From the NCBI RefSeq assembly GCF_005518135.1, contig NZ_SULI01000018.1, positions 1 through 64,000 on the forward strand: a stretch of 64,000 nt of DNA, given 5' to 3'. The notes under the pieces are model-generated. The model saw only the letters and a list, made by a program, of their open reading frames with translations, was not told the DNA's origin and did no database searches. Within the stretch, counting starts at the first letter, position 1, and each line of letters opens with the position of its first letter. Below are positions 1 through 64,000 of this stretch, in pieces. Source of the stretch: Shimia litoralis. GTDB taxonomy: Bacteria; Pseudomonadota; Alphaproteobacteria; Rhodobacterales; Rhodobacteraceae. Made by a program: the position numbers and the translations under genes.

Positions 1-67
1 GGTCAACGTGACCGATGGTACCGATGTTGCAGTGCGGTTTGCTGCGTTCAAACTTTTCCTTAGCCAT
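1..67 (-). CDS. tuf: Elongation factor Tu, N-terminal fragment (runs off the window)
   Basis: The reverse strand reads MAKEKFERSKPHCNIGTIGH followed by VD, the nearly invariant start of EF-Tu with the beginning of its G1 region. EF-Tu delivers aminoacyl-tRNA to the ribosome as a GTP complex. Only about 22 codons lie in the window; the rest is beyond base 1. An AAGAAGG-like ribosome-binding stretch precedes the ATG. No fusA or tRNA gene is visible on the 5' side, so this copy appears to have its own promoter. Whether it is the only tuf copy cannot be told from here. Confidence 0.95.
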   Translation of the reverse strand, partial: MAKEKFERSKPHCNIGTIGHVD

Positions 68-126
68 TTGCCGGCGCCTTCTTCAAGTTGGGGGCCCACC
101 TGGCCCTAAAGTTATCTACCGCGCGC

Positions 127-155
127 GACATATTGCGTTGCGCGCAAAAAATCAA
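127..155 (-). promoter_or_regulatory. Possible sigma-70 type promoter for tuf
   Basis: On the minus strand TTGATT (150-155) and TATGTC (127-132) are separated by exactly 17 bases, about 60-90 bases upstream of the tuf start. The match is partial, so this is a suggestion only. Confidence 0.3.
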
Positions 156-167
156 GGACCACTTGCG

Positions 168-779
168 CTATTGATTTTCCATTGCTTCTCGTGATCGAGT
201 GTCTTTGTTGTCTTTCCAGCATTTTGACAATTCTGCTGCTGTAGGCGAATCTGTCATACAGGCCCGATTTTCTTCAAGCCACTCTTCGATCTGCGCCGCG
301 ACGTTATAGCTGAGGTTTGCCATCTGTTGCTCTTTGGTCATGGTATAGCCTGAGCCCAGCACAGACGCGCCCGTTATTGTTTCAAGCACAATAATTTCTT
401 TGGCTTCATCGTTGAATTTTTTGCCCGCCCGATCATCCCATGCGGTGACCGTGACGATCAGAGCCGACTTGGGCGCCATCAATACCGGAACACCGGGTTG
501 TGCCAGCACATATCCGGCAATATTCACGCCCAAATGCACCATGCGCTCACCTTCGTACCGATCAAGGCGCGCTGCGATTGCAGACTTAACAGAGTTAATC
601 CAGACCTCTTTGGACGCCTCCCGCGATAGGGGGCCTTTGGTCAGTTCGGGCGCGACAACAATATTATGCCCCAGACCAAAGTCACCAAGGTCGACCGCAG
701 GTTCATCCACAGGCGTTGTTGGGACAGCGCAAGAGGCCAGCGTCAAGAGCGCAGTGCAAAGCGCGATTATGCGGATCAT
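168..779 (-). CDS. Predicted envelope lipoprotein of unknown function
   Basis: 203 residues from the chosen ATG. The start gives a compact lipoprotein signal: MIRIIALC, a hydrophobic stretch, then the lipobox L-A-S-C with Cys17 as the lipidated residue. A reading frame extends about 20 residues further upstream but would hide the signal peptide; GGGGAA precedes the chosen ATG. The mature part has no motif I recognise. Its middle is a mixed hydrophobic/polar domain and the C-terminus is charged with two cysteines. It is probably anchored in the inner leaflet of the outer membrane. It lies between tuf and a divergent P450 gene and shares no obvious operon. Confidence 0.75.
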   Translation of the reverse strand: MIRIIALCTALLTLASCAVPTTPVDEPAVDLGDFGLGHNIVVAPELTKGPLSREASKEVWINSVKSAIAARLDRYEGERMVHLGVNIAGYVLAQPGVPVLMAPKSALIVTVTAWDDRAGKKFNDEAKEIIVLETITGASVLGSGYTMTKEQQMANLSYNVAAQIEEWLEENRACMTDSPTAAELSKCWKDNKDTRSREAMENQ

Positions 780-927
780 GAAACCAGTTCCCCGATGATG
801 TGTTTCTTGCGGCATACCGCATGCGGCACGAGGGTGCAATCTTCGGCCAACATCGCTTGTGAGATGGCACCGGTTTGCTCCAAGGCCTCCGCGTGCCTAT
901 GTTCCTAAGAGAGCATGGAGATCCCGA

Positions 928-2310
928 ATGCCAACAACATCGCACCCGCAGACTTCAGACAGTGTGTTTCCAGCACACACACCTCTGGTCACCGAACCCT
1001 TGGGGCTTTGGGGGTCCTTTCGCGCCGCGCGGCGCAATCTTCTTGGCATTCTGCCAGATCTCGCCGTGCGCCAACCAATGGTCTCTGGCCGTACAGGGTT
1101 GCGCTGGCACATGGTGATGGACCCAGACGCCATTCGGCGGATTTTATTAGAGAACGTCGAAAACTATCCAAAGTCTCGCGCGACCAAAAACATTCTGCGC
1201 CCTGCCATTGGCGACAGCCTGTTTATTGCAGAAGATGCGCATTGGCGCTGGCAGCGGCGCACGGCGGCCCCGGTTTTTTCTCATCGCAACGTGATGGCTC
1301 TTGCCCCCGTCATGTCCGCAGCCGCCCAGCGCAGCATCGCACGCATCCACGAGTCGCAAGGACGTCCGATAAATTTGATGGACGACATGGTGCGCACCAC
1401 ATTTGACGTGATTTCCGAAGTGACTTTTTCCGATGGCGACACATTTGACAGCGCAGCGGTACACAGCGCAATTGACGCCTATATCTCAGCGGCGGGCCGC
1501 ATTTCGCTGATGGATATGGTTGGGATGCCTGACTGGATACCGCGTCCATCACGCATCTTTGGCGGGCCCGCTGTTCAGCAAATGAAACAAGTGGCGGACC
1601 AAGCCATCGAAGACCGCCGAGCGCGCGGCCCAAGTGATGTCCCTGATCTGCTTGATCTATTGCTGGCGGGCGAAGACCCCGAAACCAAGCGGCGCATGAA
1701 TACGTCCGAGCTGCGCGACAATATTTTGACGTTTATCGTGGCGGGTCATGAAACAACGGCGCTGACATTGGCTTGGTCATTGTACCTGTGTGCCTTTGAT
1801 CCACAGGTCCAAGCCCGTGCACGCATTGAGGCACAGCAGGCCCTGCAAGGCGACCCGAACGGCATTACAAACCTTCCGTTTCTACGCCAGATCGTGGATG
1901 AAGCCCTGCGTTTGTATCCTCCGGCGGGAATCTTGTCGCGCACGGCCCAAGCTCCCGATACGCTGTGTGGCCGAGAGGTCAAAGCAGGCGACACGGTGAT
2001 GATCCCGATTTATGCACTCCACCGCCACCATCAACTTTGGGAAAACCCGAACGCATTTGATCCAGAACGATTCGCCGATCGCAAAGCCATTAACCGCTAT
2101 GCGTATCTGCCATTCGGAGACGGCCCGCGCATTTGCATCGGGGCCAGCTTTGCATTGCAAGAGGCCATTCTGATTTTGGCGCACCTGCTGGCGAATTTTG
2201 AATTCAGTTTGGTCGAGGATTGCCCGCCCGAGCTCGTGATGATTCTGACATTACGTCCGGATAACGGCATATGGCTACGGGCGCGCCCTGTACACGACGC
2301 CTCTGAATAA
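928..2310 (+). CDS. Cytochrome P450 (CYP) monooxygenase
   Basis: A 460-residue soluble bacterial P450. Visible signatures are the I-helix A-G-H-E-T-T, the K-helix E-A-L-R with the following L-Y-P-P, and the heme loop F-G-D-G-P-R-I-C-I-G with the heme-ligand cysteine near residue 403. The ATG at 928 is preferred because GGAG lies 7 bases upstream; an in-frame extension to 859 has no such site. No ferredoxin or ferredoxin reductase gene is adjacent, so electrons must come from elsewhere in the genome. The substrate cannot be predicted; fatty acids or terpenoids are possible. The end faces parC convergently with only about 28 bases between. Confidence 0.93.
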   Translation: MPTTSHPQTSDSVFPAHTPLVTEPLGLWGSFRAARRNLLGILPDLAVRQPMVSGRTGLRWHMVMDPDAIRRILLENVENYPKSRATKNILRPAIGDSLFIAEDAHWRWQRRTAAPVFSHRNVMALAPVMSAAAQRSIARIHESQGRPINLMDDMVRTTFDVISEVTFSDGDTFDSAAVHSAIDAYISAAGRISLMDMVGMPDWIPRPSRIFGGPAVQQMKQVADQAIEDRRARGPSDVPDLLDLLLAGEDPETKRRMNTSELRDNILTFIVAGHETTALTLAWSLYLCAFDPQVQARARIEAQQALQGDPNGITNLPFLRQIVDEALRLYPPAGILSRTAQAPDTLCGREVKAGDTVMIPIYALHRHHQLWENPNAFDPERFADRKAINRYAYLPFGDGPRICIGASFALQEAILILAHLLANFEFSLVEDCPPELVMILTLRPDNGIWLRARPVHDASE

Positions 2311-2338
2311 GGCGCCGCGTGACGATCCACGGCATTCA

Positions 2339-4678
2339 CTAGCGAAACTTGTGCGACCTCGGGAAACCATAAGGCGGTTTTTTACCAACACCGGCGCGCT
2401 TGCCAAGCCACTCGCTCAGATCAGGCTCGTGGCGGGTTTTGCCGCCGCCCATTTCCCAGCTTAACCCATCATCCCAGTTAAAGGTCACGACATCAGACAA
2501 CCCACCGTCCAGTTCGAGCGTCCCTTGGCGGCCACGGGCCATATTGTATTTCTGAATACGAACCCCCTTGCCGCGTCCCATTTCAGGAAGATCTGTCAGG
2601 GGGAACACCAAGAACTTGCCATTTTCCGAAACCACCGCGACGTGGTCACCGCTGACCGGAATACAAATCTTGGCCTTTGCATCGTCCTTAACGTTCAATA
2701 CCTGTTTCCCGGTACGGGTTTGGGCAATCACGTCCTTTTCAGGCACGACAAACCCATCACCGGCGGATGACGCCACCAACAGCTTGCGCTCAGGTGCATG
2801 GATAAGGATATCCAGAATTTCAGCTTCGTTGGGCAGATCAACCATCAAGCGCAAAGGTTCACCCATTCCGCGCCCACCCGGCAGGTTGGCCGCCGAGAGG
2901 GTATAAAACCGCCCATTGCTTGCGAACACCAGCAAGCGGTCGGTGGTTTCCGCGTGGAAAATGAAACTTGGCCCGTCGCCATCTTTGAATTTCAACTCGC
3001 GGGTCAGATCAATGTGACCTGACATCGCGCGTATCCACCCCATTTGAGAACAGACGACCGTAATCGGCTCTTTGTCGATCATCGCTTCAAGCGGGACTTC
3101 TTCGATCTCGCCCGCTTCGGAGAACATCGTGCGGCGCGCGCCGCCCTCATAGTTTTTGCCAAATATCTTTTTCGTATCTTTAAGCTGCTCAGCGATTTTG
3201 TCCCACTGCAGGCCTTCACTCTCGAGCAAGTCTTCGAGTCCAGCGCGCTCTTCCATCAAGGCATCGCGCTCGCGGACAAGTTCCATTTCTTCAAGGCGGC
3301 GCAAACTGCGCAAGCGCATGTTCAAAATGGCTTCAGCCTGAACCTCGGAGAGTTCTCCTGCCCCTTTGGCGGGCAATGGCGACACATAATCATGCTCTGA
3401 TGTGGCGCGAACGTGATCAAGGCCCCAGTTTTCGGCCATCAACGCCTGTTTGGGCGCATCATCATAGCGGATGATATCAATCACACGATCCAAATTCAGG
3501 AAGGCGATAATGAACCCTTCCAGAACCTCGAGACGGTGATCAATCTTTTCAAGACGGAACTGGCTGCGGCGTTGCAGAACTTCGCGCCGATGATCCAAGA
3601 AGGCACGCAGCACTTCTTTCATGCTGCAAACCTTGGGCGTAACCCCATCGATCAGCACATTCATGTTCAGACTAAACCGGACTTCCAGATCAGAATTGCG
3701 ATACATCATCCCCATAAGAACCTCGGGGTCGACGTTCTTTGAGCGCGGCTCGAGCACCAAGCGGATATCGTCTGCTGATTCATCTCGAACGTCCGCCAAA
3801 ATCGGAATTTTCTTGGATTGGATCAGTTCTGCGATCTTCTCGATCAGTTTGGATTTTTGAACTTGGTACGGAATCTCCGTGACCACGATCTGCCACTGAC
3901 CCCGCCCTAAATCTTCGACGTTGTATTTACACCGCAAGCGAAACGATCCGCGCCCTGTCGCATAAGCTTGGGCAATATTCTCGGGCGGCTCGACGATCAC
4001 GCCCCCGGTCGGAAAATCAGGCCCCGGCACATAGTTGAGCAATGTATCATCGCGCACGTCCGGCACTTTGATCATGTGCAGACAGGCGTCGCAAAGTTCG
4101 CTGATGTTATGAGGTGGGATATTTGTTGCCATCCCAACAGCGATTCCCGACGACCCGTTTGCCAGCAAATTCGGGAACGACGCAGGCAACACAACAGGTT
4201 CGGTCAGTGTGCCATCATAGTTTTCGCGAAAATCCACCGCATTTTCGCTCAGACCATCCAGCATCGCCTCGGCAACGGCCGTCATGCGCGCCTCGGTATA
4301 GCGCGACGCCGCCGGATTATCCCCGTCGATGTTGCCAAAGTTCCCCTGACCATCCACCAACGGATAGCGCACGGCAAAATCCTGCGCCAAGCGGGCCATG
4401 GCATCATAAATCGCTGCATCGCCGTGCGGGTGATAGTTCCCCATCACATCACCAGAGATTTTGGCCGATTTCCGGAAGCCACCTGTTGAGGACAGTTTGA
4501 GTTCGCGCATCGCGTACAGGATACGCCGGTGAACCGGCTTCAACCCGTCACGTGCATCCGGCAAAGCACGGTGCATAATCGTCGACAGCGCATAGGTCAG
4601 ATAGCGATCGCCGATCGCACGTCGCAGAGGTTCTGTCACTTCGCCCAGAGGCAAATCATCATCTACAAGATCAGTCAT
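2339..4678 (-). CDS. parC: DNA topoisomerase IV subunit A
   Basis: About 779 residues. The breakage-reunion domain shows the catalytic tyrosine in S-R-Y-T-E-A-R (Tyr127 counting from the chosen start), and the winged-helix region has H-P-H-G-D-A-A. The C-terminal third is a beta-pinwheel with repeats such as G-R-G-K-G-V-R-I. It decatenates daughter chromosomes as a ParC2ParE2 tetramer. The length and the absence of a GyrA box favour ParC over GyrA. The start is placed at M-T-D-L-V-D-D; an ATG eight codons upstream is also possible and neither has a strong ribosome-binding site. parE is not in the window. Confidence 0.93.
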   Translation of the reverse strand: MTDLVDDDLPLGEVTEPLRRAIGDRYLTYALSTIMHRALPDARDGLKPVHRRILYAMRELKLSSTGGFRKSAKISGDVMGNYHPHGDAAIYDAMARLAQDFAVRYPLVDGQGNFGNIDGDNPAASRYTEARMTAVAEAMLDGLSENAVDFRENYDGTLTEPVVLPASFPNLLANGSSGIAVGMATNIPPHNISELCDACLHMIKVPDVRDDTLLNYVPGPDFPTGGVIVEPPENIAQAYATGRGSFRLRCKYNVEDLGRGQWQIVVTEIPYQVQKSKLIEKIAELIQSKKIPILADVRDESADDIRLVLEPRSKNVDPEVLMGMMYRNSDLEVRFSLNMNVLIDGVTPKVCSMKEVLRAFLDHRREVLQRRSQFRLEKIDHRLEVLEGFIIAFLNLDRVIDIIRYDDAPKQALMAENWGLDHVRATSEHDYVSPLPAKGAGELSEVQAEAILNMRLRSLRRLEEMELVRERDALMEERAGLEDLLESEGLQWDKIAEQLKDTKKIFGKNYEGGARRTMFSEAGEIEEVPLEAMIDKEPITVVCSQMGWIRAMSGHIDLTRELKFKDGDGPSFIFHAETTDRLLVFASNGRFYTLSAANLPGGRGMGEPLRLMVDLPNEAEILDILIHAPERKLLVASSAGDGFVVPEKDVIAQTRTGKQVLNVKDDAKAKICIPVSGDHVAVVSENGKFLVFPLTDLPEMGRGKGVRIQKYNMARGRQGTLELDGGLSDVVTFNWDDGLSWEMGGGKTRHEPDLSEWLGKRAGVGKKPPYGFPRSHKFR

Positions 4679-4832
4679 AGTATCGGTGTAGACATAAGGC
4701 ATGTGGCGGTAAAGCAGACACGGGGAAAAAATCAGGATTTTTCCACTCGCACCAAATTCATAAAAATGTGTTATACAGAATTTATTGAGTTTCCACCTTA
4801 TTCACCCCGACTTTCACTACAAGGTTTCGATT

Positions 4833-5465
4833 GTGTCGCGTTTTGTTCTTCTTAGTTTTGTCTTCATGGGATGGGCCTTTTACGAGGTCAGCGGAGGTGC
4901 TGATTTTAAACCAGAACCTCCTGCGCGACTGGCACGCGCGGCCGCGTCAGGCCAAGTTGCGCCTGCGCCTGAAACGGCTTTGGCCACAGGCGCAACATCG
5001 ACAATTTCGAACACCTCTCAAGCCACCACTCACACCACCATATCCAACTCGGAAACAACCGCGTCTATTCAATCCGCGTCTCTGAGTTCAACCGTTGCCT
5101 TTATCCCCAAGACACGCAGAAACACCTTGTTATCGTTGCCCATACCGACACCGGGCACGACGCCGTTCAGCATTGTCCCCCCGACACAAGCCACACCCAC
5201 CACTCACGAAACACGCCTGTCGCAGGCGTCGCTTGCCACCCCTCCGACAGACCCCGTCCGGGTTACTGATATTCGACGTGTGCGCGCATCTCGCATCAAC
5301 ATGCGAAATGGCCCGGGAACACGCTACAGCGTTTTGGCCAAACTTTCGCGTGGGGCCACCGTCGAAATCCTGCAAGAACCCGGCAACGGTTGGGTCAAAG
5401 TCAAAGTTGTCGAAGGCGGGCGCATCGGCTGGACATCGGCCAAGCTTTTGCAAAAACAGAACTGA
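4833..5465 (+). CDS. Membrane-anchored protein with C-terminal bacterial SH3 domain
   Basis: 210 residues from a GTG preceded by AAGG. A single N-terminal hydrophobic segment (about residues 2-18, with G-W-A-F-Y) is followed by a long Thr/Ser/Pro-rich low-complexity linker. The last 60 residues form an SH3b domain containing N-M-R-N-G-P-G and G-W-V-K-V, a fold that in bacteria often binds peptidoglycan peptides. A short N-terminal anchor followed by S-G-G-A-D-F is, from memory, typical of Rhodobacterales homologues, and this supports the GTG over an upstream ATG at 4785. Probable periplasmic location; function unknown. Confidence 0.8.
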   Translation: MSRFVLLSFVFMGWAFYEVSGGADFKPEPPARLARAAASGQVAPAPETALATGATSTISNTSQATTHTTISNSETTASIQSASLSSTVAFIPKTRRNTLLSLPIPTPGTTPFSIVPPTQATPTTHETRLSQASLATPPTDPVRVTDIRRVRASRINMRNGPGTRYSVLAKLSRGATVEILQEPGNGWVKVKVVEGGRIGWTSAKLLQKQN

Positions 5466-5523
5466 TTGATTTTACACGCCATGCATTCCATAGCTTTGGA
5501 AACAAAATAACCGCAGGCGCGAC

Positions 5524-6357
5524 ATGACAGGCAAATCCATTCTCATCACAGGCTGTTCCAGCGGCATCGGTCTTGACGCCGCACAATTCTTACATACGCA
5601 AGGATGGCAGGTATTTGCATCCTGCCGACAACAAGACGATTGTGATCGCCTTGAAGCACAAGGGTTCAAGAGCCCACGCATCGATTATGAAGACCCCGAT
5701 AGCATCCAAGCCGGCCTTGCTCAGGTGCTGAAAGAAACGGGGGGCACACTGGACGCCCTGTTCAATAATGGTGCCTATGCCATTCCCGGCGCGGTCGAAG
5801 ATTTGCCGTGCGATGCGTTGCGTATCGCATTCGAGGCAAATTTGTTTGGCTGGCATGACCTGACAACCCGCGTCATCCCGATCATGCGCGCGCAGGGCCA
5901 TGGGCGGATCATAAACTGCTCTTCGGTTTTGGGGCTTGTCCCGATGAAATGGCGGGGGGCCTATATCGCCACCAAGTTTGCACTGGAGGGGCTGACGGAT
6001 ACGCTACGATTGGAAATGCGGGACACTGACATTCACGTTTCTCTCATCGAACCGGGACCAATCACCACCGATTTCCGCATCAATGCAACCAAACAGTTCG
6101 AAAAATGGATTGATTGGGAAGCCAGCCCACGTGCGGATCAATATCGCAACAGTTTGCGCAAGCGCCTCTATGCAAAGACCGACAAACCCGACCTTTTCGA
6201 GCTGCCATCAAGCGCCGTGACAGCAAAGCTGGCACATGCACTGACCGCCAGACGACCGCGCCCCCGATATTATGTCACCAAGGCCACCTATATCATGGGT
6301 GCGCTGCGGCGCATTCTGCCAACACGCCAGTTGGATTGGATACTTGCCAAAAGCTAA
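5524..6357 (+). CDS. Short-chain dehydrogenase/reductase (SDR)
   Basis: 277 residues. The Rossmann motif T-G-C-S-S-G-I-G is at about 9-16, N-N-G at 81-83, the catalytic Ser near 133, and Tyr147-x3-Lys151 in G-A-Y-I-A-T-K. This is a classical NAD(P)H-dependent SDR; the C-terminal extension of about 80 residues resembles members acting on retinol, steroid or lipid carbonyls, but the substrate is not known. The stop codon overlaps the stop of the opposing ATP-grasp gene. Confidence 0.88.
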   Translation: MTGKSILITGCSSGIGLDAAQFLHTQGWQVFASCRQQDDCDRLEAQGFKSPRIDYEDPDSIQAGLAQVLKETGGTLDALFNNGAYAIPGAVEDLPCDALRIAFEANLFGWHDLTTRVIPIMRAQGHGRIINCSSVLGLVPMKWRGAYIATKFALEGLTDTLRLEMRDTDIHVSLIEPGPITTDFRINATKQFEKWIDWEASPRADQYRNSLRKRLYAKTDKPDLFELPSSAVTAKLAHALTARRPRPRYYVTKATYIMGALRRILPTRQLDWILAKS

Positions 6358-7409
6358 CGCCCTGCGGTGGCCAACAGGGGATCGCCAGCGTGGTGGCCCC
6401 AACTGGTTTCAAGTGGCCAGCCAAGGGCCTTGGCAACCTTACGACCGTGATCAAGGTATTTCGGCAATGTCGACATATCCATCATTGCGCCCATGTCATC
6501 AAAGACTCTGGCGGGCACAGGGGGTTCACGCATCGCATGCGTGGTCAATGTCACCTCGCCTAAAATCAGGCGGTCATTCATTTCCAAGAAGTCAATTCGC
6601 GCATGAATGAACTGGCGGGCCAAAAGACGTGCGTCCGCCAAAATTTGGTCAAACTTCTCGGGGCGTGGCGTATCATGTTTCGGATGCGGATATCCGGCCA
6701 TCGCAATATGCTGGGGCTTCCATTCCCCGTCGAAACAGTCCCTTTCGCCCTTATGTCGATCAAATATCGAAATAAAATACGGCTCGCCATGGATGCAAAC
6801 CAATTTACATTCTCGGCCGAACTTGTCCGAAGGGAGATACTCTTCAAGAACATAGCGACGCGGCAAATCTTTGTAGTGCAACTCTGCATACCGCCTCCAG
6901 TGGTCCAGAGACTTCCATTTTTTGATCGCCTTGCGTAGCTCTCGTTCGGTTGTGGGGTCATCGGGCGTATGAACAAGATGCATCGAACTTCCGTCAGACA
7001 CCTTGAGCACCCAACGATCAGGAAGCTTGCTCCACTCAATCTGGTCCGGATCATCAAACACCTTAATAACCCTGCTCGAAGGCGTTTCAACACCGCTATA
7101 ATCAAAGAACTTCCGGACCGCGCTTTTGTCAGCGACAAGCGACATGAGCGGGTTGGGGTGCATCAGTTGTAATGCGCGATTTTTCTCAGCAAAACAGTGC
7201 GGGTTGGCAAAATCGGGAACACGTCCAAACCCTTGCGCATAGGGATAGGCGACGGCCTCGATCTCGTTCAAAAAGGCATGATCATATACATAGGCCTGTC
7301 GGCGGGATGGTGGCAAAAAATGCGCAACAAGCTCCGCGCGGCTTAACCGCTTGCGAATGGGGTGAAGAAACTCTTCTAGCTTATCCAAACTGTTGCCCTT
7401 CCAATCCAT
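6354..7409 (-). CDS. TupA-like ATP-grasp protein
   Basis: 351 residues. Features of the TupA-type ATP-grasp family are a central lysine-containing segment R-W-V-L-K-V-S-D-G-S, a nucleotide-site E-E-Y-L, and the metal-binding end with R-I-D-F followed by L-G-E-V-T-L. Characterised relatives add glutamate/glucuronate-type groups in teichuronopeptide synthesis, and many others sit in polysaccharide loci. Here it is solitary, so the substrate is unknown; a cell-surface modification is a reasonable guess. Its terminal TAG (6354-6356) overlaps the TAA of the convergent SDR gene by two bases. Confidence 0.75.
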   Translation of the reverse strand: MDWKGNSLDKLEEFLHPIRKRLSRAELVAHFLPPSRRQAYVYDHAFLNEIEAVAYPYAQGFGRVPDFANPHCFAEKNRALQLMHPNPLMSLVADKSAVRKFFDYSGVETPSSRVIKVFDDPDQIEWSKLPDRWVLKVSDGSSMHLVHTPDDPTTERELRKAIKKWKSLDHWRRYAELHYKDLPRRYVLEEYLPSDKFGRECKLVCIHGEPYFISIFDRHKGERDCFDGEWKPQHIAMAGYPHPKHDTPRPEKFDQILADARLLARQFIHARIDFLEMNDRLILGEVTLTTHAMREPPVPARVFDDMGAMMDMSTLPKYLDHGRKVAKALGWPLETSWGHHAGDPLLATAGR

Positions 7410-7661
7410 AATATATCACGACGCACGCCTGTCACGAGAACAATTCAAAGTTATTTCAAAACATATATGTGTTTTTGATTGTATACTCCCACAGGCCGAT
7501 CAGATGTGACAGGGATCAAAGTTCTCGGAAAATTTGACGCCAACCTTTCAACGCGGTGCCCGAGTTCCCAACTAGGGTTTTAGCGCGAACCCGTGATAGC
7601 AGTTTCGATTTTCCATTGGACACGTTAGAACCACGGCAACGCCTGATGAAGGAGAAGAATC

Positions 7662-7865
7662 ATGGCAGATGATCCACTGTTTTATGTTGTCGTTGCATCC
7701 GTCGTAGGCGTGTTGATCATTTTGATGATTGGGATTGGCGGTTTCGCCAAAGGCGGAGATTTCAACCGCAAACACGCAAACCGGATCATGCGGTATCGCA
7801 TCGCAGCACAGTTTGTCGCGATTGTTTTGATTTTGGGTTTCATTTGGATTCGAGGCAAAGGGTAA
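7662..7865 (+). CDS. Twin-transmembrane small protein (HIG1-like)
   Basis: 67 residues with two hydrophobic helices (about 7-28 and 45-63) separated by a basic loop G-G-D-F-N-R-K-H-A-N-R. This layout and length match the HIG1-domain small proteins common in alphaproteobacteria, related to mitochondrial respiratory-supercomplex factors. GGAGAAG precedes the ATG. The next gene begins five bases after the stop, so the two are probably co-transcribed. The preceding 252 bases (7410-7661) hold no gene I can support. Confidence 0.82.
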   Translation: MADDPLFYVVVASVVGVLIILMIGIGGFAKGGDFNRKHANRIMRYRIAAQFVAIVLILGFIWIRGKG

Positions 7866-7869
7866 GCGC

Positions 7870-8442
7870 ATGGTCGTTCTAAACAAAATTTACACACGGA
7901 CCGGAGACAAGGGCACCACGGCTCTTGGAAACGGCGATCGCGTCGCAAAACATGATGCGCGTGTAAACGCCTATGGAACGTCAGACGAATTGAATGCCGC
8001 ACTTGGTGTCGCGCGCCTGCATGCCGACACTGACATGGATGTGGCTTTGTCGCGCATTCAGAACGATCTGTTCGATCTGGGGGCCGACCTATGCCGACCA
8101 GACCTATCCTCGGATGCAACCGCAGAGTACCCACCACTGCGGATGGTAGAAAGCCAAACCACACGTCTCGAGACCGAAATTGACGCCATGAATGCCTCGC
8201 TGAGCGCTCTGCGCAGCTTTATTCTCCCTGGTGGATCGGCTTTGTCGGCGCATTTACATGTGTGCCGTACGGTGGCCCGACGCGCCGAGCGGTTGGCCAC
8301 CGAATTGTCGACCCAGGAAGACGTGAACCCGCATGCAGTCAAATACCTGAACCGTTTATCAGATTGGTTTTTTGTGGCGGCACGCATTGCCAACGACAAT
8401 GGCGCATCTGATGTGCTCTGGGTGCCTGGCGCCAACCGCTAA
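7870..8442 (+). CDS. PduO-type ATP:cob(I)alamin adenosyltransferase
   Basis: 190 residues. The N-terminus K-I-Y-T-R-T-G-D-K-G-T-T is the ATP-binding signature of the PduO/MMAB family, followed by V-N-A-Y-G-T-S-D-E-L-N-A and the C-terminal N-R-L-S-D-W-F-F. It transfers the adenosyl group of ATP to reduced corrinoid to make coenzyme B12. The twin-TM gene lies directly upstream and etfBA downstream, a neighbourhood I associate with Rhodobacterales; the enoyl-CoA hydratase between them is on the other strand. A good terminator follows. Confidence 0.93.
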   Translation: MVVLNKIYTRTGDKGTTALGNGDRVAKHDARVNAYGTSDELNAALGVARLHADTDMDVALSRIQNDLFDLGADLCRPDLSSDATAEYPPLRMVESQTTRLETEIDAMNASLSALRSFILPGGSALSAHLHVCRTVARRAERLATELSTQEDVNPHAVKYLNRLSDWFFVAARIANDNGASDVLWVPGANR

Positions 8443-8444
8443 AG

Positions 8445-8484
8445 ATGCGGCCCTTTCTCACGTTCGTCAGAAAGGGCGCATTTT
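8445..8484 (+). terminator. Rho-independent terminator after the adenosyltransferase
   Basis: Bases 8445-8458 pair with 8469-8481 (one bulged G, CCCTTTCT against AGAAAGGG), with a 10-base loop and then TTTT. Confidence 0.75.
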
Positions 8485-8498
8485 GAACATGGTGGTGA

Positions 8499-9287
8499 TT
8501 ACCGCCCCTTGAAGACCGGCTTTTGTTTGGTGAAAAACGCTGAAATCGCATTCCCGGAATCTTCCGAGTTCGCGCATTTCATTTGGTATTCGCTTTCCAT
8601 CAGCGCAATTTGTTCGTGGCTTTGCGTGTGTGCCGCCCGCATGATCTTTTTCGCGTATGACAAACTTAGTGGTGCGCGCTCGGCCAACATGGCCGCCCAT
8701 TCTGCGGCCTCTGCACGCAAGTCTTCATCCGGAACCACTTTGTTCACCAGACCAAGCTCGCGGCATGTCGCTGCATCAATCATGTCCGCCTGCGCAATCG
8801 CGGCAAACGCGCGCTTGGACCCCATATGTTGAAGCAACAACCAACTTAAGCCACCATCAGGCACCAACCCAATGTTTGAAAACGGGGCAAAACACGTTGC
8901 ACTTTCCCCCATCACTGCCAGATCCGTGGACAGCGCAATAGACAGACCAACCCCGCCCGCAACGCCATTGATCGCGGCAATATATATCTTGGGGCTTTGT
9001 GTGATGGCATCAATGATCGGTTTGTAATCACGCACCGAGATATCGAACATACCTTTGCGAGTCGCGAAATCACCAAGCTCTTTTAGATCCGTGCCTGATG
9101 TGAACGACGTTCCCGAGCCGGTCAAAATGACCACGCGCACGGCATCATCGGCTTCGGCCTTGGCTTGCGCGGTCAGAATTTCTTGGCGAACCTCAGTATT
9201 CATTGCGTTCATGGCTTTGGCACGGTTCAACTGAATTGTCGCGACTTTGCCATCCACAGAATATTTCACATTTGGCTCTTGGGTCAT
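8499..9287 (-). CDS. Enoyl-CoA hydratase/isomerase family protein
   Basis: 262 residues. The crotonase fold is visible in the N-terminal V-A-T-I-Q-L-N-R segment, the first oxyanion-hole strand G-T-S-F-T-S-G-T-D-L-K-E, and A-I-N-G-V-A-G-G-V-G-L with the second backbone NH. The ATG at 9287 has a strong GGAGGAA seven bases upstream, so the frame extending to 9359 is not used. The usual hydratase glutamates are not obvious, so the enzyme may be an isomerase or hydrolase-type member. It is divergent from etfBA, which fits fatty-acid or amino-acid catabolism. Confidence 0.88.
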   Translation of the reverse strand: MTQEPNVKYSVDGKVATIQLNRAKAMNAMNTEVRQEILTAQAKAEADDAVRVVILTGSGTSFTSGTDLKELGDFATRKGMFDISVRDYKPIIDAITQSPKIYIAAINGVAGGVGLSIALSTDLAVMGESATCFAPFSNIGLVPDGGLSWLLLQHMGSKRAFAAIAQADMIDAATCRELGLVNKVVPDEDLRAEAAEWAAMLAERAPLSLSYAKKIMRAAHTQSHEQIALMESEYQMKCANSEDSGNAISAFFTKQKPVFKGR

Positions 9288-9361
9288 TTGCGTTCCTCCG
9301 CTCGCTGCTTCCACAGCATCAAAGTCGTAAAATAGCGGATTAGAAAGCCCAAACGCCATTC

Positions 9362-9394
9362 GACGTAACGGGACAATTCGCGTATCGTTACGTC
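9362..9394. promoter_or_regulatory. Perfect 9-bp inverted repeat, candidate operator
   Basis: GACGTAACG (9362-9370) and its exact reverse complement CGTTACGTC (9386-9394) flank a 15-base spacer in the space between the divergent enoyl-CoA hydratase and etfB genes. A related CGTGACG lies at about 9473-9479. There is no T-run, so a terminator is unlikely. Binding by a dimeric regulator of beta-oxidation genes is inferred only. Confidence 0.45.
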
Positions 9395-9574
9395 AACTCT
9401 TTTCAGCTCGGTAACATTCTTGCAAAGAATTTGCTCTCAAAACACAAAACGCGACGTCGCTTAACCCTAACGTGACGATTTTGCGCTGTTTCAGGACCGC
9501 GCAAGAATATATCACGTGCGAGAGAGCTTTTGATCGAGTCGTTCTCGGCTCACAAACTAAGGAGTCCTACGCCC

Positions 9575-10333
9575 ATGAAGGTACTTGTGCCTGTCAAGCG
9601 CGTGATTGACTACAACGTGAAAGTCCGTGTGAAGGCGGATGGCAGCGGTGTTGATCTCGCCAATGTAAAAATGTCGATGAACCCATTCGACGAGATCGCA
9701 GTCGAACAGGCGATCCGTCTGAAGGAAGCTGGCAAAGCTGACGAAGTGGTCGTTGTATCGATCGGCGTCAAGCAATCTCAAGAAACCCTGCGCACCGCGC
9801 TGGCGATGGGTGCAGATCGCGCCATTCTTGTTGTCGCGACAGATGACGTTCACACAGACATCGAGCCTTTGGCCGTTGCCAAGATCTTGGCAAAAGTGGT
9901 CGAAGAAGAGCAGCCCGGTCTGGTTCTCGCTGGCAAGCAAGCCATCGACAACGACATGAACGCCACCGGCCAAATGTTGTCGGCCCTGCTGGGCTGGTCG
10001 CAAGGGACCTTTGCATCCGAGCTGGATATCGACGGTGACAAAGCCGTTGTGACCCGCGAAGTTGACGGCGGCCTGCAAACCATCAACGTGACGATGCCTT
10101 CGATCATCACCGTTGACCTGCGTTTGAACGAGCCTCGCTATGCCTCGCTGCCAAACATCATGAAAGCCAAGAAAAAGCCGCTGGATGAGAAATCTGCGGA
10201 TGACTATGGCGTTGATGTCTCTCCTCGTTTGGAAGTCGTTGGCACCGCCGAACCAGAAGCACGCGCAGCTGGTATCATCGTCGGTTCGGTAGACGAACTG
10301 GTTGAGAAACTTAAAGAAGCGGGGGCTGTATAA
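9575..10333 (+). CDS. etfB: Electron transfer flavoprotein beta subunit
   Basis: 252 residues beginning [13 protein letters not shown], the standard EtfB start, and containing the family signature around [15 protein letters not shown]. EtfAB takes electrons from acyl-CoA and other dehydrogenases and passes them to ETF:ubiquinone oxidoreductase; the beta subunit binds AMP. AAGGAG lies ten bases upstream of the chosen ATG. The 3' end overlaps etfA by one base (TAATG), showing translational coupling. Confidence 0.97.
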
Positions 10334-11262
10334 TGGCTGTTCTTCTTCTCGCAGAAGTCACAAATGGCGAATTGGCGTTCGACGCCACAGCCAAAGCTGT
10401 CACCGCAGCCAAAGCGCTGGGTGATGTGACCGTTCTGGCTGCTGGCGCATCTGCTGCCGCTGCTGGTGAAGCTGCTGCAAAAATCGACGGTGTTGCCAAA
10501 GTTCTGGTCGCCGAAGATGAGACATTGGGCCACCGCCTGGCGGAACCAACTGCAGCGCTTATCGTCTCGCTCGCAGGTGATTACGAGCACATCGTAGCCC
10601 CGGCAACAACTGACGCTAAAAACGTGATGCCACGCGTGGCTGCACTATTGGACGTTATGGTCATTTCTGACGCGTCTGGCGTCGTCGATGGCAACACGTT
10701 CGAGCGCCCGATCTATGCTGGCAACGCTGTTCAGACTGTCAAATCGTCGGATGCCAAAAAGGTCATCACCTTCCGGACATCAACTTTTGACGCTGCTGGC
10801 GAAGGTGGTTCTGCGGCTGTTGAAGCCATTTCGGCCGCTGAAAACCCAGGTCTGTCGACATGGGTTGAGGACAAGGTTGCCGCAAGCGATCGTCCCGAGC
10901 TGACTTCGGCTGGTGTGGTTGTGTCTGGTGGCCGCGGTGTCGGTTCCGAAGAAGACTTCAAACTGATCGAAACACTGGCTGACAAGCTGGGTGCTGCGGT
11001 TGGCGCATCGCGCGCGGCTGTTGACTCGGGCTATGCACCAAACGATTGGCAAGTAGGTCAAACAGGCAAAGTTGTTGCGCCAGAGCTGTATGTGGCTGTG
11101 GGCATCTCCGGTGCCATCCAACACCTTGCTGGTATGAAAGACTCGAAAATCATCGTGGCCATCAACAAAGACGAAGAAGCTCCAATCTTCCAAGTCGCGG
11201 ACTTTGGTCTGGTGGCCGATCTGTTTACTGCAGTTCCAGAATTGACCGAAAAACTGGGTTAA
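10333..11262 (+). CDS. etfA: Electron transfer flavoprotein alpha subunit (FAD-binding)
   Basis: 309 residues. The C-terminal FAD domain carries the EtfA signature [15 protein letters not shown] and [11 protein letters not shown]. It forms the FAD-binding heterodimer with EtfB and shares its transcript. A terminator follows about 30 bases after the stop. Confidence 0.97.
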
Positions 11263-11293
11263 ACCTACTTTTTGGACATATGAATATCGGATA

Positions 11294-11326
11294 GGCCTGC
11301 CATTGCGGCGGGCCTTTTCTTTTTAT
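11294..11326 (+). terminator. Rho-independent terminator of etfBA
   Basis: GGCCTGCC (11294-11301) pairs with GGCGGGCC (11307-11314) through one G-T wobble; a five-base loop and a T-rich tail follow. Confidence 0.8.
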
Positions 11327-11344
11327 CTAGGTGAACACCGTACC

Positions 11345-12841
11345 TTACTGCGGCGCCTGATAAATTGTGCACCCCAAAAAGCCGTGAACGTCGTCACAGT
11401 CGGGAGCCATCAACCGAGCATCGAGTCCTGCCGCCGATGCATTATGCGCCGCCAACAAAAATGACTCGAGAATACCATGCGCCTCTTGCTTGGCCGCACG
11501 TGCTCCAAAGACGGTATCCTCACGCGTGTTCAAAGCCGCCTGCCGGCTCCACAGGCTGCGCCTCGCATAGTCTAACGTTTTGGCAAATGCATCAGAATAC
11601 GCCAGAGCACGCGTCGCATCCTTTAGGAAAAACGCCCCATCAGAGAGCATATTTTCCTGATAATATGCCATCAACGCATCCGTCGATGCGATCAAGCCAG
11701 CACTGTGGATGGGCCTTTCTTGGCGTATGGCAATAAACGCACGCGCCAGATGAATATAATACTCCGCAGCCAATTGGTTGACGACATCGCCAGTTTCCAC
11801 AGCGGTATCGCGAAACGCGCCCAGCAGGCGCAGGCTTTTTTCCATATCCCCATCGACCACAGCCGACACCGCCTGCCGCAACATCATTTCGATTTGTTCG
11901 TCGTGATCGTCCGCCAATGGGATCGCGGCCTCAAGCGCTGCCGTTTCAATATCGCGCCGCCCGAGATTTGACGCGACGGACGCGAGTTCCGTCAAAATAT
12001 CAAATGACATTTCGGCAAACTCTGCCGAAAGAGGTTCAGGGCTATTCCAGTCAGGCGCGCCATGAAAATCCCAAGGTGACGTGGTCAGATACCCAAGTGC
12101 GCGCAAATACGCATTGGCGCTGTCGACGCCTCTGCCCAGCCCCGTCAAAGCACGCCCATTCAACAACTCAAGCTCGGCATTGAGACGGCGGACTTCACGA
12201 TCGTCCAACCCCATATCCAAGGGCAACACTGCGGTGCTGGTTAAGCTCAGTACCGACGCAAACTGGTTCTGTTGCAGGTGCGATGCGGCCCGTTCCAGAA
12301 CGTCGCGCGCAAGGTCTGTCGCGGCACTGTTGAACTTTGAGAGCGTCCCCTGCCCCCAATATGCAGCGTCCGCCTCATAGCTGTCGGCCATGGCATCATC
12401 AAATATGTTTCGCAGTTTTGGCGTGATCAAAACAGAAAGCTGATATGCCTCTTGCAGACGGCCCATATCCGCCAACGCATATGACAAAGACACCTGAAGG
12501 ATCGGGCGAAAATCATCCTGTGACGCGTCCCCTGCAATCAATGCCAACCCTTCTTCTGCGAGGATCAAAGCAAATCCGGGGTTCTTTTTGTAATTGCGCA
12601 CGACATCGGTCAACATCGCGTAAAAGATCGCAAAATCCGGTGTGATCGTGCCTGAGGCCCGCGCCGTCCGCAGAACATTTGTCAGATACAGGTAAGCGGC
12701 CTCGTCCCCCTGCCCCGTCGCAAGCACCTCTTCCAACCCGGCAACGACCGTGTCAAAATCATGTGTTTGTTGTGCGGGCACCGACGTGGCCAAGCAGAAA
12801 CTCAGGCACCCGGTGCACAGAATTTTTGCAAGTCCGCGCAT
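11345..12841 (-). CDS. Exported TPR-like helical protein, partner of the CHAT protease
   Basis: 498 residues from the ATG at 12841, which shares one base with the stop of the CHAT gene (TGATG). A signal peptide is clear: M-R-G-L-A-K-I-L, a hydrophobic core, then V-P-A-Q-Q. The rest is helical and alanine/leucine-rich with TPR-like pairs of helices, for example near S-Y-A-L-A-D-M-G-R-L-Q-E-A-Y. Two cysteines lie close to the C-terminus. No catalytic motif is visible. Proteins with CHAT domains normally carry TPR repeats on the same chain; here the repeat part seems to be a separate, co-translated polypeptide. It is the last gene of the minus-strand operon beta protein-caspase-CHAT-helical protein. 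The role as scaffold or sensor is inferred. Confidence 0.78.
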   Translation of the reverse strand: MRGLAKILCTGCLSFCLATSVPAQQTHDFDTVVAGLEEVLATGQGDEAAYLYLTNVLRTARASGTITPDFAIFYAMLTDVVRNYKKNPGFALILAEEGLALIAGDASQDDFRPILQVSLSYALADMGRLQEAYQLSVLITPKLRNIFDDAMADSYEADAAYWGQGTLSKFNSAATDLARDVLERAASHLQQNQFASVLSLTSTAVLPLDMGLDDREVRRLNAELELLNGRALTGLGRGVDSANAYLRALGYLTTSPWDFHGAPDWNSPEPLSAEFAEMSFDILTELASVASNLGRRDIETAALEAAIPLADDHDEQIEMMLRQAVSAVVDGDMEKSLRLLGAFRDTAVETGDVVNQLAAEYYIHLARAFIAIRQERPIHSAGLIASTDALMAYYQENMLSDGAFFLKDATRALAYSDAFAKTLDYARRSLWSRQAALNTREDTVFGARAAKQEAHGILESFLLAAHNASAAGLDARLMAPDCDDVHGFLGCTIYQAPQ

Positions 12842-14502
12842 CAATCCCCCCCATCACCGACAACGACAAACGGGGCCCACGCCGCCGGATGCGCCAAACT
12901 TGGATCCGACGTGTCATCCAGCATCAGCTGCATCGAATGCTGCAGTGCCTCTGCCTTGCGTCGGGGTGCACCACTGCCTGCATCTGCCAGATATCCAAAT
13001 GTCTGGGTCGTCAGCCGCGCGGCAGCATCGTCACGGACCGGCCAGTGAGACACCATAATGGCCCGCGCACCAGAAAACAAAAATGCCCGTGTCAGGCCCG
13101 ACAGGCCTTCGGCATCCGGTGTTCCGTCGCCCCCCGCGGTGTTGCAAGCCGACAGGACAATCCAATCTGCATCAATGGTCAGTTCTGCAATTTCTGACGC
13201 CTTCAGCAAACCATCATTCGCGGGTGTCGCAAGATCAGGCGGGGATAACACCAAGGCTGGCTCAGCAAGCCCCCTAAGCTCGCCAGACAGCAAACCGTGC
13301 GTTGCAAACGCAACCACTTTTGCCCTGACTGGCAAAGCTTGCCGCAGGGTGGCTTCGGAGGCTTGAGGTCCCAAGTAGATTTGGCTCGTCTCGGGTCCCA
13401 GAATTGCAGACAGCTCACGAATTTCACGACGCGTGTTCGGCAAAGGAGCCAAGGCGCGTATGCTTTCCAAGTCTGCAGTGCCAGCACGATACAAAGAACC
13501 GCTGGGCTGTGACATTTCTTGCCCCGAAAAGTCGGGATCACCAAACCCCAAAAAGGCATAATCTTCTTTAACTTTAGGCTCTGATCGTCGCTGAACAATC
13601 AATTGCAGGCTCTCGACCGACGGCAAGGTCGTCATGGCGTGCTTTTGAAACAGCCAGCTTGTACGTCGCAGCACTTCTGGGTCATCGTCTTCGCCCGTCA
13701 AAGGCCAGTCTGTGACCAGCAACGATAACGGCAACCCCGTCAAAGGCCCATCAACCACGGAGTAGAGATGTTTGACATCCTTGAGGGTCGGTTCAAGCGG
13801 ACGCAACAATTCGCCATACAATAACCCGGACCACACGCGATCGAACGCGGCCGTTTTGGGTTTTCCAAATTCATCATCCAGCCCAGCAGCGCCTCGCAAC
13901 AACGTGGCCTGCTGCAGCGACTGACGGATTTGCCCCACGCTATCTGCAAGCGTCACGCGCCCAAGCCCAACCCGATGCCACGCAATGCGGGTTGGCGTTA
14001 TCGCCCAGACAAAACTGTTTTGTTGTCCAGAAAAAACAAAGAGCATCCCCTCATCCGGCGCAAGCAGCGCCTGCACTTGGTCAAGCGACAAAGGGTGCGG
14101 ATTTGTGAGTCTGCTAAATTCGGGGAAATTCTGGTCCAGATTTGTGTCGAGATCACGTAACTCGGCATTCAGTCCTTCAAGATCGCCGGCCAGTCGCACT
14201 TTGGCATCTCGCGCTTCGCCCGTTTTGTCGGTGCCCGTCGACGCGAGCAAGGTTTCGGTTTTTGAGATTTGATCCACCAGTAACTGGCGCGCCTTGAGCA
14301 AGTCGGCAAGAGGTCCGTCACCTACGGCCCGACGTTGCTGTGTTTGACGCAGAGCGCTACCTGCAGAAGACAAAAACCCCCACTGCGCCGCTTGAAAAGC
14401 CTCGTCCATCAAGCTTGGCTGAACCGGAACCTGCGCGCGACCTGTTGTCATTGTCCCACACAACAAGACCATCACACCAAAGGTGAACCAAGCCCCGCGC
14501 AC
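12841..14502 (-). CDS. Exported CHAT-domain protease (caspase clan)
   Basis: 553 residues starting at a GTG four bases from the caspase stop codon. A hydrophobic N-terminus ending near G-R-A-Q indicates export. Residues about 65-125 are a charged coiled-coil-like segment, then F-P-E-F-S-R-L-T, then the CHAT domain (about 150-553). The catalytic dyad is visible as A-T-H-G with His402 and S-A-C-N-T-A-G-G with Cys453, followed by G-L-S-G-L-T-R-A-F and V-S-H-W-P-V. CHAT domains are caspase-fold cysteine proteases, known from separase-like and Craspase enzymes, usually cytosolic. Export is unusual. The C-terminus (A-W-A-P-F-V-V-V-G-D-G) closely resembles the giant TPR-CHAT protein at 26619-30881. 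Confidence 0.9.
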   Translation of the reverse strand: MRGAWFTFGVMVLLCGTMTTGRAQVPVQPSLMDEAFQAAQWGFLSSAGSALRQTQQRRAVGDGPLADLLKARQLLVDQISKTETLLASTGTDKTGEARDAKVRLAGDLEGLNAELRDLDTNLDQNFPEFSRLTNPHPLSLDQVQALLAPDEGMLFVFSGQQNSFVWAITPTRIAWHRVGLGRVTLADSVGQIRQSLQQATLLRGAAGLDDEFGKPKTAAFDRVWSGLLYGELLRPLEPTLKDVKHLYSVVDGPLTGLPLSLLVTDWPLTGEDDDPEVLRRTSWLFQKHAMTTLPSVESLQLIVQRRSEPKVKEDYAFLGFGDPDFSGQEMSQPSGSLYRAGTADLESIRALAPLPNTRREIRELSAILGPETSQIYLGPQASEATLRQALPVRAKVVAFATHGLLSGELRGLAEPALVLSPPDLATPANDGLLKASEIAELTIDADWIVLSACNTAGGDGTPDAEGLSGLTRAFLFSGARAIMVSHWPVRDDAAARLTTQTFGYLADAGSGAPRRKAEALQHSMQLMLDDTSDPSLAHPAAWAPFVVVGDGGD

Positions 14503-14505
14503 AGC

Positions 14506-16593
14506 CTAGTTTTCCACGGGAACTGTATCGATTTCAAACTGAAATATCTGTCCCGCTGGGCCTTCATCTGCGGTGTCATCTCCCAAGGCGACGGCAGCGC
14601 GGGTTGTGCTGCCGAACCCAGCCTCCTGAAAGGCTCTGACCACGGCTGACACGCCCGTTCCCCGCGTCACAGCAAGATCGTCTTGTGCCATAAAGCTTAG
14701 ATTTTCGACGATTGATTGTGGTTTGGCAGGAGACATCACAAGAATCACACGCTCGCGCCCAAAGCTTTGGTCGGTGATGCGCAGCAGCCCCTTTTTCAAA
14801 CTATCCCCCGGTTGCATGCGCCCAGAGTAAAAATGCGAGATCGAGTAATCGCTGCCGACAAACAGCACGTTTATATCGATTGGTTGGTCTGTGTTGTTTT
14901 GCGCCAAAACATGCACCTCGTCCCCAGGAAGCAGTCGCGGCACAGATACGGGTTCAAGGTCACGCAAGGCTTTGTTTTGTTTGTTTCTGGTACGCAATGT
15001 GACATCCACATCCAAGTCCGAGCTCCCGTGCCCGGCTCCAATGCGCAGCAAATTCAAAGCCCGTGCGATGTGCATGAAGCTGTCTTCCAAAACGATTGCA
15101 AGCTCTTGAGTCGTTTTGCCTTCGAGCCGTACAGACGGCGTTTTGTTCGCAAGCCCTTCCTCGAGCATGCCAGAGGCAGGCAAGAGCCATACATCCTCAG
15201 AGCGCGAGCTTTGCGGTAAAACAGCAAGCCGAATATCAGCGGGTTCGCCTGGTGCAACAAAGACAAGGCGTCCGCGTTCCCCCACATCCGCACGCAAAGC
15301 CGTAAGCGCATCAGAGACCTTGCGATCCAATACCGCATCTCCAGACGCCACAGGCAGCGCGACTGTCAGGCGAAAATCGGTGTCTTCGCCAAGTTTTCGC
15401 AGATATGCGCCGCGCGGAATGCTCGTCGTCTTCACAGGCTCTACCTCGGCAGAAAATGTGTCTGCTGACAGGACGCGAAACGTACCAAGCGCAGCGTCGT
15501 CTGCATCGCTTGCTGACGCCATCAAAACAAGTTCGCCACCAACCTTGAGATTATGCAACGCACCTGCAGGAATGGTCATGACATCCCCCGACACATCCAG
15601 AGGCCATTGCGCAATTTTGGGGCTTGGGCTGCCTGAAAATACAGTGCTATCCAGATCGCCTTCGAACATGGGCGTTGAGCGCGCCAAGTTCAGCGAAGAA
15701 TAGCGTCTAAGAATTTCTTGGCCTAACTGCCGATACGTAATACCTGGATTTTGGGTCAACGTTTCAAACAGAACAAACGTGAAAACACCTTGTGACCGGC
15801 GACCGGGTTGCCCCTTGGGCATACGTTTCTCAGGGGTGGTTTCATTGGTTTGCGCCGCAAAAAAGGCGACCAAGCTGCCTTGCCCATCCGCAGATAGCGG
15901 GCTTTGCGCCCGATCACGCGGATTGGGAACAGCACGGCTTGTGGTTTCTGCCGCATCCATTTTGTCATACGGCACGCCCAGCGCCGAGGCGTCGAGCTTG
16001 CGCATGCGGACCTCGTCATCTCCAGTAGGAGCGGCACGTGTTGCTGTGCCGGAATGACAACTGTCAAACACCGCCCAAACCATCGCGCCTTTCGCCTGAA
16101 GGCCGCCTATCAACGCGCCAATTTCATCATCCACAAGTGCGTTTTCCACATTTCCGGTGGTGTCATTCCACGGACCGATATCCACCGGAAGAAACAGCTC
16201 GTCTAACCCATCCAGTTCAGAATCCGGATCAATGGCAGGTGCCTGAGACCCATGCCCAGAAAAATGCAAATAGACAAAATCACCGGGACTTATGCGCTTT
16301 TCCAAGTCGGCAAACGCCTGACGTATAGCCGCCAGCGTGGGAGCGGTGCCACCTTCGACACCATCGGCCAAAAGGGCAATGTTCTGGCTTGCGAATGGGA
16401 CCGTCGCCGATGTCGTCAGATACCTTGCCACCAAGTCGATGTCATTCGCAGGCCCCTTGAGCCAATATCGCTCGTCCAAGTTCTGATAGGTAGACGCCCC
16501 AATAAGGATCGCGTGATTTTCACGCGCGTCTACGGACTGCCCACCAGCAAACCACCCCGCCACGATCAATATCGTCAGAACCAAAATTCGCAT
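14506..16593 (-). CDS. Exported caspase-family (C14) protease with C-terminal DUF4384-like domain
   Basis: 695 residues. The signal peptide covers about residues 1-23. The p20-like caspase domain (about 25-300) has H-A-I-L-I-G at its start, the catalytic histidine in H-F-S-G-H-G-S-Q (His114) and the catalytic cysteine in D-S-C-H-S-G (Cys179). The aspartate two before the cysteine is the residue that in metacaspases/orthocaspases selects Arg or Lys at P1. The C-terminal part (about 550-690) looks like DUF4384, with L-F-V-G-S-D-Y-S-I-S-H-F-Y. AGGAGG lies six bases before the ATG and overlaps the end of the preceding small gene. Second gene of the minus-strand operon, paralogous to the caspase at 22415-24472. 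Confidence 0.92.
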   Translation of the reverse strand: MRILVLTILIVAGWFAGGQSVDARENHAILIGASTYQNLDERYWLKGPANDIDLVARYLTTSATVPFASQNIALLADGVEGGTAPTLAAIRQAFADLEKRISPGDFVYLHFSGHGSQAPAIDPDSELDGLDELFLPVDIGPWNDTTGNVENALVDDEIGALIGGLQAKGAMVWAVFDSCHSGTATRAAPTGDDEVRMRKLDASALGVPYDKMDAAETTSRAVPNPRDRAQSPLSADGQGSLVAFFAAQTNETTPEKRMPKGQPGRRSQGVFTFVLFETLTQNPGITYRQLGQEILRRYSSLNLARSTPMFEGDLDSTVFSGSPSPKIAQWPLDVSGDVMTIPAGALHNLKVGGELVLMASASDADDAALGTFRVLSADTFSAEVEPVKTTSIPRGAYLRKLGEDTDFRLTVALPVASGDAVLDRKVSDALTALRADVGERGRLVFVAPGEPADIRLAVLPQSSRSEDVWLLPASGMLEEGLANKTPSVRLEGKTTQELAIVLEDSFMHIARALNLLRIGAGHGSSDLDVDVTLRTRNKQNKALRDLEPVSVPRLLPGDEVHVLAQNNTDQPIDINVLFVGSDYSISHFYSGRMQPGDSLKKGLLRITDQSFGRERVILVMSPAKPQSIVENLSFMAQDDLAVTRGTGVSAVVRAFQEAGFGSTTRAAVALGDDTADEGPAGQIFQFEIDTVPVEN

Positions 16594-16603
16594 CAGCCGC
16601 CTC

Positions 16604-17260
16604 CTAATTCGTAATCAAAGAATACGTGTTTCCTGCATCACCGGTGTTTTCTACCGTGATCGTAAATCCTGCGGTCTGCGCAGGGCGCCAACCGCAATAC
16701 GCGATGTCGCTGGCATCGGTATCAGAACACACAAGCCAATCCTGGTCATCGTGCACAAATAGATTCAAATCTGAACTCCCGGTGCCTTCGATGTATATTT
16801 CGGCATATTCGCCGCCTCTGAGCGCCAGAGATGCATATGAATCGGTGCCTCCAGCCGAAATTGATGTGATGCTGTATACGGGCCCACCTGCGACACCCTT
16901 GGACGTTTCTGCGCGCACATCTTCGATCAAGCCAAGCAATGCGGCATCCTCTCCAGCGGCATTTTCTGCAGCATCCAGCATAGATTGCCATGTGCGGAAC
17001 TGTGCTTGGGGCAACTGCAAAGACGCAGGGTATGGCGAGGTTGGCTCGCGATCAGAGTATTGGACCGCGATGGCTTTGCGCATTTTTGCAGCCACAAGCA
17101 TAAACAGCGGGTCCTGAGCTTGCACCCCCTGAGAATAGAGTTCAGCCGACAACCGCAAACGGTCCACGGGTGCGCTGTCTTGTGTTTGGCTTTGCGCCAT
17201 CGCCGGCACCGCCGCGGCGTTCAATACGAGCAAAAGAATAAATGCCGTCGAGGATTTCAT
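16604..17260 (-). CDS. Small secreted protein with C-terminal PPC-like beta domain (paralogue 1)
   Basis: 218 residues from an ATG with AGGAGG just upstream. The signal peptide ends after A-M-A (about residue 22). Residues 35-115 are helical (L-Y-S-Q-G-V-Q ... L-V-A-A-K-M). A junction S-K-G-V-A-G-G-P (Lys121) leads into a beta-rich C-terminal domain (about 128-218) like bacterial pre-peptidase C-terminal domains, with S-S-D-L-N-L-F-V and two cysteines (178, 189) likely to form a disulfide, ending N-T-Y-S-L-I-T-N. It is the first gene of the caspase-CHAT operon and is related over its whole length to the protein at 25739-26449. No catalytic residues were recognised; substrate, ligand or chaperone of the proteases are all possible. 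Confidence 0.8.
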   Translation of the reverse strand: MKSSTAFILLLVLNAAAVPAMAQSQTQDSAPVDRLRLSAELYSQGVQAQDPLFMLVAAKMRKAIAVQYSDREPTSPYPASLQLPQAQFRTWQSMLDAAENAAGEDAALLGLIEDVRAETSKGVAGGPVYSITSISAGGTDSYASLALRGGEYAEIYIEGTGSSDLNLFVHDDQDWLVCSDTDASDIAYCGWRPAQTAGFTITVENTGDAGNTYSLITN

Positions 17261-17422
17261 GAAAGCCTCCTGCTTTATAATATCCTCTATACTAGAAGCC
17301 AAAAATTCCTTCGGGCAACGTTTTTCAGCCACCTAACAGTATTATAACGGCATTTGTCATGTGCGTCTGCGCAGGGTGGCCATTAGGTTGGGTTCGAACT
17401 TAAGAATTCAAGGAAGCCCGAC

Positions 17423-18745
17423 TTGCGACAGATTTTCAATATCCTCAAACTCTCGTGCCTTCTGATGGTTTTCGCATTTTCTGCAGCGGCCCATCCGCCT
17501 TTGGACAAACCTACCAGTCTCAAACAAGCGATTGCGGCAACGTTTCTGGTGCAAACGAATGATCTTGAACAACGTTTGCTTGGGTCTGGATTTCTATTTG
17601 GCGCCACCCGCATTGTGATGACCAACGACCATGTCGTGGGTGCGGAAAGGACCGTGCGGCTGGTCGCGAGCGATGGCCGCACCGCAATTGCCAAGGTCAT
17701 TTCACGCGACAGGCTACGCGACATCGCAATACTGCAAGTCATGTCGGACACGTTCGACACTGTGCGCCCTATTCAAGTCGCAAAAACCGCGCCTGAACTC
17801 GGGCAGGTGATATTTGCCATCGGCGCGCCATACGGCGCAGACTTCAGCCTTTCGCGGGGCATTGTCTCTGCACTCGGACGCCAAATCGAAGCAAATGTTC
17901 CCGTTCGGATGATACAACATGATGCCGCCGTAAATCCCGGAAGCTCGGGTGGGCCACTGGTGGACGCCAAAGGACAATTGATCGGCATGAATAGCCAAAT
18001 CGCCGATGGTTTCAGAAGCTTTATTGGCATCGCGTATGCCATCCCAGCAGGTAACCTTGTCCGGGTGCGTGACGCCATGCATACCACAACACAACCGCCT
18101 ATGCAGACTCTGGGTTTGCGTGTGCGCCCCGTGTCGCCACGGATTGGTGCAGCCCTTGAAATGGGCCCAGCGTCCGGCATTCTCGTAGATCACGTCATGG
18201 CTGGCGGTATCGCCGAGGCCGCTGGCGTGCAGGCCGGAGATATCATGGTCTCGCTGGGGAATCAGCCGCTTACTGTGCCCGGTGATCTGGCGTTTGCCCT
18301 TGAACACGTCGCCATACAGGACGTTGTAGATCTCAAGGTGCTGCGCGGAAAACGCATCAAGACGCTGTCCGTTCAGGTATCGCAAAAACCCGACCTCAAG
18401 GCAGCCCCCGAAGCGAGGCTTCCATTGGAAACACTTGACTATTCCATGTCAGACATCGGGCTACAGCTAAGTTCTGACGGCCGTATTCTGAGTGTAACAC
18501 AAAACAGCCTTGCCCATTTCGAGGGCCTCTCGGCAGGAGATCAAATCATTGCGATCAACAGCCAGGACCTTGCGAAAAATGGCGCGCTTCTCGCAGATTT
18601 TCGCATCCAACAGCCCGCGCTTGTCCTTGTGGCCCTTTCGGATGGCTCGACACGTCATTTTGTTCTGGACCCATGGCGCAAGCCCGGACGTCTTCGTCCA
18701 GTCAGCGGCGCGAATGTTCTTGACGAAGAGATCGTGATCTTTTGA
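17423..18745 (+). CDS. HtrA/DegP-like periplasmic serine protease with two PDZ-like domains
   Basis: 440 residues from a TTG with AGGAAG seven bases upstream. The signal peptide ends near S-A-A-A-H. The S1C triad is visible: His70 in T-N-D-H-V-V-G, Asp100 in L-R-D-I-A-I-L, Ser175 in N-P-G-S-S-G-G-P-L (Ser in place of the usual Asn before the nucleophile). A first PDZ domain (about 235-320) has G-I-L-V-D-H-V and A-A-G-V-Q-A-G-D-I; a second, more degenerate one (about 345-415) has G-L-S-A-G-D-Q-I-I-A-I-N. HtrA enzymes degrade or signal misfolded envelope proteins. It leads a run of plus-strand genes in the accessory block, directly before a two-component system. Confidence 0.9.
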   Translation: MRQIFNILKLSCLLMVFAFSAAAHPPLDKPTSLKQAIAATFLVQTNDLEQRLLGSGFLFGATRIVMTNDHVVGAERTVRLVASDGRTAIAKVISRDRLRDIAILQVMSDTFDTVRPIQVAKTAPELGQVIFAIGAPYGADFSLSRGIVSALGRQIEANVPVRMIQHDAAVNPGSSGGPLVDAKGQLIGMNSQIADGFRSFIGIAYAIPAGNLVRVRDAMHTTTQPPMQTLGLRVRPVSPRIGAALEMGPASGILVDHVMAGGIAEAAGVQAGDIMVSLGNQPLTVPGDLAFALEHVAIQDVVDLKVLRGKRIKTLSVQVSQKPDLKAAPEARLPLETLDYSMSDIGLQLSSDGRILSVTQNSLAHFEGLSAGDQIIAINSQDLAKNGALLADFRIQQPALVLVALSDGSTRHFVLDPWRKPGRLRPVSGANVLDEEIVIF

Positions 18746-18773
18746 TATTTAACAAAGCGGAAAGGTTATCATC

Positions 18774-19469
18774 ATGACACAAGTTTTGATTGTCGAAGAC
18801 GACCCAGTGAGCAGCCGCGTGTTTGAACGCACAGCCCGCGATCTTGGCGGCGAGCCGACCACAGCAGCGACATATGACCGTGGGCTTGAATTGGCCACGA
18901 CCGGAAGCTTTGACTTGATCGTGATTGATCGCATGCTGCCCGGCGGTGATGGCGTTGACGCAATCGCAAAGCTGCGCTTAGCCGGATCAAACGCGTTGAT
19001 TTTGGTGGTCAGCGCACTTGGGCGATCCGCGAACAAAATCGAAGGCTTGGAAAAGGGGGCTGATGATTATTTGGCCAAACCCTTTGACCCAGAAGAGTTG
19101 CGAGCACGCATGCAGTCATTGATGCGACGCGTGACAATTCAAACAAGCGACAACGATTTGATCGCATTTGGCGATTTGGAAATTCGCCGCAAGGCAAGAA
19201 CAGTGCATTTCGGGATCGACCATGTTCCTGTCACGCCAAAAGAATTCGATTTGCTTTGCTTTTTTGCCATCAATGCAGATGCCACCGTGACCCGCATGCA
19301 GCTCTTGGAAAATGTTTGGAATTTGCATTTTGATCCGCAAACCAACGTGGTTGATGTGCATGTCGGGCGTTTGCGCCGCAAACTCGAAGAAGCCTCGGGA
19401 CGTAGCTATATCCAGACCTCCCGTGGCGCCGGATACATGTTTCTGCCGCAAATCGCGGTCTCGGCATGA
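18774..19469 (+). CDS. OmpR-family response regulator
   Basis: 231 residues. The receiver domain has the acidic pair E-D-D at 8-10, the phospho-acceptor Asp52 in V-I-D-R-M-L-P and Lys102 in A-K-P-F. The C-terminal winged-helix DNA-binding domain shows T-P-K-E-F-D-L-L and V-D-V-H-V-G-R-L-R-R-K. A GAAAGG site precedes the ATG. The 3' end overlaps the kinase gene by four bases, so the two form a dedicated pair. Targets may include the surrounding protease genes, but no shared binding site was identified. Confidence 0.95.
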   Translation: MTQVLIVEDDPVSSRVFERTARDLGGEPTTAATYDRGLELATTGSFDLIVIDRMLPGGDGVDAIAKLRLAGSNALILVVSALGRSANKIEGLEKGADDYLAKPFDPEELRARMQSLMRRVTIQTSDNDLIAFGDLEIRRKARTVHFGIDHVPVTPKEFDLLCFFAINADATVTRMQLLENVWNLHFDPQTNVVDVHVGRLRRKLEEASGRSYIQTSRGAGYMFLPQIAVSA

Positions 19470-20842
19470 TAGAAATGAAAGGGTTACGCACCTCAGCAAG
19501 TCTGCGCGTAACCGTTTTGGTGGCATTGCTGATATCGGGTTTCTCGGTCATCAGCCTCTCAGTCCAGTACCTGCAGGTGCGTTCCGAGCTGGCGAGAAGT
19601 CAAATCAACGACCTGCAAGCCGATCTAGATGCCTATAGTGCACTCTATGACCAACGGCGAATTCCGGCATTGCGGCAAGCCATGGAGTTTCGTGCAACGG
19701 CACGCCCTACGTACGACTATGTCTATTTGTTGCTAGACAAGAAAGGGCAGGTCCTTGCGGGAAATATCCCCGAGTGGCCAGCAGGCCTTGCCCCCATCGG
19801 AAACGGGTTTCAAACCGACCCCATCGCAGAATTCGAGATGACGACGCCCGACAACCATACGGATGCGTATATCGGTGTGGCGCGCGATTTACCCGGCGGG
19901 TTTCCACTCTTGGTCGCCCACTCGCTAAGTCGACAAACGCAGCTCTTAACGGATCTGCGAAGGCGGATTTTTTATGTCGCTTTGGGGATGAGCGCACTCA
20001 GCATCTTAGGTGGCTGGATGGTCAGCCGCCTTGTCTTGGGGCGGATCAACAGGATCAACCGATTGGCGGACAAGGTCGCACAGGGGGATTTGGATGCACG
20101 CATCCCTGGCCCACAAACACCCGACGAGTTCGGCGCGCTCGAAAATCACTTGCACTATATGCTGGACCGTATTGGCGCATTGCAAAAATCCACATCTGAC
20201 TTGAGCGATGCAATTGCCCACGAGTTGCGCACCCCCTTAAATCGGATACGACAACGGCTGGACGAGCTGGACGCGGATGATGAAACGGTCATCGCGCTTG
20301 AGGCCGAGTTGCAATCCACAGTCGCGATATTTGACGCGCTTCTGGACATTACTGCGGCCGAGGCCGCAACCGGAAGTCAGCCCGGACTCAAGCCCGTCTG
20401 CCTGTCGGATATCTGCCAAAACGTGTTTGATCTGTACGAGCCATTGGCCGAGGATAGACATCTGGAGATGACCTGCGCGCTGCCACCGGACTTGTGGGTG
20501 TTAGGAGATACAAACCTGATTGCCCGTTTGCTCGCGAACGTCTTGGACAATGCCCTCAAATTCACCAGTTCTGGGGATACCGTCCACCTAAGCTTGGTGC
20601 CCAGCGGGATGTATTACAACCTCACGCTTTCCGACTCCGGCCCGGGGCTCCCTAAGGGCCTGCAAGACCGCGCCTTTGAAAGATTCACACGGGGCGATCA
20701 GGTCGACACAGTTCCCGGACATGGATTAGGGCTCGCGCTTGTAAAGGCCATTGCGCTGCGGCATGGCGCAAAACTTAGGATTGTCCCAGATAAAAAAGGG
20801 TTTGCCGTTGAAACCCGATGGCCTAAGCTTGAACAATTGTAA
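19466..20842 (+). CDS. Membrane sensor histidine kinase (EnvZ/PhoQ type)
   Basis: 458 residues. Two transmembrane helices (about 12-34 and 168-190) flank a periplasmic sensor region of some 130 residues; a HAMP linker follows, with R-I-N-R-I-N-R-L-A-D-K-V-A. The dimerisation/phosphorylation motif is A-H-E-L-R-T-P-L with His252, and the ATP domain has N-V-L-D-N-A-L-K, D-S-G-P-G-L and G-H-G-L-G-L-A-L. The periplasmic domain could read an envelope signal such as protease activity or unfolded protein. Overlap with the response regulator gene is ATGA. Confidence 0.95.
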   Translation: MIEMKGLRTSASLRVTVLVALLISGFSVISLSVQYLQVRSELARSQINDLQADLDAYSALYDQRRIPALRQAMEFRATARPTYDYVYLLLDKKGQVLAGNIPEWPAGLAPIGNGFQTDPIAEFEMTTPDNHTDAYIGVARDLPGGFPLLVAHSLSRQTQLLTDLRRRIFYVALGMSALSILGGWMVSRLVLGRINRINRLADKVAQGDLDARIPGPQTPDEFGALENHLHYMLDRIGALQKSTSDLSDAIAHELRTPLNRIRQRLDELDADDETVIALEAELQSTVAIFDALLDITAAEAATGSQPGLKPVCLSDICQNVFDLYEPLAEDRHLEMTCALPPDLWVLGDTNLIARLLANVLDNALKFTSSGDTVHLSLVPSGMYYNLTLSDSGPGLPKGLQDRAFERFTRGDQVDTVPGHGLGLALVKAIALRHGAKLRIVPDKKGFAVETRWPKLEQL

Positions 20843-20864
20843 CAGGCTGGCCCATTTTTTACTG

Positions 20865-22325
20865 ATGATTAAGTCGCTTTCTCCGATGTCTCGCAACGCC
20901 ATGGGTGCCCTTGCCCTCACGATTGCCGGATGCGCCGCCATCAACCAGCCAATCAACAAACCCATCTCTGCTGGGCAATCCTCATCATCCGCCGACACCT
21001 CGTTTATCCCTGAAAATTTGGACGATAGTGTTTATATCGGCTTGGCGTTTTCAGGCGGCGGCACGCGCGCCTCGGCGTTTGCCCACGGCATGTTGACCGA
21101 ATTGCAAGCCACCAGCCGATCCAAGTCCAACCCTGACGGGCTGTTAAAACACGTCCGTCTGGTCACTGGCGTCTCTGGTGGGTCGGTCACTGCGGCCTAT
21201 TATGGCCTGCGTGGGCCAAAGGGGCTAAGCACCTATCGCGACGGCTATCTTGTCAAAGATGGCGAAAAATACATGTCTACATCGGCCTTCAACCCCATCA
21301 CCCTTTCCAAGGGCATATCGGGCGGGGTGAACAGCCGTGACACCTTTGCGCGATTTATGGACGAAACGATTTTCCATGGGGCAACTTACAAAGAACTGTT
21401 GAAAAACAGGGATATCCAAACGTGGATAAATGCCAGCGATATCGCCAACAACGCACCATTCCTGTTCACACCAGAGACATTTGACGCACTGTGTAGTGAT
21501 CTGTCTCAGCTGCCCATTTCAGAGGCCGTAGCAGCATCCGCTGCGGTGCCTCTTGTCTTTAGCCCGATCGTGCTCAAGTCACATCAAGGCTGTAAATATA
21601 CCGAACCTGATTGGCTGGTTGCAGCACGCCACAACCCCGAGTCGACCTCGGCAATGCGGGCCTATGCGCAAGCCCTTGAAAGTTATCGAGATCCCGCAAA
21701 AGTCCGGTATGTGAAACTGTTGGACGGGGCTGTGACGGATAACTTTGGGACCACAGGTCTTTCCGTAGCACGCGCCAAGGCCAAAAACTCGTATGGGCCC
21801 TTAACCGAGCGCCAAGCCGTACAAATCAAGCGCATGCTGTTTCTGGTTGCGGATGCGGGCACACAAAAAGATTACCGCTGGACCCAGAATATCAAAGGCC
21901 CCGGCGGGCTTCAGTTGGCACAGTCGATCGCCAGCAGTGCAACGGGGGCCGCAACACGTGTCGGGTACGACGTGATGCGTCTAACACTGCGCAATTGGCA
22001 CGCCGATCTTATCGATTTCCGATGTGGTCTTTCGCCTGACGATGTGGTGCGGCTGCGTGGGCATTCCGAAAACTGGGACTGTGCGGACGTAAAACTGTTT
22101 GTCGGGGACATTTCCTTTGCAGACTTAGATGCGGATATGCGCCGTCAGCTCAACGAAATTCCAACGCGTTTGACGTTGCCCGCACCGCAAGTGGACCTTG
22201 CCATTCTTGCAGGACGCGAAAGCACTCGCCGCAGTTCGGAGTTCAACGGATTTCTGAAAAGCCTGAAACAGTCTGCGTCAACCGTGTCACCAAATGCACG
22301 GCGCATCACCCCGATCAAGAATTAA
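20865..22325 (+). CDS. Patatin-like phospholipase lipoprotein
   Basis: 486 residues. The N-terminus is a lipoprotein signal with lipobox T-I-A-G-C (Cys23 from this ATG; a second ATG seven codons later is also possible). The patatin core has the oxyanion loop F-S-G-G-G-T-R (62-68), the nucleophile motif G-V-S-G-G (Ser104) and the D-G-A motif (Asp287), i.e. the full Ser-Asp dyad. Such enzymes hydrolyse acyl chains from phospholipids. A lipidated patatin would act at a membrane surface, probably in the outer membrane. It sits between the sensor kinase and the second caspase on the same strand, implying joint regulation. Confidence 0.88.
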   Translation: MIKSLSPMSRNAMGALALTIAGCAAINQPINKPISAGQSSSSADTSFIPENLDDSVYIGLAFSGGGTRASAFAHGMLTELQATSRSKSNPDGLLKHVRLVTGVSGGSVTAAYYGLRGPKGLSTYRDGYLVKDGEKYMSTSAFNPITLSKGISGGVNSRDTFARFMDETIFHGATYKELLKNRDIQTWINASDIANNAPFLFTPETFDALCSDLSQLPISEAVAASAAVPLVFSPIVLKSHQGCKYTEPDWLVAARHNPESTSAMRAYAQALESYRDPAKVRYVKLLDGAVTDNFGTTGLSVARAKAKNSYGPLTERQAVQIKRMLFLVADAGTQKDYRWTQNIKGPGGLQLAQSIASSATGAATRVGYDVMRLTLRNWHADLIDFRCGLSPDDVVRLRGHSENWDCADVKLFVGDISFADLDADMRRQLNEIPTRLTLPAPQVDLAILAGRESTRRSSEFNGFLKSLKQSASTVSPNARRITPIKN

Positions 22326-22414
22326 CGAACATTATGACGGGGCCTGGATGACAAATTCCTTTAACATTCGGCACAGGCTTGCATCATCCCTGTTGCGCAT
22401 TATCCTTCCTGACC

Positions 22415-24472
22415 ATGGGTAAAGCAATTTTCAGATCACGCCTCACAGTCCCACTTATTGTTATGGCGCCCGCCATGGCCAGTTTTGCCATGCCTGCTGC
22501 GGCCGAAACCCACGCCGTGCTTGTTGGCGTTAGCGACTATCTCTATCTGGATGCAGATCTTAAGGGCCCGGCGAATGACGTTGCTTTGATGGCCCAAGCC
22601 CTCACCGCACGCGGCGTCCCCCCCGAAAACATCACGATCCTGACATCTGATGGCACGCACCTTGCAGATACGTATTCCATCAAGCCGCCAGAACGGCACA
22701 ACATTTTGGCCGCGCTTGAGGACCTTGCCAAGGTGACAGCCACTGGCGACACCGCGCTCTTTTACTTTTCGGGGCACGGATCGCAGGCGCCCGACATCGA
22801 TGGTGACGAACAAGGCGGCTATGACGAGATTTTCCTGCCGTCTGATGCCAAGAATTGGAAAGGCGCGATTGGCGCCGTGGAAAATGCCATAGTAGATGAC
22901 GAGTTGCGCGAAAAAATGACGGCCATCACCCAAGATGGCGCGCAATTGGTTGGTATCGTGGATGCCTGTCATTCTGGCACCGGATTTCGCGCGATCGGCG
23001 CGAAAGGGGTGGCGCGCTATGTCGCCCCGGAAAGTCTGGGCATTCCACAGGCAACCTTGAGTGATGGCACAGTCACACCAACCGCTTTGGATGGTGAGTT
23101 TGTCTTCTTGTATTCGTCACAATCCGATCAAAGATCATTTGAATACCCTCTTACCAGCACTGGAGATTCTCCTGCGTGGTACGGGGATTTCACCCGCAGC
23201 ATTGCTACTGCTTTGCAACACCATCCGGACCTGACCTATGAGCAGTTGCTGGAAGTCACACGCAAGGACATGCGGCGCGCGTCGGCCACAGCGACACAAA
23301 CACCGGATGCCGAAGGCCCTCTATTGGACACACCTGTTTTTGGGTCTGCGCCGGATACACAAACACGCCTCTCAACCCAGAATGGCACGTTGTTGAGTGG
23401 CGCCCTAGATGGGCTGACCGTTGGGGCCGAAATTGCCATTTTCGACTCCCTTGAGGCCGAGCAGAGCTTGGGGACCGCAAGGGTCGTATCGATTACCGCA
23501 ACAACATCAAAACTGGCCCCCTCTGGAGAGTTCATTATGCCCGAAACGGCATATGCAGAAATCTTGCATCCAGGTGCACCAGAGGCGATGATCATTGCCC
23601 CGCCTACCGCGGTGGACACATTTGATGGTTATCACTACCGCCCGCTTGAGGACGCGATCGACCAGATGTCATTGGATGGTGTTGTGCTTTCTGACGTCGA
23701 CTTTGACGCTGCGCTTTTTTTCACCCAAGGCGGCATTGCCATCACTGGGCCCGATGGTGTGCTTGATCCCCACGGGCCAGAAACGTCACCACGCTTTTTT
23801 CCATCCGACGACGGCAACATCACAACAGATTTGCGCGCGTGGATCGAACGGGCCGCACAAGCCTTCACCCTGCGGCGCGCCTTGGCGTTGGCCGAAGGTG
23901 GACACAAGGGCTTTAGCCTTGGGCGTGGCGGCGTAAAAATTGACCTAACACGGAAAAAAGGTCAGCTCTCTGGCGCGAAATGCGCGACCAAACCCGCCGA
24001 GGAAAGCGCCATCGTATCTGGTGACGCTTTGATCCATTGCGACCAGCTGTGGTTGGAGATCAAAAATCTATCCACCAAAGCCCAAGACATCACGGTGCTT
24101 TATATTGACGGCGCATTTCAGATCGATGCCCTTTGGCCTCAGGGCACCCTGTCTAACCGTTTGGCGTCAGGAGAAACCAAACGCCTTGGGTTTCAGATGG
24201 AAAATTGGGATCACGACGGCCTTGGCTTAAGTGCTTTTGAAGAATTGATTGTATTGTCTGTCCCCGCAACGGCTGATGGGCCGCGTACTGTTCTCAGCGC
24301 TCTGGCAGAGACGAGCACCCCACGAGACACGGACGCCAGCGGTCTTGAAGCTTATCTACGGGCGGCAACATCCCCAGACACGACCACCCGCGCCTTATCT
24401 TTAAATACCAAAATCTCACCTCTTAAAGTTCACCGTTTCGGCCTGGAGATATTGCCTCAGGCCACACCCTAA
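22415..24472 (+). CDS. Exported caspase-family (C14) protease, second copy
   Basis: 685 residues from the ATG at 22415; the frame is open to 22379 but lacks a better start. The signal peptide ends about residue 30 (M-P-A-A-A-E). The caspase domain has H-A-V-L-V-G, the catalytic histidine in Y-F-S-G-H-G-S-Q (His121) and cysteine in D-A-C-H-S-G (Cys185), again with the acidic residue that in metacaspases favours basic P1. The region between H and C (G-G-Y-D-E-I-F-L-P ... V-D-D-E-L) is shared with the copy at 14506-16593. The C-terminal part has an immunoglobulin-like DUF4384-type segment around T-V-L-Y-I-D-G-A-F-Q-I. It precedes the S1 protease gene by 42 bases. Confidence 0.9.
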   Translation: MGKAIFRSRLTVPLIVMAPAMASFAMPAAAETHAVLVGVSDYLYLDADLKGPANDVALMAQALTARGVPPENITILTSDGTHLADTYSIKPPERHNILAALEDLAKVTATGDTALFYFSGHGSQAPDIDGDEQGGYDEIFLPSDAKNWKGAIGAVENAIVDDELREKMTAITQDGAQLVGIVDACHSGTGFRAIGAKGVARYVAPESLGIPQATLSDGTVTPTALDGEFVFLYSSQSDQRSFEYPLTSTGDSPAWYGDFTRSIATALQHHPDLTYEQLLEVTRKDMRRASATATQTPDAEGPLLDTPVFGSAPDTQTRLSTQNGTLLSGALDGLTVGAEIAIFDSLEAEQSLGTARVVSITATTSKLAPSGEFIMPETAYAEILHPGAPEAMIIAPPTAVDTFDGYHYRPLEDAIDQMSLDGVVLSDVDFDAALFFTQGGIAITGPDGVLDPHGPETSPRFFPSDDGNITTDLRAWIERAAQAFTLRRALALAEGGHKGFSLGRGGVKIDLTRKKGQLSGAKCATKPAEESAIVSGDALIHCDQLWLEIKNLSTKAQDITVLYIDGAFQIDALWPQGTLSNRLASGETKRLGFQMENWDHDGLGLSAFEELIVLSVPATADGPRTVLSALAETSTPRDTDASGLEAYLRAATSPDTTTRALSLNTKISPLKVHRFGLEILPQATP

Positions 24473-24514
24473 AGCGCGCACCCTCTACGCCGCTCATTTG
24501 CAGGAGAAGTATCA

Positions 24515-25576
24515 ATGAAAAAAAAGAGTCTTATCGTAAGTAGCGTCGTACTGTCATTTGTATTGGCGGCAGGCAGTCAAGCGCAGGAATTCAACCCACC
24601 GTCGCCGGATGCAACATTGGCGTCCCCTTTTGCATATGCGGAAAGCCAGAAGAAGGCCGAGCACGCCAAAGAGGTCGCAGCAAGCGACAGCGGGTCAAAG
24701 GTTATTGGCGGTGAGGTCTCGCGCGAGGGCGCGTGGCCTTGGCAAGTTGCCCTTGTTATTGGTGGGCAAAATCCATCTCCTGACTCACAGTTCTGTGGCG
24801 GGTCAATGATTTTGGATAACTGGGTTCTGACCGCGGCCCACTGCATCCACATGGCCGACGACCAAGGCGTGTATCGCGATATCCACCCAAGTCGCTTTGC
24901 GGTGGTCGCCGGGACAAATAAACTGGACGGTGGATCAGGTGATATGATCCCGGTCGAGGCTGTCTTCCGGCACCCGTCCTATGATGGCAATGAATTTGAT
25001 CACGATGTTGCCCTGATCAAGCTCCAGCGTGCGCCACGTGTCCGCTATGAAACCATCAAGGTTCCAGATGCCGAGTTTGGCGATATTCTAGAGCGGCCCG
25101 GTGTCACCACGATTGTGACGGGTTGGGGACTGACCGAAGGCGGCAACCACCCTGATCGCCTTCATGAAACGCAGATCCAGATGCTCGATCGTGACATGTG
25201 CAACTCTATGTTGCTGGAAGCGCGCGCGACCGAAGCCGTCAAGGGATTTGGTTTCGCGGCACAGGTCTTGGGCATGAACACGGCGACGGCCCAAAGTGCA
25301 TGGGAAGAATTCATCCGCCACGTTCGTGACCCCCTCACCGCCAACATGATCTGTTCAGGATCGCTGGCGGGTGGCAAGACATCTTGCCAAGGAGACAGCG
25401 GCGGCCCATTGGTTGTTCCGCTCAATGACGGGTCTTATATTCAGGCCGGTATCGTGAGCTGGGGATTGTCCAGCGGTAACGGCAAAACATGTGCCGAAGA
25501 CGCGATCTTTTCTGCATATACGCGCACCGCGAACTATGTGGATTGGCTAAATCAAACGATCCAATCCAACGACTAA
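24515..25576 (+). CDS. Secreted chymotrypsin-fold (S1A) serine protease with zymogen-type junction
   Basis: 353 residues. The signal peptide ends near S-Q-A-Q (24). A propeptide of about 38 residues ends at S-K-V-I-G-G, where Lys62-Val63 matches the classical activation cleavage site. The triad is His109 (T-A-A-H-C), Asp164 (D-H-D-V-A-L-I) and Ser295 (G-D-S-G-G-P-L). The residue six before the nucleophile, Asp189 in trypsin, is Thr289, and the position equal to 226 looks like Ser, so trypsin-like Arg/Lys specificity is unlikely. An insertion of about 35 residues precedes the last cysteine-bridged strand. GGAG precedes the ATG. It is the last gene of the plus-strand run and is followed by a terminator. 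Confidence 0.92.
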   Translation: MKKKSLIVSSVVLSFVLAAGSQAQEFNPPSPDATLASPFAYAESQKKAEHAKEVAASDSGSKVIGGEVSREGAWPWQVALVIGGQNPSPDSQFCGGSMILDNWVLTAAHCIHMADDQGVYRDIHPSRFAVVAGTNKLDGGSGDMIPVEAVFRHPSYDGNEFDHDVALIKLQRAPRVRYETIKVPDAEFGDILERPGVTTIVTGWGLTEGGNHPDRLHETQIQMLDRDMCNSMLLEARATEAVKGFGFAAQVLGMNTATAQSAWEEFIRHVRDPLTANMICSGSLAGGKTSCQGDSGGPLVVPLNDGSYIQAGIVSWGLSSGNGKTCAEDAIFSAYTRTANYVDWLNQTIQSND

Positions 25577-25598
25577 GACATCACCATTGACACCTTAG

Positions 25599-25627
25599 AG
25601 CCCGCCCAATGCTTGGGTGGGCTTTTT
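25599..25627 (+). terminator. Rho-independent terminator after the S1 protease gene
   Basis: AGCCCGCCC (25599-25607) pairs with GGGTGGGCT (25615-25623) with one wobble, loop of seven bases, followed by a T-run. Confidence 0.85.
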
Positions 25628-25676
25628 CATGGCTGTGTACCAACACCAATGTGAACGGACAGAGCTAGTTGGCCAA

Positions 25677-25707
25677 CACAAAAAGGGTGCCCGCTTTCAC
25701 GGGCACC
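25677..25707 (-). terminator. Rho-independent terminator after the second small beta protein
   Basis: A perfect stem GGTGCCCG/CGGGCACC (25686-25693 with 25700-25707), six-base loop. On the minus strand it is followed by CTTTTTG. It faces the plus-strand terminator. Confidence 0.85.
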
Positions 25708-25738
25708 ATCCAGTCTTGGGGAGAGAGGTCGTCTGGGA

Positions 25739-26449
25739 TTAATTGGTCAGCAAATAATAGCTGTTGCGCACGCGGCCCTGGTTCACGACACCGACAAGGA
25801 AATACCCATCCCAACGCGGTGTGAACGAGCAATACAGCTGGTCGGAATAGCTCACGTCTTTGCAGATCACATTGCCATTTTCATCAGTTACCAACAGATC
25901 AAGATCCGCATCGCCGTCGCCGACAATCGCGAGTTCAGCAAGTGACCCGCCATAGAACGGAACCGAGAACACGTCGGTGCGTCCGGCCCGCAGCCGGCTT
26001 AGGGTCCGTGAAGGCCCGCCAATACGACCGCGTGCGCCTTCGGCTTCGGCGTCTTCAATCAAGCCCATCACCGTGGGATCACCCGCAGCAAGTTCCTTGG
26101 CAGAGGCCAACATCATCTCGGCGGTCACAGGAGAATCCACGCCATCGCCGCCATCTGCAACTTCGCCGGCACCTTCAGTTGGCTTGTTCTCAACGTCTCT
26201 TTCTACATCTTCTACTTCGATCGACATTGTAATCTGTGCTGCAGCCAAAACGGCCAATGCGTTGCCGCTTTCCATACCATAAGAATACAGGTTCTGAGCC
26301 ATCGCCAATTGCGCGACGGGGCCTTGGGCACCCTGCGCCCCTTGGGTGTGGTTGCTGCCACTTTTATCTTCGGCGAACGCCGCTGGTGCGGCAGCCACAA
26401 ACAGGGCAGCAGCACATGTCAGCGCCATATTTTTCAATTGGAAGTTCAT
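25739..26449 (-). CDS. Small secreted protein with C-terminal PPC-like beta domain (paralogue 2)
   Basis: 236 residues from the ATG at 26449 (AAAGG upstream; a GTG five codons earlier is less likely). The signal peptide ends at A-A-F-A (26). A helical part follows (L-Y-S-Y-G-M-E ... L-A-A-A-Q-I), then an acidic Gly-rich stretch (about 78-106), then A-R-G-R-I-G-G-P (Arg142-Ile143), then a beta domain with A-D-L-D-L-L-V, two cysteines and the ending N-S-Y-Y-L-L-T-N. It matches the protein at 16604-17260 in order of parts and in both ends. The R-I-G-G string resembles a protease activation site. It has its own promoter region and terminator, so it can be made in amounts different from the proteases. 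Confidence 0.8.
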   Translation of the reverse strand: MNFQLKNMALTCAAALFVAAAPAAFAEDKSGSNHTQGAQGAQGPVAQLAMAQNLYSYGMESGNALAVLAAAQITMSIEVEDVERDVENKPTEGAGEVADGGDGVDSPVTAEMMLASAKELAAGDPTVMGLIEDAEAEGARGRIGGPSRTLSRLRAGRTDVFSVPFYGGSLAELAIVGDGDADLDLLVTDENGNVICKDVSYSDQLYCSFTPRWDGYFLVGVVNQGRVRNSYYLLTN

Positions 26450-26618
26450 TTCAGAGCCTTTCACTTTTCAAACGCGTTGCACCAAATTTTCGAGGCGCAC
26501 AAAACTATAACAAAAGCCTGTCACCTCTCGCGGAAAAAATGAACCCCCTTTTTGGTGACAAAGACCGTTAGTATCCGCTCTTTTTTGGCCACTTCAGGCA
26601 TTTTACCCTGCCGCAAGG

Positions 26619-29600
26619 TCAATCGATCGCGCCTTCACCGACCAAGACAAACGGGGCCCAAAAACGCGGATGGCTGTGTCTGTTGTCATCAGAATTGTCC
26701 AACAATTCCAGAATTGAAGCCTGTAACGCCTTAGACCGCCCAACTGGCGTTTCGGCCTGTAGATGAGACAACATACCCGTCGTCAAAGCGGAGGTCGCAT
26801 AGTCATCAACTGGCCAATGTGACACCAATATCGACCGAGCCCCCGCGAAAATAAACGACCGTGCCAAACCGGACAGACCCTCTGCACCCGGTGTGCCATC
26901 CCCCGCAGCAGTATTGCAGGCAGACAGTATAATGAGATCAGCAGAGAGCTTGAGTTGCGCAGCTTCGGAAGCAGTCAACAAGGCATCATCAGTTGAGGTC
27001 GGCGACATCGGTGGCGTGAAGACCAACGCAGGTTCTTCCAAACCAACGAGCCCCCCCGATACAAGGCCGTGCGTGGCAAACGCCAACACCTGTGTATTGG
27101 AAAGATCGCTTTGTTTCACACGTGCCTCGGTCGCATTTGACGCCAAAAAAATGGACTCGGATCCGACCCCCATCACATCGGCTTGGGCGCGCAGCTCGGT
27201 CTCTGTAAAAGGAAGAGGCGCCAAATTTGCAACGCGCGACACCTGTTCGTAGACACCTCGGGTCACAACGCCCTCTCCTAATGTCACGCCCTGCCCGTCT
27301 AAGTCATCTTGGTATCCTAACACGGGATTCCCAAAGCCGGTGAACGGGTGTTTTTCCGTGGACGGTGACGCCTCGGGGCGTGCGCGCCGCAAGCTTCGTA
27401 AACTCGACACGTTGGGCAGCGTGCTCATCGCGTATTTTCGGATCAACCAATCACTTTGGCGCAGATCATCCGCAGATGTGTCCGCCCCTTGTGGGGGCGA
27501 CGTCAGGAGCACCGCCAACGGCAAGCTGTTCAAGGGCGCGTCCACGACGCTGATCAAATGGTCAATGTCTTCGAGAACATGGGCCACCGGCGCCAAGATA
27601 TCGAGATACAGTTCATACGCCATAGCACGATCAAACGGCGCCACCGAGGCTACAAACCCTGCATCAAGGGACTCGGCCGAACGGTTGTCAGATGTCACAT
27701 CAAGCATCGCCCGCAGCGTCCGTACCCGGCTGTCCAGGTCTGCACGGGGAAGGTCCGCACGATGCCAAGCAGAGTGGCGTTTGCCAATAGCCCAAACATA
27801 AAGGTAGCTCTCGGTTGACAAGGTCAGCACCATGGCCTCGCGATCCCCCAAAATACTCTGCACGTCGTGTCGCGACATAGGCAATGGATCGGTGAGTTCC
27901 TGAAACGCAGGAAACTCATCCAGCAACTTTTGATCTATCTCCGAAATCTGTTTGCGGATCGCGTCAATCTTAGACTGCGTTTCCGCCACCTTTGCCTCTG
28001 AAGCTGCCCCATCTTGCAACACAAATTTTGAAAAAGCGCCCTGCAATTGCGCCAAGACATCCGCCAATTCCTGACGCGTCCGCAGCATTCCAGACAGGGC
28101 GACATCATTTGCCGCCACGCGTGCGGCAGCCTGTTCCATCGCTTTGCCAGCTGCTGTGGTCGACAGATTCTGGGTTGCCAGAAACGAGTTGTCTCGAATT
28201 TCGGCAACCACTGCGGCGTCGGCCTTAAGCGTAGCCCCATATTCCCACCCAATATACGCCTCGTCAGCCACCCTGAGACGGTCGAACTCGGCGTTTGATG
28301 CGACCTTGACGCCCGAGCTTTTGGCCAGCCCACGGAGCCGCCCAAAATAGAGTTCGTTAGAACGGCGCACATTTTGGTATGCATCCCCCAACAGGCCCAA
28401 AGCAAATTCTGCGCCAACCCGTTCATATAGCAGGCCGGACAGGAGCAAACCCGACTGATACTCAGGAGACGGAATTGCGCGCTCGGCTTGCTCATACAGT
28501 AAGAGCGCCTTTTGAGGCTGATCCGCAAAGTTCAACGCATGCCCCAAGGTTTGCATCAGCAACACTTGGTCTTCCGGCGCAAGACTTGCTACGAAATCGT
28601 GATCCTGAACATATGGCGCGGCAACGTCGATGGCCTGTTGGTATTCTCCCACTCGGAACAGCGCATAGCAATAATTTGCAAGCACAGCTGCAACGTATTT
28701 TGACGAAGCTTCCCCTGTCGAAATCTCTTCAAAGGACTGGCGAAACAATACCATCGCAAGGCGACTATCGCCCATCATTTCCAACATATTCGCCTGACGG
28801 ACAGTCAGTACAGCAAGCACATCGTTGCGGTAATATTTGCCATTGCGATACATCGCGATCGCCCGGTCAATCGTCTTGAGCGCGTCATCGCTTTGGCCTG
28901 TCTCGAATAGAGAATCCGCATAGTTCACCATACCCACAACCTGCCAGATGTGGCCTTCGGGCAACATGGTGGTAAGCTGCTTGATAACACCCGCCAAGAC
29001 GGATTGGGTGTTCTCCGCGCTCAAAAGCCCCGCAGCCGAGTTCAGTCGAAACATCGTGGCAAGAGTGACCGCCAGATGGGGGGCTTCGTGTGCTTGTATC
29101 ACCCTCAATGTGCGTTCCAAATGCGCCTCGGCCTCAAGATACGCTCCATGGCGATAGTACGGATCCACCAAACTTAGCATAATCCAAATTCGCCACATGC
29201 CCTGTCCCCAACTTTCCGGGGGCATCTCTTTCAAGGTCCGAAACGCCGCAAACTTCACATGTGGCTGATCCGCCAAATCCGCCCACGACATCTGAAGAAC
29301 CAAACCGATCGCACGGTGCTGGGGCGTGATATCCTCTCGTTGCAAGAAACGGTCCAGTGTGGGCCCAACTGCGTTCCACTGCCACTCGACGCCCCAAACA
29401 TGCGACATGACATCAATAATATCAAAAATTGGATCGGTTGGCCGAAGCTCGGACTGTTCGGGAACACTTAACTGTCGTGCACGCTTTAGATGCGCTTGCG
29501 CTTGTTCTACTTCCCCGATCAGCGCGAAGTATAAAGCCAGATTTATCTCCAGGAGTGACTCGCTCTGGCCTTGAGACTGCAGAGACAACAGGCGGTTTTC

Positions 29601-30881
29601 CAGATCAACATACTTGCCACGGAAAAAGCCTTCGAGAATAGTTTCGCCATTCGACGACAATCCAAGAGGTTTGGCTGTTTCAACGCCTATTTCTTTCGCG
29701 AATTCAAAGGCTTCCGGATCTATTAAGGCAACATCTAAATAGCTACGAATGTTCAAAACCGTTGGATGGGTCGCCGCACGCACTTCTCGCATGGCAGCAT
29801 AAGCCGCCCGATAGTTTTTCTGCGCAAGCTCAGGATTATCTTGCCGCCGGTATGCATGCCCCATGCCCCGCAAAAAAGTCGCCTTTTGCACGGGCCTTCC
29901 GCCACCATTCAACTCGATATCGGCAAGAGCTTGCGAGGCCAATGAAATCGAAGCGTCGTATCGTTTTGTCGACGAATACAGCTCGGCTAGGTTCTGAACA
30001 GCCCAGAAATACCCCCTACTGTTCGGGGATACATCTTGTAGGTATGCAATGCGACGTTCGAGTATTTTCTCTGCGTCCTCAAACTGATTGGCTTCAAAAT
30101 ACAGAATGGCGATAAGGCCCAGAAACTTGTCCATTTCCTGATCTGAGACACCATTTGCGGATGTTAAGAACACCTGAAATTCACGCGCTTTTTTCACCAG
30201 CTGTATGCGGTCTGCCTTTTGCGTCCGCTCATATTGCAACCCTGCATTCACCAACCTCGCCCGATACAAATCTGACTTTAGGTTCGCAGCGTCAAACAGC
30301 GCGACAGTTCGATCAAGCACCTCAAGCGTATCTTTGGCTTTGTTTTGGATCGCGACAAAACTGAGATGATATAGCGCGTTTCGATGATGCAGGGCCACAT
30401 CTGTGCGCCCTTCAGAGATATCCACGGCACTTCGCAGGACGACCTCTGCTTGACGGTGATCGTTCTGCATGCGCAGGACAAGCCCCAAGATTGCCAGCGC
30501 TTCGATACGTGCCGGATCAGTTGTCCAACCGTCGTCTGCCATACCTGCAATAACAGCGGCGGCAAAACGCTCAGATTCGGCATAATCTTTTTTGTGACGG
30601 TAATACCGCGCCATCGCCAGATTTGGTAAATAGAGCTCTCTGGTTCCCTGTATCAGGCTTTCATTGTTATAGCTTTTCCAAGAAATTGCTTCGAGAACCT
30701 CATAGCTCTCATCCCGCTTGCCTTGCGAAATTAGGGCATCGACCTTGGCAAGCTCGGTCCATATTTCTTGCAGTAAAGCGGCGCGCGTAAGTTCTTGTGC
30801 AGACACGGGCGGGCTTGCCAGACTCGCACAAGTGAGGCCTAGCCAAAGCAAAGCTGTCCTAAAAATCCAGAATACGTCCAT
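26619..30881 (-). CDS. Giant exported TPR-CHAT protease
   Basis: 1420 residues from the ATG at 30881 (GTG and TTG codons lie just upstream). The signal peptide ends near V-S-A-Q-E. Residues about 30-900 are tandem TPR-like helical repeats (for example L-A-M-A-R-Y-Y-R-H-K-K-D-Y-A-E). A coiled-coil-like segment (about 930-1000) ends in F-P-A-F-Q-E-L-T, also present in the shorter CHAT protein. The CHAT domain follows, with the dyad in A-T-H-G (His near 1271) and S-A-C-N-T-A-A-G-D (Cys near 1322). This is the usual TPR-CHAT architecture, but exported. It equals a fusion of what the 11345-14502 pair holds on two chains. The gap to the next small gene (26450-26618) has no gene. Confidence 0.9.
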   Translation of the reverse strand: MDVFWIFRTALLWLGLTCASLASPPVSAQELTRAALLQEIWTELAKVDALISQGKRDESYEVLEAISWKSYNNESLIQGTRELYLPNLAMARYYRHKKDYAESERFAAAVIAGMADDGWTTDPARIEALAILGLVLRMQNDHRQAEVVLRSAVDISEGRTDVALHHRNALYHLSFVAIQNKAKDTLEVLDRTVALFDAANLKSDLYRARLVNAGLQYERTQKADRIQLVKKAREFQVFLTSANGVSDQEMDKFLGLIAILYFEANQFEDAEKILERRIAYLQDVSPNSRGYFWAVQNLAELYSSTKRYDASISLASQALADIELNGGGRPVQKATFLRGMGHAYRRQDNPELAQKNYRAAYAAMREVRAATHPTVLNIRSYLDVALIDPEAFEFAKEIGVETAKPLGLSSNGETILEGFFRGKYVDLENRLLSLQSQGQSESLLEINLALYFALIGEVEQAQAHLKRARQLSVPEQSELRPTDPIFDIIDVMSHVWGVEWQWNAVGPTLDRFLQREDITPQHRAIGLVLQMSWADLADQPHVKFAAFRTLKEMPPESWGQGMWRIWIMLSLVDPYYRHGAYLEAEAHLERTLRVIQAHEAPHLAVTLATMFRLNSAAGLLSAENTQSVLAGVIKQLTTMLPEGHIWQVVGMVNYADSLFETGQSDDALKTIDRAIAMYRNGKYYRNDVLAVLTVRQANMLEMMGDSRLAMVLFRQSFEEISTGEASSKYVAAVLANYCYALFRVGEYQQAIDVAAPYVQDHDFVASLAPEDQVLLMQTLGHALNFADQPQKALLLYEQAERAIPSPEYQSGLLLSGLLYERVGAEFALGLLGDAYQNVRRSNELYFGRLRGLAKSSGVKVASNAEFDRLRVADEAYIGWEYGATLKADAAVVAEIRDNSFLATQNLSTTAAGKAMEQAAARVAANDVALSGMLRTRQELADVLAQLQGAFSKFVLQDGAASEAKVAETQSKIDAIRKQISEIDQKLLDEFPAFQELTDPLPMSRHDVQSILGDREAMVLTLSTESYLYVWAIGKRHSAWHRADLPRADLDSRVRTLRAMLDVTSDNRSAESLDAGFVASVAPFDRAMAYELYLDILAPVAHVLEDIDHLISVVDAPLNSLPLAVLLTSPPQGADTSADDLRQSDWLIRKYAMSTLPNVSSLRSLRRARPEASPSTEKHPFTGFGNPVLGYQDDLDGQGVTLGEGVVTRGVYEQVSRVANLAPLPFTETELRAQADVMGVGSESIFLASNATEARVKQSDLSNTQVLAFATHGLVSGGLVGLEEPALVFTPPMSPTSTDDALLTASEAAQLKLSADLIILSACNTAAGDGTPGAEGLSGLARSFIFAGARSILVSHWPVDDYATSALTTGMLSHLQAETPVGRSKALQASILELLDNSDDNRHSHPRFWAPFVLVGEGAID

Positions 30882-30978
30882 CACCAAACAATAATTGCGA
30901 TCAAATATGACCGAGCATACCGCCAGAGAGCATTTTTACAAAGCCTTCCGTCAAAGCGAGAGCTGCAATGCTGCGTCG

Positions 30979-31815
30979 TCAGCGTAATCTGTTTGATTTA
31001 GCCAGATACGGAGCAAGGCTGTCCGCCACTTCGATATGTGCGAGGGGGCCCAGCATCCGTTCCGCAGCCGGTTTTTCCAACGCGCTATGGATCATTCCCG
31101 CGGTACCTGCCCGTTGGGCCTCGGAACTGGTGACGACTTCGACAATCTCGTCCACATGGGGGCGCAGTTCGTCCAACATCTTTGTATCAATCAACAACGG
31201 GTCCGCTTTCAAATCCACCCCAGTTCCAGCGGAGACAGGTGCGTGATCACTCACCCACAGAAGCACAACAGGGCCAGAAATATGCGTCAACAATAGTTTC
31301 ATGCGCGCGACCCACGCCGCCTTGAGTTCGTCGCATAACAGCGTAAAGCGATCCGGTGCCCGTGCTAGAAGCGTTCCCAGCATATGGCGGGTAAAGTGGA
31401 ATTCGGTAAAATCCACATCTCGAAACACCATCCGCATGACGCTTGATGCTTCGACAAATCTATCATTTCGGCGCGGATGGACCTTATAATACCGATTGGA
31501 CATGTTGTGCGCACCCAAGACCTGAACAATTGTCAGACTCGCGCGCTGCACGGCCTCGAGCACGACTGGTTCAGCCAGAAACACGTCAACACCAGCATTC
31601 ACATATCCAAAGTTGACACAGCTTCGCCCCGTGGCTTCCTGCAGCAGGACCGGAAATGGTTCTGGTACGAATTTCCCGTAGGTTTCCGTACCCCCCAGAA
31701 AAATTACATAGTCACCTGTCAACTCTTGGCGCGGCCCTCGAAACACCAACCGAGACCCGCCATATCGGCACGGCTCATAGTCAAGTTCACCGGCCCCCAT
31801 TTTCTCATAGGACAT
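30979..31815 (-). CDS. DUF6473 family protein
   Basis: 278 residues, soluble, without signal peptide. The N-terminal M-S-Y-E-K, C-R-Y-G-G-S-R and G-D-Y-V-I-F-L-G-G-T-E-T-Y-G-K-F resemble the family labelled DUF6473 that is common in Rhodobacterales. G-G-T-E-T-Y-G followed by V-N-F-G-Y-V-N-A-G-V-D is reminiscent of SGNH-hydrolase-like folds, and H-P-R-R-N-D-R-F-V-E is a further conserved-looking stretch. No activity can be assigned. It lies between the accessory protease block and the PTS/ChvGI region; 31816-32036 holds no gene. Confidence 0.6.
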   Translation of the reverse strand: MSYEKMGAGELDYEPCRYGGSRLVFRGPRQELTGDYVIFLGGTETYGKFVPEPFPVLLQEATGRSCVNFGYVNAGVDVFLAEPVVLEAVQRASLTIVQVLGAHNMSNRYYKVHPRRNDRFVEASSVMRMVFRDVDFTEFHFTRHMLGTLLARAPDRFTLLCDELKAAWVARMKLLLTHISGPVVLLWVSDHAPVSAGTGVDLKADPLLIDTKMLDELRPHVDEIVEVVTSSEAQRAGTAGMIHSALEKPAAERMLGPLAHIEVADSLAPYLAKSNRLR

Positions 31816-32036
31816 AATACACCCACCAATTTATATTCACCCACGATCAGATTCGCGCAAAGCCATTGCCAAATCGCTAATGTGACATCTTGTTCAAAAT
31901 TTTAGGGAATTTGGTGCACGCGTTTGAAACGTCAATCCGCGATCAAGGCCAACTAAATGCGTGTTTTGACAAGTACTTTGGGCACTGACTTGCACTGCAT
32001 AAGATGGTTGAAACACACCAAGATAGCGTCAATAGC

Positions 32037-32927
32037 TCAGGATTGCCCCAAGCTTAAGGTGTGCTCACGTAGCCATGCCATGAAGCCGCGCGGGTCGGTT
32101 TCAAGTTGTGCCATCTGCGCGTCCGTCAAGGGCGCGCCAACAACAGGGTTTTGGGGTTTATTGCATGATCGGACGATCTCGTGGAGCAGCAGCCCTTGTC
32201 GCAATACGGGCGAAATTTTGTCAGCAATTTGATACCAGCGAGAATTTGATCCCGGGAAAAATATCGGCACAACACGCGCCCCAGAGCGCCGGATCATCTT
32301 GGCAGTAAAGACATTCCATTCTTGCTCGACCGCGTCTCCGAACCAAGTATCCGACGACATCACAACCCCCGAAGGAAAGAGCGCCACCACACCATTGTTC
32401 TTGAGATGTGCCATGGCGTGCCCGCGCATTTCGACCATTTTGCGTTGTGCCTCGGGGTCGTGGGGAAACGGTACGGGAATCATGAATGACGAGGCGGATT
32501 CATCTAATCCGGTAAGAACCGAACGGGTCAAAATTCTATAGTCTTGCCGAACACGCCCAATCAGGTCAGCAAAAATCATACCATCCACCATGCCGTGCGG
32601 GTGATTGGCCACGACAACAACCGGGCCATCGGCGGGAATGTTTGCAAGTTGAGCTTCAGGTGTCTGAAGTTCGATCCCCATCACATCCAATGCGCCACGC
32701 CAAAAGTTCTGGCCGCGATGCGTCGCGTTCTTCTTTTCGAACTTTTTGACCATGCGTAGAATGGTGATTTTTCCGGTCAACCATTCGATCGCGCGGATGG
32801 TATTCCCGACCAGAGCATTGTCGAAGGAATTTGCATAGGTAAGCGTGCGCCGGTCATAGACCTGGCCATCATCTTTGTTTTCGGGTGCAGTACTCGCCAC
32901 GCCGTTTGTTCCCGTTCTGCGCGACAT
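32037..32927 (-). CDS. Lysophospholipid acyltransferase-like protein
   Basis: 296 residues from the ATG at 32927, eight bases after the HPr stop. The acyltransferase H-x4-D motif is N-H-P-H-G-M-V-D-G, followed by a second block F-P-S-G-V-V (matching the F-P-E-G-T type) and a third around V-V-P-I-F-F-P-G. These are the PlsC/haemolysin-like acyltransferase blocks; the enzyme probably acylates a glycerolipid or ornithine-lipid precursor at the inner membrane. The frame extends upstream into ptsH but has no suitable start there. Last gene of the chvI-to-HPr strand run. Confidence 0.8.
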   Translation of the reverse strand: MSRRTGTNGVASTAPENKDDGQVYDRRTLTYANSFDNALVGNTIRAIEWLTGKITILRMVKKFEKKNATHRGQNFWRGALDVMGIELQTPEAQLANIPADGPVVVVANHPHGMVDGMIFADLIGRVRQDYRILTRSVLTGLDESASSFMIPVPFPHDPEAQRKMVEMRGHAMAHLKNNGVVALFPSGVVMSSDTWFGDAVEQEWNVFTAKMIRRSGARVVPIFFPGSNSRWYQIADKISPVLRQGLLLHEIVRSCNKPQNPVVGAPLTDAQMAQLETDPRGFMAWLREHTLSLGQS

Positions 32928-32934
32928 CGCGCGC

Positions 32935-33213
32935 CTAGAAGCCCTCACCGAACTTGTCCGCCACCAAAGCCTCGATTGCGTCTGCCAGCGGCCCTGCATC
33001 GGGTCCGCTCGTCTGAATGTCAATAGACGTACCTTTGGATGCGGCAAGCATCAACAACCCCATAATACTGTCGCCACATGCGCTCAAGCCGTCCTTTGAG
33101 ACTTCTGCCGTAGCGTCAAAACCTTCCACCACCTCAACCAGCTTGGCCGACGCGCGGGCATGGAGGCCCTTTTCATTAACTATTTTCAATGAACGAGACG
33201 TGAGTGCGGTCAT
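32935..33213 (-). CDS. ptsH: HPr-family phosphocarrier protein
   Basis: 92 residues. The active-site histidine is His18 in K-G-L-H-A-R-A-S, and the regulatory serine is Ser49 in G-D-S-I-M-G-L-L, the site used by HPr kinase. In alphaproteobacteria this HPr belongs to a regulatory PTS without sugar permease, controlled by HprK. It is located five bases after the EIIA gene. No enzyme I gene is in the window. Confidence 0.93.
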   Translation of the reverse strand: MTALTSRSLKIVNEKGLHARASAKLVEVVEGFDATAEVSKDGLSACGDSIMGLLMLAASKGTSIDIQTSGPDAGPLADAIEALVADKFGEGF

Positions 33214-33217
33214 AATT

Positions 33218-33610
33218 TCAATCCGTATTAATATTTTGGCTGTCTATATATTTGCGCCCAGCTTCCAGACCGGCCCGCACCGCATCGGGCACAAGCATAT
33301 GACGGCTTTTGGCAAGTTTAATCAGCATCGGCAAGTTCGCACCGTACAAGATACGGCGATTTTCCGGCGTACACGCGCGCAAGCTAAGATTGGAAGGGGA
33401 ACCGCCAAACATGTCGGTGACGACAACGACGCCCTGACCGCGATCCACGTCGTCAGCTGCTTCACAAATCTCACGCTGTTTGTCACTGCGATCGTGGTCG
33501 GTTTCAATCGTGATGGCGCGAATGCCGTTTTGCGACCCCACCACATGTTCAACTGCGGCAAGGTATTCCTTTGCCAAACCGCCATGAGCTACGATCACTA
33601 TTCCGATCAC
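33218..33610 (-). CDS. PTS EIIA component, mannose/fructose class
   Basis: 130 residues from a GTG start. The phosphorylatable histidine is His9 in V-I-V-A-H-G-G-L-A; V-V-V-T-D-M-F-G-G-S-P-S-N is the conserved EIIA-Man loop. No IIB, IIC or IID genes are present, so it is likely regulatory and accepts phosphate from HPr. The gene starts three bases after the rapZ stop. Confidence 0.92.
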   Translation of the reverse strand: MIGIVIVAHGGLAKEYLAAVEHVVGSQNGIRAITIETDHDRSDKQREICEAADDVDRGQGVVVVTDMFGGSPSNLSLRACTPENRRILYGANLPMLIKLAKSRHMLVPDAVRAGLEAGRKYIDSQNINTD

Positions 33611-33612
33611 GC

Positions 33613-34542
33613 CTATTCGTCCTTATCACTCGCGTTTGGTGCGGATTGGCTTGCCATATAGTTCTTGTGATCCAACTCGCGGTGTCTAATTGACACCTGC
33701 CAGCCCTGTTGTGCAAGGGCCTGAGCCAATCTTTCCGCAGTGAAAACCGATCTATGTTGCCCTCCTGTGCATCCGAACCCGATCGAGAAGTGCGATCGGC
33801 CTTCACTAACATACGCCGGAAGTAGCATTTGGACGAGGTCGCGCAACCTATCAAAGAACTGGGAAAATCGCTCGTCTTGCCCGACATAGTTCGCCACACC
33901 CAAATCCCGACCAGTCATTCCTCGCAAGGCGGGCTCCCAATACGGGTTTCGCAAAAACCGGCAATCGAACACCATATCAATTCCGGATGGGATGCCACGC
34001 TTGTAACTAAAAGAATGCACGCCAACGCTAAGTTTCGGTGACCCATCTCCGGAAAAGCACCGCTCGATCTCAGCGCGCAACGCATGCGGCGTCAGATCGC
34101 TGGTATCGATCACCAAGTCAGCACGTGTTCTCACAGGCGACAGCAAATCAGCTTCGCGGCGGATGCCTTCTATTGGGCTTTCAGCAGGGGCCATGGGATG
34201 CCGCCGACGGGTCTCGCTGTATCTGCGCTCGAGAACACGCATTTCGCAATCAACATAGAGCAGTTCTGGCGCCAAAGCCGGATCGCGGCTCAGCATATCC
34301 AAGGCTTCAATCAGGGCACGCTGAGAAAAATCGCGGTTGCGTACATCCAAGCCCAGCGCCAGCGGTTGACTGAGCGGCGGGCCTTTGAATAGGCGCTCGA
34401 GAAGCCCCAAAGGTAGGTTATCAATTGCCTCGTACCCGATATCTTCCAGCGCACGAATTGCCGTAGACCGTCCAGCTCCGGATGGTCCTGTCACCAAGAC
34501 AAGGCGTTGGCGTTGGCGTTGATCGCTGTTTCGGGATGCCAT
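33613..34542 (-). CDS. rapZ: RapZ/YvcJ-family nucleotide-binding protein (RNase adapter type)
   Basis: 309 residues from the ATG with GGAGGG upstream (a further ATG six codons earlier is less likely). The Walker A is G-P-S-G-A-G-R-S, and the C-terminal domain has G-C-T-G-G-Q-H-R-S-V, diagnostic of RapZ/YvcJ. In enterobacteria RapZ directs RNase E to a small RNA; its role in alphaproteobacteria is not established. It is clustered with hprK and HPr as usual. Confidence 0.94.
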   Translation of the reverse strand: MASRNSDQRQRQRLVLVTGPSGAGRSTAIRALEDIGYEAIDNLPLGLLERLFKGPPLSQPLALGLDVRNRDFSQRALIEALDMLSRDPALAPELLYVDCEMRVLERRYSETRRRHPMAPAESPIEGIRREADLLSPVRTRADLVIDTSDLTPHALRAEIERCFSGDGSPKLSVGVHSFSYKRGIPSGIDMVFDCRFLRNPYWEPALRGMTGRDLGVANYVGQDERFSQFFDRLRDLVQMLLPAYVSEGRSHFSIGFGCTGGQHRSVFTAERLAQALAQQGWQVSIRHRELDHKNYMASQSAPNASDKDE

Positions 34543-34543
34543 T

Positions 34544-35014
34544 TCAGGCCCTCCTACCATGGGTCAAAAGCTGGTACACAGCACTTGCAAAATATGGTGC
34601 GTTCACTTTGTGTTGCAGCGCTATGTTGTGCCCTAGATACGTCACATATCGCAGGTCTGGAAGGCGGCTTTGCTCTTCTTCGTCCATATTTATTGCGAGC
34701 ACAACATTCCCGCAAGGCACGGTATCCACATTCAACAGACCGACGCCCCGCGCCTCGATCATACCTTGAATTGGGCTTGGTGCGCGCGCGACTAGAACGC
34801 CGTCGATATCCTCGAGGATAGTTCTGTCATCGGCGACCAACTTTGCACCCAAGGCGATCAACTCAAGCGCCAGCGCAGATTTTCCCGACCCGGCAGCTCC
34901 GGAAATCAGGGCTGCACGTCCATTGATCACTATGGTCGTGGCATGGACTATGAGCCGCTGATCAAGGTCGCTTGCACCATCCGTCGTGCCAGCAGTCGGA
35001 GCCTTGGTGCTCAT
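34544..35014 (-). CDS. hprK: HPr kinase/phosphorylase, short alphaproteobacterial form
   Basis: 156 residues. Only the catalytic C-terminal domain is present, as is usual in alphaproteobacteria. The Walker A is G-A-A-G-S-G-K-S-A-L, the acidic pair is V-A-D-D-R and the capping region follows at E-A-R-G-V-G-L-L. It phosphorylates the serine of HPr in an ATP- and metabolite-dependent way. The rapZ start lies just past its stop codon. Confidence 0.95.
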   Translation of the reverse strand: MSTKAPTAGTTDGASDLDQRLIVHATTIVINGRAALISGAAGSGKSALALELIALGAKLVADDRTILEDIDGVLVARAPSPIQGMIEARGVGLLNVDTVPCGNVVLAINMDEEEQSRLPDLRYVTYLGHNIALQHKVNAPYFASAVYQLLTHGRRA

Positions 35015-35018
35015 TTCG

Positions 35019-36737
35019 TTATACCGACAAACCTACCACGAACCGTGCGCCCAGTGGTTCAGACGTAATGTCAGCATCTGTGGGGCGAATATTCTCGGCC
35101 CAGATAACACCGCCGTGCGCTTCGACGATCTGCTTCGAGATCGCGAGGCCAAGACCTGAGTTGTTGCCGAACTGGTCCTCGGGCCGCTGAGAGTAGAAGC
35201 GGTTAAAAATCTTGTTGAGCGCCTGATCTGGGATACCAGGGCCCGTATCTTCGACGACGACCAAGACCCGGTTTTCACGGCGTCGAACCCAAATTCTGAT
35301 CGCATCACCTTCTTCACAAAAGCTTACGGCATTGGTGATCAGGTTGACAAAGACCTGCGCCAATCGTGCTTCTAGGCCGCGAATTTGGATCGGATTTTCA
35401 GGCAGATCAGCAATAAAATCTATGCCTTTTCCCTTGGCGTCTTCACCAAGGTACTGTGCGAGGTTTCCGATCATTTCCAGCAAGTTGAATTGCTCTTCGT
35501 CTTCTTTGACGAGCTCGCTGTCCAAACGAGATGCATTCGAAATGTCACTGACCAGACGGTCCAGACGGCGAACGTCATGTTCGATAACATCCAAAAGCTT
35601 TTCGCGATGCTCTTCCTTTTTGACCATTCTCAAGGAGCCCACCGCCGAACGCAGGGACGCGAGCGGGTTTTTGATTTCATGCGCGACATCAGCCGCAAAT
35701 TGTTCGTTGCTGTCGATGCGGTCATAGAGTGCTGAGACCATCCCGCGCAATGCGCCGGACAATCGGCCGATTTCATCTGGGCGCGCGGTCAGGTCTGGAA
35801 TACGAACCCGCCCCGGATTCACGTTTCGGCTGTCGCTGTCACGCCCAATTTCGGCGGCCGCAGCCAAATCTGAAAGCGGGTTGGAAATGGTGGACGCCAA
35901 AACCATTGAAAGGCCAATCGAAACAACGGTGGCGATCACAAACATCTGTAAAACACGTTCACGCTCACTGCGCACCATCTGATCAAGCTCGCCAGCAGCA
36001 CTTGTCAACACCACCACGCCGACGGTGGTGCCATTTTGCGCAATTGGCGTTGCGACGGCAAACACGGTGCTCTGCTCTGGACCACGTAATGTGGTTAGAA
36101 TCTCGCCACTGTCCGCCGCTTGTTTTGATAGAGACGCAGCCTGACTTTCGATGGTCGGCAGATCGTACTCGACAAGGTCTTCTTCGCCAGCAATTTTACC
36201 CCAGACCCAGTTCATCGCGCTGGTAAACGGGGTGCCCTTGGGCCTCTCGGCAAGCATTTGCGCGGCTTCAGCCTCGGCAACGCCTTGTTCGGTTCCAATA
36301 AGGCTTTGACTGGTATCGTAGATATAGACGTGCGTCCCCTTGCGAAGCGGCAGCTTATCCAACGTGCCAGAAACGTTGACGCCGTCACCTGTGGCCAGAT
36401 TGACAGGCGCGCCTGTTGGCATCTGTGCTTCAAAGGCTCCTGCGATCAACCGTGCCTCGGTCATCATGCCCGACGCCCGCTGAACGGCCAGACTGTCCCT
36501 TGCCGAATTCAGATATAGAATTCCCGCAACCAACACGCAGAGCGCAATCAGATTAAAGGTAATGATCTTCCGGGTAAGAGGCGAACGGCTCAACGGCAGC
36601 AGTCGGCGGCGCTCTCGGCGCCCGCGCAACTCGCTCTCGACGTTAGCCTCGGGCGCGACCCAGTCATCCCCCAACACCACATCTCCGTCCCGACCTTGGG
36701 CCATGTCGCGCACATCCATCCTTTCGGCCAACGCCAT
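35019..36737 (-). CDS. chvG: ChvG-type sensor histidine kinase
   Basis: 572 residues. A cytosolic N-terminus leads to TM1 (about 55-75), a periplasmic domain, TM2 (about 260-285), HAMP, then A-H-E-I-K-N-P-L-A-S-L with the phospho-histidine, and a kinase domain with N-L-I-T-N-A-V-S and D-T-G-P-G-I-P. With ChvI it forms the ChvG/ExoS-ChvI envelope and acid-response system of alphaproteobacteria, which controls exopolysaccharide and pckA-linked metabolism in well-studied relatives. Eight bases separate it from chvI. Confidence 0.94.
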   Translation of the reverse strand: MALAERMDVRDMAQGRDGDVVLGDDWVAPEANVESELRGRRERRRLLPLSRSPLTRKIITFNLIALCVLVAGILYLNSARDSLAVQRASGMMTEARLIAGAFEAQMPTGAPVNLATGDGVNVSGTLDKLPLRKGTHVYIYDTSQSLIGTEQGVAEAEAAQMLAERPKGTPFTSAMNWVWGKIAGEEDLVEYDLPTIESQAASLSKQAADSGEILTTLRGPEQSTVFAVATPIAQNGTTVGVVVLTSAAGELDQMVRSERERVLQMFVIATVVSIGLSMVLASTISNPLSDLAAAAEIGRDSDSRNVNPGRVRIPDLTARPDEIGRLSGALRGMVSALYDRIDSNEQFAADVAHEIKNPLASLRSAVGSLRMVKKEEHREKLLDVIEHDVRRLDRLVSDISNASRLDSELVKEDEEQFNLLEMIGNLAQYLGEDAKGKGIDFIADLPENPIQIRGLEARLAQVFVNLITNAVSFCEEGDAIRIWVRRRENRVLVVVEDTGPGIPDQALNKIFNRFYSQRPEDQFGNNSGLGLAISKQIVEAHGGVIWAENIRPTDADITSEPLGARFVVGLSV

Positions 36738-36745
36738 ATCACTCG

Positions 36746-37447
36746 TTACTCTTCGTTATATCTATAGCCGATGCCATATAGGGTCTCAATCGCAGAGAAC
36801 TCAGAGTCGGCTGTGCGCATTTTCTTGCGCAAACGCTTGATGTGGCTGTCGATTGTACGGTCATCCACATACACTTGGTCGTCATAGGCGACATCCATCA
36901 ACTGATCGCGGCTTTTCACGAATCCCGGACGTTGCGCCAAGGCCTGAAGAAGCAAGAATTCGGTCACAGTCAGCGTGACATCATTGCCTTTCCAGCTCAC
37001 CGAGTGACGAAGCGGGTCCATGACCAGCTCACCGCGCGACATAATTTTGGTTTCTTCGGTGTCCCCGACGACATCACCTTCAACGGCTTCCTGACGGCGC
37101 AAAAGGGCGCGAATACGCTCGACCAACAGACGCTGCGAAAACGGTTTTTTCACATAATCGTCTGCGCCCATGCGCAAACCGAGGACCTCGTCGATTTCGT
37201 CATCTTTCGAGGTCAGGAAAATCACTGGCATTTGCGTTTTTTGGCGCAAGCGCTGCAGCAAATCCATCCCGTCCATACGAGGCATCTTGATGTCCAAGAC
37301 GGCCATATCCGGAAGCTTTTTGTTAAATGCATCCAGCGCTTGTTGGCCGTCATTGTATGTTTCGACTTCGAAACCCTCTGCTTCGAGGGTCATGGAAACG
37401 GATGTCAGAATATTCCTGTCATCGTCCACCAAAGCGATCTTCGACAT
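36746..37447 (-). CDS. chvI: ChvI-type response regulator
   Basis: 233 residues. The receiver domain has D-D-D at 8-10, Asp near 53 in V-L-D-I-K-M-P and the lysine in K-K-P-F-S-Q-R. The OmpR-type winged helix ends with [13 protein letters not shown]. It is divergent from pckA, the arrangement seen in rhizobia and Rhodobacterales. Confidence 0.95.
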
Positions 37448-37807
37448 TGGTTGGTTCCTTATACTGCTCTGTATGCCTGTTTTTTACGTCATTATGGGCC
37501 TTTCGAAGGGTTTTAATCAATCCCAAAACGCGAATCAGCTAACAATCACCTTCAATTTCAGCAACTTTCTCCTAAGCAATGGCTAAAATGACTCACCAAT
37601 TTGCCGAATTATCGACCATTCGCTGCGTTGATGGCGCTAACGCGCATTTGGTTGCGCTAACTGCGCCAAAGCGTCCTGTTCTTTCACGGAAACGTCATGC
37701 TAAGACCCGCCTCATTAGCCGAACTTGGGCTGATCCACACAGGCATTCATCCCGTGTGCGTGACCATAGACCGCCGCCTCAGACGACGCGGCTACAGGAG
37801 TTTGAAT
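37448..37807. other. 360-base divergent intergenic region between chvI and pckA
   Basis: No credible gene. It must hold the promoters of both flanking genes. The notable content is the GCGCTAAC direct repeat listed separately; no clear sigma-70 pair could be fixed. Confidence 0.6.
37634..37661. promoter_or_regulatory. Direct repeat GCGCTAAC, candidate response-regulator site
   Basis: GCGCTAAC occurs at 37634-37641 and 37654-37661, so the copies are 20 bases (two helical turns) apart, about 150-170 bases before the pckA start. Outer bases GGCGC and GCGCC also form an imperfect palindrome. Two-turn direct repeats are typical of OmpR-family dimers, and ChvI is encoded alongside. Confidence 0.45.
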
Positions 37808-39406
37808 ATGACATTTGGACGGGTAAACCCGCAATTCCGCCTAGAAGATCAAGGGATCGAAGGGCTGGGCAATGTCTTTTACAATCTTATGGAGCCCGCG
37901 CTGATCGAAGCCGCGCTCAAAAAAGGTGAAGGCACACTGGGCAACGGAGGCGCCTTCTTGGTGTCGACCGGAAAATTCACTGGCCGCTCTCCCAAAGACA
38001 AACACGTGGTGATGACGCCAAGCGTCAAAGACACGATTTGGTGGGAAAACAACGCTGAAATGTCACCTGAAGGTTTCGACAACCTCTATGCCGACATGGT
38101 CGAGCATATGAAGGGTGGCGACTATCACGTTCAGGATCTCGTAGGCGGCGCAGACGCGCGCCATTCGATCAACGTGCGGATGGTCACAGAATTGGCATGG
38201 CACGGTCTGTTTATTCGCACCATGTTGCGTCGTCCCGATCGCGAAGACCTGAATGACTTCATCGCTGATTTCACCGTCATCAACTGCCCAAGCTTTCAAG
38301 CAAACCCTGAGCGTCACAACTGTCGTTCGGAAACAGTGATTGCCTTGAACTTTGACAAAAAGATGATCCTGATCGGCGGCACAGAATACGCGGGTGAGAA
38401 CAAAAAATCTGTCTTCACGTTGCTGAATTACTTGCTACCTGAAAAAGGCATCATGCCGATGCACTGTTCGGCAAACCACGCCAATGGGAACCCAGTCGAT
38501 ACTGCTGTGTTCTTTGGCCTGTCAGGTACTGGTAAAACCACATTGTCCGCAGACCCCGATCGCACATTGATCGGCGATGACGAACATGGCTGGTCTGATA
38601 ACGGCACCTTCAACTTTGAGGGCGGTTGTTATGCCAAAACAATCAACCTAAACCCCGAAGCCGAGCCGGAAATTTATGCGACGACGTCTAAATTCGGTAC
38701 CGTCATCGAGAACATGGTTTACGATGAAGAAACCAAAGAGCTTGATTTTGAAGATGATAGCCTGACAGCGAACATGCGGTGCGCATACCCATTGCATTAT
38801 ATTTCGAACGCATCGGAATCTGCGATTGGTGGGCATCCAAAGAACATCATCATGCTGACGTGTGATGCGTTCGGCGTACTGCCTCCCATCGCGCGTTTGA
38901 CCCCTGCACAGGCTATGTACCACTTCTTGTCTGGCTTTACGTCAAAGGTTGCAGGCACTGAGCGCGGCGTGACCGAGCCCGAGCCCACATTCTCGACCTG
39001 CTTTGGCGCTCCGTTCATGCCCCGCCGCCCAGAGGCATACGGTAACCTGCTGCGTGAGAAAATCGCGACCCACGGCGCAACCTGCTGGCTGGTCAACACT
39101 GGCTGGACCGGTGGTGCATACGGCACAGGATCGCGGATGCCTATCCGCGCCACGCGCGCGCTGCTGACTGCTGCATTGGAAGGCAGCTTGGCAAATGTTG
39201 AATTCCGTAACGATCCGAACTTTGGCTTCGAAGTACCCGTCGCTGTACCAGGCGTTGCCGAAGTGCTTTTGGATCCACGCCGGACTTGGGACGACAGCCA
39301 AGCCTATGACGCACAAGCCGCGAAACTGGTCGAAATGTTCTCGCAAAACTTTGAACAATACCTGCCGTACATTGATGCAGATGTAAAAGCCGCTGCAATC
39401 GGCTAA
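37808..39406 (+). CDS. pckA: Phosphoenolpyruvate carboxykinase (ATP)
   Basis: 532 residues from the ATG with AGGAG eight bases upstream; the longer frame to 37697 is ignored. The P-loop/kinase-1a motif is [13 protein letters not shown], and the metal site includes L-I-G-D-D-E-H-G-W, characteristic of ATP-type PEPCK. It converts oxaloacetate to phosphoenolpyruvate, the first committed step of gluconeogenesis. Pairing with ChvGI and HprK/PTS suggests control by carbon and envelope status. Confidence 0.97.
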
Positions 39407-39430
39407 TAGGCTGGGCACATTACCATTTGA

Positions 39431-39469
39431 AGCGCCGTATCTCAGAGAGGTACGGCGTTTCTCGTTTTG
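39431..39469 (+). terminator. Rho-independent terminator of pckA
   Basis: CGCCGTATCTC (39433-39443) pairs with GAGGTACGGCG (39447-39457) with one wobble; three-base loop and T-rich tail. Confidence 0.8.
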
Positions 39470-39658
39470 GAAGGCGCGCACGCAGATAGATCAAACGCAG
39501 ACTAGGATTTCTCGATTTTTCTTTTTTGCTGCACGCTCACTCTGCGGACGCTCAGCCTCAAAACACAGAACGGTATGATCAATATCGCCAAGCGCGATGC
39601 CCAAGTAGGCAAGGCTCGCATCACTTCACCATCAAATGTCGCCTCCAACGCCATCCAG

Positions 39659-40399
39659 CTAGACTGGAGCGACCTCGGGCTTAGGCGCCAATACCGCCAA
39701 GGGCTTGCGCACCGCTTCGCGCAATCCCGTCCCTGTGGGGGCATGCACGCGCTTGCTGGCTTCGACGATTAAGACACCGCCTGACATAACTGGCGATACG
39801 GTCTTGCCAATACTTTCCCACACGGCTCCCGTCTTTCGCCAAAACCGTTTGTGCGATGGCGGTTGATACAAGGTCGTGCGGTGGCGTTCCGGCATAAAGC
39901 CGTGATCCCGAAGCTGCGCCTCTAGTTGTCCGGTCGAATACGGCCGTCCAAACCCAAATGGAGTATTATCACTCCTAGACCATAGACCAGCACGATGCGG
40001 GACAACGAACACGGCTTTACCGCCAGGACCAAGAACGCGGTATGCTTCAGAGAGTAAATCCGACGGGCTCTCGCATGTTTCGAGCCCGTGCATCATGACA
40101 AGGCGATCCACATGCCCTGTTTCAATTGGCCAAAGTGTTTCTTCGCACAGCACGGACACGTTCTGCATGCCCGCAGGCCACGGCATGACCCCCTGCGGAG
40201 ACGGCATCAATCCGGTCACCCGCCGAGCTTCGGCCAGATAGGGCCGTAACAATGGCACAGCAAACCCGAAACCAGTGACCGTCATGCCTTTGACTGACGG
40301 CCACAGCTCAAGCAATTGGTCACGCACTGCCTTTTGCGCCGCACGCCCAAGGGTGCTGCGATAATAGAAATTACGAAGATCCTGTACATCAAGATGCAT
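39659..40399 (-). CDS. Class I SAM-dependent methyltransferase
   Basis: 246 residues from the ATG at 40399 (M-H-L-D-V-Q-D-L). Motif I is degenerate (V-T-G-F-G-F-A), followed by [10 protein letters not shown] and a post-core [13 protein letters not shown], typical of the Methyltransf_11 group. The C-terminus contains a conserved-looking K-R-F-W-R-K-T. The target is unknown. It is divergent from gloB with only 61 bases between starts. 39470-39658, on its 3' side, has no supported gene. Confidence 0.8.
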
Positions 40400-40460
40400 T
40401 GCGCCTGCCCGCGTGATCAGCAAAACTATGTGTAACATAGCAACGTGAAAGCGAAAATCC

Positions 40461-41228
40461 ATGCCTCTTGAGATCGCAACCATACCGTGCCTGTCGGATA
40501 ACTATGCTTTTTTGATCCACGACAAGCTCAGCGGCGACACCGCCATCATTGACGTGCCCGACGCGGCCCCAGTTCACGACACCCTTGAGAAACTGGGATG
40601 GACGCTGACGCATGTCTTGCTGACGCATCACCACTGGGATCATGTGGATGGCCTCGCCGCCCTGCTGAAACAGCATCCGGCCACAGTGATCGGCGCCAAA
40701 GCTGATGCACATCGACTTCCTGCTTTGGATATTGAAGTCGCAGAAGGCGACACGCTGACATTTGGCGATGAAACTGCCACGGTTATCGATGTCTCAGGCC
40801 ATACGGTTGGGCACATAGCATTCTATTTTGAAAAATCGGGCATGGTTTTTACCGGTGATAGCCTAATGGCGCTTGGCTGTGGGCGCTTGTTTGAAGGCAC
40901 ACCGGACATGATGTTTGCCAGCCTTTCAAAATTGGCCAAGCTACCAGAGACCACACTTGTGTGCTCGGGGCATGAATATACAGCCTCCAACGGGCGCTTT
41001 GCCCACACGATCGATCCCGACAACACAGCCCTGACGACACGTATCAAAAGCGTCGCGGATGCAAGGGATTTGGGCCGCCCCACAGTCCCTTCCCTACTTT
41101 CAGAAGAGCTTGCGACCAATCCGTTCCTTCGGTGTGGTGACCCCGACCTTCAGAAATCCGTGGGCATGAGTGGGGCAGACCCCGCGGCTGTATTCGCCGA
41201 GATTCGGGCAAGAAAAGACAATTTTTAG
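40461..41228 (+). CDS. gloB: Hydroxyacylglutathione hydrolase (glyoxalase II)
   Basis: 255 residues. The metallo-beta-lactamase zinc motif T-H-H-H-W-D-H is present, with G-H-T-V-G-H, the glyoxalase II D-S-L and C-S-G-H-E-Y-T, and the family start I-P-C-L-S-D-N-Y. It hydrolyses S-lactoylglutathione to D-lactate and glutathione. Confidence 0.95.
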
Positions 41229-41403
41229 ATGTGTTCTCACGCGTGTTGGACGCCCAATTCACGAACTTTAAGGTATTTGTGACCAAAAATGTGAAGAAAG
41301 GCCTTGAAGACCGGCGCATATAGACCGAACTTTATATCTATGAGGACATGGTTGTCGGGCGCTTTGGCTCCCACGACCCAAAACTAGAAGGAGCACGAGA
41401 GCA

Positions 41404-43725
41404 GTGCCTTCATTCTCGACAACACTTGAACAGGCCATCCATGCCGCACTTGCCCAAGCAAATGCGCGCAAACATGAGTTCGCCACGCTAGAGCACCTAT
41501 TGATGGCCTTACTCGAAGAGCCCGACGCAATTCGTGTACTTCGCGCTTGCAGCGTGAATATTGATGAGCTGCGGGCCGCATTGGTGGAATACATCGATGA
41601 TGATCTGTCAAACCTTGAGACAGATATTGAAGGATCAGAAGCCGTTCCAACCGCCGCGTTCCAGCGCGTCATTCAACGCGCCGCCATTCACGTTCAGTCC
41701 TCAGGGCGCACCGAGGTTACTGGCGCCAACGTATTGGTGGCAATGTTCGCCGAGCGCGAGTCAAACGCGGCCTTCTTCCTGCAAGAACAGGATATGACGC
41801 GATATGATGCCGTGAACTATATCGCGCATGGTGTCGCCAAGGACCCCGCCTTTGGTGAGAGCCGCCCTGTCTCTGGCGCATCCGAATTCGAAGAGGATCA
41901 AGGTGCAACTGTCGAAGGCGAGAAAAAAGAAAGCGCTCTGGCCAAATACTGTGTGGATTTGAATGCCAAGTCACGCTCTGGCGATATTGACCCATTGATT
42001 GGCAGAGACACTGAGGTTGAACGCTGTATTCAAGTTCTGTGCCGCCGCCGCAAGAACAACCCGCTGCTTGTTGGTGATCCCGGCGTTGGGAAAACTGCTA
42101 TTGCAGAAGGACTCGCTCGGAAAATTGTAGCTGGTGAGACACCCGAAATTCTGGCCAATACGACAATCTTTTCGCTCGATATGGGGGCCCTTCTGGCTGG
42201 CACTCGGTACCGTGGTGATTTTGAAGAACGTCTCAAAGCGGTTGTAACCGAATTGGAAGAACACCCCGATGGTGTCTTGTTCATTGATGAAATTCACACT
42301 GTGATCGGCGCGGGGGCCACATCGGGCGGGGCAATGGATGCTTCGAACCTGCTCAAGCCCGCATTGCAAGGCGGCAAGCTGCGCACGATGGGGTCAACAA
42401 CTTACAAAGAATTTCGCCAGCATTTCGAGAAAGATCGCGCGCTCTCTAGACGTTTCCAAAAGATCGATGTGATGGAACCTTCGGTGCCGGACACAATCAA
42501 AATTCTCAAAGGTCTCAAAGAATATTTTGAGGAACACCATGGGGTGAAATATACTGCGGATGCCATCAAAACTGCTGTTGAGCTATCGGCGCGTTATATG
42601 AATGACCGAAAATTGCCCGACAAGGCGATTGACGTCATTGATGAAGCCGGGGCTGCGCAACATCTGGTTGCCGCCAGCAAACGTCGCAAGACCATCGGGA
42701 CCAAGGAAATTGAAGCCGTTGTCGCCAAGATCGCTCGTATCCCGCCCAAGAACGTGTCCAAAGACGACGCCGAAGTGTTGCGTGACCTAGAATCATCTCT
42801 GAAACGCGTTGTGTTCGGGCAAGACAACGCCATTGATGCACTATCCAGCGCCATCAAATTGGCACGGGCAGGATTGCGCGAACCTGAAAAACCCATCGGA
42901 AACTATCTCTTTGCTGGTCCAACAGGCGTCGGCAAAACCGAAGTCGCAAAACAGCTTGCTGATACCCTTGGTGTAGAGTTGCTTCGGTTTGATATGTCCG
43001 AGTACATGGAAAAGCACGCGGTATCGCGTCTCATCGGTGCTCCTCCAGGATATGTCGGATTTGATCAAGGCGGGCAACTGACTGACGGGGTCGATCAACA
43101 CCCGCATTGCGTGCTCTTGCTTGATGAGATCGAGAAAGCACACCCCGATGTCTTCAACATTCTTCTACAGGTTATGGATCACGGCACATTGACCGACCAT
43201 AACGGACGATCCGTTGATTTTCGGAATGTGATTTTGATCATGACGTCGAACGCGGGTGCCGCGGAGCAAGCCAAGTCTGCTATCGGGTTCGGGCGTGATC
43301 GTCGTGAGGGAGAAGACACCGCTGCAATCGAGCGCACGTTTACCCCAGAGTTCCGCAACCGTCTTGATGCGGTCATTTCGTTTGCTCCGCTGCCGAAAGA
43401 CGTCATCATGCAGGTCGTAGAGAAGTTCGTTCTGCAACTTGAAGCACAGCTTATGGACCGTAACGTCACGATTGAACTGTCCGACAAAGCTGCGGCGTGG
43501 CTGGGTGATCGTGGTTATGACGAGAAAATGGGCGCGCGCCCGTTGGGACGCGTCATTCAAGAACACATCAAGAAACCATTGGCAGAAGAACTGCTATTTG
43601 GAAAACTCGCCAAGGGTGGTGTGGTCAAAGTCAGCACTAAGGATGGCAAGCTGGTTCTAAAATTTGACGGTCCGGACAAGCCGCGCCTCACCAAGAACAA
43701 GCCACCTTTGCTCACTGCGGAATGA
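41404..43725 (+). CDS. clpA: ATP-dependent Clp protease ATP-binding subunit ClpA
   Basis: 773 residues from a GTG with AAGGAG about ten bases upstream. The N-domain has [13 protein letters not shown]1 has Walker A G-D-P-G-V-G-K-T and Walker B L-F-I-D-E-I-H; AAA2 has G-P-T-G-V-G-K-T and L-L-L-D-E-I-E. It unfolds substrates for ClpP, with ClpS as adaptor for N-degrons. Neither clpS nor clpP is in the window. The absence of a long middle domain separates it from ClpB/ClpC. The stop overlaps the M23 gene by four bases. Confidence 0.96.
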
Positions 43726-44675
43726 TCCGCACGGGTCTCACGCTACTCGTTACACTTGCCGCCGTTCAGGTGGCAAGTGCCCCCGAATTTGAGAACCCTG
43801 TCGACTGCGACATAGGAACCACGTGCTATATCGAAGACTATTTCGATCACGACACGACCTCTGCGAAACAGGATTTCATGTGTGGCCTCAATACCCGTGA
43901 CGGCCATGGCGGGACTGATTTTGCCGTATTGTCGTTTGAAGCAATGCACGCCGGTGTGGATGTATATGCCGTCGCAGATGGAACCGTCATTGGTGTTCGT
44001 GACGGACGGCCCGATAGCAAAACTGTAGACCCAGCATCCGAATATGCCTGTGGCAATGGCGTACACATTGATCACGGAGATGGTTGGCGCACGCAATATT
44101 GTCATCTAAAAAACGCCAGCGTAGCCGTCGACGTTGGTGCCCAAGTCAGCGCGGGCACGGTATTAGGTCAAATCGGATTGTCCGGCCGAACCAATCATCC
44201 GCACCTACATCTCTCGGTGTTCAAAGACGGTGAAAAGGTCGATCCATTTGCCCCGTGGGGGACGCCCTCATGTCAGGGCGATGCTGACGGTGGGCTCTGG
44301 AAAACACCGCCGCAGTATTATGCCGCTGGCGTAAGTCGTGCCGGTTTTTCGACGCAAATTCCATCGTTAGGCGACGTTCGTAGCGGCACCGCCAAAGTCG
44401 ACACCATTCACGGGAACGACCCGATCGTTCTCTATGCCTTGTTTTACCTTGCAAGACCCGGTGACATATTGCGTGTTCAGGCCACTGGGCCAAACGGCAC
44501 CATATTTCAAAAAGAGTTGGCGCAGACAGACCCCAAGCGCACCCAAATGCAGGCATATGGGCGCAGGGCCCCTTCAGAGGGATGGCCGGAAGGGCGCTAT
44601 CATGGGCGTGTCATGCTTGTCCGTGATGACCAAATTATCGGGCTGCGCCATACAGACGTCATCATCACGCACTGA
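43722..44675 (+). CDS. M23-family (LytM-type) metallopeptidase
   Basis: 317 residues with a signal peptide ending about A-S-A (20). The zinc site is H-G-G-T-D-F with the downstream H-P-H-L-H-L, both intact, so an active endopeptidase on peptidoglycan cross-bridges is expected. A C-terminal part of about 120 residues has no clear family. Coupled to clpA through an ATGA overlap. It ends four bases from the convergent OmpA-type gene. Confidence 0.88.
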   Translation: MIRTGLTLLVTLAAVQVASAPEFENPVDCDIGTTCYIEDYFDHDTTSAKQDFMCGLNTRDGHGGTDFAVLSFEAMHAGVDVYAVADGTVIGVRDGRPDSKTVDPASEYACGNGVHIDHGDGWRTQYCHLKNASVAVDVGAQVSAGTVLGQIGLSGRTNHPHLHLSVFKDGEKVDPFAPWGTPSCQGDADGGLWKTPPQYYAAGVSRAGFSTQIPSLGDVRSGTAKVDTIHGNDPIVLYALFYLARPGDILRVQATGPNGTIFQKELAQTDPKRTQMQAYGRRAPSEGWPEGRYHGRVMLVRDDQIIGLRHTDVIITH

Positions 44676-44679
44676 CGCC

Positions 44680-46911
44680 CTATCTCTCTGTAATTTTCAA
44701 CTCGATCCGGCGGTTTTTGGCGCGGGCTTCCGGAGAATTCTCAGGATCAAGTGGCTGATATTCTCCAAATCCGTTCGCCGCGAGGCGATTGGCCGGGATT
44801 CCCAAATCTTCAGACATAAAACGCACAACTGAAAGTGCACGACCTTGGCTCAACTCCCAGTTATCTGCATATTTTCCTTGGCTGAAAAAGGCTTGGTTAT
44901 CTGTGTGGCCGTCAACACGGATGATCCAATCGATCCCCGAGGGAATGTCATCTGCGATACGCTGCAATATCTCTGCAACCTTTGCGATCTCGATCTGACC
45001 TTCGGGCGACAACGACGCGCTCCCCACATCAAAAAGAACCTCGGACGAGAACACAAATCTGTCCCCAACAATTTTGACGCCGTCCTCTTTTGCCAAGATT
45101 TCACGCATCCGGCCAAAAAACTCCGACTTAAACTTTTCAAGGTTTTTCGCCTCGGCTTCAATCTTGATGCGCGCGGCTTCTTCCAATTCCCGGCGCTTGC
45201 GCTCTTCTGCGGCGGCGCGCGCCAACGCGGTATTCAAATCGCTCCCCAAGGTTTCGAGCTGCACCTGCGCCACCTCGTCTCGGGCTTTGGCGTCATCAAG
45301 CACCCCCTGCAAGGCCGACAATTGCGCACGCAAGGCGGCAACTTGTTGGTTAAGTAGGGTCACCTGTCGCTGACCTTCCAGAGATCGGGTTTCTTCCTCG
45401 GCCAACGCCTTGCGCGCAGATGCCAGCAAGATTTCTTGCTGCTGCGCCGCAGTTAACACCTCTTGCTCGGCCAACTCGGCAGCTTTTTGCGCGGCCAATG
45501 CCGCCGCAAGCTGTTGCGTCACATCCGTCTGATCGGCAACCTTAGCTTCCGCCACAAGCTTATCCGCCAAGGCCGCTGCCAATCGTTTCTGTAACTCGGC
45601 CTCGGAACTTGCCTCGGCGCTTAGCGCTTCTTCTGCGAGACGCTGCGCAGCAAGCGCCGCTGCAAGCTTTTCTTCCAAGCTCGCCACGATCAACTGCAAA
45701 CCAGCCCCCGTTTCATTTGCCCTGCGCACATCGGCTTGCGCAGCAAGCTTTGCCTCCAACGCCTGCACCAATCGGGCCTCCAGAGCCGCCAAATCTGCCT
45801 GCAAACGCCCCGCTGTGTCTTGGGATTGCGACTTGGCCAACTCAAGATCAGCTTCGGACGCTGCCAGTCTGGCCTGAATATCCTGAATTTCGGCCTGTGT
45901 GTGTTCCAGCCCCAAAACGGCGGCAAGCAGCTCGGCTTTCACAGACGCGATTTCGGCATCCTTTTCCCCGGCTTCCACGCGCAACGCCTCAAGCGCCAAC
46001 ACAGTTTCAGTCAGATCACCCTGAACCGCCTGTCCAGACACAAGGGCCGCAGCAAGCTTCACATCCAGATCGTCGCGCGCAGTTTCCGCTGCAGCAAGCA
46101 ACGTCAAAAGATTTTCTGCATCTTTGCGCTGTGCCTCCAAGGCCAACGTCATCGCTGTGAGTTCGGCATCCGCATCCGTAAGCTTTTCGCGCAGCGCTTC
46201 TGCAGCAGCCGCTTCGGCCAGTCGCGCGATTTCCTCTGCACTGAGCGATGCCTCAAGATCTTTGACACGCGCGGCAAGCTCGGACTGCGTTTCTTGCCCC
46301 TCTGAAACACTCTGATTGAGATCCGCAATCATCGCCTCAAGCGCTTCACGTTGTGCGGCCGCCAGACGCGCGGCTTCGACCCCGGCATCAATTTCGGAGC
46401 GCGCCTGCGCCAGCGCCAAATCTAACGCGTCTTGGTCGCTCAATAGCTCGGCGCGCTCGGCCTCAAGATCCGAAATTGTCCCCAATGCGGTGTCGCGTGC
46501 GGCCAAGAGCGCTGCGACCTGTGCCTCGAATCCGGTAATCTTTGCATCAGCTTCGGCAAGTGCCGCATCCTGAACCGAGCGTTCTTGTGTCAGCGCGGCA
46601 ATACGTGCGGAGAGTTCATCAGCCTGTGAGCGCGCCTCGGTTAAGGTCGAACGTAAGCCACCGACCTCTTGTTCCAAGGTATCATTTTCTTGGCGTTCCA
46701 GACCCAGCGCATCAGCCAGTGCAGCCACTTCGGCAGACAAGGCATCAAGTTCGCTTTCTTGGCCGGTAATGGTTTCGCGCAGAACAAATTGAACCACCAT
46801 GAAGATGGTCAAGACGAACATCAAAACCAACAGCAGCCCAGTCATGGCATCGACAAAGCCGGGCCAAATCGACGCCTGAAAACGTTGTCCGGTCCGCCGA
46901 GACAGGGCCAT
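44680..46911 (-). CDS. MotB/OmpA-like peptidoglycan-binding protein with very long coiled coil
   Basis: 743 residues. A single TM helix (about 22-45) follows F-V-D-A-M, whose Asp21 is placed like the proton-carrying Asp of MotB/ExbD. Residues about 50-590 are an alanine/glutamate/leucine-rich coiled coil with repeats of the type L-A-A-A-L-A-A-Q. The C-terminus (about 600-743) is an OmpA-like domain with V-L-F-D-V-G-S-A-S-L and R-V-D-G-H-T-D-N and the N-R-R-I-E-L ending. It pairs with the MotA-like gene directly upstream (TAG-ATG adjacent). Probably an inner-membrane stator reaching the cell wall. Relatives known to me have a much shorter coil. Confidence 0.85.
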   Translation of the reverse strand: MALSRRTGQRFQASIWPGFVDAMTGLLLVLMFVLTIFMVVQFVLRETITGQESELDALSAEVAALADALGLERQENDTLEQEVGGLRSTLTEARSQADELSARIAALTQERSVQDAALAEADAKITGFEAQVAALLAARDTALGTISDLEAERAELLSDQDALDLALAQARSEIDAGVEAARLAAAQREALEAMIADLNQSVSEGQETQSELAARVKDLEASLSAEEIARLAEAAAAEALREKLTDADAELTAMTLALEAQRKDAENLLTLLAAAETARDDLDVKLAAALVSGQAVQGDLTETVLALEALRVEAGEKDAEIASVKAELLAAVLGLEHTQAEIQDIQARLAASEADLELAKSQSQDTAGRLQADLAALEARLVQALEAKLAAQADVRRANETGAGLQLIVASLEEKLAAALAAQRLAEEALSAEASSEAELQKRLAAALADKLVAEAKVADQTDVTQQLAAALAAQKAAELAEQEVLTAAQQQEILLASARKALAEEETRSLEGQRQVTLLNQQVAALRAQLSALQGVLDDAKARDEVAQVQLETLGSDLNTALARAAAEERKRRELEEAARIKIEAEAKNLEKFKSEFFGRMREILAKEDGVKIVGDRFVFSSEVLFDVGSASLSPEGQIEIAKVAEILQRIADDIPSGIDWIIRVDGHTDNQAFFSQGKYADNWELSQGRALSVVRFMSEDLGIPANRLAANGFGEYQPLDPENSPEARAKNRRIELKITER

Positions 46912-48099
46912 CTATCCGTCCCCCTGCCCTTCGAATTTGGACGTGCCATCCCCTTGGCGCATAATCCGCCCAAGCGCGGCAAGGTCCGTGCGAATTTCTG
47001 CCATACTCTCTTGGCGGCCTGCAGATATTTCTTCGAGAATGCGCAGCATCTGCACATCAATCGAGCGCAAACGCATTCTGCTTTCGGCATCAAGACCTTC
47101 GTGCTCGAGTCGGCTTTCCAATGCGTGAAGCAATTTTTCCTGCCCATCCGCCACGCGCAACAACGCATTGGTTGTGGGGGCTTGGGCTTCCATCCGGTCC
47201 GCGAGCTGGAAGATTCCCTCGACGAGTGACCCGAGCTTGGCATCTATCTCTGCACGGCTGGTCTCGGATTGTACAAAGGTGGCTTGAATGGTTTCGATTT
47301 GCAGGGCCATGTGGTCCATCATGCCCGCCATGGCCGTTTGTTCGATGCTGCCTTCGCCTTCGGATGTAGAAAACCCGACCCGCGTGATCGAACTTAGCCA
47401 TTCTTCCAATTCTCGATAGAATCGGTTTTGGCCATGCCCGGCGAACAACTCAAGCAACCCGACAATAAGCGAGCCCGCCAACCCCAAGAGCGACGACGCA
47501 AACGCAATGCCCATGCCGCCCATTTGGCTTTGAAGCCCCTCTTGAAGGCGCTCAAAGACATCTGCGCCGCTTTCGCCATCACGTGGCGCCAGATTGCCGA
47601 TGGTTTCAACAATCGCAGGCACCGAAGTGGCCAGCCCGTAGAATGTCCCCAACAGGCCCAAAAAGATCAGAAGATTGACCAGATACCGCGTGATTTCGCG
47701 GCCCTCGTCAATCCGCGTCGCAACCGAGTCCAAGATTGAGCGCGTCGAGGTGGCGCTGATTTGACTACGCGCACCGCGGCTTCTCAACAAGGCCGCAAGT
47801 GGAGCCAACAGTTGTGGAGGCATAATTGCCTCGTGCCCGACAACTTGGTGCGCAAATCCTTCGATCCATCGAACAGATGAAATCAGAGACAAGACCTGTG
47901 CAAAACAGGCCACGACTCCAATGACGAAGACCAATACGATAAACCCGTTCAAATAGGGGTTGGCGATGAACACAGGTAACACGCTGGGCAAAGCCAAATA
48001 GGCCAAAACCCCAGTCAGCCCCAAAACCACCAACATCAATACGATTTGGCGAAACGGGTGTGAAAAATGTAGCTCGGCCTCGCGCTCCGGCTGATCCAT
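46912..48099 (-). CDS. MotA/TolQ/ExbB-like proton channel subunit
   Basis: 395 residues from the ATG with AGGAG upstream; an upstream extension to 48162 is not favoured. Four TM helices are seen (about 18-38, 45-70, 145-175, 205-230). The third and fourth carry T-F-Y-G-L-A-T and G-M-G-I-A-F-A-S-S-L-L-G-L, the MotA/ExbB core. A helical cytosolic tail of about 150 residues follows. With the next gene it forms a stator-type pair of unknown use. Not flagellar: no other motility genes are near. Confidence 0.87.
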   Translation of the reverse strand: MDQPEREAELHFSHPFRQIVLMLVVLGLTGVLAYLALPSVLPVFIANPYLNGFIVLVFVIGVVACFAQVLSLISSVRWIEGFAHQVVGHEAIMPPQLLAPLAALLRSRGARSQISATSTRSILDSVATRIDEGREITRYLVNLLIFLGLLGTFYGLATSVPAIVETIGNLAPRDGESGADVFERLQEGLQSQMGGMGIAFASSLLGLAGSLIVGLLELFAGHGQNRFYRELEEWLSSITRVGFSTSEGEGSIEQTAMAGMMDHMALQIETIQATFVQSETSRAEIDAKLGSLVEGIFQLADRMEAQAPTTNALLRVADGQEKLLHALESRLEHEGLDAESRMRLRSIDVQMLRILEEISAGRQESMAEIRTDLAALGRIMRQGDGTSKFEGQGDG

Positions 48100-48192
48100 G
48101 TGGCCAGCTCCTGACACTTGTTTTTCTTGGCTCACCCTACTGCCAAGCGATGCCTGTGCCAAGGACTTATCCTGAGCGCAAAAATTGGCGGT

Positions 48193-48717
48193 CTATGTGC
48201 CCGTGAGCATCCGCACACGTGCCGACAACCAGTCAAGATCGTCATCCTGAATGCCCAACTCAATCAGGTGCGATGCCGTATTGTGCAGATACTCGGTGTT
48301 TGGCCCTCGGCCCCCAACTGCGGTAGCGATGATCTGGGCCTGCTCTTCCATCTCGAGATGACAATATTGTACGTGATTGGGGTCAATCACATAGGTCACG
48401 GCTTCGACGATGCGCCCATCCGCAAGCGTAATATCCAACATCTTTTCCAGATATGCCGAAGAGATCAATTCGCGCTCACGCAAATACGCCAATGTCTGGT
48501 CTTGCAATTCAGGCGCAACCGAAAGAGCAACCCCCTGACAATGCGCACCGTCTTGTGCATCAAGAGCAAGCACAAGACCTGGTTGTTCTTCGGTCCCGCG
48601 ATGATGAATAGAGCGCATGCAAAAACTGCGGTGCCACTCGGGAAGTGATGCAATCATGCTTTCTTGATATTCAAACCCCGGATTCCACAAAAGAGACCCA
48701 TATCCAAACACCCACAT
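48193..48717 (-). CDS. Gamma-glutamylcyclotransferase, ChaC-like
   Basis: 174 residues from the second ATG (GAGG seven bases upstream; the first ATG two codons earlier is too close). The N-terminal G-Y-G-S-L-L-W-N-P is the substrate-loop signature, and the catalytic glutamate lies in R-E-R-E-L-I-S. ChaC enzymes cleave glutathione to 5-oxoproline and Cys-Gly. It is divergent from the DUF2125 gene. Confidence 0.88.
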   Translation of the reverse strand: MWVFGYGSLLWNPGFEYQESMIASLPEWHRSFCMRSIHHRGTEEQPGLVLALDAQDGAHCQGVALSVAPELQDQTLAYLRERELISSAYLEKMLDITLADGRIVEAVTYVIDPNHVQYCHLEMEEQAQIIATAVGGRGPNTEYLHNTASHLIELGIQDDDLDWLSARVRMLTGT

Positions 48718-48789
48718 TGTCATACCTCTGGCCCTCGCAGTTTTGCGCGTTTAAACACCAAACCAGCTATCGGGAAAAGGGCCTGCTGG

Positions 48790-49785
48790 ATGAAACGCTT
48801 ACTGATCCTCATTATTGTCGCCTCTGTGGGCTGGTCTGCCTATTGGTTTATCGGGGCAACAGGTGTCAAAACCGGATTTTCGCGATGGTTTGAAAGCCGC
48901 CAATCCGAAGGATGGCTGGCCGAATATGATGATCTGTCTGTGAAAGGGTTCCCGAACCGGTTTGATACGACGTTTACATCGTTGTCGCTGGCTGATCCCG
49001 ACACCGGCGTGGCGTGGACCCTGCCATTTTTCCAGTTGTTCAGCCTCAGCTATAAACCCCATCATATAATCGCCGTTTGGCCCCATACCCAGACCGTGGC
49101 CTATCCAGACCAAAAGATTGACGTCTCCAGCACAGACATGCGTGCGTCTCTAGTTGTCGGGGCTTCAACTCTGCTTCCTCTGGAGCGCAGCAACCTCGTG
49201 ATCCAAGGCCTGTCGGTGACGTCTTCTGCCGACTGGCAGTTCAAGGCCGACAACATTTTGCTCGCAGCGCACCACGAGCCGGACACAGAGGCGACCTATC
49301 GCATCGCGCTTCAGGCAGATCAAATCGTACCACCTGTCGGCATTCGGCTTGGAACAGACAATACTTTGCCCAATGCGCTAAGCACTATTAAAGCCGATAT
49401 CATCGCAAGCTTTGATCAGCCTTGGAACAGACACGCCGTTGAGGTTGCCCGACCGCAACCCACATCAATCGACGTGCGTCTGGCGAAAATGGCATGGGGT
49501 GATCTTGATCTGCAAGCCGCGGGCAAGGTCAGCATAGACAATGACGGCATCCCAACTGGCGACATCACCATCCGCGCGACCAACTGGCGGCAGATTATCC
49601 AAGTTGCGCGTGGCTCTGGCCAAATTCCCGCAAGTGTTATGGATGGGGTCGAGCAAGGCCTATCTCTGTTGGCTGGCATTTCTGGCAACCCCAAGACGCT
49701 GGATATTCCACTGGAGTTTGGCAACGGCATGACACGGCTTGGCCCCATTCCAATTGGCCCGGCGCCGCGCCTAAGGCTGCGTTAA
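48790..49785 (+). CDS. DUF2125 family exported/anchored protein
   Basis: 331 residues from M-K-R-L-L-I-L-I-I-V. One N-terminal TM anchor (about 3-22) is followed by a beta-rich periplasmic domain with V-K-G-F-P-N-R-F-D, the hallmark of DUF2125. Function unknown. Its 3' end overlaps the convergent extensin-like gene by four bases. Confidence 0.85.
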   Translation: MKRLLILIIVASVGWSAYWFIGATGVKTGFSRWFESRQSEGWLAEYDDLSVKGFPNRFDTTFTSLSLADPDTGVAWTLPFFQLFSLSYKPHHIIAVWPHTQTVAYPDQKIDVSSTDMRASLVVGASTLLPLERSNLVIQGLSVTSSADWQFKADNILLAAHHEPDTEATYRIALQADQIVPPVGIRLGTDNTLPNALSTIKADIIASFDQPWNRHAVEVARPQPTSIDVRLAKMAWGDLDLQAAGKVSIDNDGIPTGDITIRATNWRQIIQVARGSGQIPASVMDGVEQGLSLLAGISGNPKTLDIPLEFGNGMTRLGPIPIGPAPRLRLR

Positions 49786-50630
49786 CGGCAATAGGGACCA
49801 TTTCCGTACTTGGCGATGTCAAAGTGGAAATGGTCTTTGTGATATTTGTCCGCATTTGGACCCAAAACAGTGCCAAACGGTCCGCATGCCGATTTGTGCA
49901 TCTTCTTAAGGATGCGGCCCTTTTTGCCACCGCCCCAGTCGTTCAGCACTGAAATCCGGTTGCCGTTTTTCAACTCGAACGCAGAAATGTCGATTGCGCG
50001 GCCTTTGCCATGTTCGGAAATTTTCGCACCCTTGCGGGAATTGCGTGTTCGGCAGGAATATCCGGCAGCAACCCTGATCTTGACGACACCGCCGCCATAC
50101 CGCCCGACGGCTTTGTCCATGCCGCCATCGACCCATTTTTTCAAAGCTTTGGCCGTGTCACATTCCATCACCGCTGGCGTGCTTAGCGCAACGCCAGAAA
50201 CCGAATACAGTTTGATAGCCCCCTTACGAATACCACATCCGCTTAGCTTACCCGGAACGCTGCCAACCTCTGCACCTTGAAGCTTGCGATCTTTGCACAC
50301 CTTTCCAATACCAGCGTCCGCAGCGCCTTTGCGCCGTGCCGCAACAATGGGCTCGGCATCTCGTGCAGGTGCCACTGCTGCACGCGCAGTAGACGCCGTG
50401 GCGGCTGTGGCGGCAGCAGTTTCGGCGGCGGGCGCCTTAACTGGCGCCTTGGCTCCGGCTGTGACCTTGGCAGGACGTAGAACAGGGCGCACCGACGTCT
50501 CTGGAGCCAAACTTGGCAAGGCCGGCGGGAATACGTCTTCGCGTGAAACAGGGCGCAAAGAGGAGCTTGGCGCATTTGCGAGTGCCACTGTGGCCACGAG
50601 AAACAAGGGTATTGCGACCCGAGCAATCAA
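49782..50630 (-). CDS. Extensin-like C-terminal domain protein
   Basis: 282 residues, TTG start overlapping the tyrA stop (TTGA) with GGAG ten bases upstream. The signal peptide ends about A-L-A-N (19). A Pro/Ala-rich linker (about 20-95) leads to the extensin-like domain, with C-G-I, S-C-R-T-R-N, S-E-H-G-K-G-R-A-I-D-I and a C-terminal D-H-F-H-F-D. The H-x-H/D pattern resembles zinc peptidases of the D-Ala-D-Ala (VanY/MepA) type, so a cell-wall enzyme is plausible. Confidence 0.85.
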   Translation of the reverse strand: MIARVAIPLFLVATVALANAPSSSLRPVSREDVFPPALPSLAPETSVRPVLRPAKVTAGAKAPVKAPAAETAAATAATASTARAAVAPARDAEPIVAARRKGAADAGIGKVCKDRKLQGAEVGSVPGKLSGCGIRKGAIKLYSVSGVALSTPAVMECDTAKALKKWVDGGMDKAVGRYGGGVVKIRVAAGYSCRTRNSRKGAKISEHGKGRAIDISAFELKNGNRISVLNDWGGGKKGRILKKMHKSACGPFGTVLGPNADKYHKDHFHFDIAKYGNGPYCR

Positions 50631-51553
50631 GGTTTTGGCGCTCCGCGACCAAAATCAGGGGCATCAGTGTCCTGACCGGCTTCGATAATGCCGCGGCGAA
50701 TAGCGCGCGTGCGCGTGAAATAATCAAACAGATGGTCGCCATCACCAGTTCGGATGGCCCTTTGCAAGGCAAACAACTCTTCGGTAAAGCGGCCCAAAAT
50801 TTCAAGCGTGGCTTCTTTGTTGTTCAAAAACACATCGCGCCACATTGTCGGGTCAGAGGCTGCAATACGGGTAAAGTCACGAAATCCCGCAGCAGAATAT
50901 TTGATCACTTCGCTGTCGGTGACACGGCGCAGATCGTCCGCCACGCCAACCATGGTATAAGCAATCAAATGCGGGGCATGCGACGTCACAGCCAGCACAA
51001 GGTCATGATGGTCCGCATCCATTTCGGCAACATTCGCGCCAATCCCCTCCCACAGCGCTCTGAGCTGGGAAATTGCGTCAGGATCGGTGTCCTCTGTGGC
51101 GGGAACAATAATACACCAGCGGTTGTCATATAGTTCGGCGAAACCAGATTCCGGCCCTGAATGCTCTGTTCCTGCCAAGGGGTGGGCTGGAATAAAATGG
51201 ACATCCTCCGGCAAATACGGCGAGACGGCGTCGATCACCGATCGCTTTACAGAGCCGACGTCGGAGATCGTCGCACCTGATTTGAGAGCTGGGGCAATAT
51301 CGCGTGCGACGGCCCCCATTGCCCCCACTGGCACGCAGAGGATCACAAGATCAGCGTCTTTGACGGCCTCTTGAGCGCTCTCGCACACACGGTCACACAA
51401 ACCAATTCTACGGGCAGTTTCGCGCGTTTCAGGTGAACGAGCATATCCCGTCACTTCGGTCACAAGGCCACCGCGTTTGATGGCCCAGTACATTGAAGAC
51501 GCAATAAGCCCGAGACCAATGAGTGCCACGCGCCCATAAATTGGCTGTGTCAT
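50627..51553 (-). CDS. tyrA: Prephenate/arogenate dehydrogenase
   Basis: 308 residues. The Rossmann loop is G-L-G-L-I-A-S-S, followed by S-D-V-G-S-V-K and [10 protein letters not shown], the TyrA signature. It makes the tyrosine precursor by oxidative decarboxylation of prephenate (or arogenate). Four-base overlap with hisC upstream; the pair is translationally coupled. Confidence 0.94.
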
Positions 51554-52635
51554 CTGGCGCCGCCTTTGAATTGCCCAACGGCATGTGCGACGCGCCGACA
51601 GCTGGCTTCGTCTCCGACGGTGATCCGCAAACAGTTCGGCAAGCCGTATCCCGCAACGCGGCGGACAATCAGCCCTTGGGATTTCAAATAATCGTCACAG
51701 GCCTCGGCCTCTTGCTGATCTGAAAAGCGCGCCAAAATAAAGTTGGCTGTCGATGTATCAGAAGGCACACCGTGCTCGGCCAATGCTTCGGCCAACCATG
51801 CCCGCCATTTGGCATTTTCCTGACGGCATTTTTGCACATATGGCAAATCTTTGATCGCGGCTTCGGCTGCGGCCAAGGCTGGCGCGGTCAAATTGAACGG
51901 TCCACGCACCCGGTTGAGCACATCAATAATCGGCTTTGGCCCATAGCCCCAACCGACCCGTAATCCGCCCAGACCGTAAAGTTTGGAAAACGTACGCGTC
52001 ATCACAACATTGTCGCGCATATCAACGAGGGACGCACCGCCGTCAAAGCCTTCAACATAGTCGGCATATGCACCATCAAGAACCAAAATAGCCTGTTCCG
52101 GCAATCCTTCGGCCAAGCGCGCGACTTCGTTCCCCCCGATCATTGTACCCGTGGGGTTGTTGGGGTTGGCGATGAACACAAGCTTGGTGTTCTTGGTGCA
52201 CGCGGCAAGGAGGGCGTCAACATCCGTGACCCGATCACACTCAGGTGCCACAACAGGCGTGGCACCTGCAGCGAGTGCGGAGACCCGATACATGGAGAAC
52301 CCGTGTTCAGTATACAGAACCTCGTCACCTGGCCCGGCAAATGCTTGGCAGAGAAATGCAATAATTTCGTCAGACCCAGCACCCATAAGAATGCGATCAA
52401 CATCCAGCCCATGAACGTCGGCAATCGCGGTACGCAGAGACAAATGTTCAGAAGATGGATAGCGGTTCAGCTCGTACCCTGCCCGACGATGCGCCTCGAC
52501 GGCTGCTTCGCTTGGCCCAAGGGGGTTTTCATTCGACGACAGCTTGACCACATCAGTCACGCCGTCGATCGTGGACTTACCACTGACATACAACTCGATA
52601 TCCAGAATACCCGGTTGTGGTACGATATGTGACAT
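51550..52635 (-). CDS. hisC: Histidinol-phosphate aminotransferase family (likely also aromatic)
   Basis: 361 residues from the ATG with AGGAGA upstream. The PLP lysine is in [14 protein letters not shown], with N-P-N-N-P-T-G. Coupling to tyrA suggests use in tyrosine/phenylalanine synthesis as well as histidine; substrate range cannot be read from sequence. Confidence 0.92.
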
Positions 52636-52972
52636 CAATACATCTCCTACTATGGGTCGGGTTCTAGCGCCCGCTTGAGAGGTTTGAAAGATTCTAAATC
52701 AGCTTTGCGCCAAGTTGCGTTTTTGCGGTCACGCATCGGGTTTTTGAATTGACCACACGAGCCCCCTTGAGCGCTACACAACGTCCTATACGTGGCGCAT
52801 CCCCCGAGAGCCGTGCGAGTTCCGGCATTCATACGCGAAAAAACGCCCCTTAATGAAATTTTGGCCAAAGACGTGAGATCGTGGGGCACAGGAAACTGCG
52901 ACCCACACAAAAAGAAAAGCCCCCGAAAATCGGAGGCTTTCCAAAATCTTGCAACATATGTTGCAGAGACAA
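52636..52972. other. 337-base region between rpsD and hisC
   Basis: No credible gene. It contains the rpsD terminator at its right end; the hisC promoter must lie in the remaining ~270 bases but no clear box pair was found. Confidence 0.6.
52909..52939 (-). terminator. Rho-independent terminator of rpsD
   Basis: On the minus strand AAGCCTCCGA pairs with TCGGGGGCTT (one wobble) around a TTT loop, and TTCTTTTT follows. Confidence 0.85.
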
Positions 52973-53593
52973 TTAGTTTTTGGCGTAGAATTCGACCACG
53001 AGGTTTGGCTCCATCAAAACTGGGTAAGGCACATCGCCCAAACCAGGAGTGCGTACAAACGTAGCAGTCATCTTGCTGTGATCGGCTTCGATGTAATCAG
53101 GGACATCGCGCTCGGCCAGTTGAACGGCTTCCATCAAAACAGTCAGCTGTTTGGATTTATCACGAACTTCGATCACGTCACCTTCTTTAACACGGTAAGA
53201 AGGGATGTTCACTTTTTGACCGTTCACTTTGACGTGGCCGTGGTTCACGAACTGACGTGCAGCAAATACGGTTGGAACGAACTTGGCGCGGTATACAACT
53301 GCGTCCAAACGGCGCTCGAGCAGACCAATCAGGTTCTCACCTGTATCGCCTTTAACACGCTCGGCTTCACCGTAAATGCGACGGAACTGTTTTTCGGTCA
53401 GATCGCCATAGTAGCCTTTAAGCTTTTGCTTGGCGCGCAGCTGAATGCCGAAATCTGACATTTTGCCTTTGCGGCGCTGACCGTGTTGACCGGGGCCATA
53501 TTCACGACGGTTTACTGGGGACTTTGGGCGGCCCCAGATGTTTTCGCCCATGCGGCGGTCAATTTTATACTTGGCAGACGTACGTTTAGTCAC
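52973..53593 (-). CDS. rpsD: 30S ribosomal protein S4
   Basis: 206 residues from a GTG ([10 protein letters not shown]) with AAGGAT upstream; the frame extends further but the family start fits here. S4 signatures are [15 protein letters not shown] and the S4 RNA-binding fold around [11 protein letters not shown]. It is a primary 16S rRNA-binding protein of the small subunit. Monocistronic with a strong terminator. The GTG start may help autoregulation. Confidence 0.97.
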
Positions 53594-53782
53594 GGCTGAT
53601 ATCCTTCTTTTGGTCGACGCCCATTTCGAATGAGCGACTATGAAGGGCGTTGTCCTCTGGTCGAGACCTGACAGGGATCCCCTTGCGGGGGCCACCAACA
53701 CCAATGAAGTCGCGCTTATAGCTGTGAGCACACCAGAGTCAACACCTCAAAGATCATCCCACGCGCAAACGGGTCCAAGGAT

Positions 53783-53808
53783 ATAAAAAAGGGCCCAAAG
53801 GCCCTCTT
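53783..53808 (-). terminator. Rho-independent terminator after the Hint-domain gene
   Basis: AGGGCC (53790-53795) pairs with GGCCCT (53800-53805), four-base loop, and on the minus strand a run of six T follows. Confidence 0.8.
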
Positions 53809-53832
53809 TGTGTACCGAAAAATGGTATCTAG

Positions 53833-54912
53833 CTATGCGGCTTCGTACTGAAGAATCGCAGCCTCGGATGCACTAAGGTTGCGCCGGGCATATCCGCCAT
53901 AACTATTTGTATCATATTCCAGATCAGGCATCATCCCAATCAGACGCGCACGGTCGCTTTGCTCCAGTGTTGTCATCGCAGCGTTAGCGGGGTGAAAGCT
54001 TTCTGTTTCGACACCATTTGCCCAAAGCACCTGATGGCTTGGCAACATCAAATGCACATATGTCACTTCGCGCACAGCCGTATCGACTGTGATGGTGCTC
54101 CCGTTGACCAAATCCTCTGCGGACACCAGCACCTCGGACGTATTGAACAAGGCCTGCGCAGTCGCCCCCTGAACCAGAACCCGATGACTTGGCGACACCA
54201 ACAGCTCTTGGTCTGGGCGTTCAATGCCCAGCGCCCCAGCCCGAAAACGTACAGGGCGCAATTTTGGCAATGCAAACAACCGAGCCCCCGACATACGTCG
54301 GCTGCCAATCCAGCAAATTTCCTCTGCACCGTTATCTTTGGTCTGAACCAGATCCCCCTCGCGAAGGTCTTGAACCAACCTTGGTCCGGTCGGGGTTTGA
54401 ATCATCGTACCCGGTGTAAAGCAAATGACCCCACCCGTGGCCGGCCCCATTGGGTTGGCCTCGATGGCGTCCATGGAATGATGCACAACCCAAAGCTCGG
54501 TATCACTTGGTGGAACCGCATCCAAAAACATCAACAACGGGGCACTTCCGGCGACATCAATCACCGTGACCGAATAGCTTTGCGCCCCATTCGTGACCAC
54601 GAACCCGCCTTCCAGCAACGGTTCATCCAAATCCGTTTCATCTAACTTAGGAGAATTTTTTACAGCTTCCCCAACCAGTCGACGCACCATACGCGCCGCC
54701 CGCTTGCGGATGTTTGCCTCACCTTCCGCCTGATCGAGTCGCAAAAGCTCTCCGGGTCCGTCCACACGAACGGAATCCCCATGCCATGACCACACCGCGC
54801 CCGTTTCGAGCGACTGCACCGGTGCTGCCGATTGACCGTCTACTTCTGTTTGCGACCAGGAGATGACAAACGTGCCTCGAAAGCCCGTCTTCATTGCCCG
54901 ATAACCTGCCAT
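53833..54912 (-). CDS. Stand-alone Hint-domain protein
   Basis: 359 residues (an ATG six codons in, before K-T-G-F-R-G, may be the true start). The N-terminal 155 residues are beta/helical without known family. The Hint domain begins at C-F-T-P-G-T-M-I (Cys164), with L-R-E-G-D-L-V-Q-T and S-P-S-H-R-V-L-V, the Hint_2 type of Hedgehog/intein fold. Such domains self-cleave at the cysteine, but the usual C-terminal splicing residues are not evident. Roseobacters carry many such proteins, often alongside secreted calcium-binding proteins; none is near. Confidence 0.82.
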   Translation of the reverse strand: MAGYRAMKTGFRGTFVISWSQTEVDGQSAAPVQSLETGAVWSWHGDSVRVDGPGELLRLDQAEGEANIRKRAARMVRRLVGEAVKNSPKLDETDLDEPLLEGGFVVTNGAQSYSVTVIDVAGSAPLLMFLDAVPPSDTELWVVHHSMDAIEANPMGPATGGVICFTPGTMIQTPTGPRLVQDLREGDLVQTKDNGAEEICWIGSRRMSGARLFALPKLRPVRFRAGALGIERPDQELLVSPSHRVLVQGATAQALFNTSEVLVSAEDLVNGSTITVDTAVREVTYVHLMLPSHQVLWANGVETESFHPANAAMTTLEQSDRARLIGMMPDLEYDTNSYGGYARRNLSASEAAILQYEAA

Positions 54913-54991
54913 TTAGTTTTTTTATTACGGTTAGGATAACAGACGAGATTCGCTGTGAAAAGTGTTAATGCAGAAAAGCTTAACAGTGTGT

Positions 54992-55906
54992 CTAAAATTG
55001 TAGATCCAGTCGCAGCGCGCCAACAACCTGTTCGTCTCTCTGGCCCACAAATTCTTTACTCAACCACGTAAGCCCATAGAACACCGCGCTTTTTTCACCT
55101 TGCCAATGTACACCCGCACGCACACGACTGCGGGCGTCCGACAAAGCATACCCGCGATCTTCGGGTAAATATGCACTGTCATACACTTTCGCGATATCCG
55201 CACCGACAATCCAGCTAAAGCCTTGGGATGCCCGCTTGATCGTCCGATAGCGATGTCCTGTAACCGGATCGCGCACCAAAAGGTCGGCCGTCCCCACATC
55301 ACCAAACGTTAAATCAAACCCGACACGCGCAAAGGTTTCTACGCCAGCACGGAACTCGGCAAAGGGTCGCACTTCTGTTTGTGATCCAACAGTCCAATCT
55401 TTTGCAGCTTCGAATGTCATGCTGGGGCGAACTTTGTTCCCGATCTGCGCATTCAACGTTGCATTTGACGGGGGTGGTGTACCAAGCAATTTATGTAGCC
55501 CCGTTTGGATATGATCCAATTGTGTTTGGGGCCCCAGAACAACGATATCCCCACCCAGACTAAGATCCAGCCCCTGCGACATCCAATGCGTATGCACACC
55601 GCCAGATAGCGCCCCCGCCCACGGGCGATCCCCCGCAGCGGGTGTTACGATGTCTTCGGGAGCAATAATTTCACCCAAGATGCGAAACTCGAGAATTCCC
55701 CCGAACTCGGATGGGGCGCGGCCCTGCCAATCTTGGCCAAACACATAGCTTGAGGCGATCGAGCCTGTACGCCAACGATCTTTGCCATCGCCAATCAGGT
55801 CATTCACAAACAATCGGCCGTGTCCGAGCTGATGCGTATCCTGCGCCGCCGCTGAGGTGAACAGCGTCAAAGAAACCAATACAAAAGAAACAATGCGCCC
55901 CAACAT
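54992..55906 (-). CDS. LpxR-like outer-membrane lipid A deacylase (DUF2219)
   Basis: 304 residues with a signal peptide ending A-A-A-Q. The N-terminal V-N-D-x5-K-D-R-W-R-T-G-S resembles the Asn/Asp-rich start of LpxR barrels, and the chain ends in L-R-L-D-L-Q-F with a C-terminal Phe, as outer-membrane barrels do. Many alternating hydrophobic strands fit a 12-strand barrel. LpxR removes the 3'-acyloxyacyl chain of lipid A. The neighbouring sugar-nucleotide genes make a role in LPS remodelling plausible. Confidence 0.75.
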   Translation of the reverse strand: MLGRIVSFVLVSLTLFTSAAAQDTHQLGHGRLFVNDLIGDGKDRWRTGSIASSYVFGQDWQGRAPSEFGGILEFRILGEIIAPEDIVTPAAGDRPWAGALSGGVHTHWMSQGLDLSLGGDIVVLGPQTQLDHIQTGLHKLLGTPPPSNATLNAQIGNKVRPSMTFEAAKDWTVGSQTEVRPFAEFRAGVETFARVGFDLTFGDVGTADLLVRDPVTGHRYRTIKRASQGFSWIVGADIAKVYDSAYLPEDRGYALSDARSRVRAGVHWQGEKSAVFYGLTWLSKEFVGQRDEQVVGALRLDLQF

Positions 55907-56163
55907 ACCAAACTCCGTGAATGCCTGTGATGCGCATTTCCTACCTCCCGACTAAGGCGAAAACCAGTGCCACATGCCCCTGCCCCAAGGCATTTTCATG
56001 ATCTATTCGGGCGAAAATGCGGCGCACATCGACCTGCGACACCTCGCAAGTGTCATTGGGCAATTAGGCCTCGACCCTTGCACGCGCCCCTTGTGGATGG
56101 CATTTGTATCTCGTGGCCGAGAACGTCAACTTTCGGGCAGCACAACAGAGATCGGCAGGCACC

Positions 56164-57285
56164 ATGACAAAAAAAGCACTTATCACCGGCATTACAGGCC
56201 AAGATGGCTCTTATCTTGCGGAATTTCTGTTGGAGCAGGGATATGAGGTGCATGGCATCAAACGGCGCGCATCGTCGTTCAACACTCAGCGTGTTGATCA
56301 CATCTTTGAAGATCCGCATACTGATAATGCGCGCTTCATGCTGCACTATGGCGATTTGACAGACAGCTCGAACCTGACCCGCATCCTGCAAGAAGTTCAA
56401 CCAGACGAAGTTTACAATCTGGGCGCCCAGAGTCACGTCGCGGTAAGCTTTGAATCTCCTGAATATACCGCCGACGTCGATGCCATGGGCACGTTGCGCT
56501 TGCTCGAGGCAATTCGTTTCTTGGGAATGGAAAAGAAAACCCGGTTTTATCAGGCGTCCACTTCGGAACTTTATGGCCTCGTGCAGGAAACACCTCAACG
56601 CGAAACCACGCCGTTTCACCCGCGCAGCCCCTACGCGGTGGCCAAGATGTACGCCTATTGGATCACGGTGAACTATCGCGAAGCTTACGGCATGTACGCC
56701 TGCAACGGCATCCTGTTTAACCACGAAAGCCCGCGCCGCGGCGAGACGTTTGTCACGCGCAAAATTACCCGCGGGTTGGCCAATATCGCCCAAGGTCTGG
56801 AGCCGTGCTTGTACATGGGCAACATTGATGCACTGCGCGATTGGGGCCACGCCAAAGATTATGTGCGCATGCAGTGGATGATGCTGCAACAGGACACGCC
56901 AGAAGACTTTGTCATCGCGACCGGCGTGCAATATTCGGTCCGCCAGTTCATTCAATGGTCTGCCCAAGAGCTTGGCATTACCTTGCGGTTCGAAGGCGAA
57001 GGCCTCACCGAACAAGCCATCGTCGACAGCATTTCAGGTGATAGCGCACCTGCCCTCAAGGTGGGCGATGTTGTCATGCGTATCGATCCGCGATACTTCC
57101 GCCCTGCCGAAGTCGAGACCTTGTTGGGCGATCCGACGAAAGCCAAAGAAAAACTTGGCTGGGTTCCAGAGATCACCGTTCAGGAAATGTGTGCCGAAAT
57201 GGTCACCGAAGACCTCAAGGCGGCGCGACGTCAACGTGTGCTGGTTGATCATGGTTATCAAACACCTGTCGCCCGCGAGGACTGA
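56164..57285 (+). CDS. gmd: GDP-mannose 4,6-dehydratase
   Basis: 373 residues. The N-terminus [15 protein letters not shown] is diagnostic of Gmd, as are [16 protein letters not shown] and Y-A-V-A-K. It converts GDP-mannose to GDP-4-keto-6-deoxy-mannose using bound NADP. First gene of a four-gene run (gmd, epimerase-reductase, colD-like, manC) that needs this product. Confidence 0.97.
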
Positions 57286-57289
57286 TATT

Positions 57290-58225
57290 ATGGGGTCTAA
57301 ACGCACTTTGTTTCTGACTGGTGGCGCCGGCATGGTTGGACGCAACATTCAGGACCACCCTGCCGCTGCAGACTGGCATATCCTTGCCCCGCGCAGCGCA
57401 GAATTGGACCTGACCGATGCCGATGCGGTGACCCGCTTTGTGGACACCCACAAACCCGATCTTGTGGTGCATGCCGCAGGGCGCGTGGGGGGCATTCAGG
57501 CCAATATGGCGCATCCCGTCGCGTTTCTTGAGGAAAACACCGCGATGGGTCGCAACGTGATCATGGCAGCCCACCGCGCGGGCGTGCGCGATTTTCTTAA
57601 CCTTGCATCGACCTGCATGTATCCGCGCGCCGCGGCCAACCCTCTGCGCGAAGAGATGATCTTGACTGGCGAACTAGAGCCCACAAACGAAGGGTATGCC
57701 TTGGCCAAGATCATGGCCACCCGCCTGTGCCAGTACATCGGCCGCGAAGACACGGATGCGCGGTATAAAACCTTGATCCCGTGCAATCTGTTTGGATTAC
57801 ATGACAAATTTGACCCCAAACATTCCCATCTGGTTCCGGCCATCATCCACAAGGTGCACGAAGCCAAGCGGCTGGGACAAGACACCGTTGAAATTTGGGG
57901 CGATGGCACCGCGCGGCGTGAATTCATGTTTGCCGGTGATCTTGCCGATGCAGTTATGCAGGCCGCCAACGACATGGCCGCCCTGCCCGACCTTATGAAC
58001 ACGGGCCTTGGGCATGATCACACAATCAACGACTATTACGCGACCGTCGCCAAAGTCGTCGGCTGGGATGGGACGTTCACGCACGACCTGTCCAAACCCG
58101 TCGGCATGAAGCAAAAGCTCTGTTCGACCGAACGTCAAGCCAAATGGGGCTGGAGCGCCCCAACATCGTTAGAAGACGGATTGGCCCAGACGTATCGCCA
58201 TTATCAAGAAAGTTTTGCCCAATGA
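57290..58225 (+). CDS. GDP-L-fucose synthase/GDP-L-colitose synthase family epimerase-reductase
   Basis: 311 residues from an ATG with GAGGA upstream. G-G-A-G-M-V-G-R is the Rossmann motif. The catalytic residues of the Fcl family are intact: Ser107, Cys109, Tyr136, Lys140 and a histidine near 180 in S-H-L-V-P. The family epimerises C3/C5 (or C5 alone) and reduces C4 of the 4-keto sugar. Fcl (fucose) and ColC (colitose) have the same fold and motifs; the adjacent colD-like gene favours the ColC role. It overlaps that gene by ATGA. Confidence 0.9.
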   Translation: MGSKRTLFLTGGAGMVGRNIQDHPAAADWHILAPRSAELDLTDADAVTRFVDTHKPDLVVHAAGRVGGIQANMAHPVAFLEENTAMGRNVIMAAHRAGVRDFLNLASTCMYPRAAANPLREEMILTGELEPTNEGYALAKIMATRLCQYIGREDTDARYKTLIPCNLFGLHDKFDPKHSHLVPAIIHKVHEAKRLGQDTVEIWGDGTARREFMFAGDLADAVMQAANDMAALPDLMNTGLGHDHTINDYYATVAKVVGWDGTFTHDLSKPVGMKQKLCSTERQAKWGWSAPTSLEDGLAQTYRHYQESFAQ

Positions 58226-59388
58226 GCACCAAGTACCCGCTGGCCACATCATCATGGGATCAGGCCGAGTATGACGCCCTCAATCGCGTCATCGACTCTG
58301 ATATGTTTTCGATGGGCCCAGAGGTGCGTGCCTTTGAGGAGCAATTCGCGACACAGTTCGGCAGCAAATATGCTGTGATGGTCAATTCTGGATCGTCCGC
58401 AAATTTATTGATGACGGCCGCGCTGTTCTTTACGCAGAACTCTGATCTCAAACTGAATAGAGGAGACGAAATCATCGTCCCCGCCGTCAGTTGGTCAACC
58501 ACCTATTACCCCTTGGGGCAGTACGGGTTGAAAATGAAGTTCGTGGATATTGATCTGTCGACGCTGAACTATGATCTTGATGCGCTCGCAGACGCCGTCA
58601 CAGAAAAAACCCGCGCCATTATGGTCGTGAACCTGTTGGGTAACCCAAATGATTTCGCGGCCCTTCAGAACATCATTGGTGATCGCAATATCGTTCTGTT
58701 GGAAGACAATTGTGAGTCAATGGGCGCAACGTTTGATGGCAAACAAGCGGGCACATTCGGCGTTGTCGGCAGCTATTCCGCGTTTTTCTCGCACCATATT
58801 TCCACCATGGAAGGTGGGATCGTGGTCACGGATGACGAGGAACTGTATCACATCATGCTGTCTTTGCGGGCGCATGGCTGGACACGAAACCTGCCAAAAT
58901 TCAACCGTGTCACTGGCGAGAAGAGCGACGATCCGTTTGAGGAAAGCTTTCGCTTTGTCTTGCCCGGATACAACCTGCGCCCACTGGAAATGTCTGGTGC
59001 ACTTGGGATTGAGCAACTCAAGAAGCTGCCGTCCCTCGTTGAGGGGCGACGTGCCAATGGTGCCGCGTTACAGGCCAAGTTGGGCAATCATCCCAAATTC
59101 ATGATTCAGCGCGAAATTGGCCAAAGCAGCTGGTTTGGCTTTTCGCTGGTGTTGCGCCCTGATCTGGGGCTGGAACGTGCCCCATTTGTGAAACAGCTTA
59201 TTGAAGCTGGATTTGAATGCCGCCCCATCGTGGCTGGCAACTTCGCCAAAAACGAAGTGATGAAATATTTTGACTATGATATTCACGGTCAGCTCAGCAA
59301 TGCCGACTATATTGACTCGTATGGCCTGTTTGTTGGCAACCACCATTTCCCTATCCCCGAGGCGATCGACGCATTGGCGGCACTTTGA
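58222..59388 (+). CDS. colD: ColD-like GDP-4-keto-6-deoxy-D-mannose 3-dehydratase (PLP)
   Basis: 388 residues, DegT/DnrJ/EryC1/StrS fold. The position that binds PLP in aminotransferases is lysine; here the motif reads F-F-S-H-H-I-S-T-M-E-G-G and the equivalent residue is His191 (His192 next). Histidine in place of the lysine marks the dehydratase branch (ColD, and the E1 enzyme of ascarylose synthesis) that uses pyridoxamine phosphate to remove the C3 hydroxyl. E-D-N-C-E-S-M-G-A carries the Asp that pairs with the pyridine nitrogen. Located between the epimerase-reductase and manC. Confidence 0.85.
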   Translation: MSTKYPLATSSWDQAEYDALNRVIDSDMFSMGPEVRAFEEQFATQFGSKYAVMVNSGSSANLLMTAALFFTQNSDLKLNRGDEIIVPAVSWSTTYYPLGQYGLKMKFVDIDLSTLNYDLDALADAVTEKTRAIMVVNLLGNPNDFAALQNIIGDRNIVLLEDNCESMGATFDGKQAGTFGVVGSYSAFFSHHISTMEGGIVVTDDEELYHIMLSLRAHGWTRNLPKFNRVTGEKSDDPFEESFRFVLPGYNLRPLEMSGALGIEQLKKLPSLVEGRRANGAALQAKLGNHPKFMIQREIGQSSWFGFSLVLRPDLGLERAPFVKQLIEAGFECRPIVAGNFAKNEVMKYFDYDIHGQLSNADYIDSYGLFVGNHHFPIPEAIDALAAL

Positions 59389-59402
59389 CGAGGTAACCGA
59401 TT

Positions 59403-60830
59403 GTGACCACCATTACTCCTGTCTTGCTCTGCGGCGGCTCGGGCACCCGCCTTTGGCCACTGTCTCGCAAAAGCTATCCAAAGCAATTTGTACCTTTGGT
59501 TGGCGACACCACATTGTTTCAGGCCTCGGCCCAGCGCCTGTCTGGTGATGGCTTTGGCGCGCCGTTGGTGCTTACCAATTCAGACTTTCGTTTTATCGTC
59601 ACCGAGCAACTGGCAGAAATCGGCATGGACCCCGGCGCGATTTTGATTGAACCCGAGGGACGCAATACCGCACCTGCCGTTTTGGCCGCGGCCCTGTGGC
59701 TTGAGAAATCCGATCCAAACGGGTTGATGCTTGTGGCCCCCTCAGATCACGTTGTGCCTGACGCACCGGCCTTTCGCGCGGCCGTTCAAGCCGGTGCAAA
59801 AGCTGCATTGGAAGGTGAATTGGTTACGTTTGGCATCAAACCCACACACGGCGAAACCGGATATGGGTATCTGGAACTTGCCGAAGACCCCGAGAGCTTT
59901 GACGCACAGCCGTTGCGGCTCAACCGGTTTGTCGAAAAGCCAGATGCCGCCCGCGCCGATGACATGGTCAAAGCCGGCAACTTTCTCTGGAATGCCGGGA
60001 TTTTTCTGTTTTCGGTGCGCGCCATTATTGATGCTTTCATGGCCCACGCCCCTAATCTGATGACCCCCGTTCAGACATCGATTGATGAGGGGAAACCCGA
60101 TTTGGGATTCCTGCGACTTGATCCGCAAGCATGGGGTGAGGCCGAAGATATCTCGATTGACTATGCCGTCATGGAACGCGCAGACAATCTGTCTGTCGTG
60201 CCTTTCTCCGCTGGATGGTCTGATCTTGGTGGTTGGGACGCGGTCTGGCGCGAGTCCAATCGCGATGACCGCGGCGTTGCCACATCCGGCCCAGCAACAG
60301 CATTGGATTGCGACGACACGCTCTTGCGGTCCGAGGACGGTGGGCTCGAGGTCGTTGGCATTGGCCTGAAAAACATCATCACCGTCGCCATGCCAGATGC
60401 CGTCTTGGTCGCCGATGCAAGCCGTGCACAAGATGTCAAAAATGCGGTTGCCGCGCTCAAGAGCAAGAAGGCCAAGCAAGCCACTGCGTTCCCCAAAGAC
60501 CACCGCCCATGGGGGTGGTTTGAAAGCCTTGTGATCGGTGAACGTTTTCAAGTGAAACGCATTATGGTTCATCCCGGCGCATCATTGTCGTTGCAAAGCC
60601 ACCATCACCGATCTGAGCATTGGATTGTCGTCGAAGGCACCGCCAAAATCACCTTGGATGATGAGATCAAACTCTTGGGCGAGAACCAGTCTGTCTACAT
60701 CCCTCTTGGTGCCGTGCATCGCATGGAAAACCCCGGAAAAGTCCCCATGGTACTGATCGAAGTCCAGACTGGAACATATTTGGGAGAAGACGACATCATT
60801 CGATATGAAGACGTCTATGCTCGGGACTAG
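59403..60830 (+). CDS. manC: Mannose-1-phosphate guanylyltransferase/mannose-6-phosphate isomerase
   Basis: 475 residues from a GTG with GAGG upstream. The nucleotidyltransferase start L-L-C-G-G-S-G-T-R-L-W-P-L-S-R and the E-K-P in F-V-E-K-P-D are visible, and the C-terminal cupin (type II isomerase) has R-P-W-G-W-F and H-H-H-R-S-E-H-W. It supplies GDP-mannose, the substrate of Gmd. The phosphomannomutase manB is not in the window. Confidence 0.96.
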   Translation: MTTITPVLLCGGSGTRLWPLSRKSYPKQFVPLVGDTTLFQASAQRLSGDGFGAPLVLTNSDFRFIVTEQLAEIGMDPGAILIEPEGRNTAPAVLAAALWLEKSDPNGLMLVAPSDHVVPDAPAFRAAVQAGAKAALEGELVTFGIKPTHGETGYGYLELAEDPESFDAQPLRLNRFVEKPDAARADDMVKAGNFLWNAGIFLFSVRAIIDAFMAHAPNLMTPVQTSIDEGKPDLGFLRLDPQAWGEAEDISIDYAVMERADNLSVVPFSAGWSDLGGWDAVWRESNRDDRGVATSGPATALDCDDTLLRSEDGGLEVVGIGLKNIITVAMPDAVLVADASRAQDVKNAVAALKSKKAKQATAFPKDHRPWGWFESLVIGERFQVKRIMVHPGASLSLQSHHHRSEHWIVVEGTAKITLDDEIKLLGENQSVYIPLGAVHRMENPGKVPMVLIEVQTGTYLGEDDIIRYEDVYARD

Positions 60831-60948
60831 GCGCGAACGGCATCAAGGGCGCTCTTGAATTTCAACATCACTTCACGCACGCTATGCGCGTGTGGGGCAC
60901 CTTAGATCGGGCTCCGTGCAAGGGTGTGTTGAGCAGGGACTTGGATCT

Positions 60949-62874
60949 ATGAAATCGCGAGAAGCGTCCGAACCAAAGATCGTCGCCACACTTCACGGCA
61001 TCAACGTTTTATCTGCCCCACATTTGACCCGCGCCCATATCCGCAACATCACTACTAACAACTTTGAGCGCCCCGAGATCGAGGCCGGGCTGGCAAATCT
61101 ACGCCCGGGGGATCGTATCGTCGAAATGGGGGCCGGATCAGGTATCGTGGGATCTATTTTCGCCAAAAACATCGACGATCTGCGCATATATTCGTTTGAA
61201 GCGAATCCTGATCTTATTCCACATATTGCCGAGCATTATGCGCGAAACGATGTTGCAGACGTCATCACTCTTCAGAACAGAATTGTGGTAAGCGCCGATG
61301 ATGCGCCAGCCACTCTAGAGTTCCACATTAGCGAGAACTTTCTGGGATCACAGATGTCCGATACGGACCTCGTGGCGAACTCAAGAATTGCGACCATAGA
61401 AACCGAGAACTATGCAGAACTCACATCACAAACCCCTCACAATGTTCTGGTGATGGACATCGAAGGGGCGGAACTTGAGTTTTTACGCCATGCCGACCTT
61501 TCTGGCATTGACCTTATCATGATGGAACTGCATCCCAAAATCTATGGCGTTGAGGGTGCGCAGGAATGCCGCTCAATTCTAACCAGCTCGGGCTTTTCAA
61601 TCGAGGAACGATCCTCTCAAGCCCATGTTGTCACATATAAATCGGCCGAACGCGCAAAGCTTGGCCTGACCGACGGAAAGTTTGCTTCTGTGTTTTTGCC
61701 CGAGAAATACGACCTTCAACCCGACCAGAGCATCAAGGCACAAACACGCGTCATTGAAAATGCAGTCTTGGCAAAGACGCCCCGTTCTGAGGGGTACAAA
61801 ATCAAAGCAAGTGTGTTTGATGCGCAGCGGCAATTGGTGCCAGAGGCAAAATGCTGGATCGCGCAAAGAACACCTGCAACGGTCGAGCGTGCACATCCAC
61901 GCGCCAACCGCATAAAACATCTTCCGGGTGTGTGGCTATTTGGCGGACGCTACTTTCCGCACTTTGGTCATTTTCTGACTGAAAGCATCTCTCGGCTTTG
62001 GGCATTGGATCATCTGACCCAAAAAATTGAGGGGGTCTTGTATTTCCCGACCTACAACAATTTTGCCGAAACCGCGCCGCATAGTTTTGAGCAGCTCAGC
62101 ACAATTTTGGATGTTCCGTTTAACTGGAAAATTTGCGATCAGTTTTATCGCGTCGACAAGTTAATCGTGCCAGCCCAAGGCACCGGCGCAAGCCGTTTGA
62201 TGCTGTCATCCCCCGAGTTCCGCACCTTTATCAAACGCCATCTCAGCAAAGACCTGACACCGACAGGGTGCGATAGGCTGTACATCTCGCGCTCTCGTTT
62301 TACCGAAAAATCCCGCCTGTTTCTTGGCGAAAACGCATTAGAAGCCCTGTTGGAGAAGGAAGGGTATACCATCTTCCATCCGCAAGAGCATTCATGGCAG
62401 GAACAATTACGCTATTACCAGTCGGCAAAACATATCGTCGGGCCAGACGGGACACCATTTCACTTGGTAAACTATACGTCGCGCCCTGACCTAAAACTCA
62501 GCATTATTCAGCGGCGCCCAACAAATGACGCCAGTCAACTTGCCCAACAAGGCGCGATGTTTGGGGTTGGCAAAGCAGAAAGCATTTCCGCACTCCGGCG
62601 CATGTGGTCGTTTGCAGGAACCCGACGCGCCTCGCTGAATCTGATTTGCGAGGTCAAATTTTCCGAGCTGTGCGCAGCTCTCAAGGCACAAGGCATGATT
62701 GGGCAATCTGCCAACTGGCAAGACCTGACCGACATCGATCTTAAACACGAACTCGGCGAGATCGCGTCGCGCGAACAAAATGATCTTTACGAGGTCACCA
62801 GCCTGACGCAATCGCTGGAAGAGCACCCTGTACTGATGTCAAAAGGCCAGCCCCAAGTCATAAATTTGCCCTAG
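60949..62874 (+). CDS. Fused FkbM-type methyltransferase and GT61-type glycosyltransferase
   Basis: 641 residues from the ATG with AGGGA upstream. N-terminal part (about 1-250): SAM site V-E-M-G-A-G-S-G and V-M-D-I-E-G-A-E, the FkbM signature. C-terminal part (about 290-560): G-G-R-Y-F-P-H-F-G-H-F-L-T-E-S and R-L-Y-I-S-R-S-R, followed by V-G-P-D-G-T-P-F, as in GT61/capsular transferases. Likely adds and/or methylates a sugar in the surface polysaccharide that receives the product of the preceding genes. The acceptor is unknown. Confidence 0.82.
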   Translation: MKSREASEPKIVATLHGINVLSAPHLTRAHIRNITTNNFERPEIEAGLANLRPGDRIVEMGAGSGIVGSIFAKNIDDLRIYSFEANPDLIPHIAEHYARNDVADVITLQNRIVVSADDAPATLEFHISENFLGSQMSDTDLVANSRIATIETENYAELTSQTPHNVLVMDIEGAELEFLRHADLSGIDLIMMELHPKIYGVEGAQECRSILTSSGFSIEERSSQAHVVTYKSAERAKLGLTDGKFASVFLPEKYDLQPDQSIKAQTRVIENAVLAKTPRSEGYKIKASVFDAQRQLVPEAKCWIAQRTPATVERAHPRANRIKHLPGVWLFGGRYFPHFGHFLTESISRLWALDHLTQKIEGVLYFPTYNNFAETAPHSFEQLSTILDVPFNWKICDQFYRVDKLIVPAQGTGASRLMLSSPEFRTFIKRHLSKDLTPTGCDRLYISRSRFTEKSRLFLGENALEALLEKEGYTIFHPQEHSWQEQLRYYQSAKHIVGPDGTPFHLVNYTSRPDLKLSIIQRRPTNDASQLAQQGAMFGVGKAESISALRRMWSFAGTRRASLNLICEVKFSELCAALKAQGMIGQSANWQDLTDIDLKHELGEIASREQNDLYEVTSLTQSLEEHPVLMSKGQPQVINLP

Positions 62875-62883
62875 ACAGCGACC

Positions 62884-63342
62884 TTAGCCAAGCTGGGGCG
62901 CGCCCCACCGTTCTGTGAGACGTGCGATAATTTCATCTCGCGCCTGTCGATATACCTCAAGGCGCGCCTCGCGGGTTTCACCTTGGCCACACGGATCCAT
63001 AATCGGCCAATACTCAAGATCCAAAAAGTAATACCGCGTCAGATCTTTGACTTCACGACGGCTGGCTGGCGTCAACGCCACCACCAGATCAAACGAGGAC
63101 AGTTGATCGCCCCACTTTTCCATCTCGTCAAAACTGCGCGACCGATGGCGCGACAATTCCACGCCAAGCTCTTGGCATACGGCGATCGCAAACCCGTCAA
63201 TTTCCAGATCGTTCTTGATTCCGGCTGACTGGACATAGGTTGCCGCGCCGTAAAACTGCTTCATAATACCCTCAGCCATTGGCGAGCGCACCGCATTGTG
63301 GTCACAACAGAACAGGACTGACTGAGGAAGCTCCTGAACCAC
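62884..63342 (-). CDS. Low-molecular-weight protein tyrosine phosphatase-like enzyme
   Basis: 152 residues. The P-loop C-x5-R is C-D-H-N-A-V-R (Cys13, Arg19), followed by S-P-M-A-E-G, and the general-acid D-P lies in P-I-M-D-P-C-G-Q-G. It stands next to UPF0262 and hisD, a conserved alphaproteobacterial order, so a housekeeping role is more likely than a capsule-specific one. Arsenate reductase relatives share the fold. Confidence 0.88.
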   Translation of the reverse strand: MVQELPQSVLFCCDHNAVRSPMAEGIMKQFYGAATYVQSAGIKNDLEIDGFAIAVCQELGVELSRHRSRSFDEMEKWGDQLSSFDLVVALTPASRREVKDLTRYYFLDLEYWPIMDPCGQGETREARLEVYRQARDEIIARLTERWGAPQLG

Positions 63343-63347
63343 GCGTG

Positions 63348-63827
63348 TCAGCTCCCGAAATGCAAGACACAGACCAGCGTAAACAGGCGGCGCGCCGTGT
63401 CATGGTCGATGTTGGCCTTGCCTTCTAGACGTTCTTCGAGAATACGCGCGCCTTCGTTGTGGATGCCCCGTCGCGCCATATCAATGGTTTCGATTTGGCT
63501 GGGTGGCATGTTCTTGACCGCATCAAAGTAGCTCTCGCAGATTGACCAGTAATCTTTGACGACCTGACGAAACGGCGACATCGACAGATGGAATTCCACT
63601 GCTTTTTGGCCAGCTTCAGTATTGATATCAAACACAAGGCGCTTTTCGCGGATAGACAGCTCAACCGCATACGGGCCGTCCGGCACAACTCGGTCCTCAC
63701 GCTTGGGCAGATCAAACACATTGTTTTCAATCAGATCAAACATCGCCACCTTGCGCTCTTGTTCGATCTCGGGCGTGGGCGCAGGAAGATTTCGGTCGTC
63801 GATCTCGATTTTACTGATACAGGACAT
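63348..63827 (-). CDS. UPF0262 family protein
   Basis: 159 residues, soluble. The chain is rich in acidic residues and contains the conserved I-E-I-D-D-R and D-Y-W-S-I-C-E-S-Y, characteristic of UPF0262, a family known almost only from alphaproteobacteria. Function unknown. Five bases separate it from the phosphatase gene. Confidence 0.9.
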   Translation of the reverse strand: MSCISKIEIDDRNLPAPTPEIEQERKVAMFDLIENNVFDLPKREDRVVPDGPYAVELSIREKRLVFDINTEAGQKAVEFHLSMSPFRQVVKDYWSICESYFDAVKNMPPSQIETIDMARRGIHNEGARILEERLEGKANIDHDTARRLFTLVCVLHFGS

Positions 63828-63937
63828 GACGGTTCTTTTTGATTTCGATTTATAAGACTACGTACATTATGCACGCTATCGGAGCAATGCTGCGGGCTCC
63901 CCGTGCGACGTCAGCACAACAAGGACCTCACGAACCC

Positions 63938-64000
63938 CTAATCATTGAGGGCATCAAGGCGTGCGCGCACACTCAGACCATGCGCCTCAAGGCTTTCACT
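63938..64000 (-). CDS. hisD: Histidinol dehydrogenase, C-terminal fragment (runs off the window)
   Basis: The minus strand ends in S-E-S-L-E-A-H-G-L-S-V-R-A-R-L-D-A-L-N-D and TAG, matching the C-terminal helix of HisD, which makes histidine from histidinol. About 110 bases separate it from UPF0262. Confidence 0.85.
   Translation of the reverse strand, partial: SESLEAHGLSVRARLDALND

Follow-up and report, generated by a model that had tools for sequence, protein, structure and literature searches.

A conserved gene cluster in Rhodobacteraceae points to a probable two-component-controlled protease system of the cell envelope

Introduction

To our knowledge, bacterial caspases have been discussed mainly as enzymes of conflict or cell death, and few of their natural substrates are known. 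Csx29 of Craspase, a TPR-CHAT protease, is one described protein with a counterpart at the locus studied here. Another likeness is to the CpxRA system of Escherichia coli, in which an OmpR-family response regulator (RR) and a membrane histidine kinase (HK) control a DegP-type protease. In the available text of PMC3501461 and PMC6426788, prokaryotic metacaspases and orthocaspases have a p20 domain, a His-Cys dyad and two Asp residues in an S1 pocket for basic residues, and multi-caspase operons are noted in Alphaproteobacteria. Several peptidases per operon and a proposed proteolytic cascade feature in multi-peptidase conflict systems, such as System 3 trypsin-NucA (available text of PMC7159879).

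Here, we analyze a cluster of 12 genes in a 64,000-nucleotide stretch of the Shimia litoralis genome (hereafter the window, meaning this whole stretch). Its two caspases share the metacaspase features listed above but differ from the described enzymes in that both are predicted to be exported, carry a long C-terminal part and belong to a putatively RR-controlled cluster with S1A and S1C proteases. An operon of this kind, with an exported caspase and S1A or S1C proteases, is not described in the available text of PMC3501461 and PMC6426788.

Results

The cluster is inserted between etfA and DUF6473, and the genes, strands and domains that a preliminary description had assigned to it were confirmed by Pfam and a sequence check. 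Four genes run together on the minus strand: b1 (16604..17260, starting at ATG 17260 or GTG 17332), encoding a small exported protein; caspase1 (14506..16593), an exported metacaspase-type caspase (Pfam Peptidase_C14, 3.9e-15); CHAT1 (12841..14502), an exported CHAT-domain protein of clan CD (Pfam CHAT, 6.8e-53); and, overlapping the latter by 4 bases, the end gene A (11345..12844), whose exported, helical/TPR-like product gave no match in Pfam. Divergent from b1, on the plus strand, lie S1C (17423..18745), an exported DegP/HtrA-like protease with PDZ domains (Pfam Trypsin_2 and PDZ; TIGR02037 at 243 bits, cut-off 416); the OmpR-family RR (18774..19469); the membrane HK, with a HAMP domain (19466..20842); a patatin-like lipoprotein and predicted phospholipase (20865..22325; Pfam Patatin, 4.7e-16); caspase2 (22379..24472, starting at TTG 22379 or ATG 22409), also exported and metacaspase-type (Peptidase_C14, 5.1e-25); and S1A (24515..25576), an exported trypsin-fold proenzyme (Pfam Trypsin, 6.1e-48). 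Back on the minus strand are b2 (25739..26464), a paralogue of b1, and TPR-CHAT2 (26619..30887), an exported protein with TPR repeats and a CHAT domain in which the His and Cys can be seen in the sequence. The cluster thus spans 11345-30887 if TPR-CHAT2 starts at TTG and ends at 30881 if it starts at ATG. The best NCBIfam match of the HK was to a heavy-metal sensor family, below the cut-off. We rejected orthology of the HK to CpxA, which it matched at 67.6 bits against 486, and the operator described below is unlike the CpxR box.

Gene content and, further below, the link between RR and operator were counted over those 67 of 80 loci whose sequence reaches 9 kb or more upstream of caspase1; the 13 with less were excluded, as were ORFs below set lengths. 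Most loci in Rhodobacteraceae keep one core order, b1-caspase1 divergent from S1C-RR-HK-patatin-caspase2-S1A, with b1 present in 62 loci, RR and HK in 60 each, S1C in 58, S1A in 50, caspase2 in 49 and patatin in 47. The CHAT proteins, previously counted as members of the set, proved to be accessory, being encoded at only 8 of the 67 loci, and the same holds for the TPR genes, with A found at two loci, both from Shimia. Nor does b2 always adjoin CHAT, as orphan b loci without a CHAT match were retrieved. Loci were also found in the cultured species Shimia aestuarii and Fuscovulum blasticum (L055 and L096). One locus, L074, was left out of a single alignment (A4) because N in its sequence gave X.

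We also sampled 149 genomes of the family, each from another genus. This sample and the loci are not independent, as some assemblies are in both (L066=G026, L067=G005, L104=G022, L105=G020, L117=G040 and L132=G120). Caspase1 (at least 400 bits) was found in 10 genomes. S1A (E at most 1e-20) occurred in eight, all of them caspase1-positive and six at 400 bits or more, with p 9e-12 for the eight, a value that ignores phylogeny and follows from cut-offs chosen after the scores were known. Caspase2 (at least 250 bits) was present in nine genomes, every one caspase1-positive, as were 7 of the 8 with patatin, 9 of the 10 with a b gene (at least 100 bits) and 7/7 with CHAT (at least 380 bits). Weaker CHAT matches also occur in genomes outside the caspase1 set (G078, G121, G004, G098 and G100), and three weak b matches (G117, G064 and G021, under 35 bits) were left out of locus retrieval. 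The caspase2-S1A pair lies far from the caspase1 locus in G034 and G120; caspase2 of G120 has an in-frame TGA. Beyond the family, caspase1 at 1e-40 was found in only 3 of 385 genomes of the class, including that of Shimia litoralis. Gene transfer agents are widespread in the order, and a link to them was dropped because the set is patchy among genera. The earlier proposal that these genes form a system is upheld by linkage, the core order being kept in most loci, and by co-occurrence even where the parts are far apart.

Export was called with a simple signal-sequence heuristic made for this analysis (not SignalP). Signal-peptide- or lipobox-like N-termini were found in 10 of the 12 proteins, the remaining two being the HK and the RR. 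The heuristic flagged all ten proteins that had been described as exported, patatin as a lipoprotein, and also the HK, which we took as a membrane segment; RR, etfA, etfB and DUF6473 were unflagged. Among homologues, it flagged 73/76 for caspase1, 73/74 for b1, 44/48 for caspase2, 46/49 for S1A, 60/64 for S1C and 41/46 for patatin (39 as lipoprotein; four more were scored "TM?" and one none), but only 1/66 for RR, which served as a control. CHAT N-termini look signal-like by eye in about 7 of 11, and the 0/10 given by the heuristic stems from its start-codon limit. Judged by these N-termini, export of the effector proteins is conserved among homologues.

The catalytic residues are also well kept, counting the window together with homologues. 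The His and Cys are present in 77/77 caspase1, 49/49 caspase2 and 11/11 CHAT sequences; the patatin Ser/Asp dyad and lipobox Cys each in 47/47; the S1A His and Asp in 50/50 and Ser in 49/50 (the other row is a gap); the S1C His in 59/65, Asp in 60/65 and Ser in 61/65; and the phospho-acceptor His of the HK in 63/63. The six proteases had been credited with intact residues, which they have, and with three folds, of which we count two, since caspase and CHAT both belong to the clan CD fold, whereas S1A and S1C have that of clan PA. Patatin belongs to a lipase family.

Besides these residues, the caspases keep features that bear on specificity. Caspase1, modelled with pLDDT 72.9 and a long beta-rich C-terminal part, found metacaspases and GSU0716 on top in a fold search. 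Its best E against PDB metacaspases was 5.3e-19. Nothing credible was found in Pfam at E 10 for the C-terminal part of either caspase, and DUF4384, a candidate for it, was unsupported by any search. Two Asp residues, matched by motif to Asp95 and Asp211 of TbMCA2 (named in PMC6426788 and PMC4357240), are present in 76/77 (one gap) and 77/77 caspase1 sequences and in 49/49 and 49/49 caspase2 sequences. Aligned in this way, by motif and spacing, the two enzymes retain the acidic S1 pocket known from Arg/Lys-specific metacaspases, and they are predicted to cut after Arg or Lys.

S1A has the makings of a classical proenzyme, with a triad and an activation site before I16-V17-G-G, which in the window reads SGSK, ending in K62, followed by VIGG, starting at V63. 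The activation residue is K or R in 50/50 sequences and is followed by V in 48/50, I, V or L in 50/50, G in 48/50 and G in 50/50 (residues were also placed by PDB alignments). We rejected S1A as a true trypsin because at position 189, where trypsin has Asp, the 49 non-gap rows show Thr 45 times, Gly three times and Leu once. Thr at this position makes self-cutting unlikely. A basic activation residue is general to S1A zymogens, whatever the activator, and it therefore does not single out the caspases; S1A might instead be activated by the CHAT proteases or by some outside enzyme. The proteolytic cascade previously suggested thus draws only indirect support, from the activation site, position 189 and the caspase pocket residues.

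The b proteins had been called small beta proteins, but they have a helical domain as well. In a model of b1 (pLDDT 83.6), N-terminal helices are joined by a K/R-G linker to a C-terminal PPC-like jelly roll. The linker, RGRIGG in b2, sits between the two modelled domains and is found in 75/75 b1 sequences, as is a Cys pair in the jelly-roll domain. The C-terminal fold matches PPC and related jelly rolls (PDB 3afg and 5sv5), whereas b1 and b2 gave no match to PPC (PF04151) in Pfam up to E 10, and only sub-threshold, chance-like matches to any named domain. The roles that suit them best are those of substrate, adaptor or CpxP-like feedback partner.

Searching the 1.5 kb upstream of caspase1 revealed a conserved operator, RTGACAAANNCNGTYA, which 60/60 loci with the RR gene have and 0/7 without it. 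Two-fold cross-validation gave 59/60 versus 0/7, and the operator was also present in 8/8 RR-positive loci never used for the matrix. In the b1/S1C regions, the best match covers at least 15 of 18 positions in 52/58, which 290 shuffles never reached. Since operator presence tracks the RR gene, the two-component pair looks dedicated, as had been supposed for the kinase. In the window, the box in the b1/S1C divergent region, ATGACAAATGCCGTTA (17345..17360, minus strand), has a matrix score of 33.0. Those upstream of caspase2 (ATGACAAATTCCTTTA, 22348..22363, plus strand, degenerate with one mismatch) and b2 (GTGACAAAGACCGTTA, 26555..26570, plus strand, an exact genome-wide match) score low, at 3.1 and 4.5; in the 80 other loci, 21 box sites scoring at least 12 adjoin caspase2.

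The operator also precedes relocated members, namely caspase2-S1A (score 22.7 in G034 and 13.3 in G120), b2, a third b gene and, in some genomes, degP. Orphan b genes carry the box in 5/5 cases in caspase1-positive genomes versus 0/3 in caspase1-negative ones. Exact matches number 38 in ten caspase1-positive genomes versus 7 in twenty negative ones, with 1 and 5 for a reversed-pattern control; by our count, 17 of the 38 fall at system genes, and the background is about 0.35 per genome. Neither G020 nor G099, with three exact matches each, has one at a system gene; G020 is caspase1-positive, yet its caspase1 locus lacks RR, HK and box. The Shimia litoralis genome has five exact matches (control 0), two of which lie elsewhere (C14 and C16) and, like most one-mismatch sites, have no evident link to the system and may be due to chance. 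Among seven CHAT loci scanned, a strong box was found only in L150, where it is shared with b2; L146 and L148 have boxes of 9.4 and 11.7 near the start, and L147, L149, L151 and L152 have none scoring 9 or more. The box is upstream of degP in 3/10 caspase1-positive genomes (absent in 7/10) and of rpoH in one.

Because the operator also precedes members moved elsewhere in the genome, the cluster and its relocated members appear to be one regulon, with binding of the RR to the box suggested by association. The encoding of HK and RR with the proteases, together with operator placement, indicates that the RR very probably controls b1-caspase1, S1C-RR-HK-patatin-caspase2-S1A (and hence itself), b2, the third b gene and relocated caspase2-S1A.

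Discussion

Taken together, these comparisons point to a protease system of the cell envelope that appears to be undescribed. The best reading is a two-component-controlled envelope cascade in which caspases would act first and S1A next. Resting on sequence comparison and inference, the view that the genes form a co-inherited, co-regulated envelope proteolysis regulon with such a cascade seems to us evenly balanced. In this scheme, 1) the HK would sense envelope stress and raise expression, 2) the two metacaspase-type proteases would mature and cut S1A between K/R and VIGG, 3) the caspases might also cut the b proteins at the K/R-G linker, which would separate their helices from the jelly roll, and 4) clearance or remodelling of envelope proteins and phospholipids would fall to active S1A, the DegP-like S1C and the patatin lipoprotein. 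In some lineages, CHAT/TPR proteins may bring in more activity of the clan CD type. The full version, an extracytoplasmic caspase-to-trypsin zymogen cascade under two-component control with the b proteins as built-in substrates or brakes, is put forward only tentatively. Among the functions offered in the preliminary description, a response to envelope damage appears to fit best, because boxes occur upstream of degP and rpoH.

The same boxes suit a parallel arrangement, a regulon for envelope quality control resembling CpxRA whose proteases each act on their own substrates and do not activate one another. It would also agree with S1C opening the RR-HK operon and with a small-protein gene that diverges from that operon across the operator, as cpxP does from cpxRA. 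Against it stand the nature of S1A, a classical proenzyme that its residue at position 189 makes unlikely to activate itself, and the presence next to S1A of two conserved proteases for which an Arg/Lys pocket is predicted. We consider it somewhat unlikely.

Defence or altruistic lysis, with the kinase sensing damage by phage or competitors and caspases, S1A and phospholipase breaking the envelope, would agree with the patchy distribution (10 of 149 genera), the insertion between etfA and DUF6473, the multi-peptidase operons of described conflict systems (available text of PMC7159879) and PADLOC matches to caspase and phospholipase models. The PADLOC scan, run on 10 proteins (all but TPR-CHAT2 and RR), matched nothing beyond generic models, namely those for caspase, RT-protease, PDC and phospholipase-effector, and a named defence system was rejected. 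We regard defence as unlikely, as the effectors are exported rather than cytosolic, two-component transcriptional auto-control would be slow for abortive infection, and the cluster has no match to a nuclease domain in Pfam, nor, with 12/12 proteins searched at E 0.05, to an NTPase sensor, STAND or effector-associated domain (EAD).

That the proteases and lipase are exoenzymes secreted for nutrition or matrix processing would account for the many hydrolases with signal peptides and for PPC-like domains, which occur on secreted proteases. It is quite improbable given that patatin is a lipoprotein, that no secretion-machinery domain was matched in the cluster (Pfam), that the operator is common to degP in some genomes and that metacaspase-type enzymes are narrow processing proteases. 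Mere synteny by vertical descent without shared function, in line with matches that nearly all come from Rhodobacteraceae or other Alphaproteobacteria, making the loci related, is barely tenable, since the genes are absent from most genera and far-moved pieces still co-occur and keep the operator.

Literature searches, which took in few subscription papers, led us to no recognizable description of a caspase-S1A-two-component system. The envelope cascade would differ from its nearest relatives in distinct ways. It shares with CpxRA the divergent small, presumably periplasmic protein with an operator between and, in some genomes, a regulon that takes in degP; its effectors are instead caspases, an S1A proenzyme and patatin, its operator is ATGAC-N6-GTCAT versus GTAAA-N5-GTAAA, and its b proteins have a jelly roll of the PPC-like kind. 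Compared with System 3 trypsin-NucA (available text of PMC7159879), it has no NucA, EAD or STAND matches, is predicted to be extracytoplasmic and is under putative two-component control. TPR-CHAT2 combines TPR repeats and a CHAT domain as Csx29 does, but has a signal peptide and is accessory, and no CRISPR effector domain was matched in the cluster. The jelly roll of b1 resembles the PPC/jelly-roll domains of secreted proteases (3afg and 5sv5), although b1 is stand-alone, with its own helical domain, and is encoded beside a protease rather than fused to one. The cluster offers caspases that are predicted to be exported and, in the S1A proenzyme of the same operon with its conserved basic activation site, a protein that is likely to be their natural substrate. 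The b proteins are candidate second substrates, and regulator and operator are also at hand. If the envelope cascade is right, bacteria would have caspase-initiated zymogen cascades outside the cytoplasm, wired to an envelope stress response, with a logic comparable to that of coagulation or apoptosis but set in the envelope.

Organization of the gene cluster

Twelve genes, with domains assigned using Pfam, are flanked by etfBA (9530-11262) and a DUF6473 gene (30979-31815). From orientation and spacing, we read them as three blocks. On the minus strand from about 17260 are genes for b1 (a small exported helical and jelly-roll protein), the first caspase C1, CHAT1, and the TPR-like protein A, with gaps of at most 10 bases or a 4-base overlap. 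On the plus strand (17423-25576) are the S1C protease, the response regulator RR, the histidine kinase HK, patatin, the second caspase C2, and the S1A protease. The TPR-CHAT2 protein L and then b2 are on the minus strand (30887-25739), b2 having its own operator box (see below) in a 154-base gap. Since DUF6473 is less than 1.5 kb from etfA in 13 of the 29 etfA loci fetched from relatives (33 had an etfA match) and the entire 19.5-kb cluster separates etfBA from it in the window, the block looks inserted between etfA and DUF6473 in this genome. Further along, a sensor kinase carrying a Sensor_TM1 domain, which we take to be ChvG in an ordinary alphaproteobacterial neighborhood, adjoins phosphoenolpyruvate carboxykinase (35019-36737 and 37697-39406).

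Conservation of the gene set

We searched 149 same-family genomes, each from a different genus by database labels, for C2 and obtained matches in 18 at 1e-5, nine of them above 250 bits, this genome included. We aligned C1 (7 rows) and searched a named genome collection, finding 108 relatives; the best 80 of the 108, which were kept, are by title mostly Rhodobacteraceae, with many MAGs, and include Shimia, Tabrizicola, Pseudorhodobacter, Thalassovita, Oceaniglobus, and Sulfitobacter. The preliminary description had proposed an exported protease network, to be tested by conserved co-occurrence of the gene set, and this is what we observed: most fetched neighborhoods share the gene order, their proteins being about 36-66% identical, and each core gene is found in 47-62 of 67 loci. 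These loci extend 9 kb or more beyond C1 on its upstream side, a gene was counted anywhere in the locus, and relatedness among loci inflates the counts (b1 62, RR 60, HK 60, S1C 58, S1A 50, C2 49, and patatin 47; b2 20, CHAT 8, and A 2). CHAT and A are lineage-specific. The top upstream order, S1A-C2-PAT-HK-RR-S1C / b1-C1, occurs in 17 loci and the same order plus b2 in 11, while 5 of the 67 have none of the system families upstream of C1.

Across the 149 genomes, C1 (at least 400 bits) is present in 10, with G073 (247 bits) scored absent. C2 (at least 250 bits) occurs in 9 genomes, S1A (E <=1e-20) in 8, and CHAT (at least 380 bits) in 7, all with C1; the S1A copies of G028 and G005 are divergent (<180 bits). 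Seven of 8 genomes with patatin (exception G085) and 9 of 10 with b (at least 100 bits; exception G110) also have C1. Hypergeometric p values for co-occurrence with C1 are 1e-8 to 1e-13, with post hoc cut-offs and relatedness uncorrected. The set is in two pieces in G120 and G034, where the C2-S1A pair is about 230 kb and 1.65 Mb, respectively, from the C1 locus. In G026 and G034, the CHAT genes sit on a different contig or at a distance of megabases, G028 being too fragmented for placement, and the stretch read in G020 holds CHAT, patatin, b1, and C1 only. Degraded copies also occur, with an in-frame TGA in C2 of G120 and split C1 and C2 in G022.

Several variants were seen. Ahrensia sp. R2A130 (L133) has a compact locus with C1, TPR-CHAT, S1A, b2, and S1C on one strand, HK and RR opposite, and a box upstream of C1. 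A Rhodobacteraceae-type locus is found in CP059262.1 (L074), titled an Exiguobacterium profundum MAG, a title that is probably wrong. Two proteins of ~900 aa whose C-terminal ends are alike by eye (L061:3539-6244, without a Pfam match, and L105:4417-7137) have C1 or CHAT as a neighbor, and a small membrane-like protein precedes each of them. In G099 (C3, about 169.8-177.5 kb; L038/L039), a separate CHAT gene adjoins three consecutive large TPR-like proteins (865-895 aa) that are similar to the TPR half of L; L appears to be a fusion of components found separately elsewhere.

A shared operator box

The divergent b1/S1C region holds the box CACATGACAAAnnCnGTCAT, an inverted repeat with core ATGAC-N6-GTCAT. 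Both gene starts could be assigned in 58 b1/S1C regions, and in these the best match covers 12-18 of 18 positions (at least 15 in 52) and never more than 14 in 290 shuffles; the commonest dyad recurs in 34 of 49 non-redundant regions versus at most 4 in shuffles. Using a matrix from 48 distinct sites, for which 431 kb of shuffled loci yielded one site of at least 9, we found a box of at least 12 within 1.5 kb upstream of C1 in 60/60 loci with RR and 0/7 without it. Two-fold cross-validation gave 59/60 (the miss being L057, 7.5) and 0/7, and all 8 RR-containing loci never used for the matrix carry the box.

Sites of at least 12 in 80 loci include 21 by C2, 11 by b2, and 12 without an assigned system gene. 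Outside the training regions, boxes precede the relocated C2-S1A pair (G034, 22.7; G120, 13.3), C2 and b2 of G026 (25.8 and 26.4), and orphan b2 genes in G120, G034, G040, and G022 (20.5-23.0). No box precedes the orphan b genes scanned in G110, G103, and G077, all genomes without C1; a 13.7 site near that of G110 is read as coding sequence of the neighboring gene because two similar sites are again present next to b2, in G120 and G034. The exact pattern matches 38 times in ten genomes with C1 and 7 times in twenty without, versus 1 and 5 for the reversed-pattern control. By our own count, 17 of the 38 fall at system genes, none of them in G020 or G099, which have three matches each. This genome has five (control 0), at b1/S1C, b2, and b3 and two (contigs C14 and C16) with no clear partner gene, plus a one-mismatch box directly before C2. 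The third b-family gene, b3 (contig C34, about 86332-87118; L134: 8330-9010), is far from the cluster, near a radical SAM protein gene, with its box about 94 bp upstream (L134 9104, 27.6). Of 10 genomes, three have a box at the degP ortholog (G028, 15.6; G022, 16.1; G120, 12.3) and seven have none; a box upstream of rpoH, at a distance of 140 bp, is seen in G005 alone. A small exported-looking protein of G120 (L042:10116-10670), without a Pfam match and ~2.4 kb from the relocated C2-S1A, has a box (20.9) just upstream and is a possible further regulon member.

That the cluster genes form one regulon is well supported at the sequence level. Because RR is associated with the box and its own operon region contains one, we infer that RR is the regulator.

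Export and a possible proteolytic cascade

A custom N-terminal signal-sequence heuristic (not SignalP) flagged all ten proteins previously described as having signal peptides or lipoboxes, as well as HK, whose match we read as a membrane segment, and found no signal-like N-terminus in RR, etfA, etfB, or DUF6473 of the window. The pattern recurs in relatives (C1 73/76, b1 73/74, C2 44/48, S1A 46/49, and S1C 60/64; patatin 39/46 lipoproteins and 2 more SPI), with RR as control at 1/66. Export of the effector proteins is supported by their N-terminal sequences.

C1 matches PDB metacaspases by profile, and its model (pLDDT 72.9) also gives metacaspase fold matches. Catalytic His and Cys are invariant in C1 and C2. 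At the equivalents of TbMCA2 Asp95 and Asp211, set by motif and by spacing on what we take to be its catalytic numbering, C1 has Asp in 76/77 rows (one gap) and in 77/77, respectively, and C2 in 49/49 at both. Passages of two papers describe these TbMCA2 residues as accommodating basic residues (PMC6426788, PMC4357240). In C1, the loop that follows the catalytic Cys has low pLDDT at 182-185, 187-197, and 219-229; it contains or adjoins conserved Arg residues (R198 invariant, R196 and R220 conserved to 90% or more) and is a candidate self-processing site. This genome encodes a third caspase-domain protein (G000:C36:4840-5523; L144), with a stronger Pfam score, and no box of at least 9 on its 8-kb contig.

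In 50 S1A rows, the activation residue is K in 31 and R in 19, position 189 is Thr in 45 (Gly 3, Leu 1, gap 1), and the triad is kept (His and Asp 50/50, Ser 49/50). The S1A precursor would need a cut after Lys/Arg, which S1A itself is probably unable to make and C1 and C2 could probably make, and we infer a caspase-to-S1A cascade. Basic activation residues are general in S1A zymogens, so this reasoning is not decisive.

The 217-residue b1 model (pLDDT 83.6) has four helices and then eight strands, with K120-G121 in between, where pLDDT falls to about 79; the K/R-G and both Cys are conserved in 75/75. Its strand domain matches Tk-SP subtilisin, GOLD domains, and PPC and collagen-binding domains of collagenases. 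All of b1, b2, and b3 carry AEx[SA][KR]G and the Cys pair, with C-termini of the LTN or ITN type.

Comparison with known systems

Our literature search recognized no description of an exported caspase-trypsin protease system. PMC3501461 reports alphaproteobacterial operons with several metacaspases and, in four Rhizobium strains, a protease/inhibitor operon; its main-text operon section describes no such cluster. In the portions consulted, PMC8195603 and PMC4933709 describe nothing similar; PMC4933709 speculates on extracellular protein degradation by bacterial metacaspases. A cascade is proposed for trypsin-NucA systems (System 3) in a section of PMC7159879. The QC pseudo-orthocaspases of Alphaproteobacteria, as presented in part of PMC6426788, have a fused trypsin-like domain, a caspase-type and trypsin-like pairing related to that of the cluster but within one protein. 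By the NCBIfam family result for HK and by its operator, the system is not a Cpx member. Its closest functional counterpart is Cpx, given the b1 gene and operator placed divergently before the RR-HK operon and the presence of degP in some regulons.
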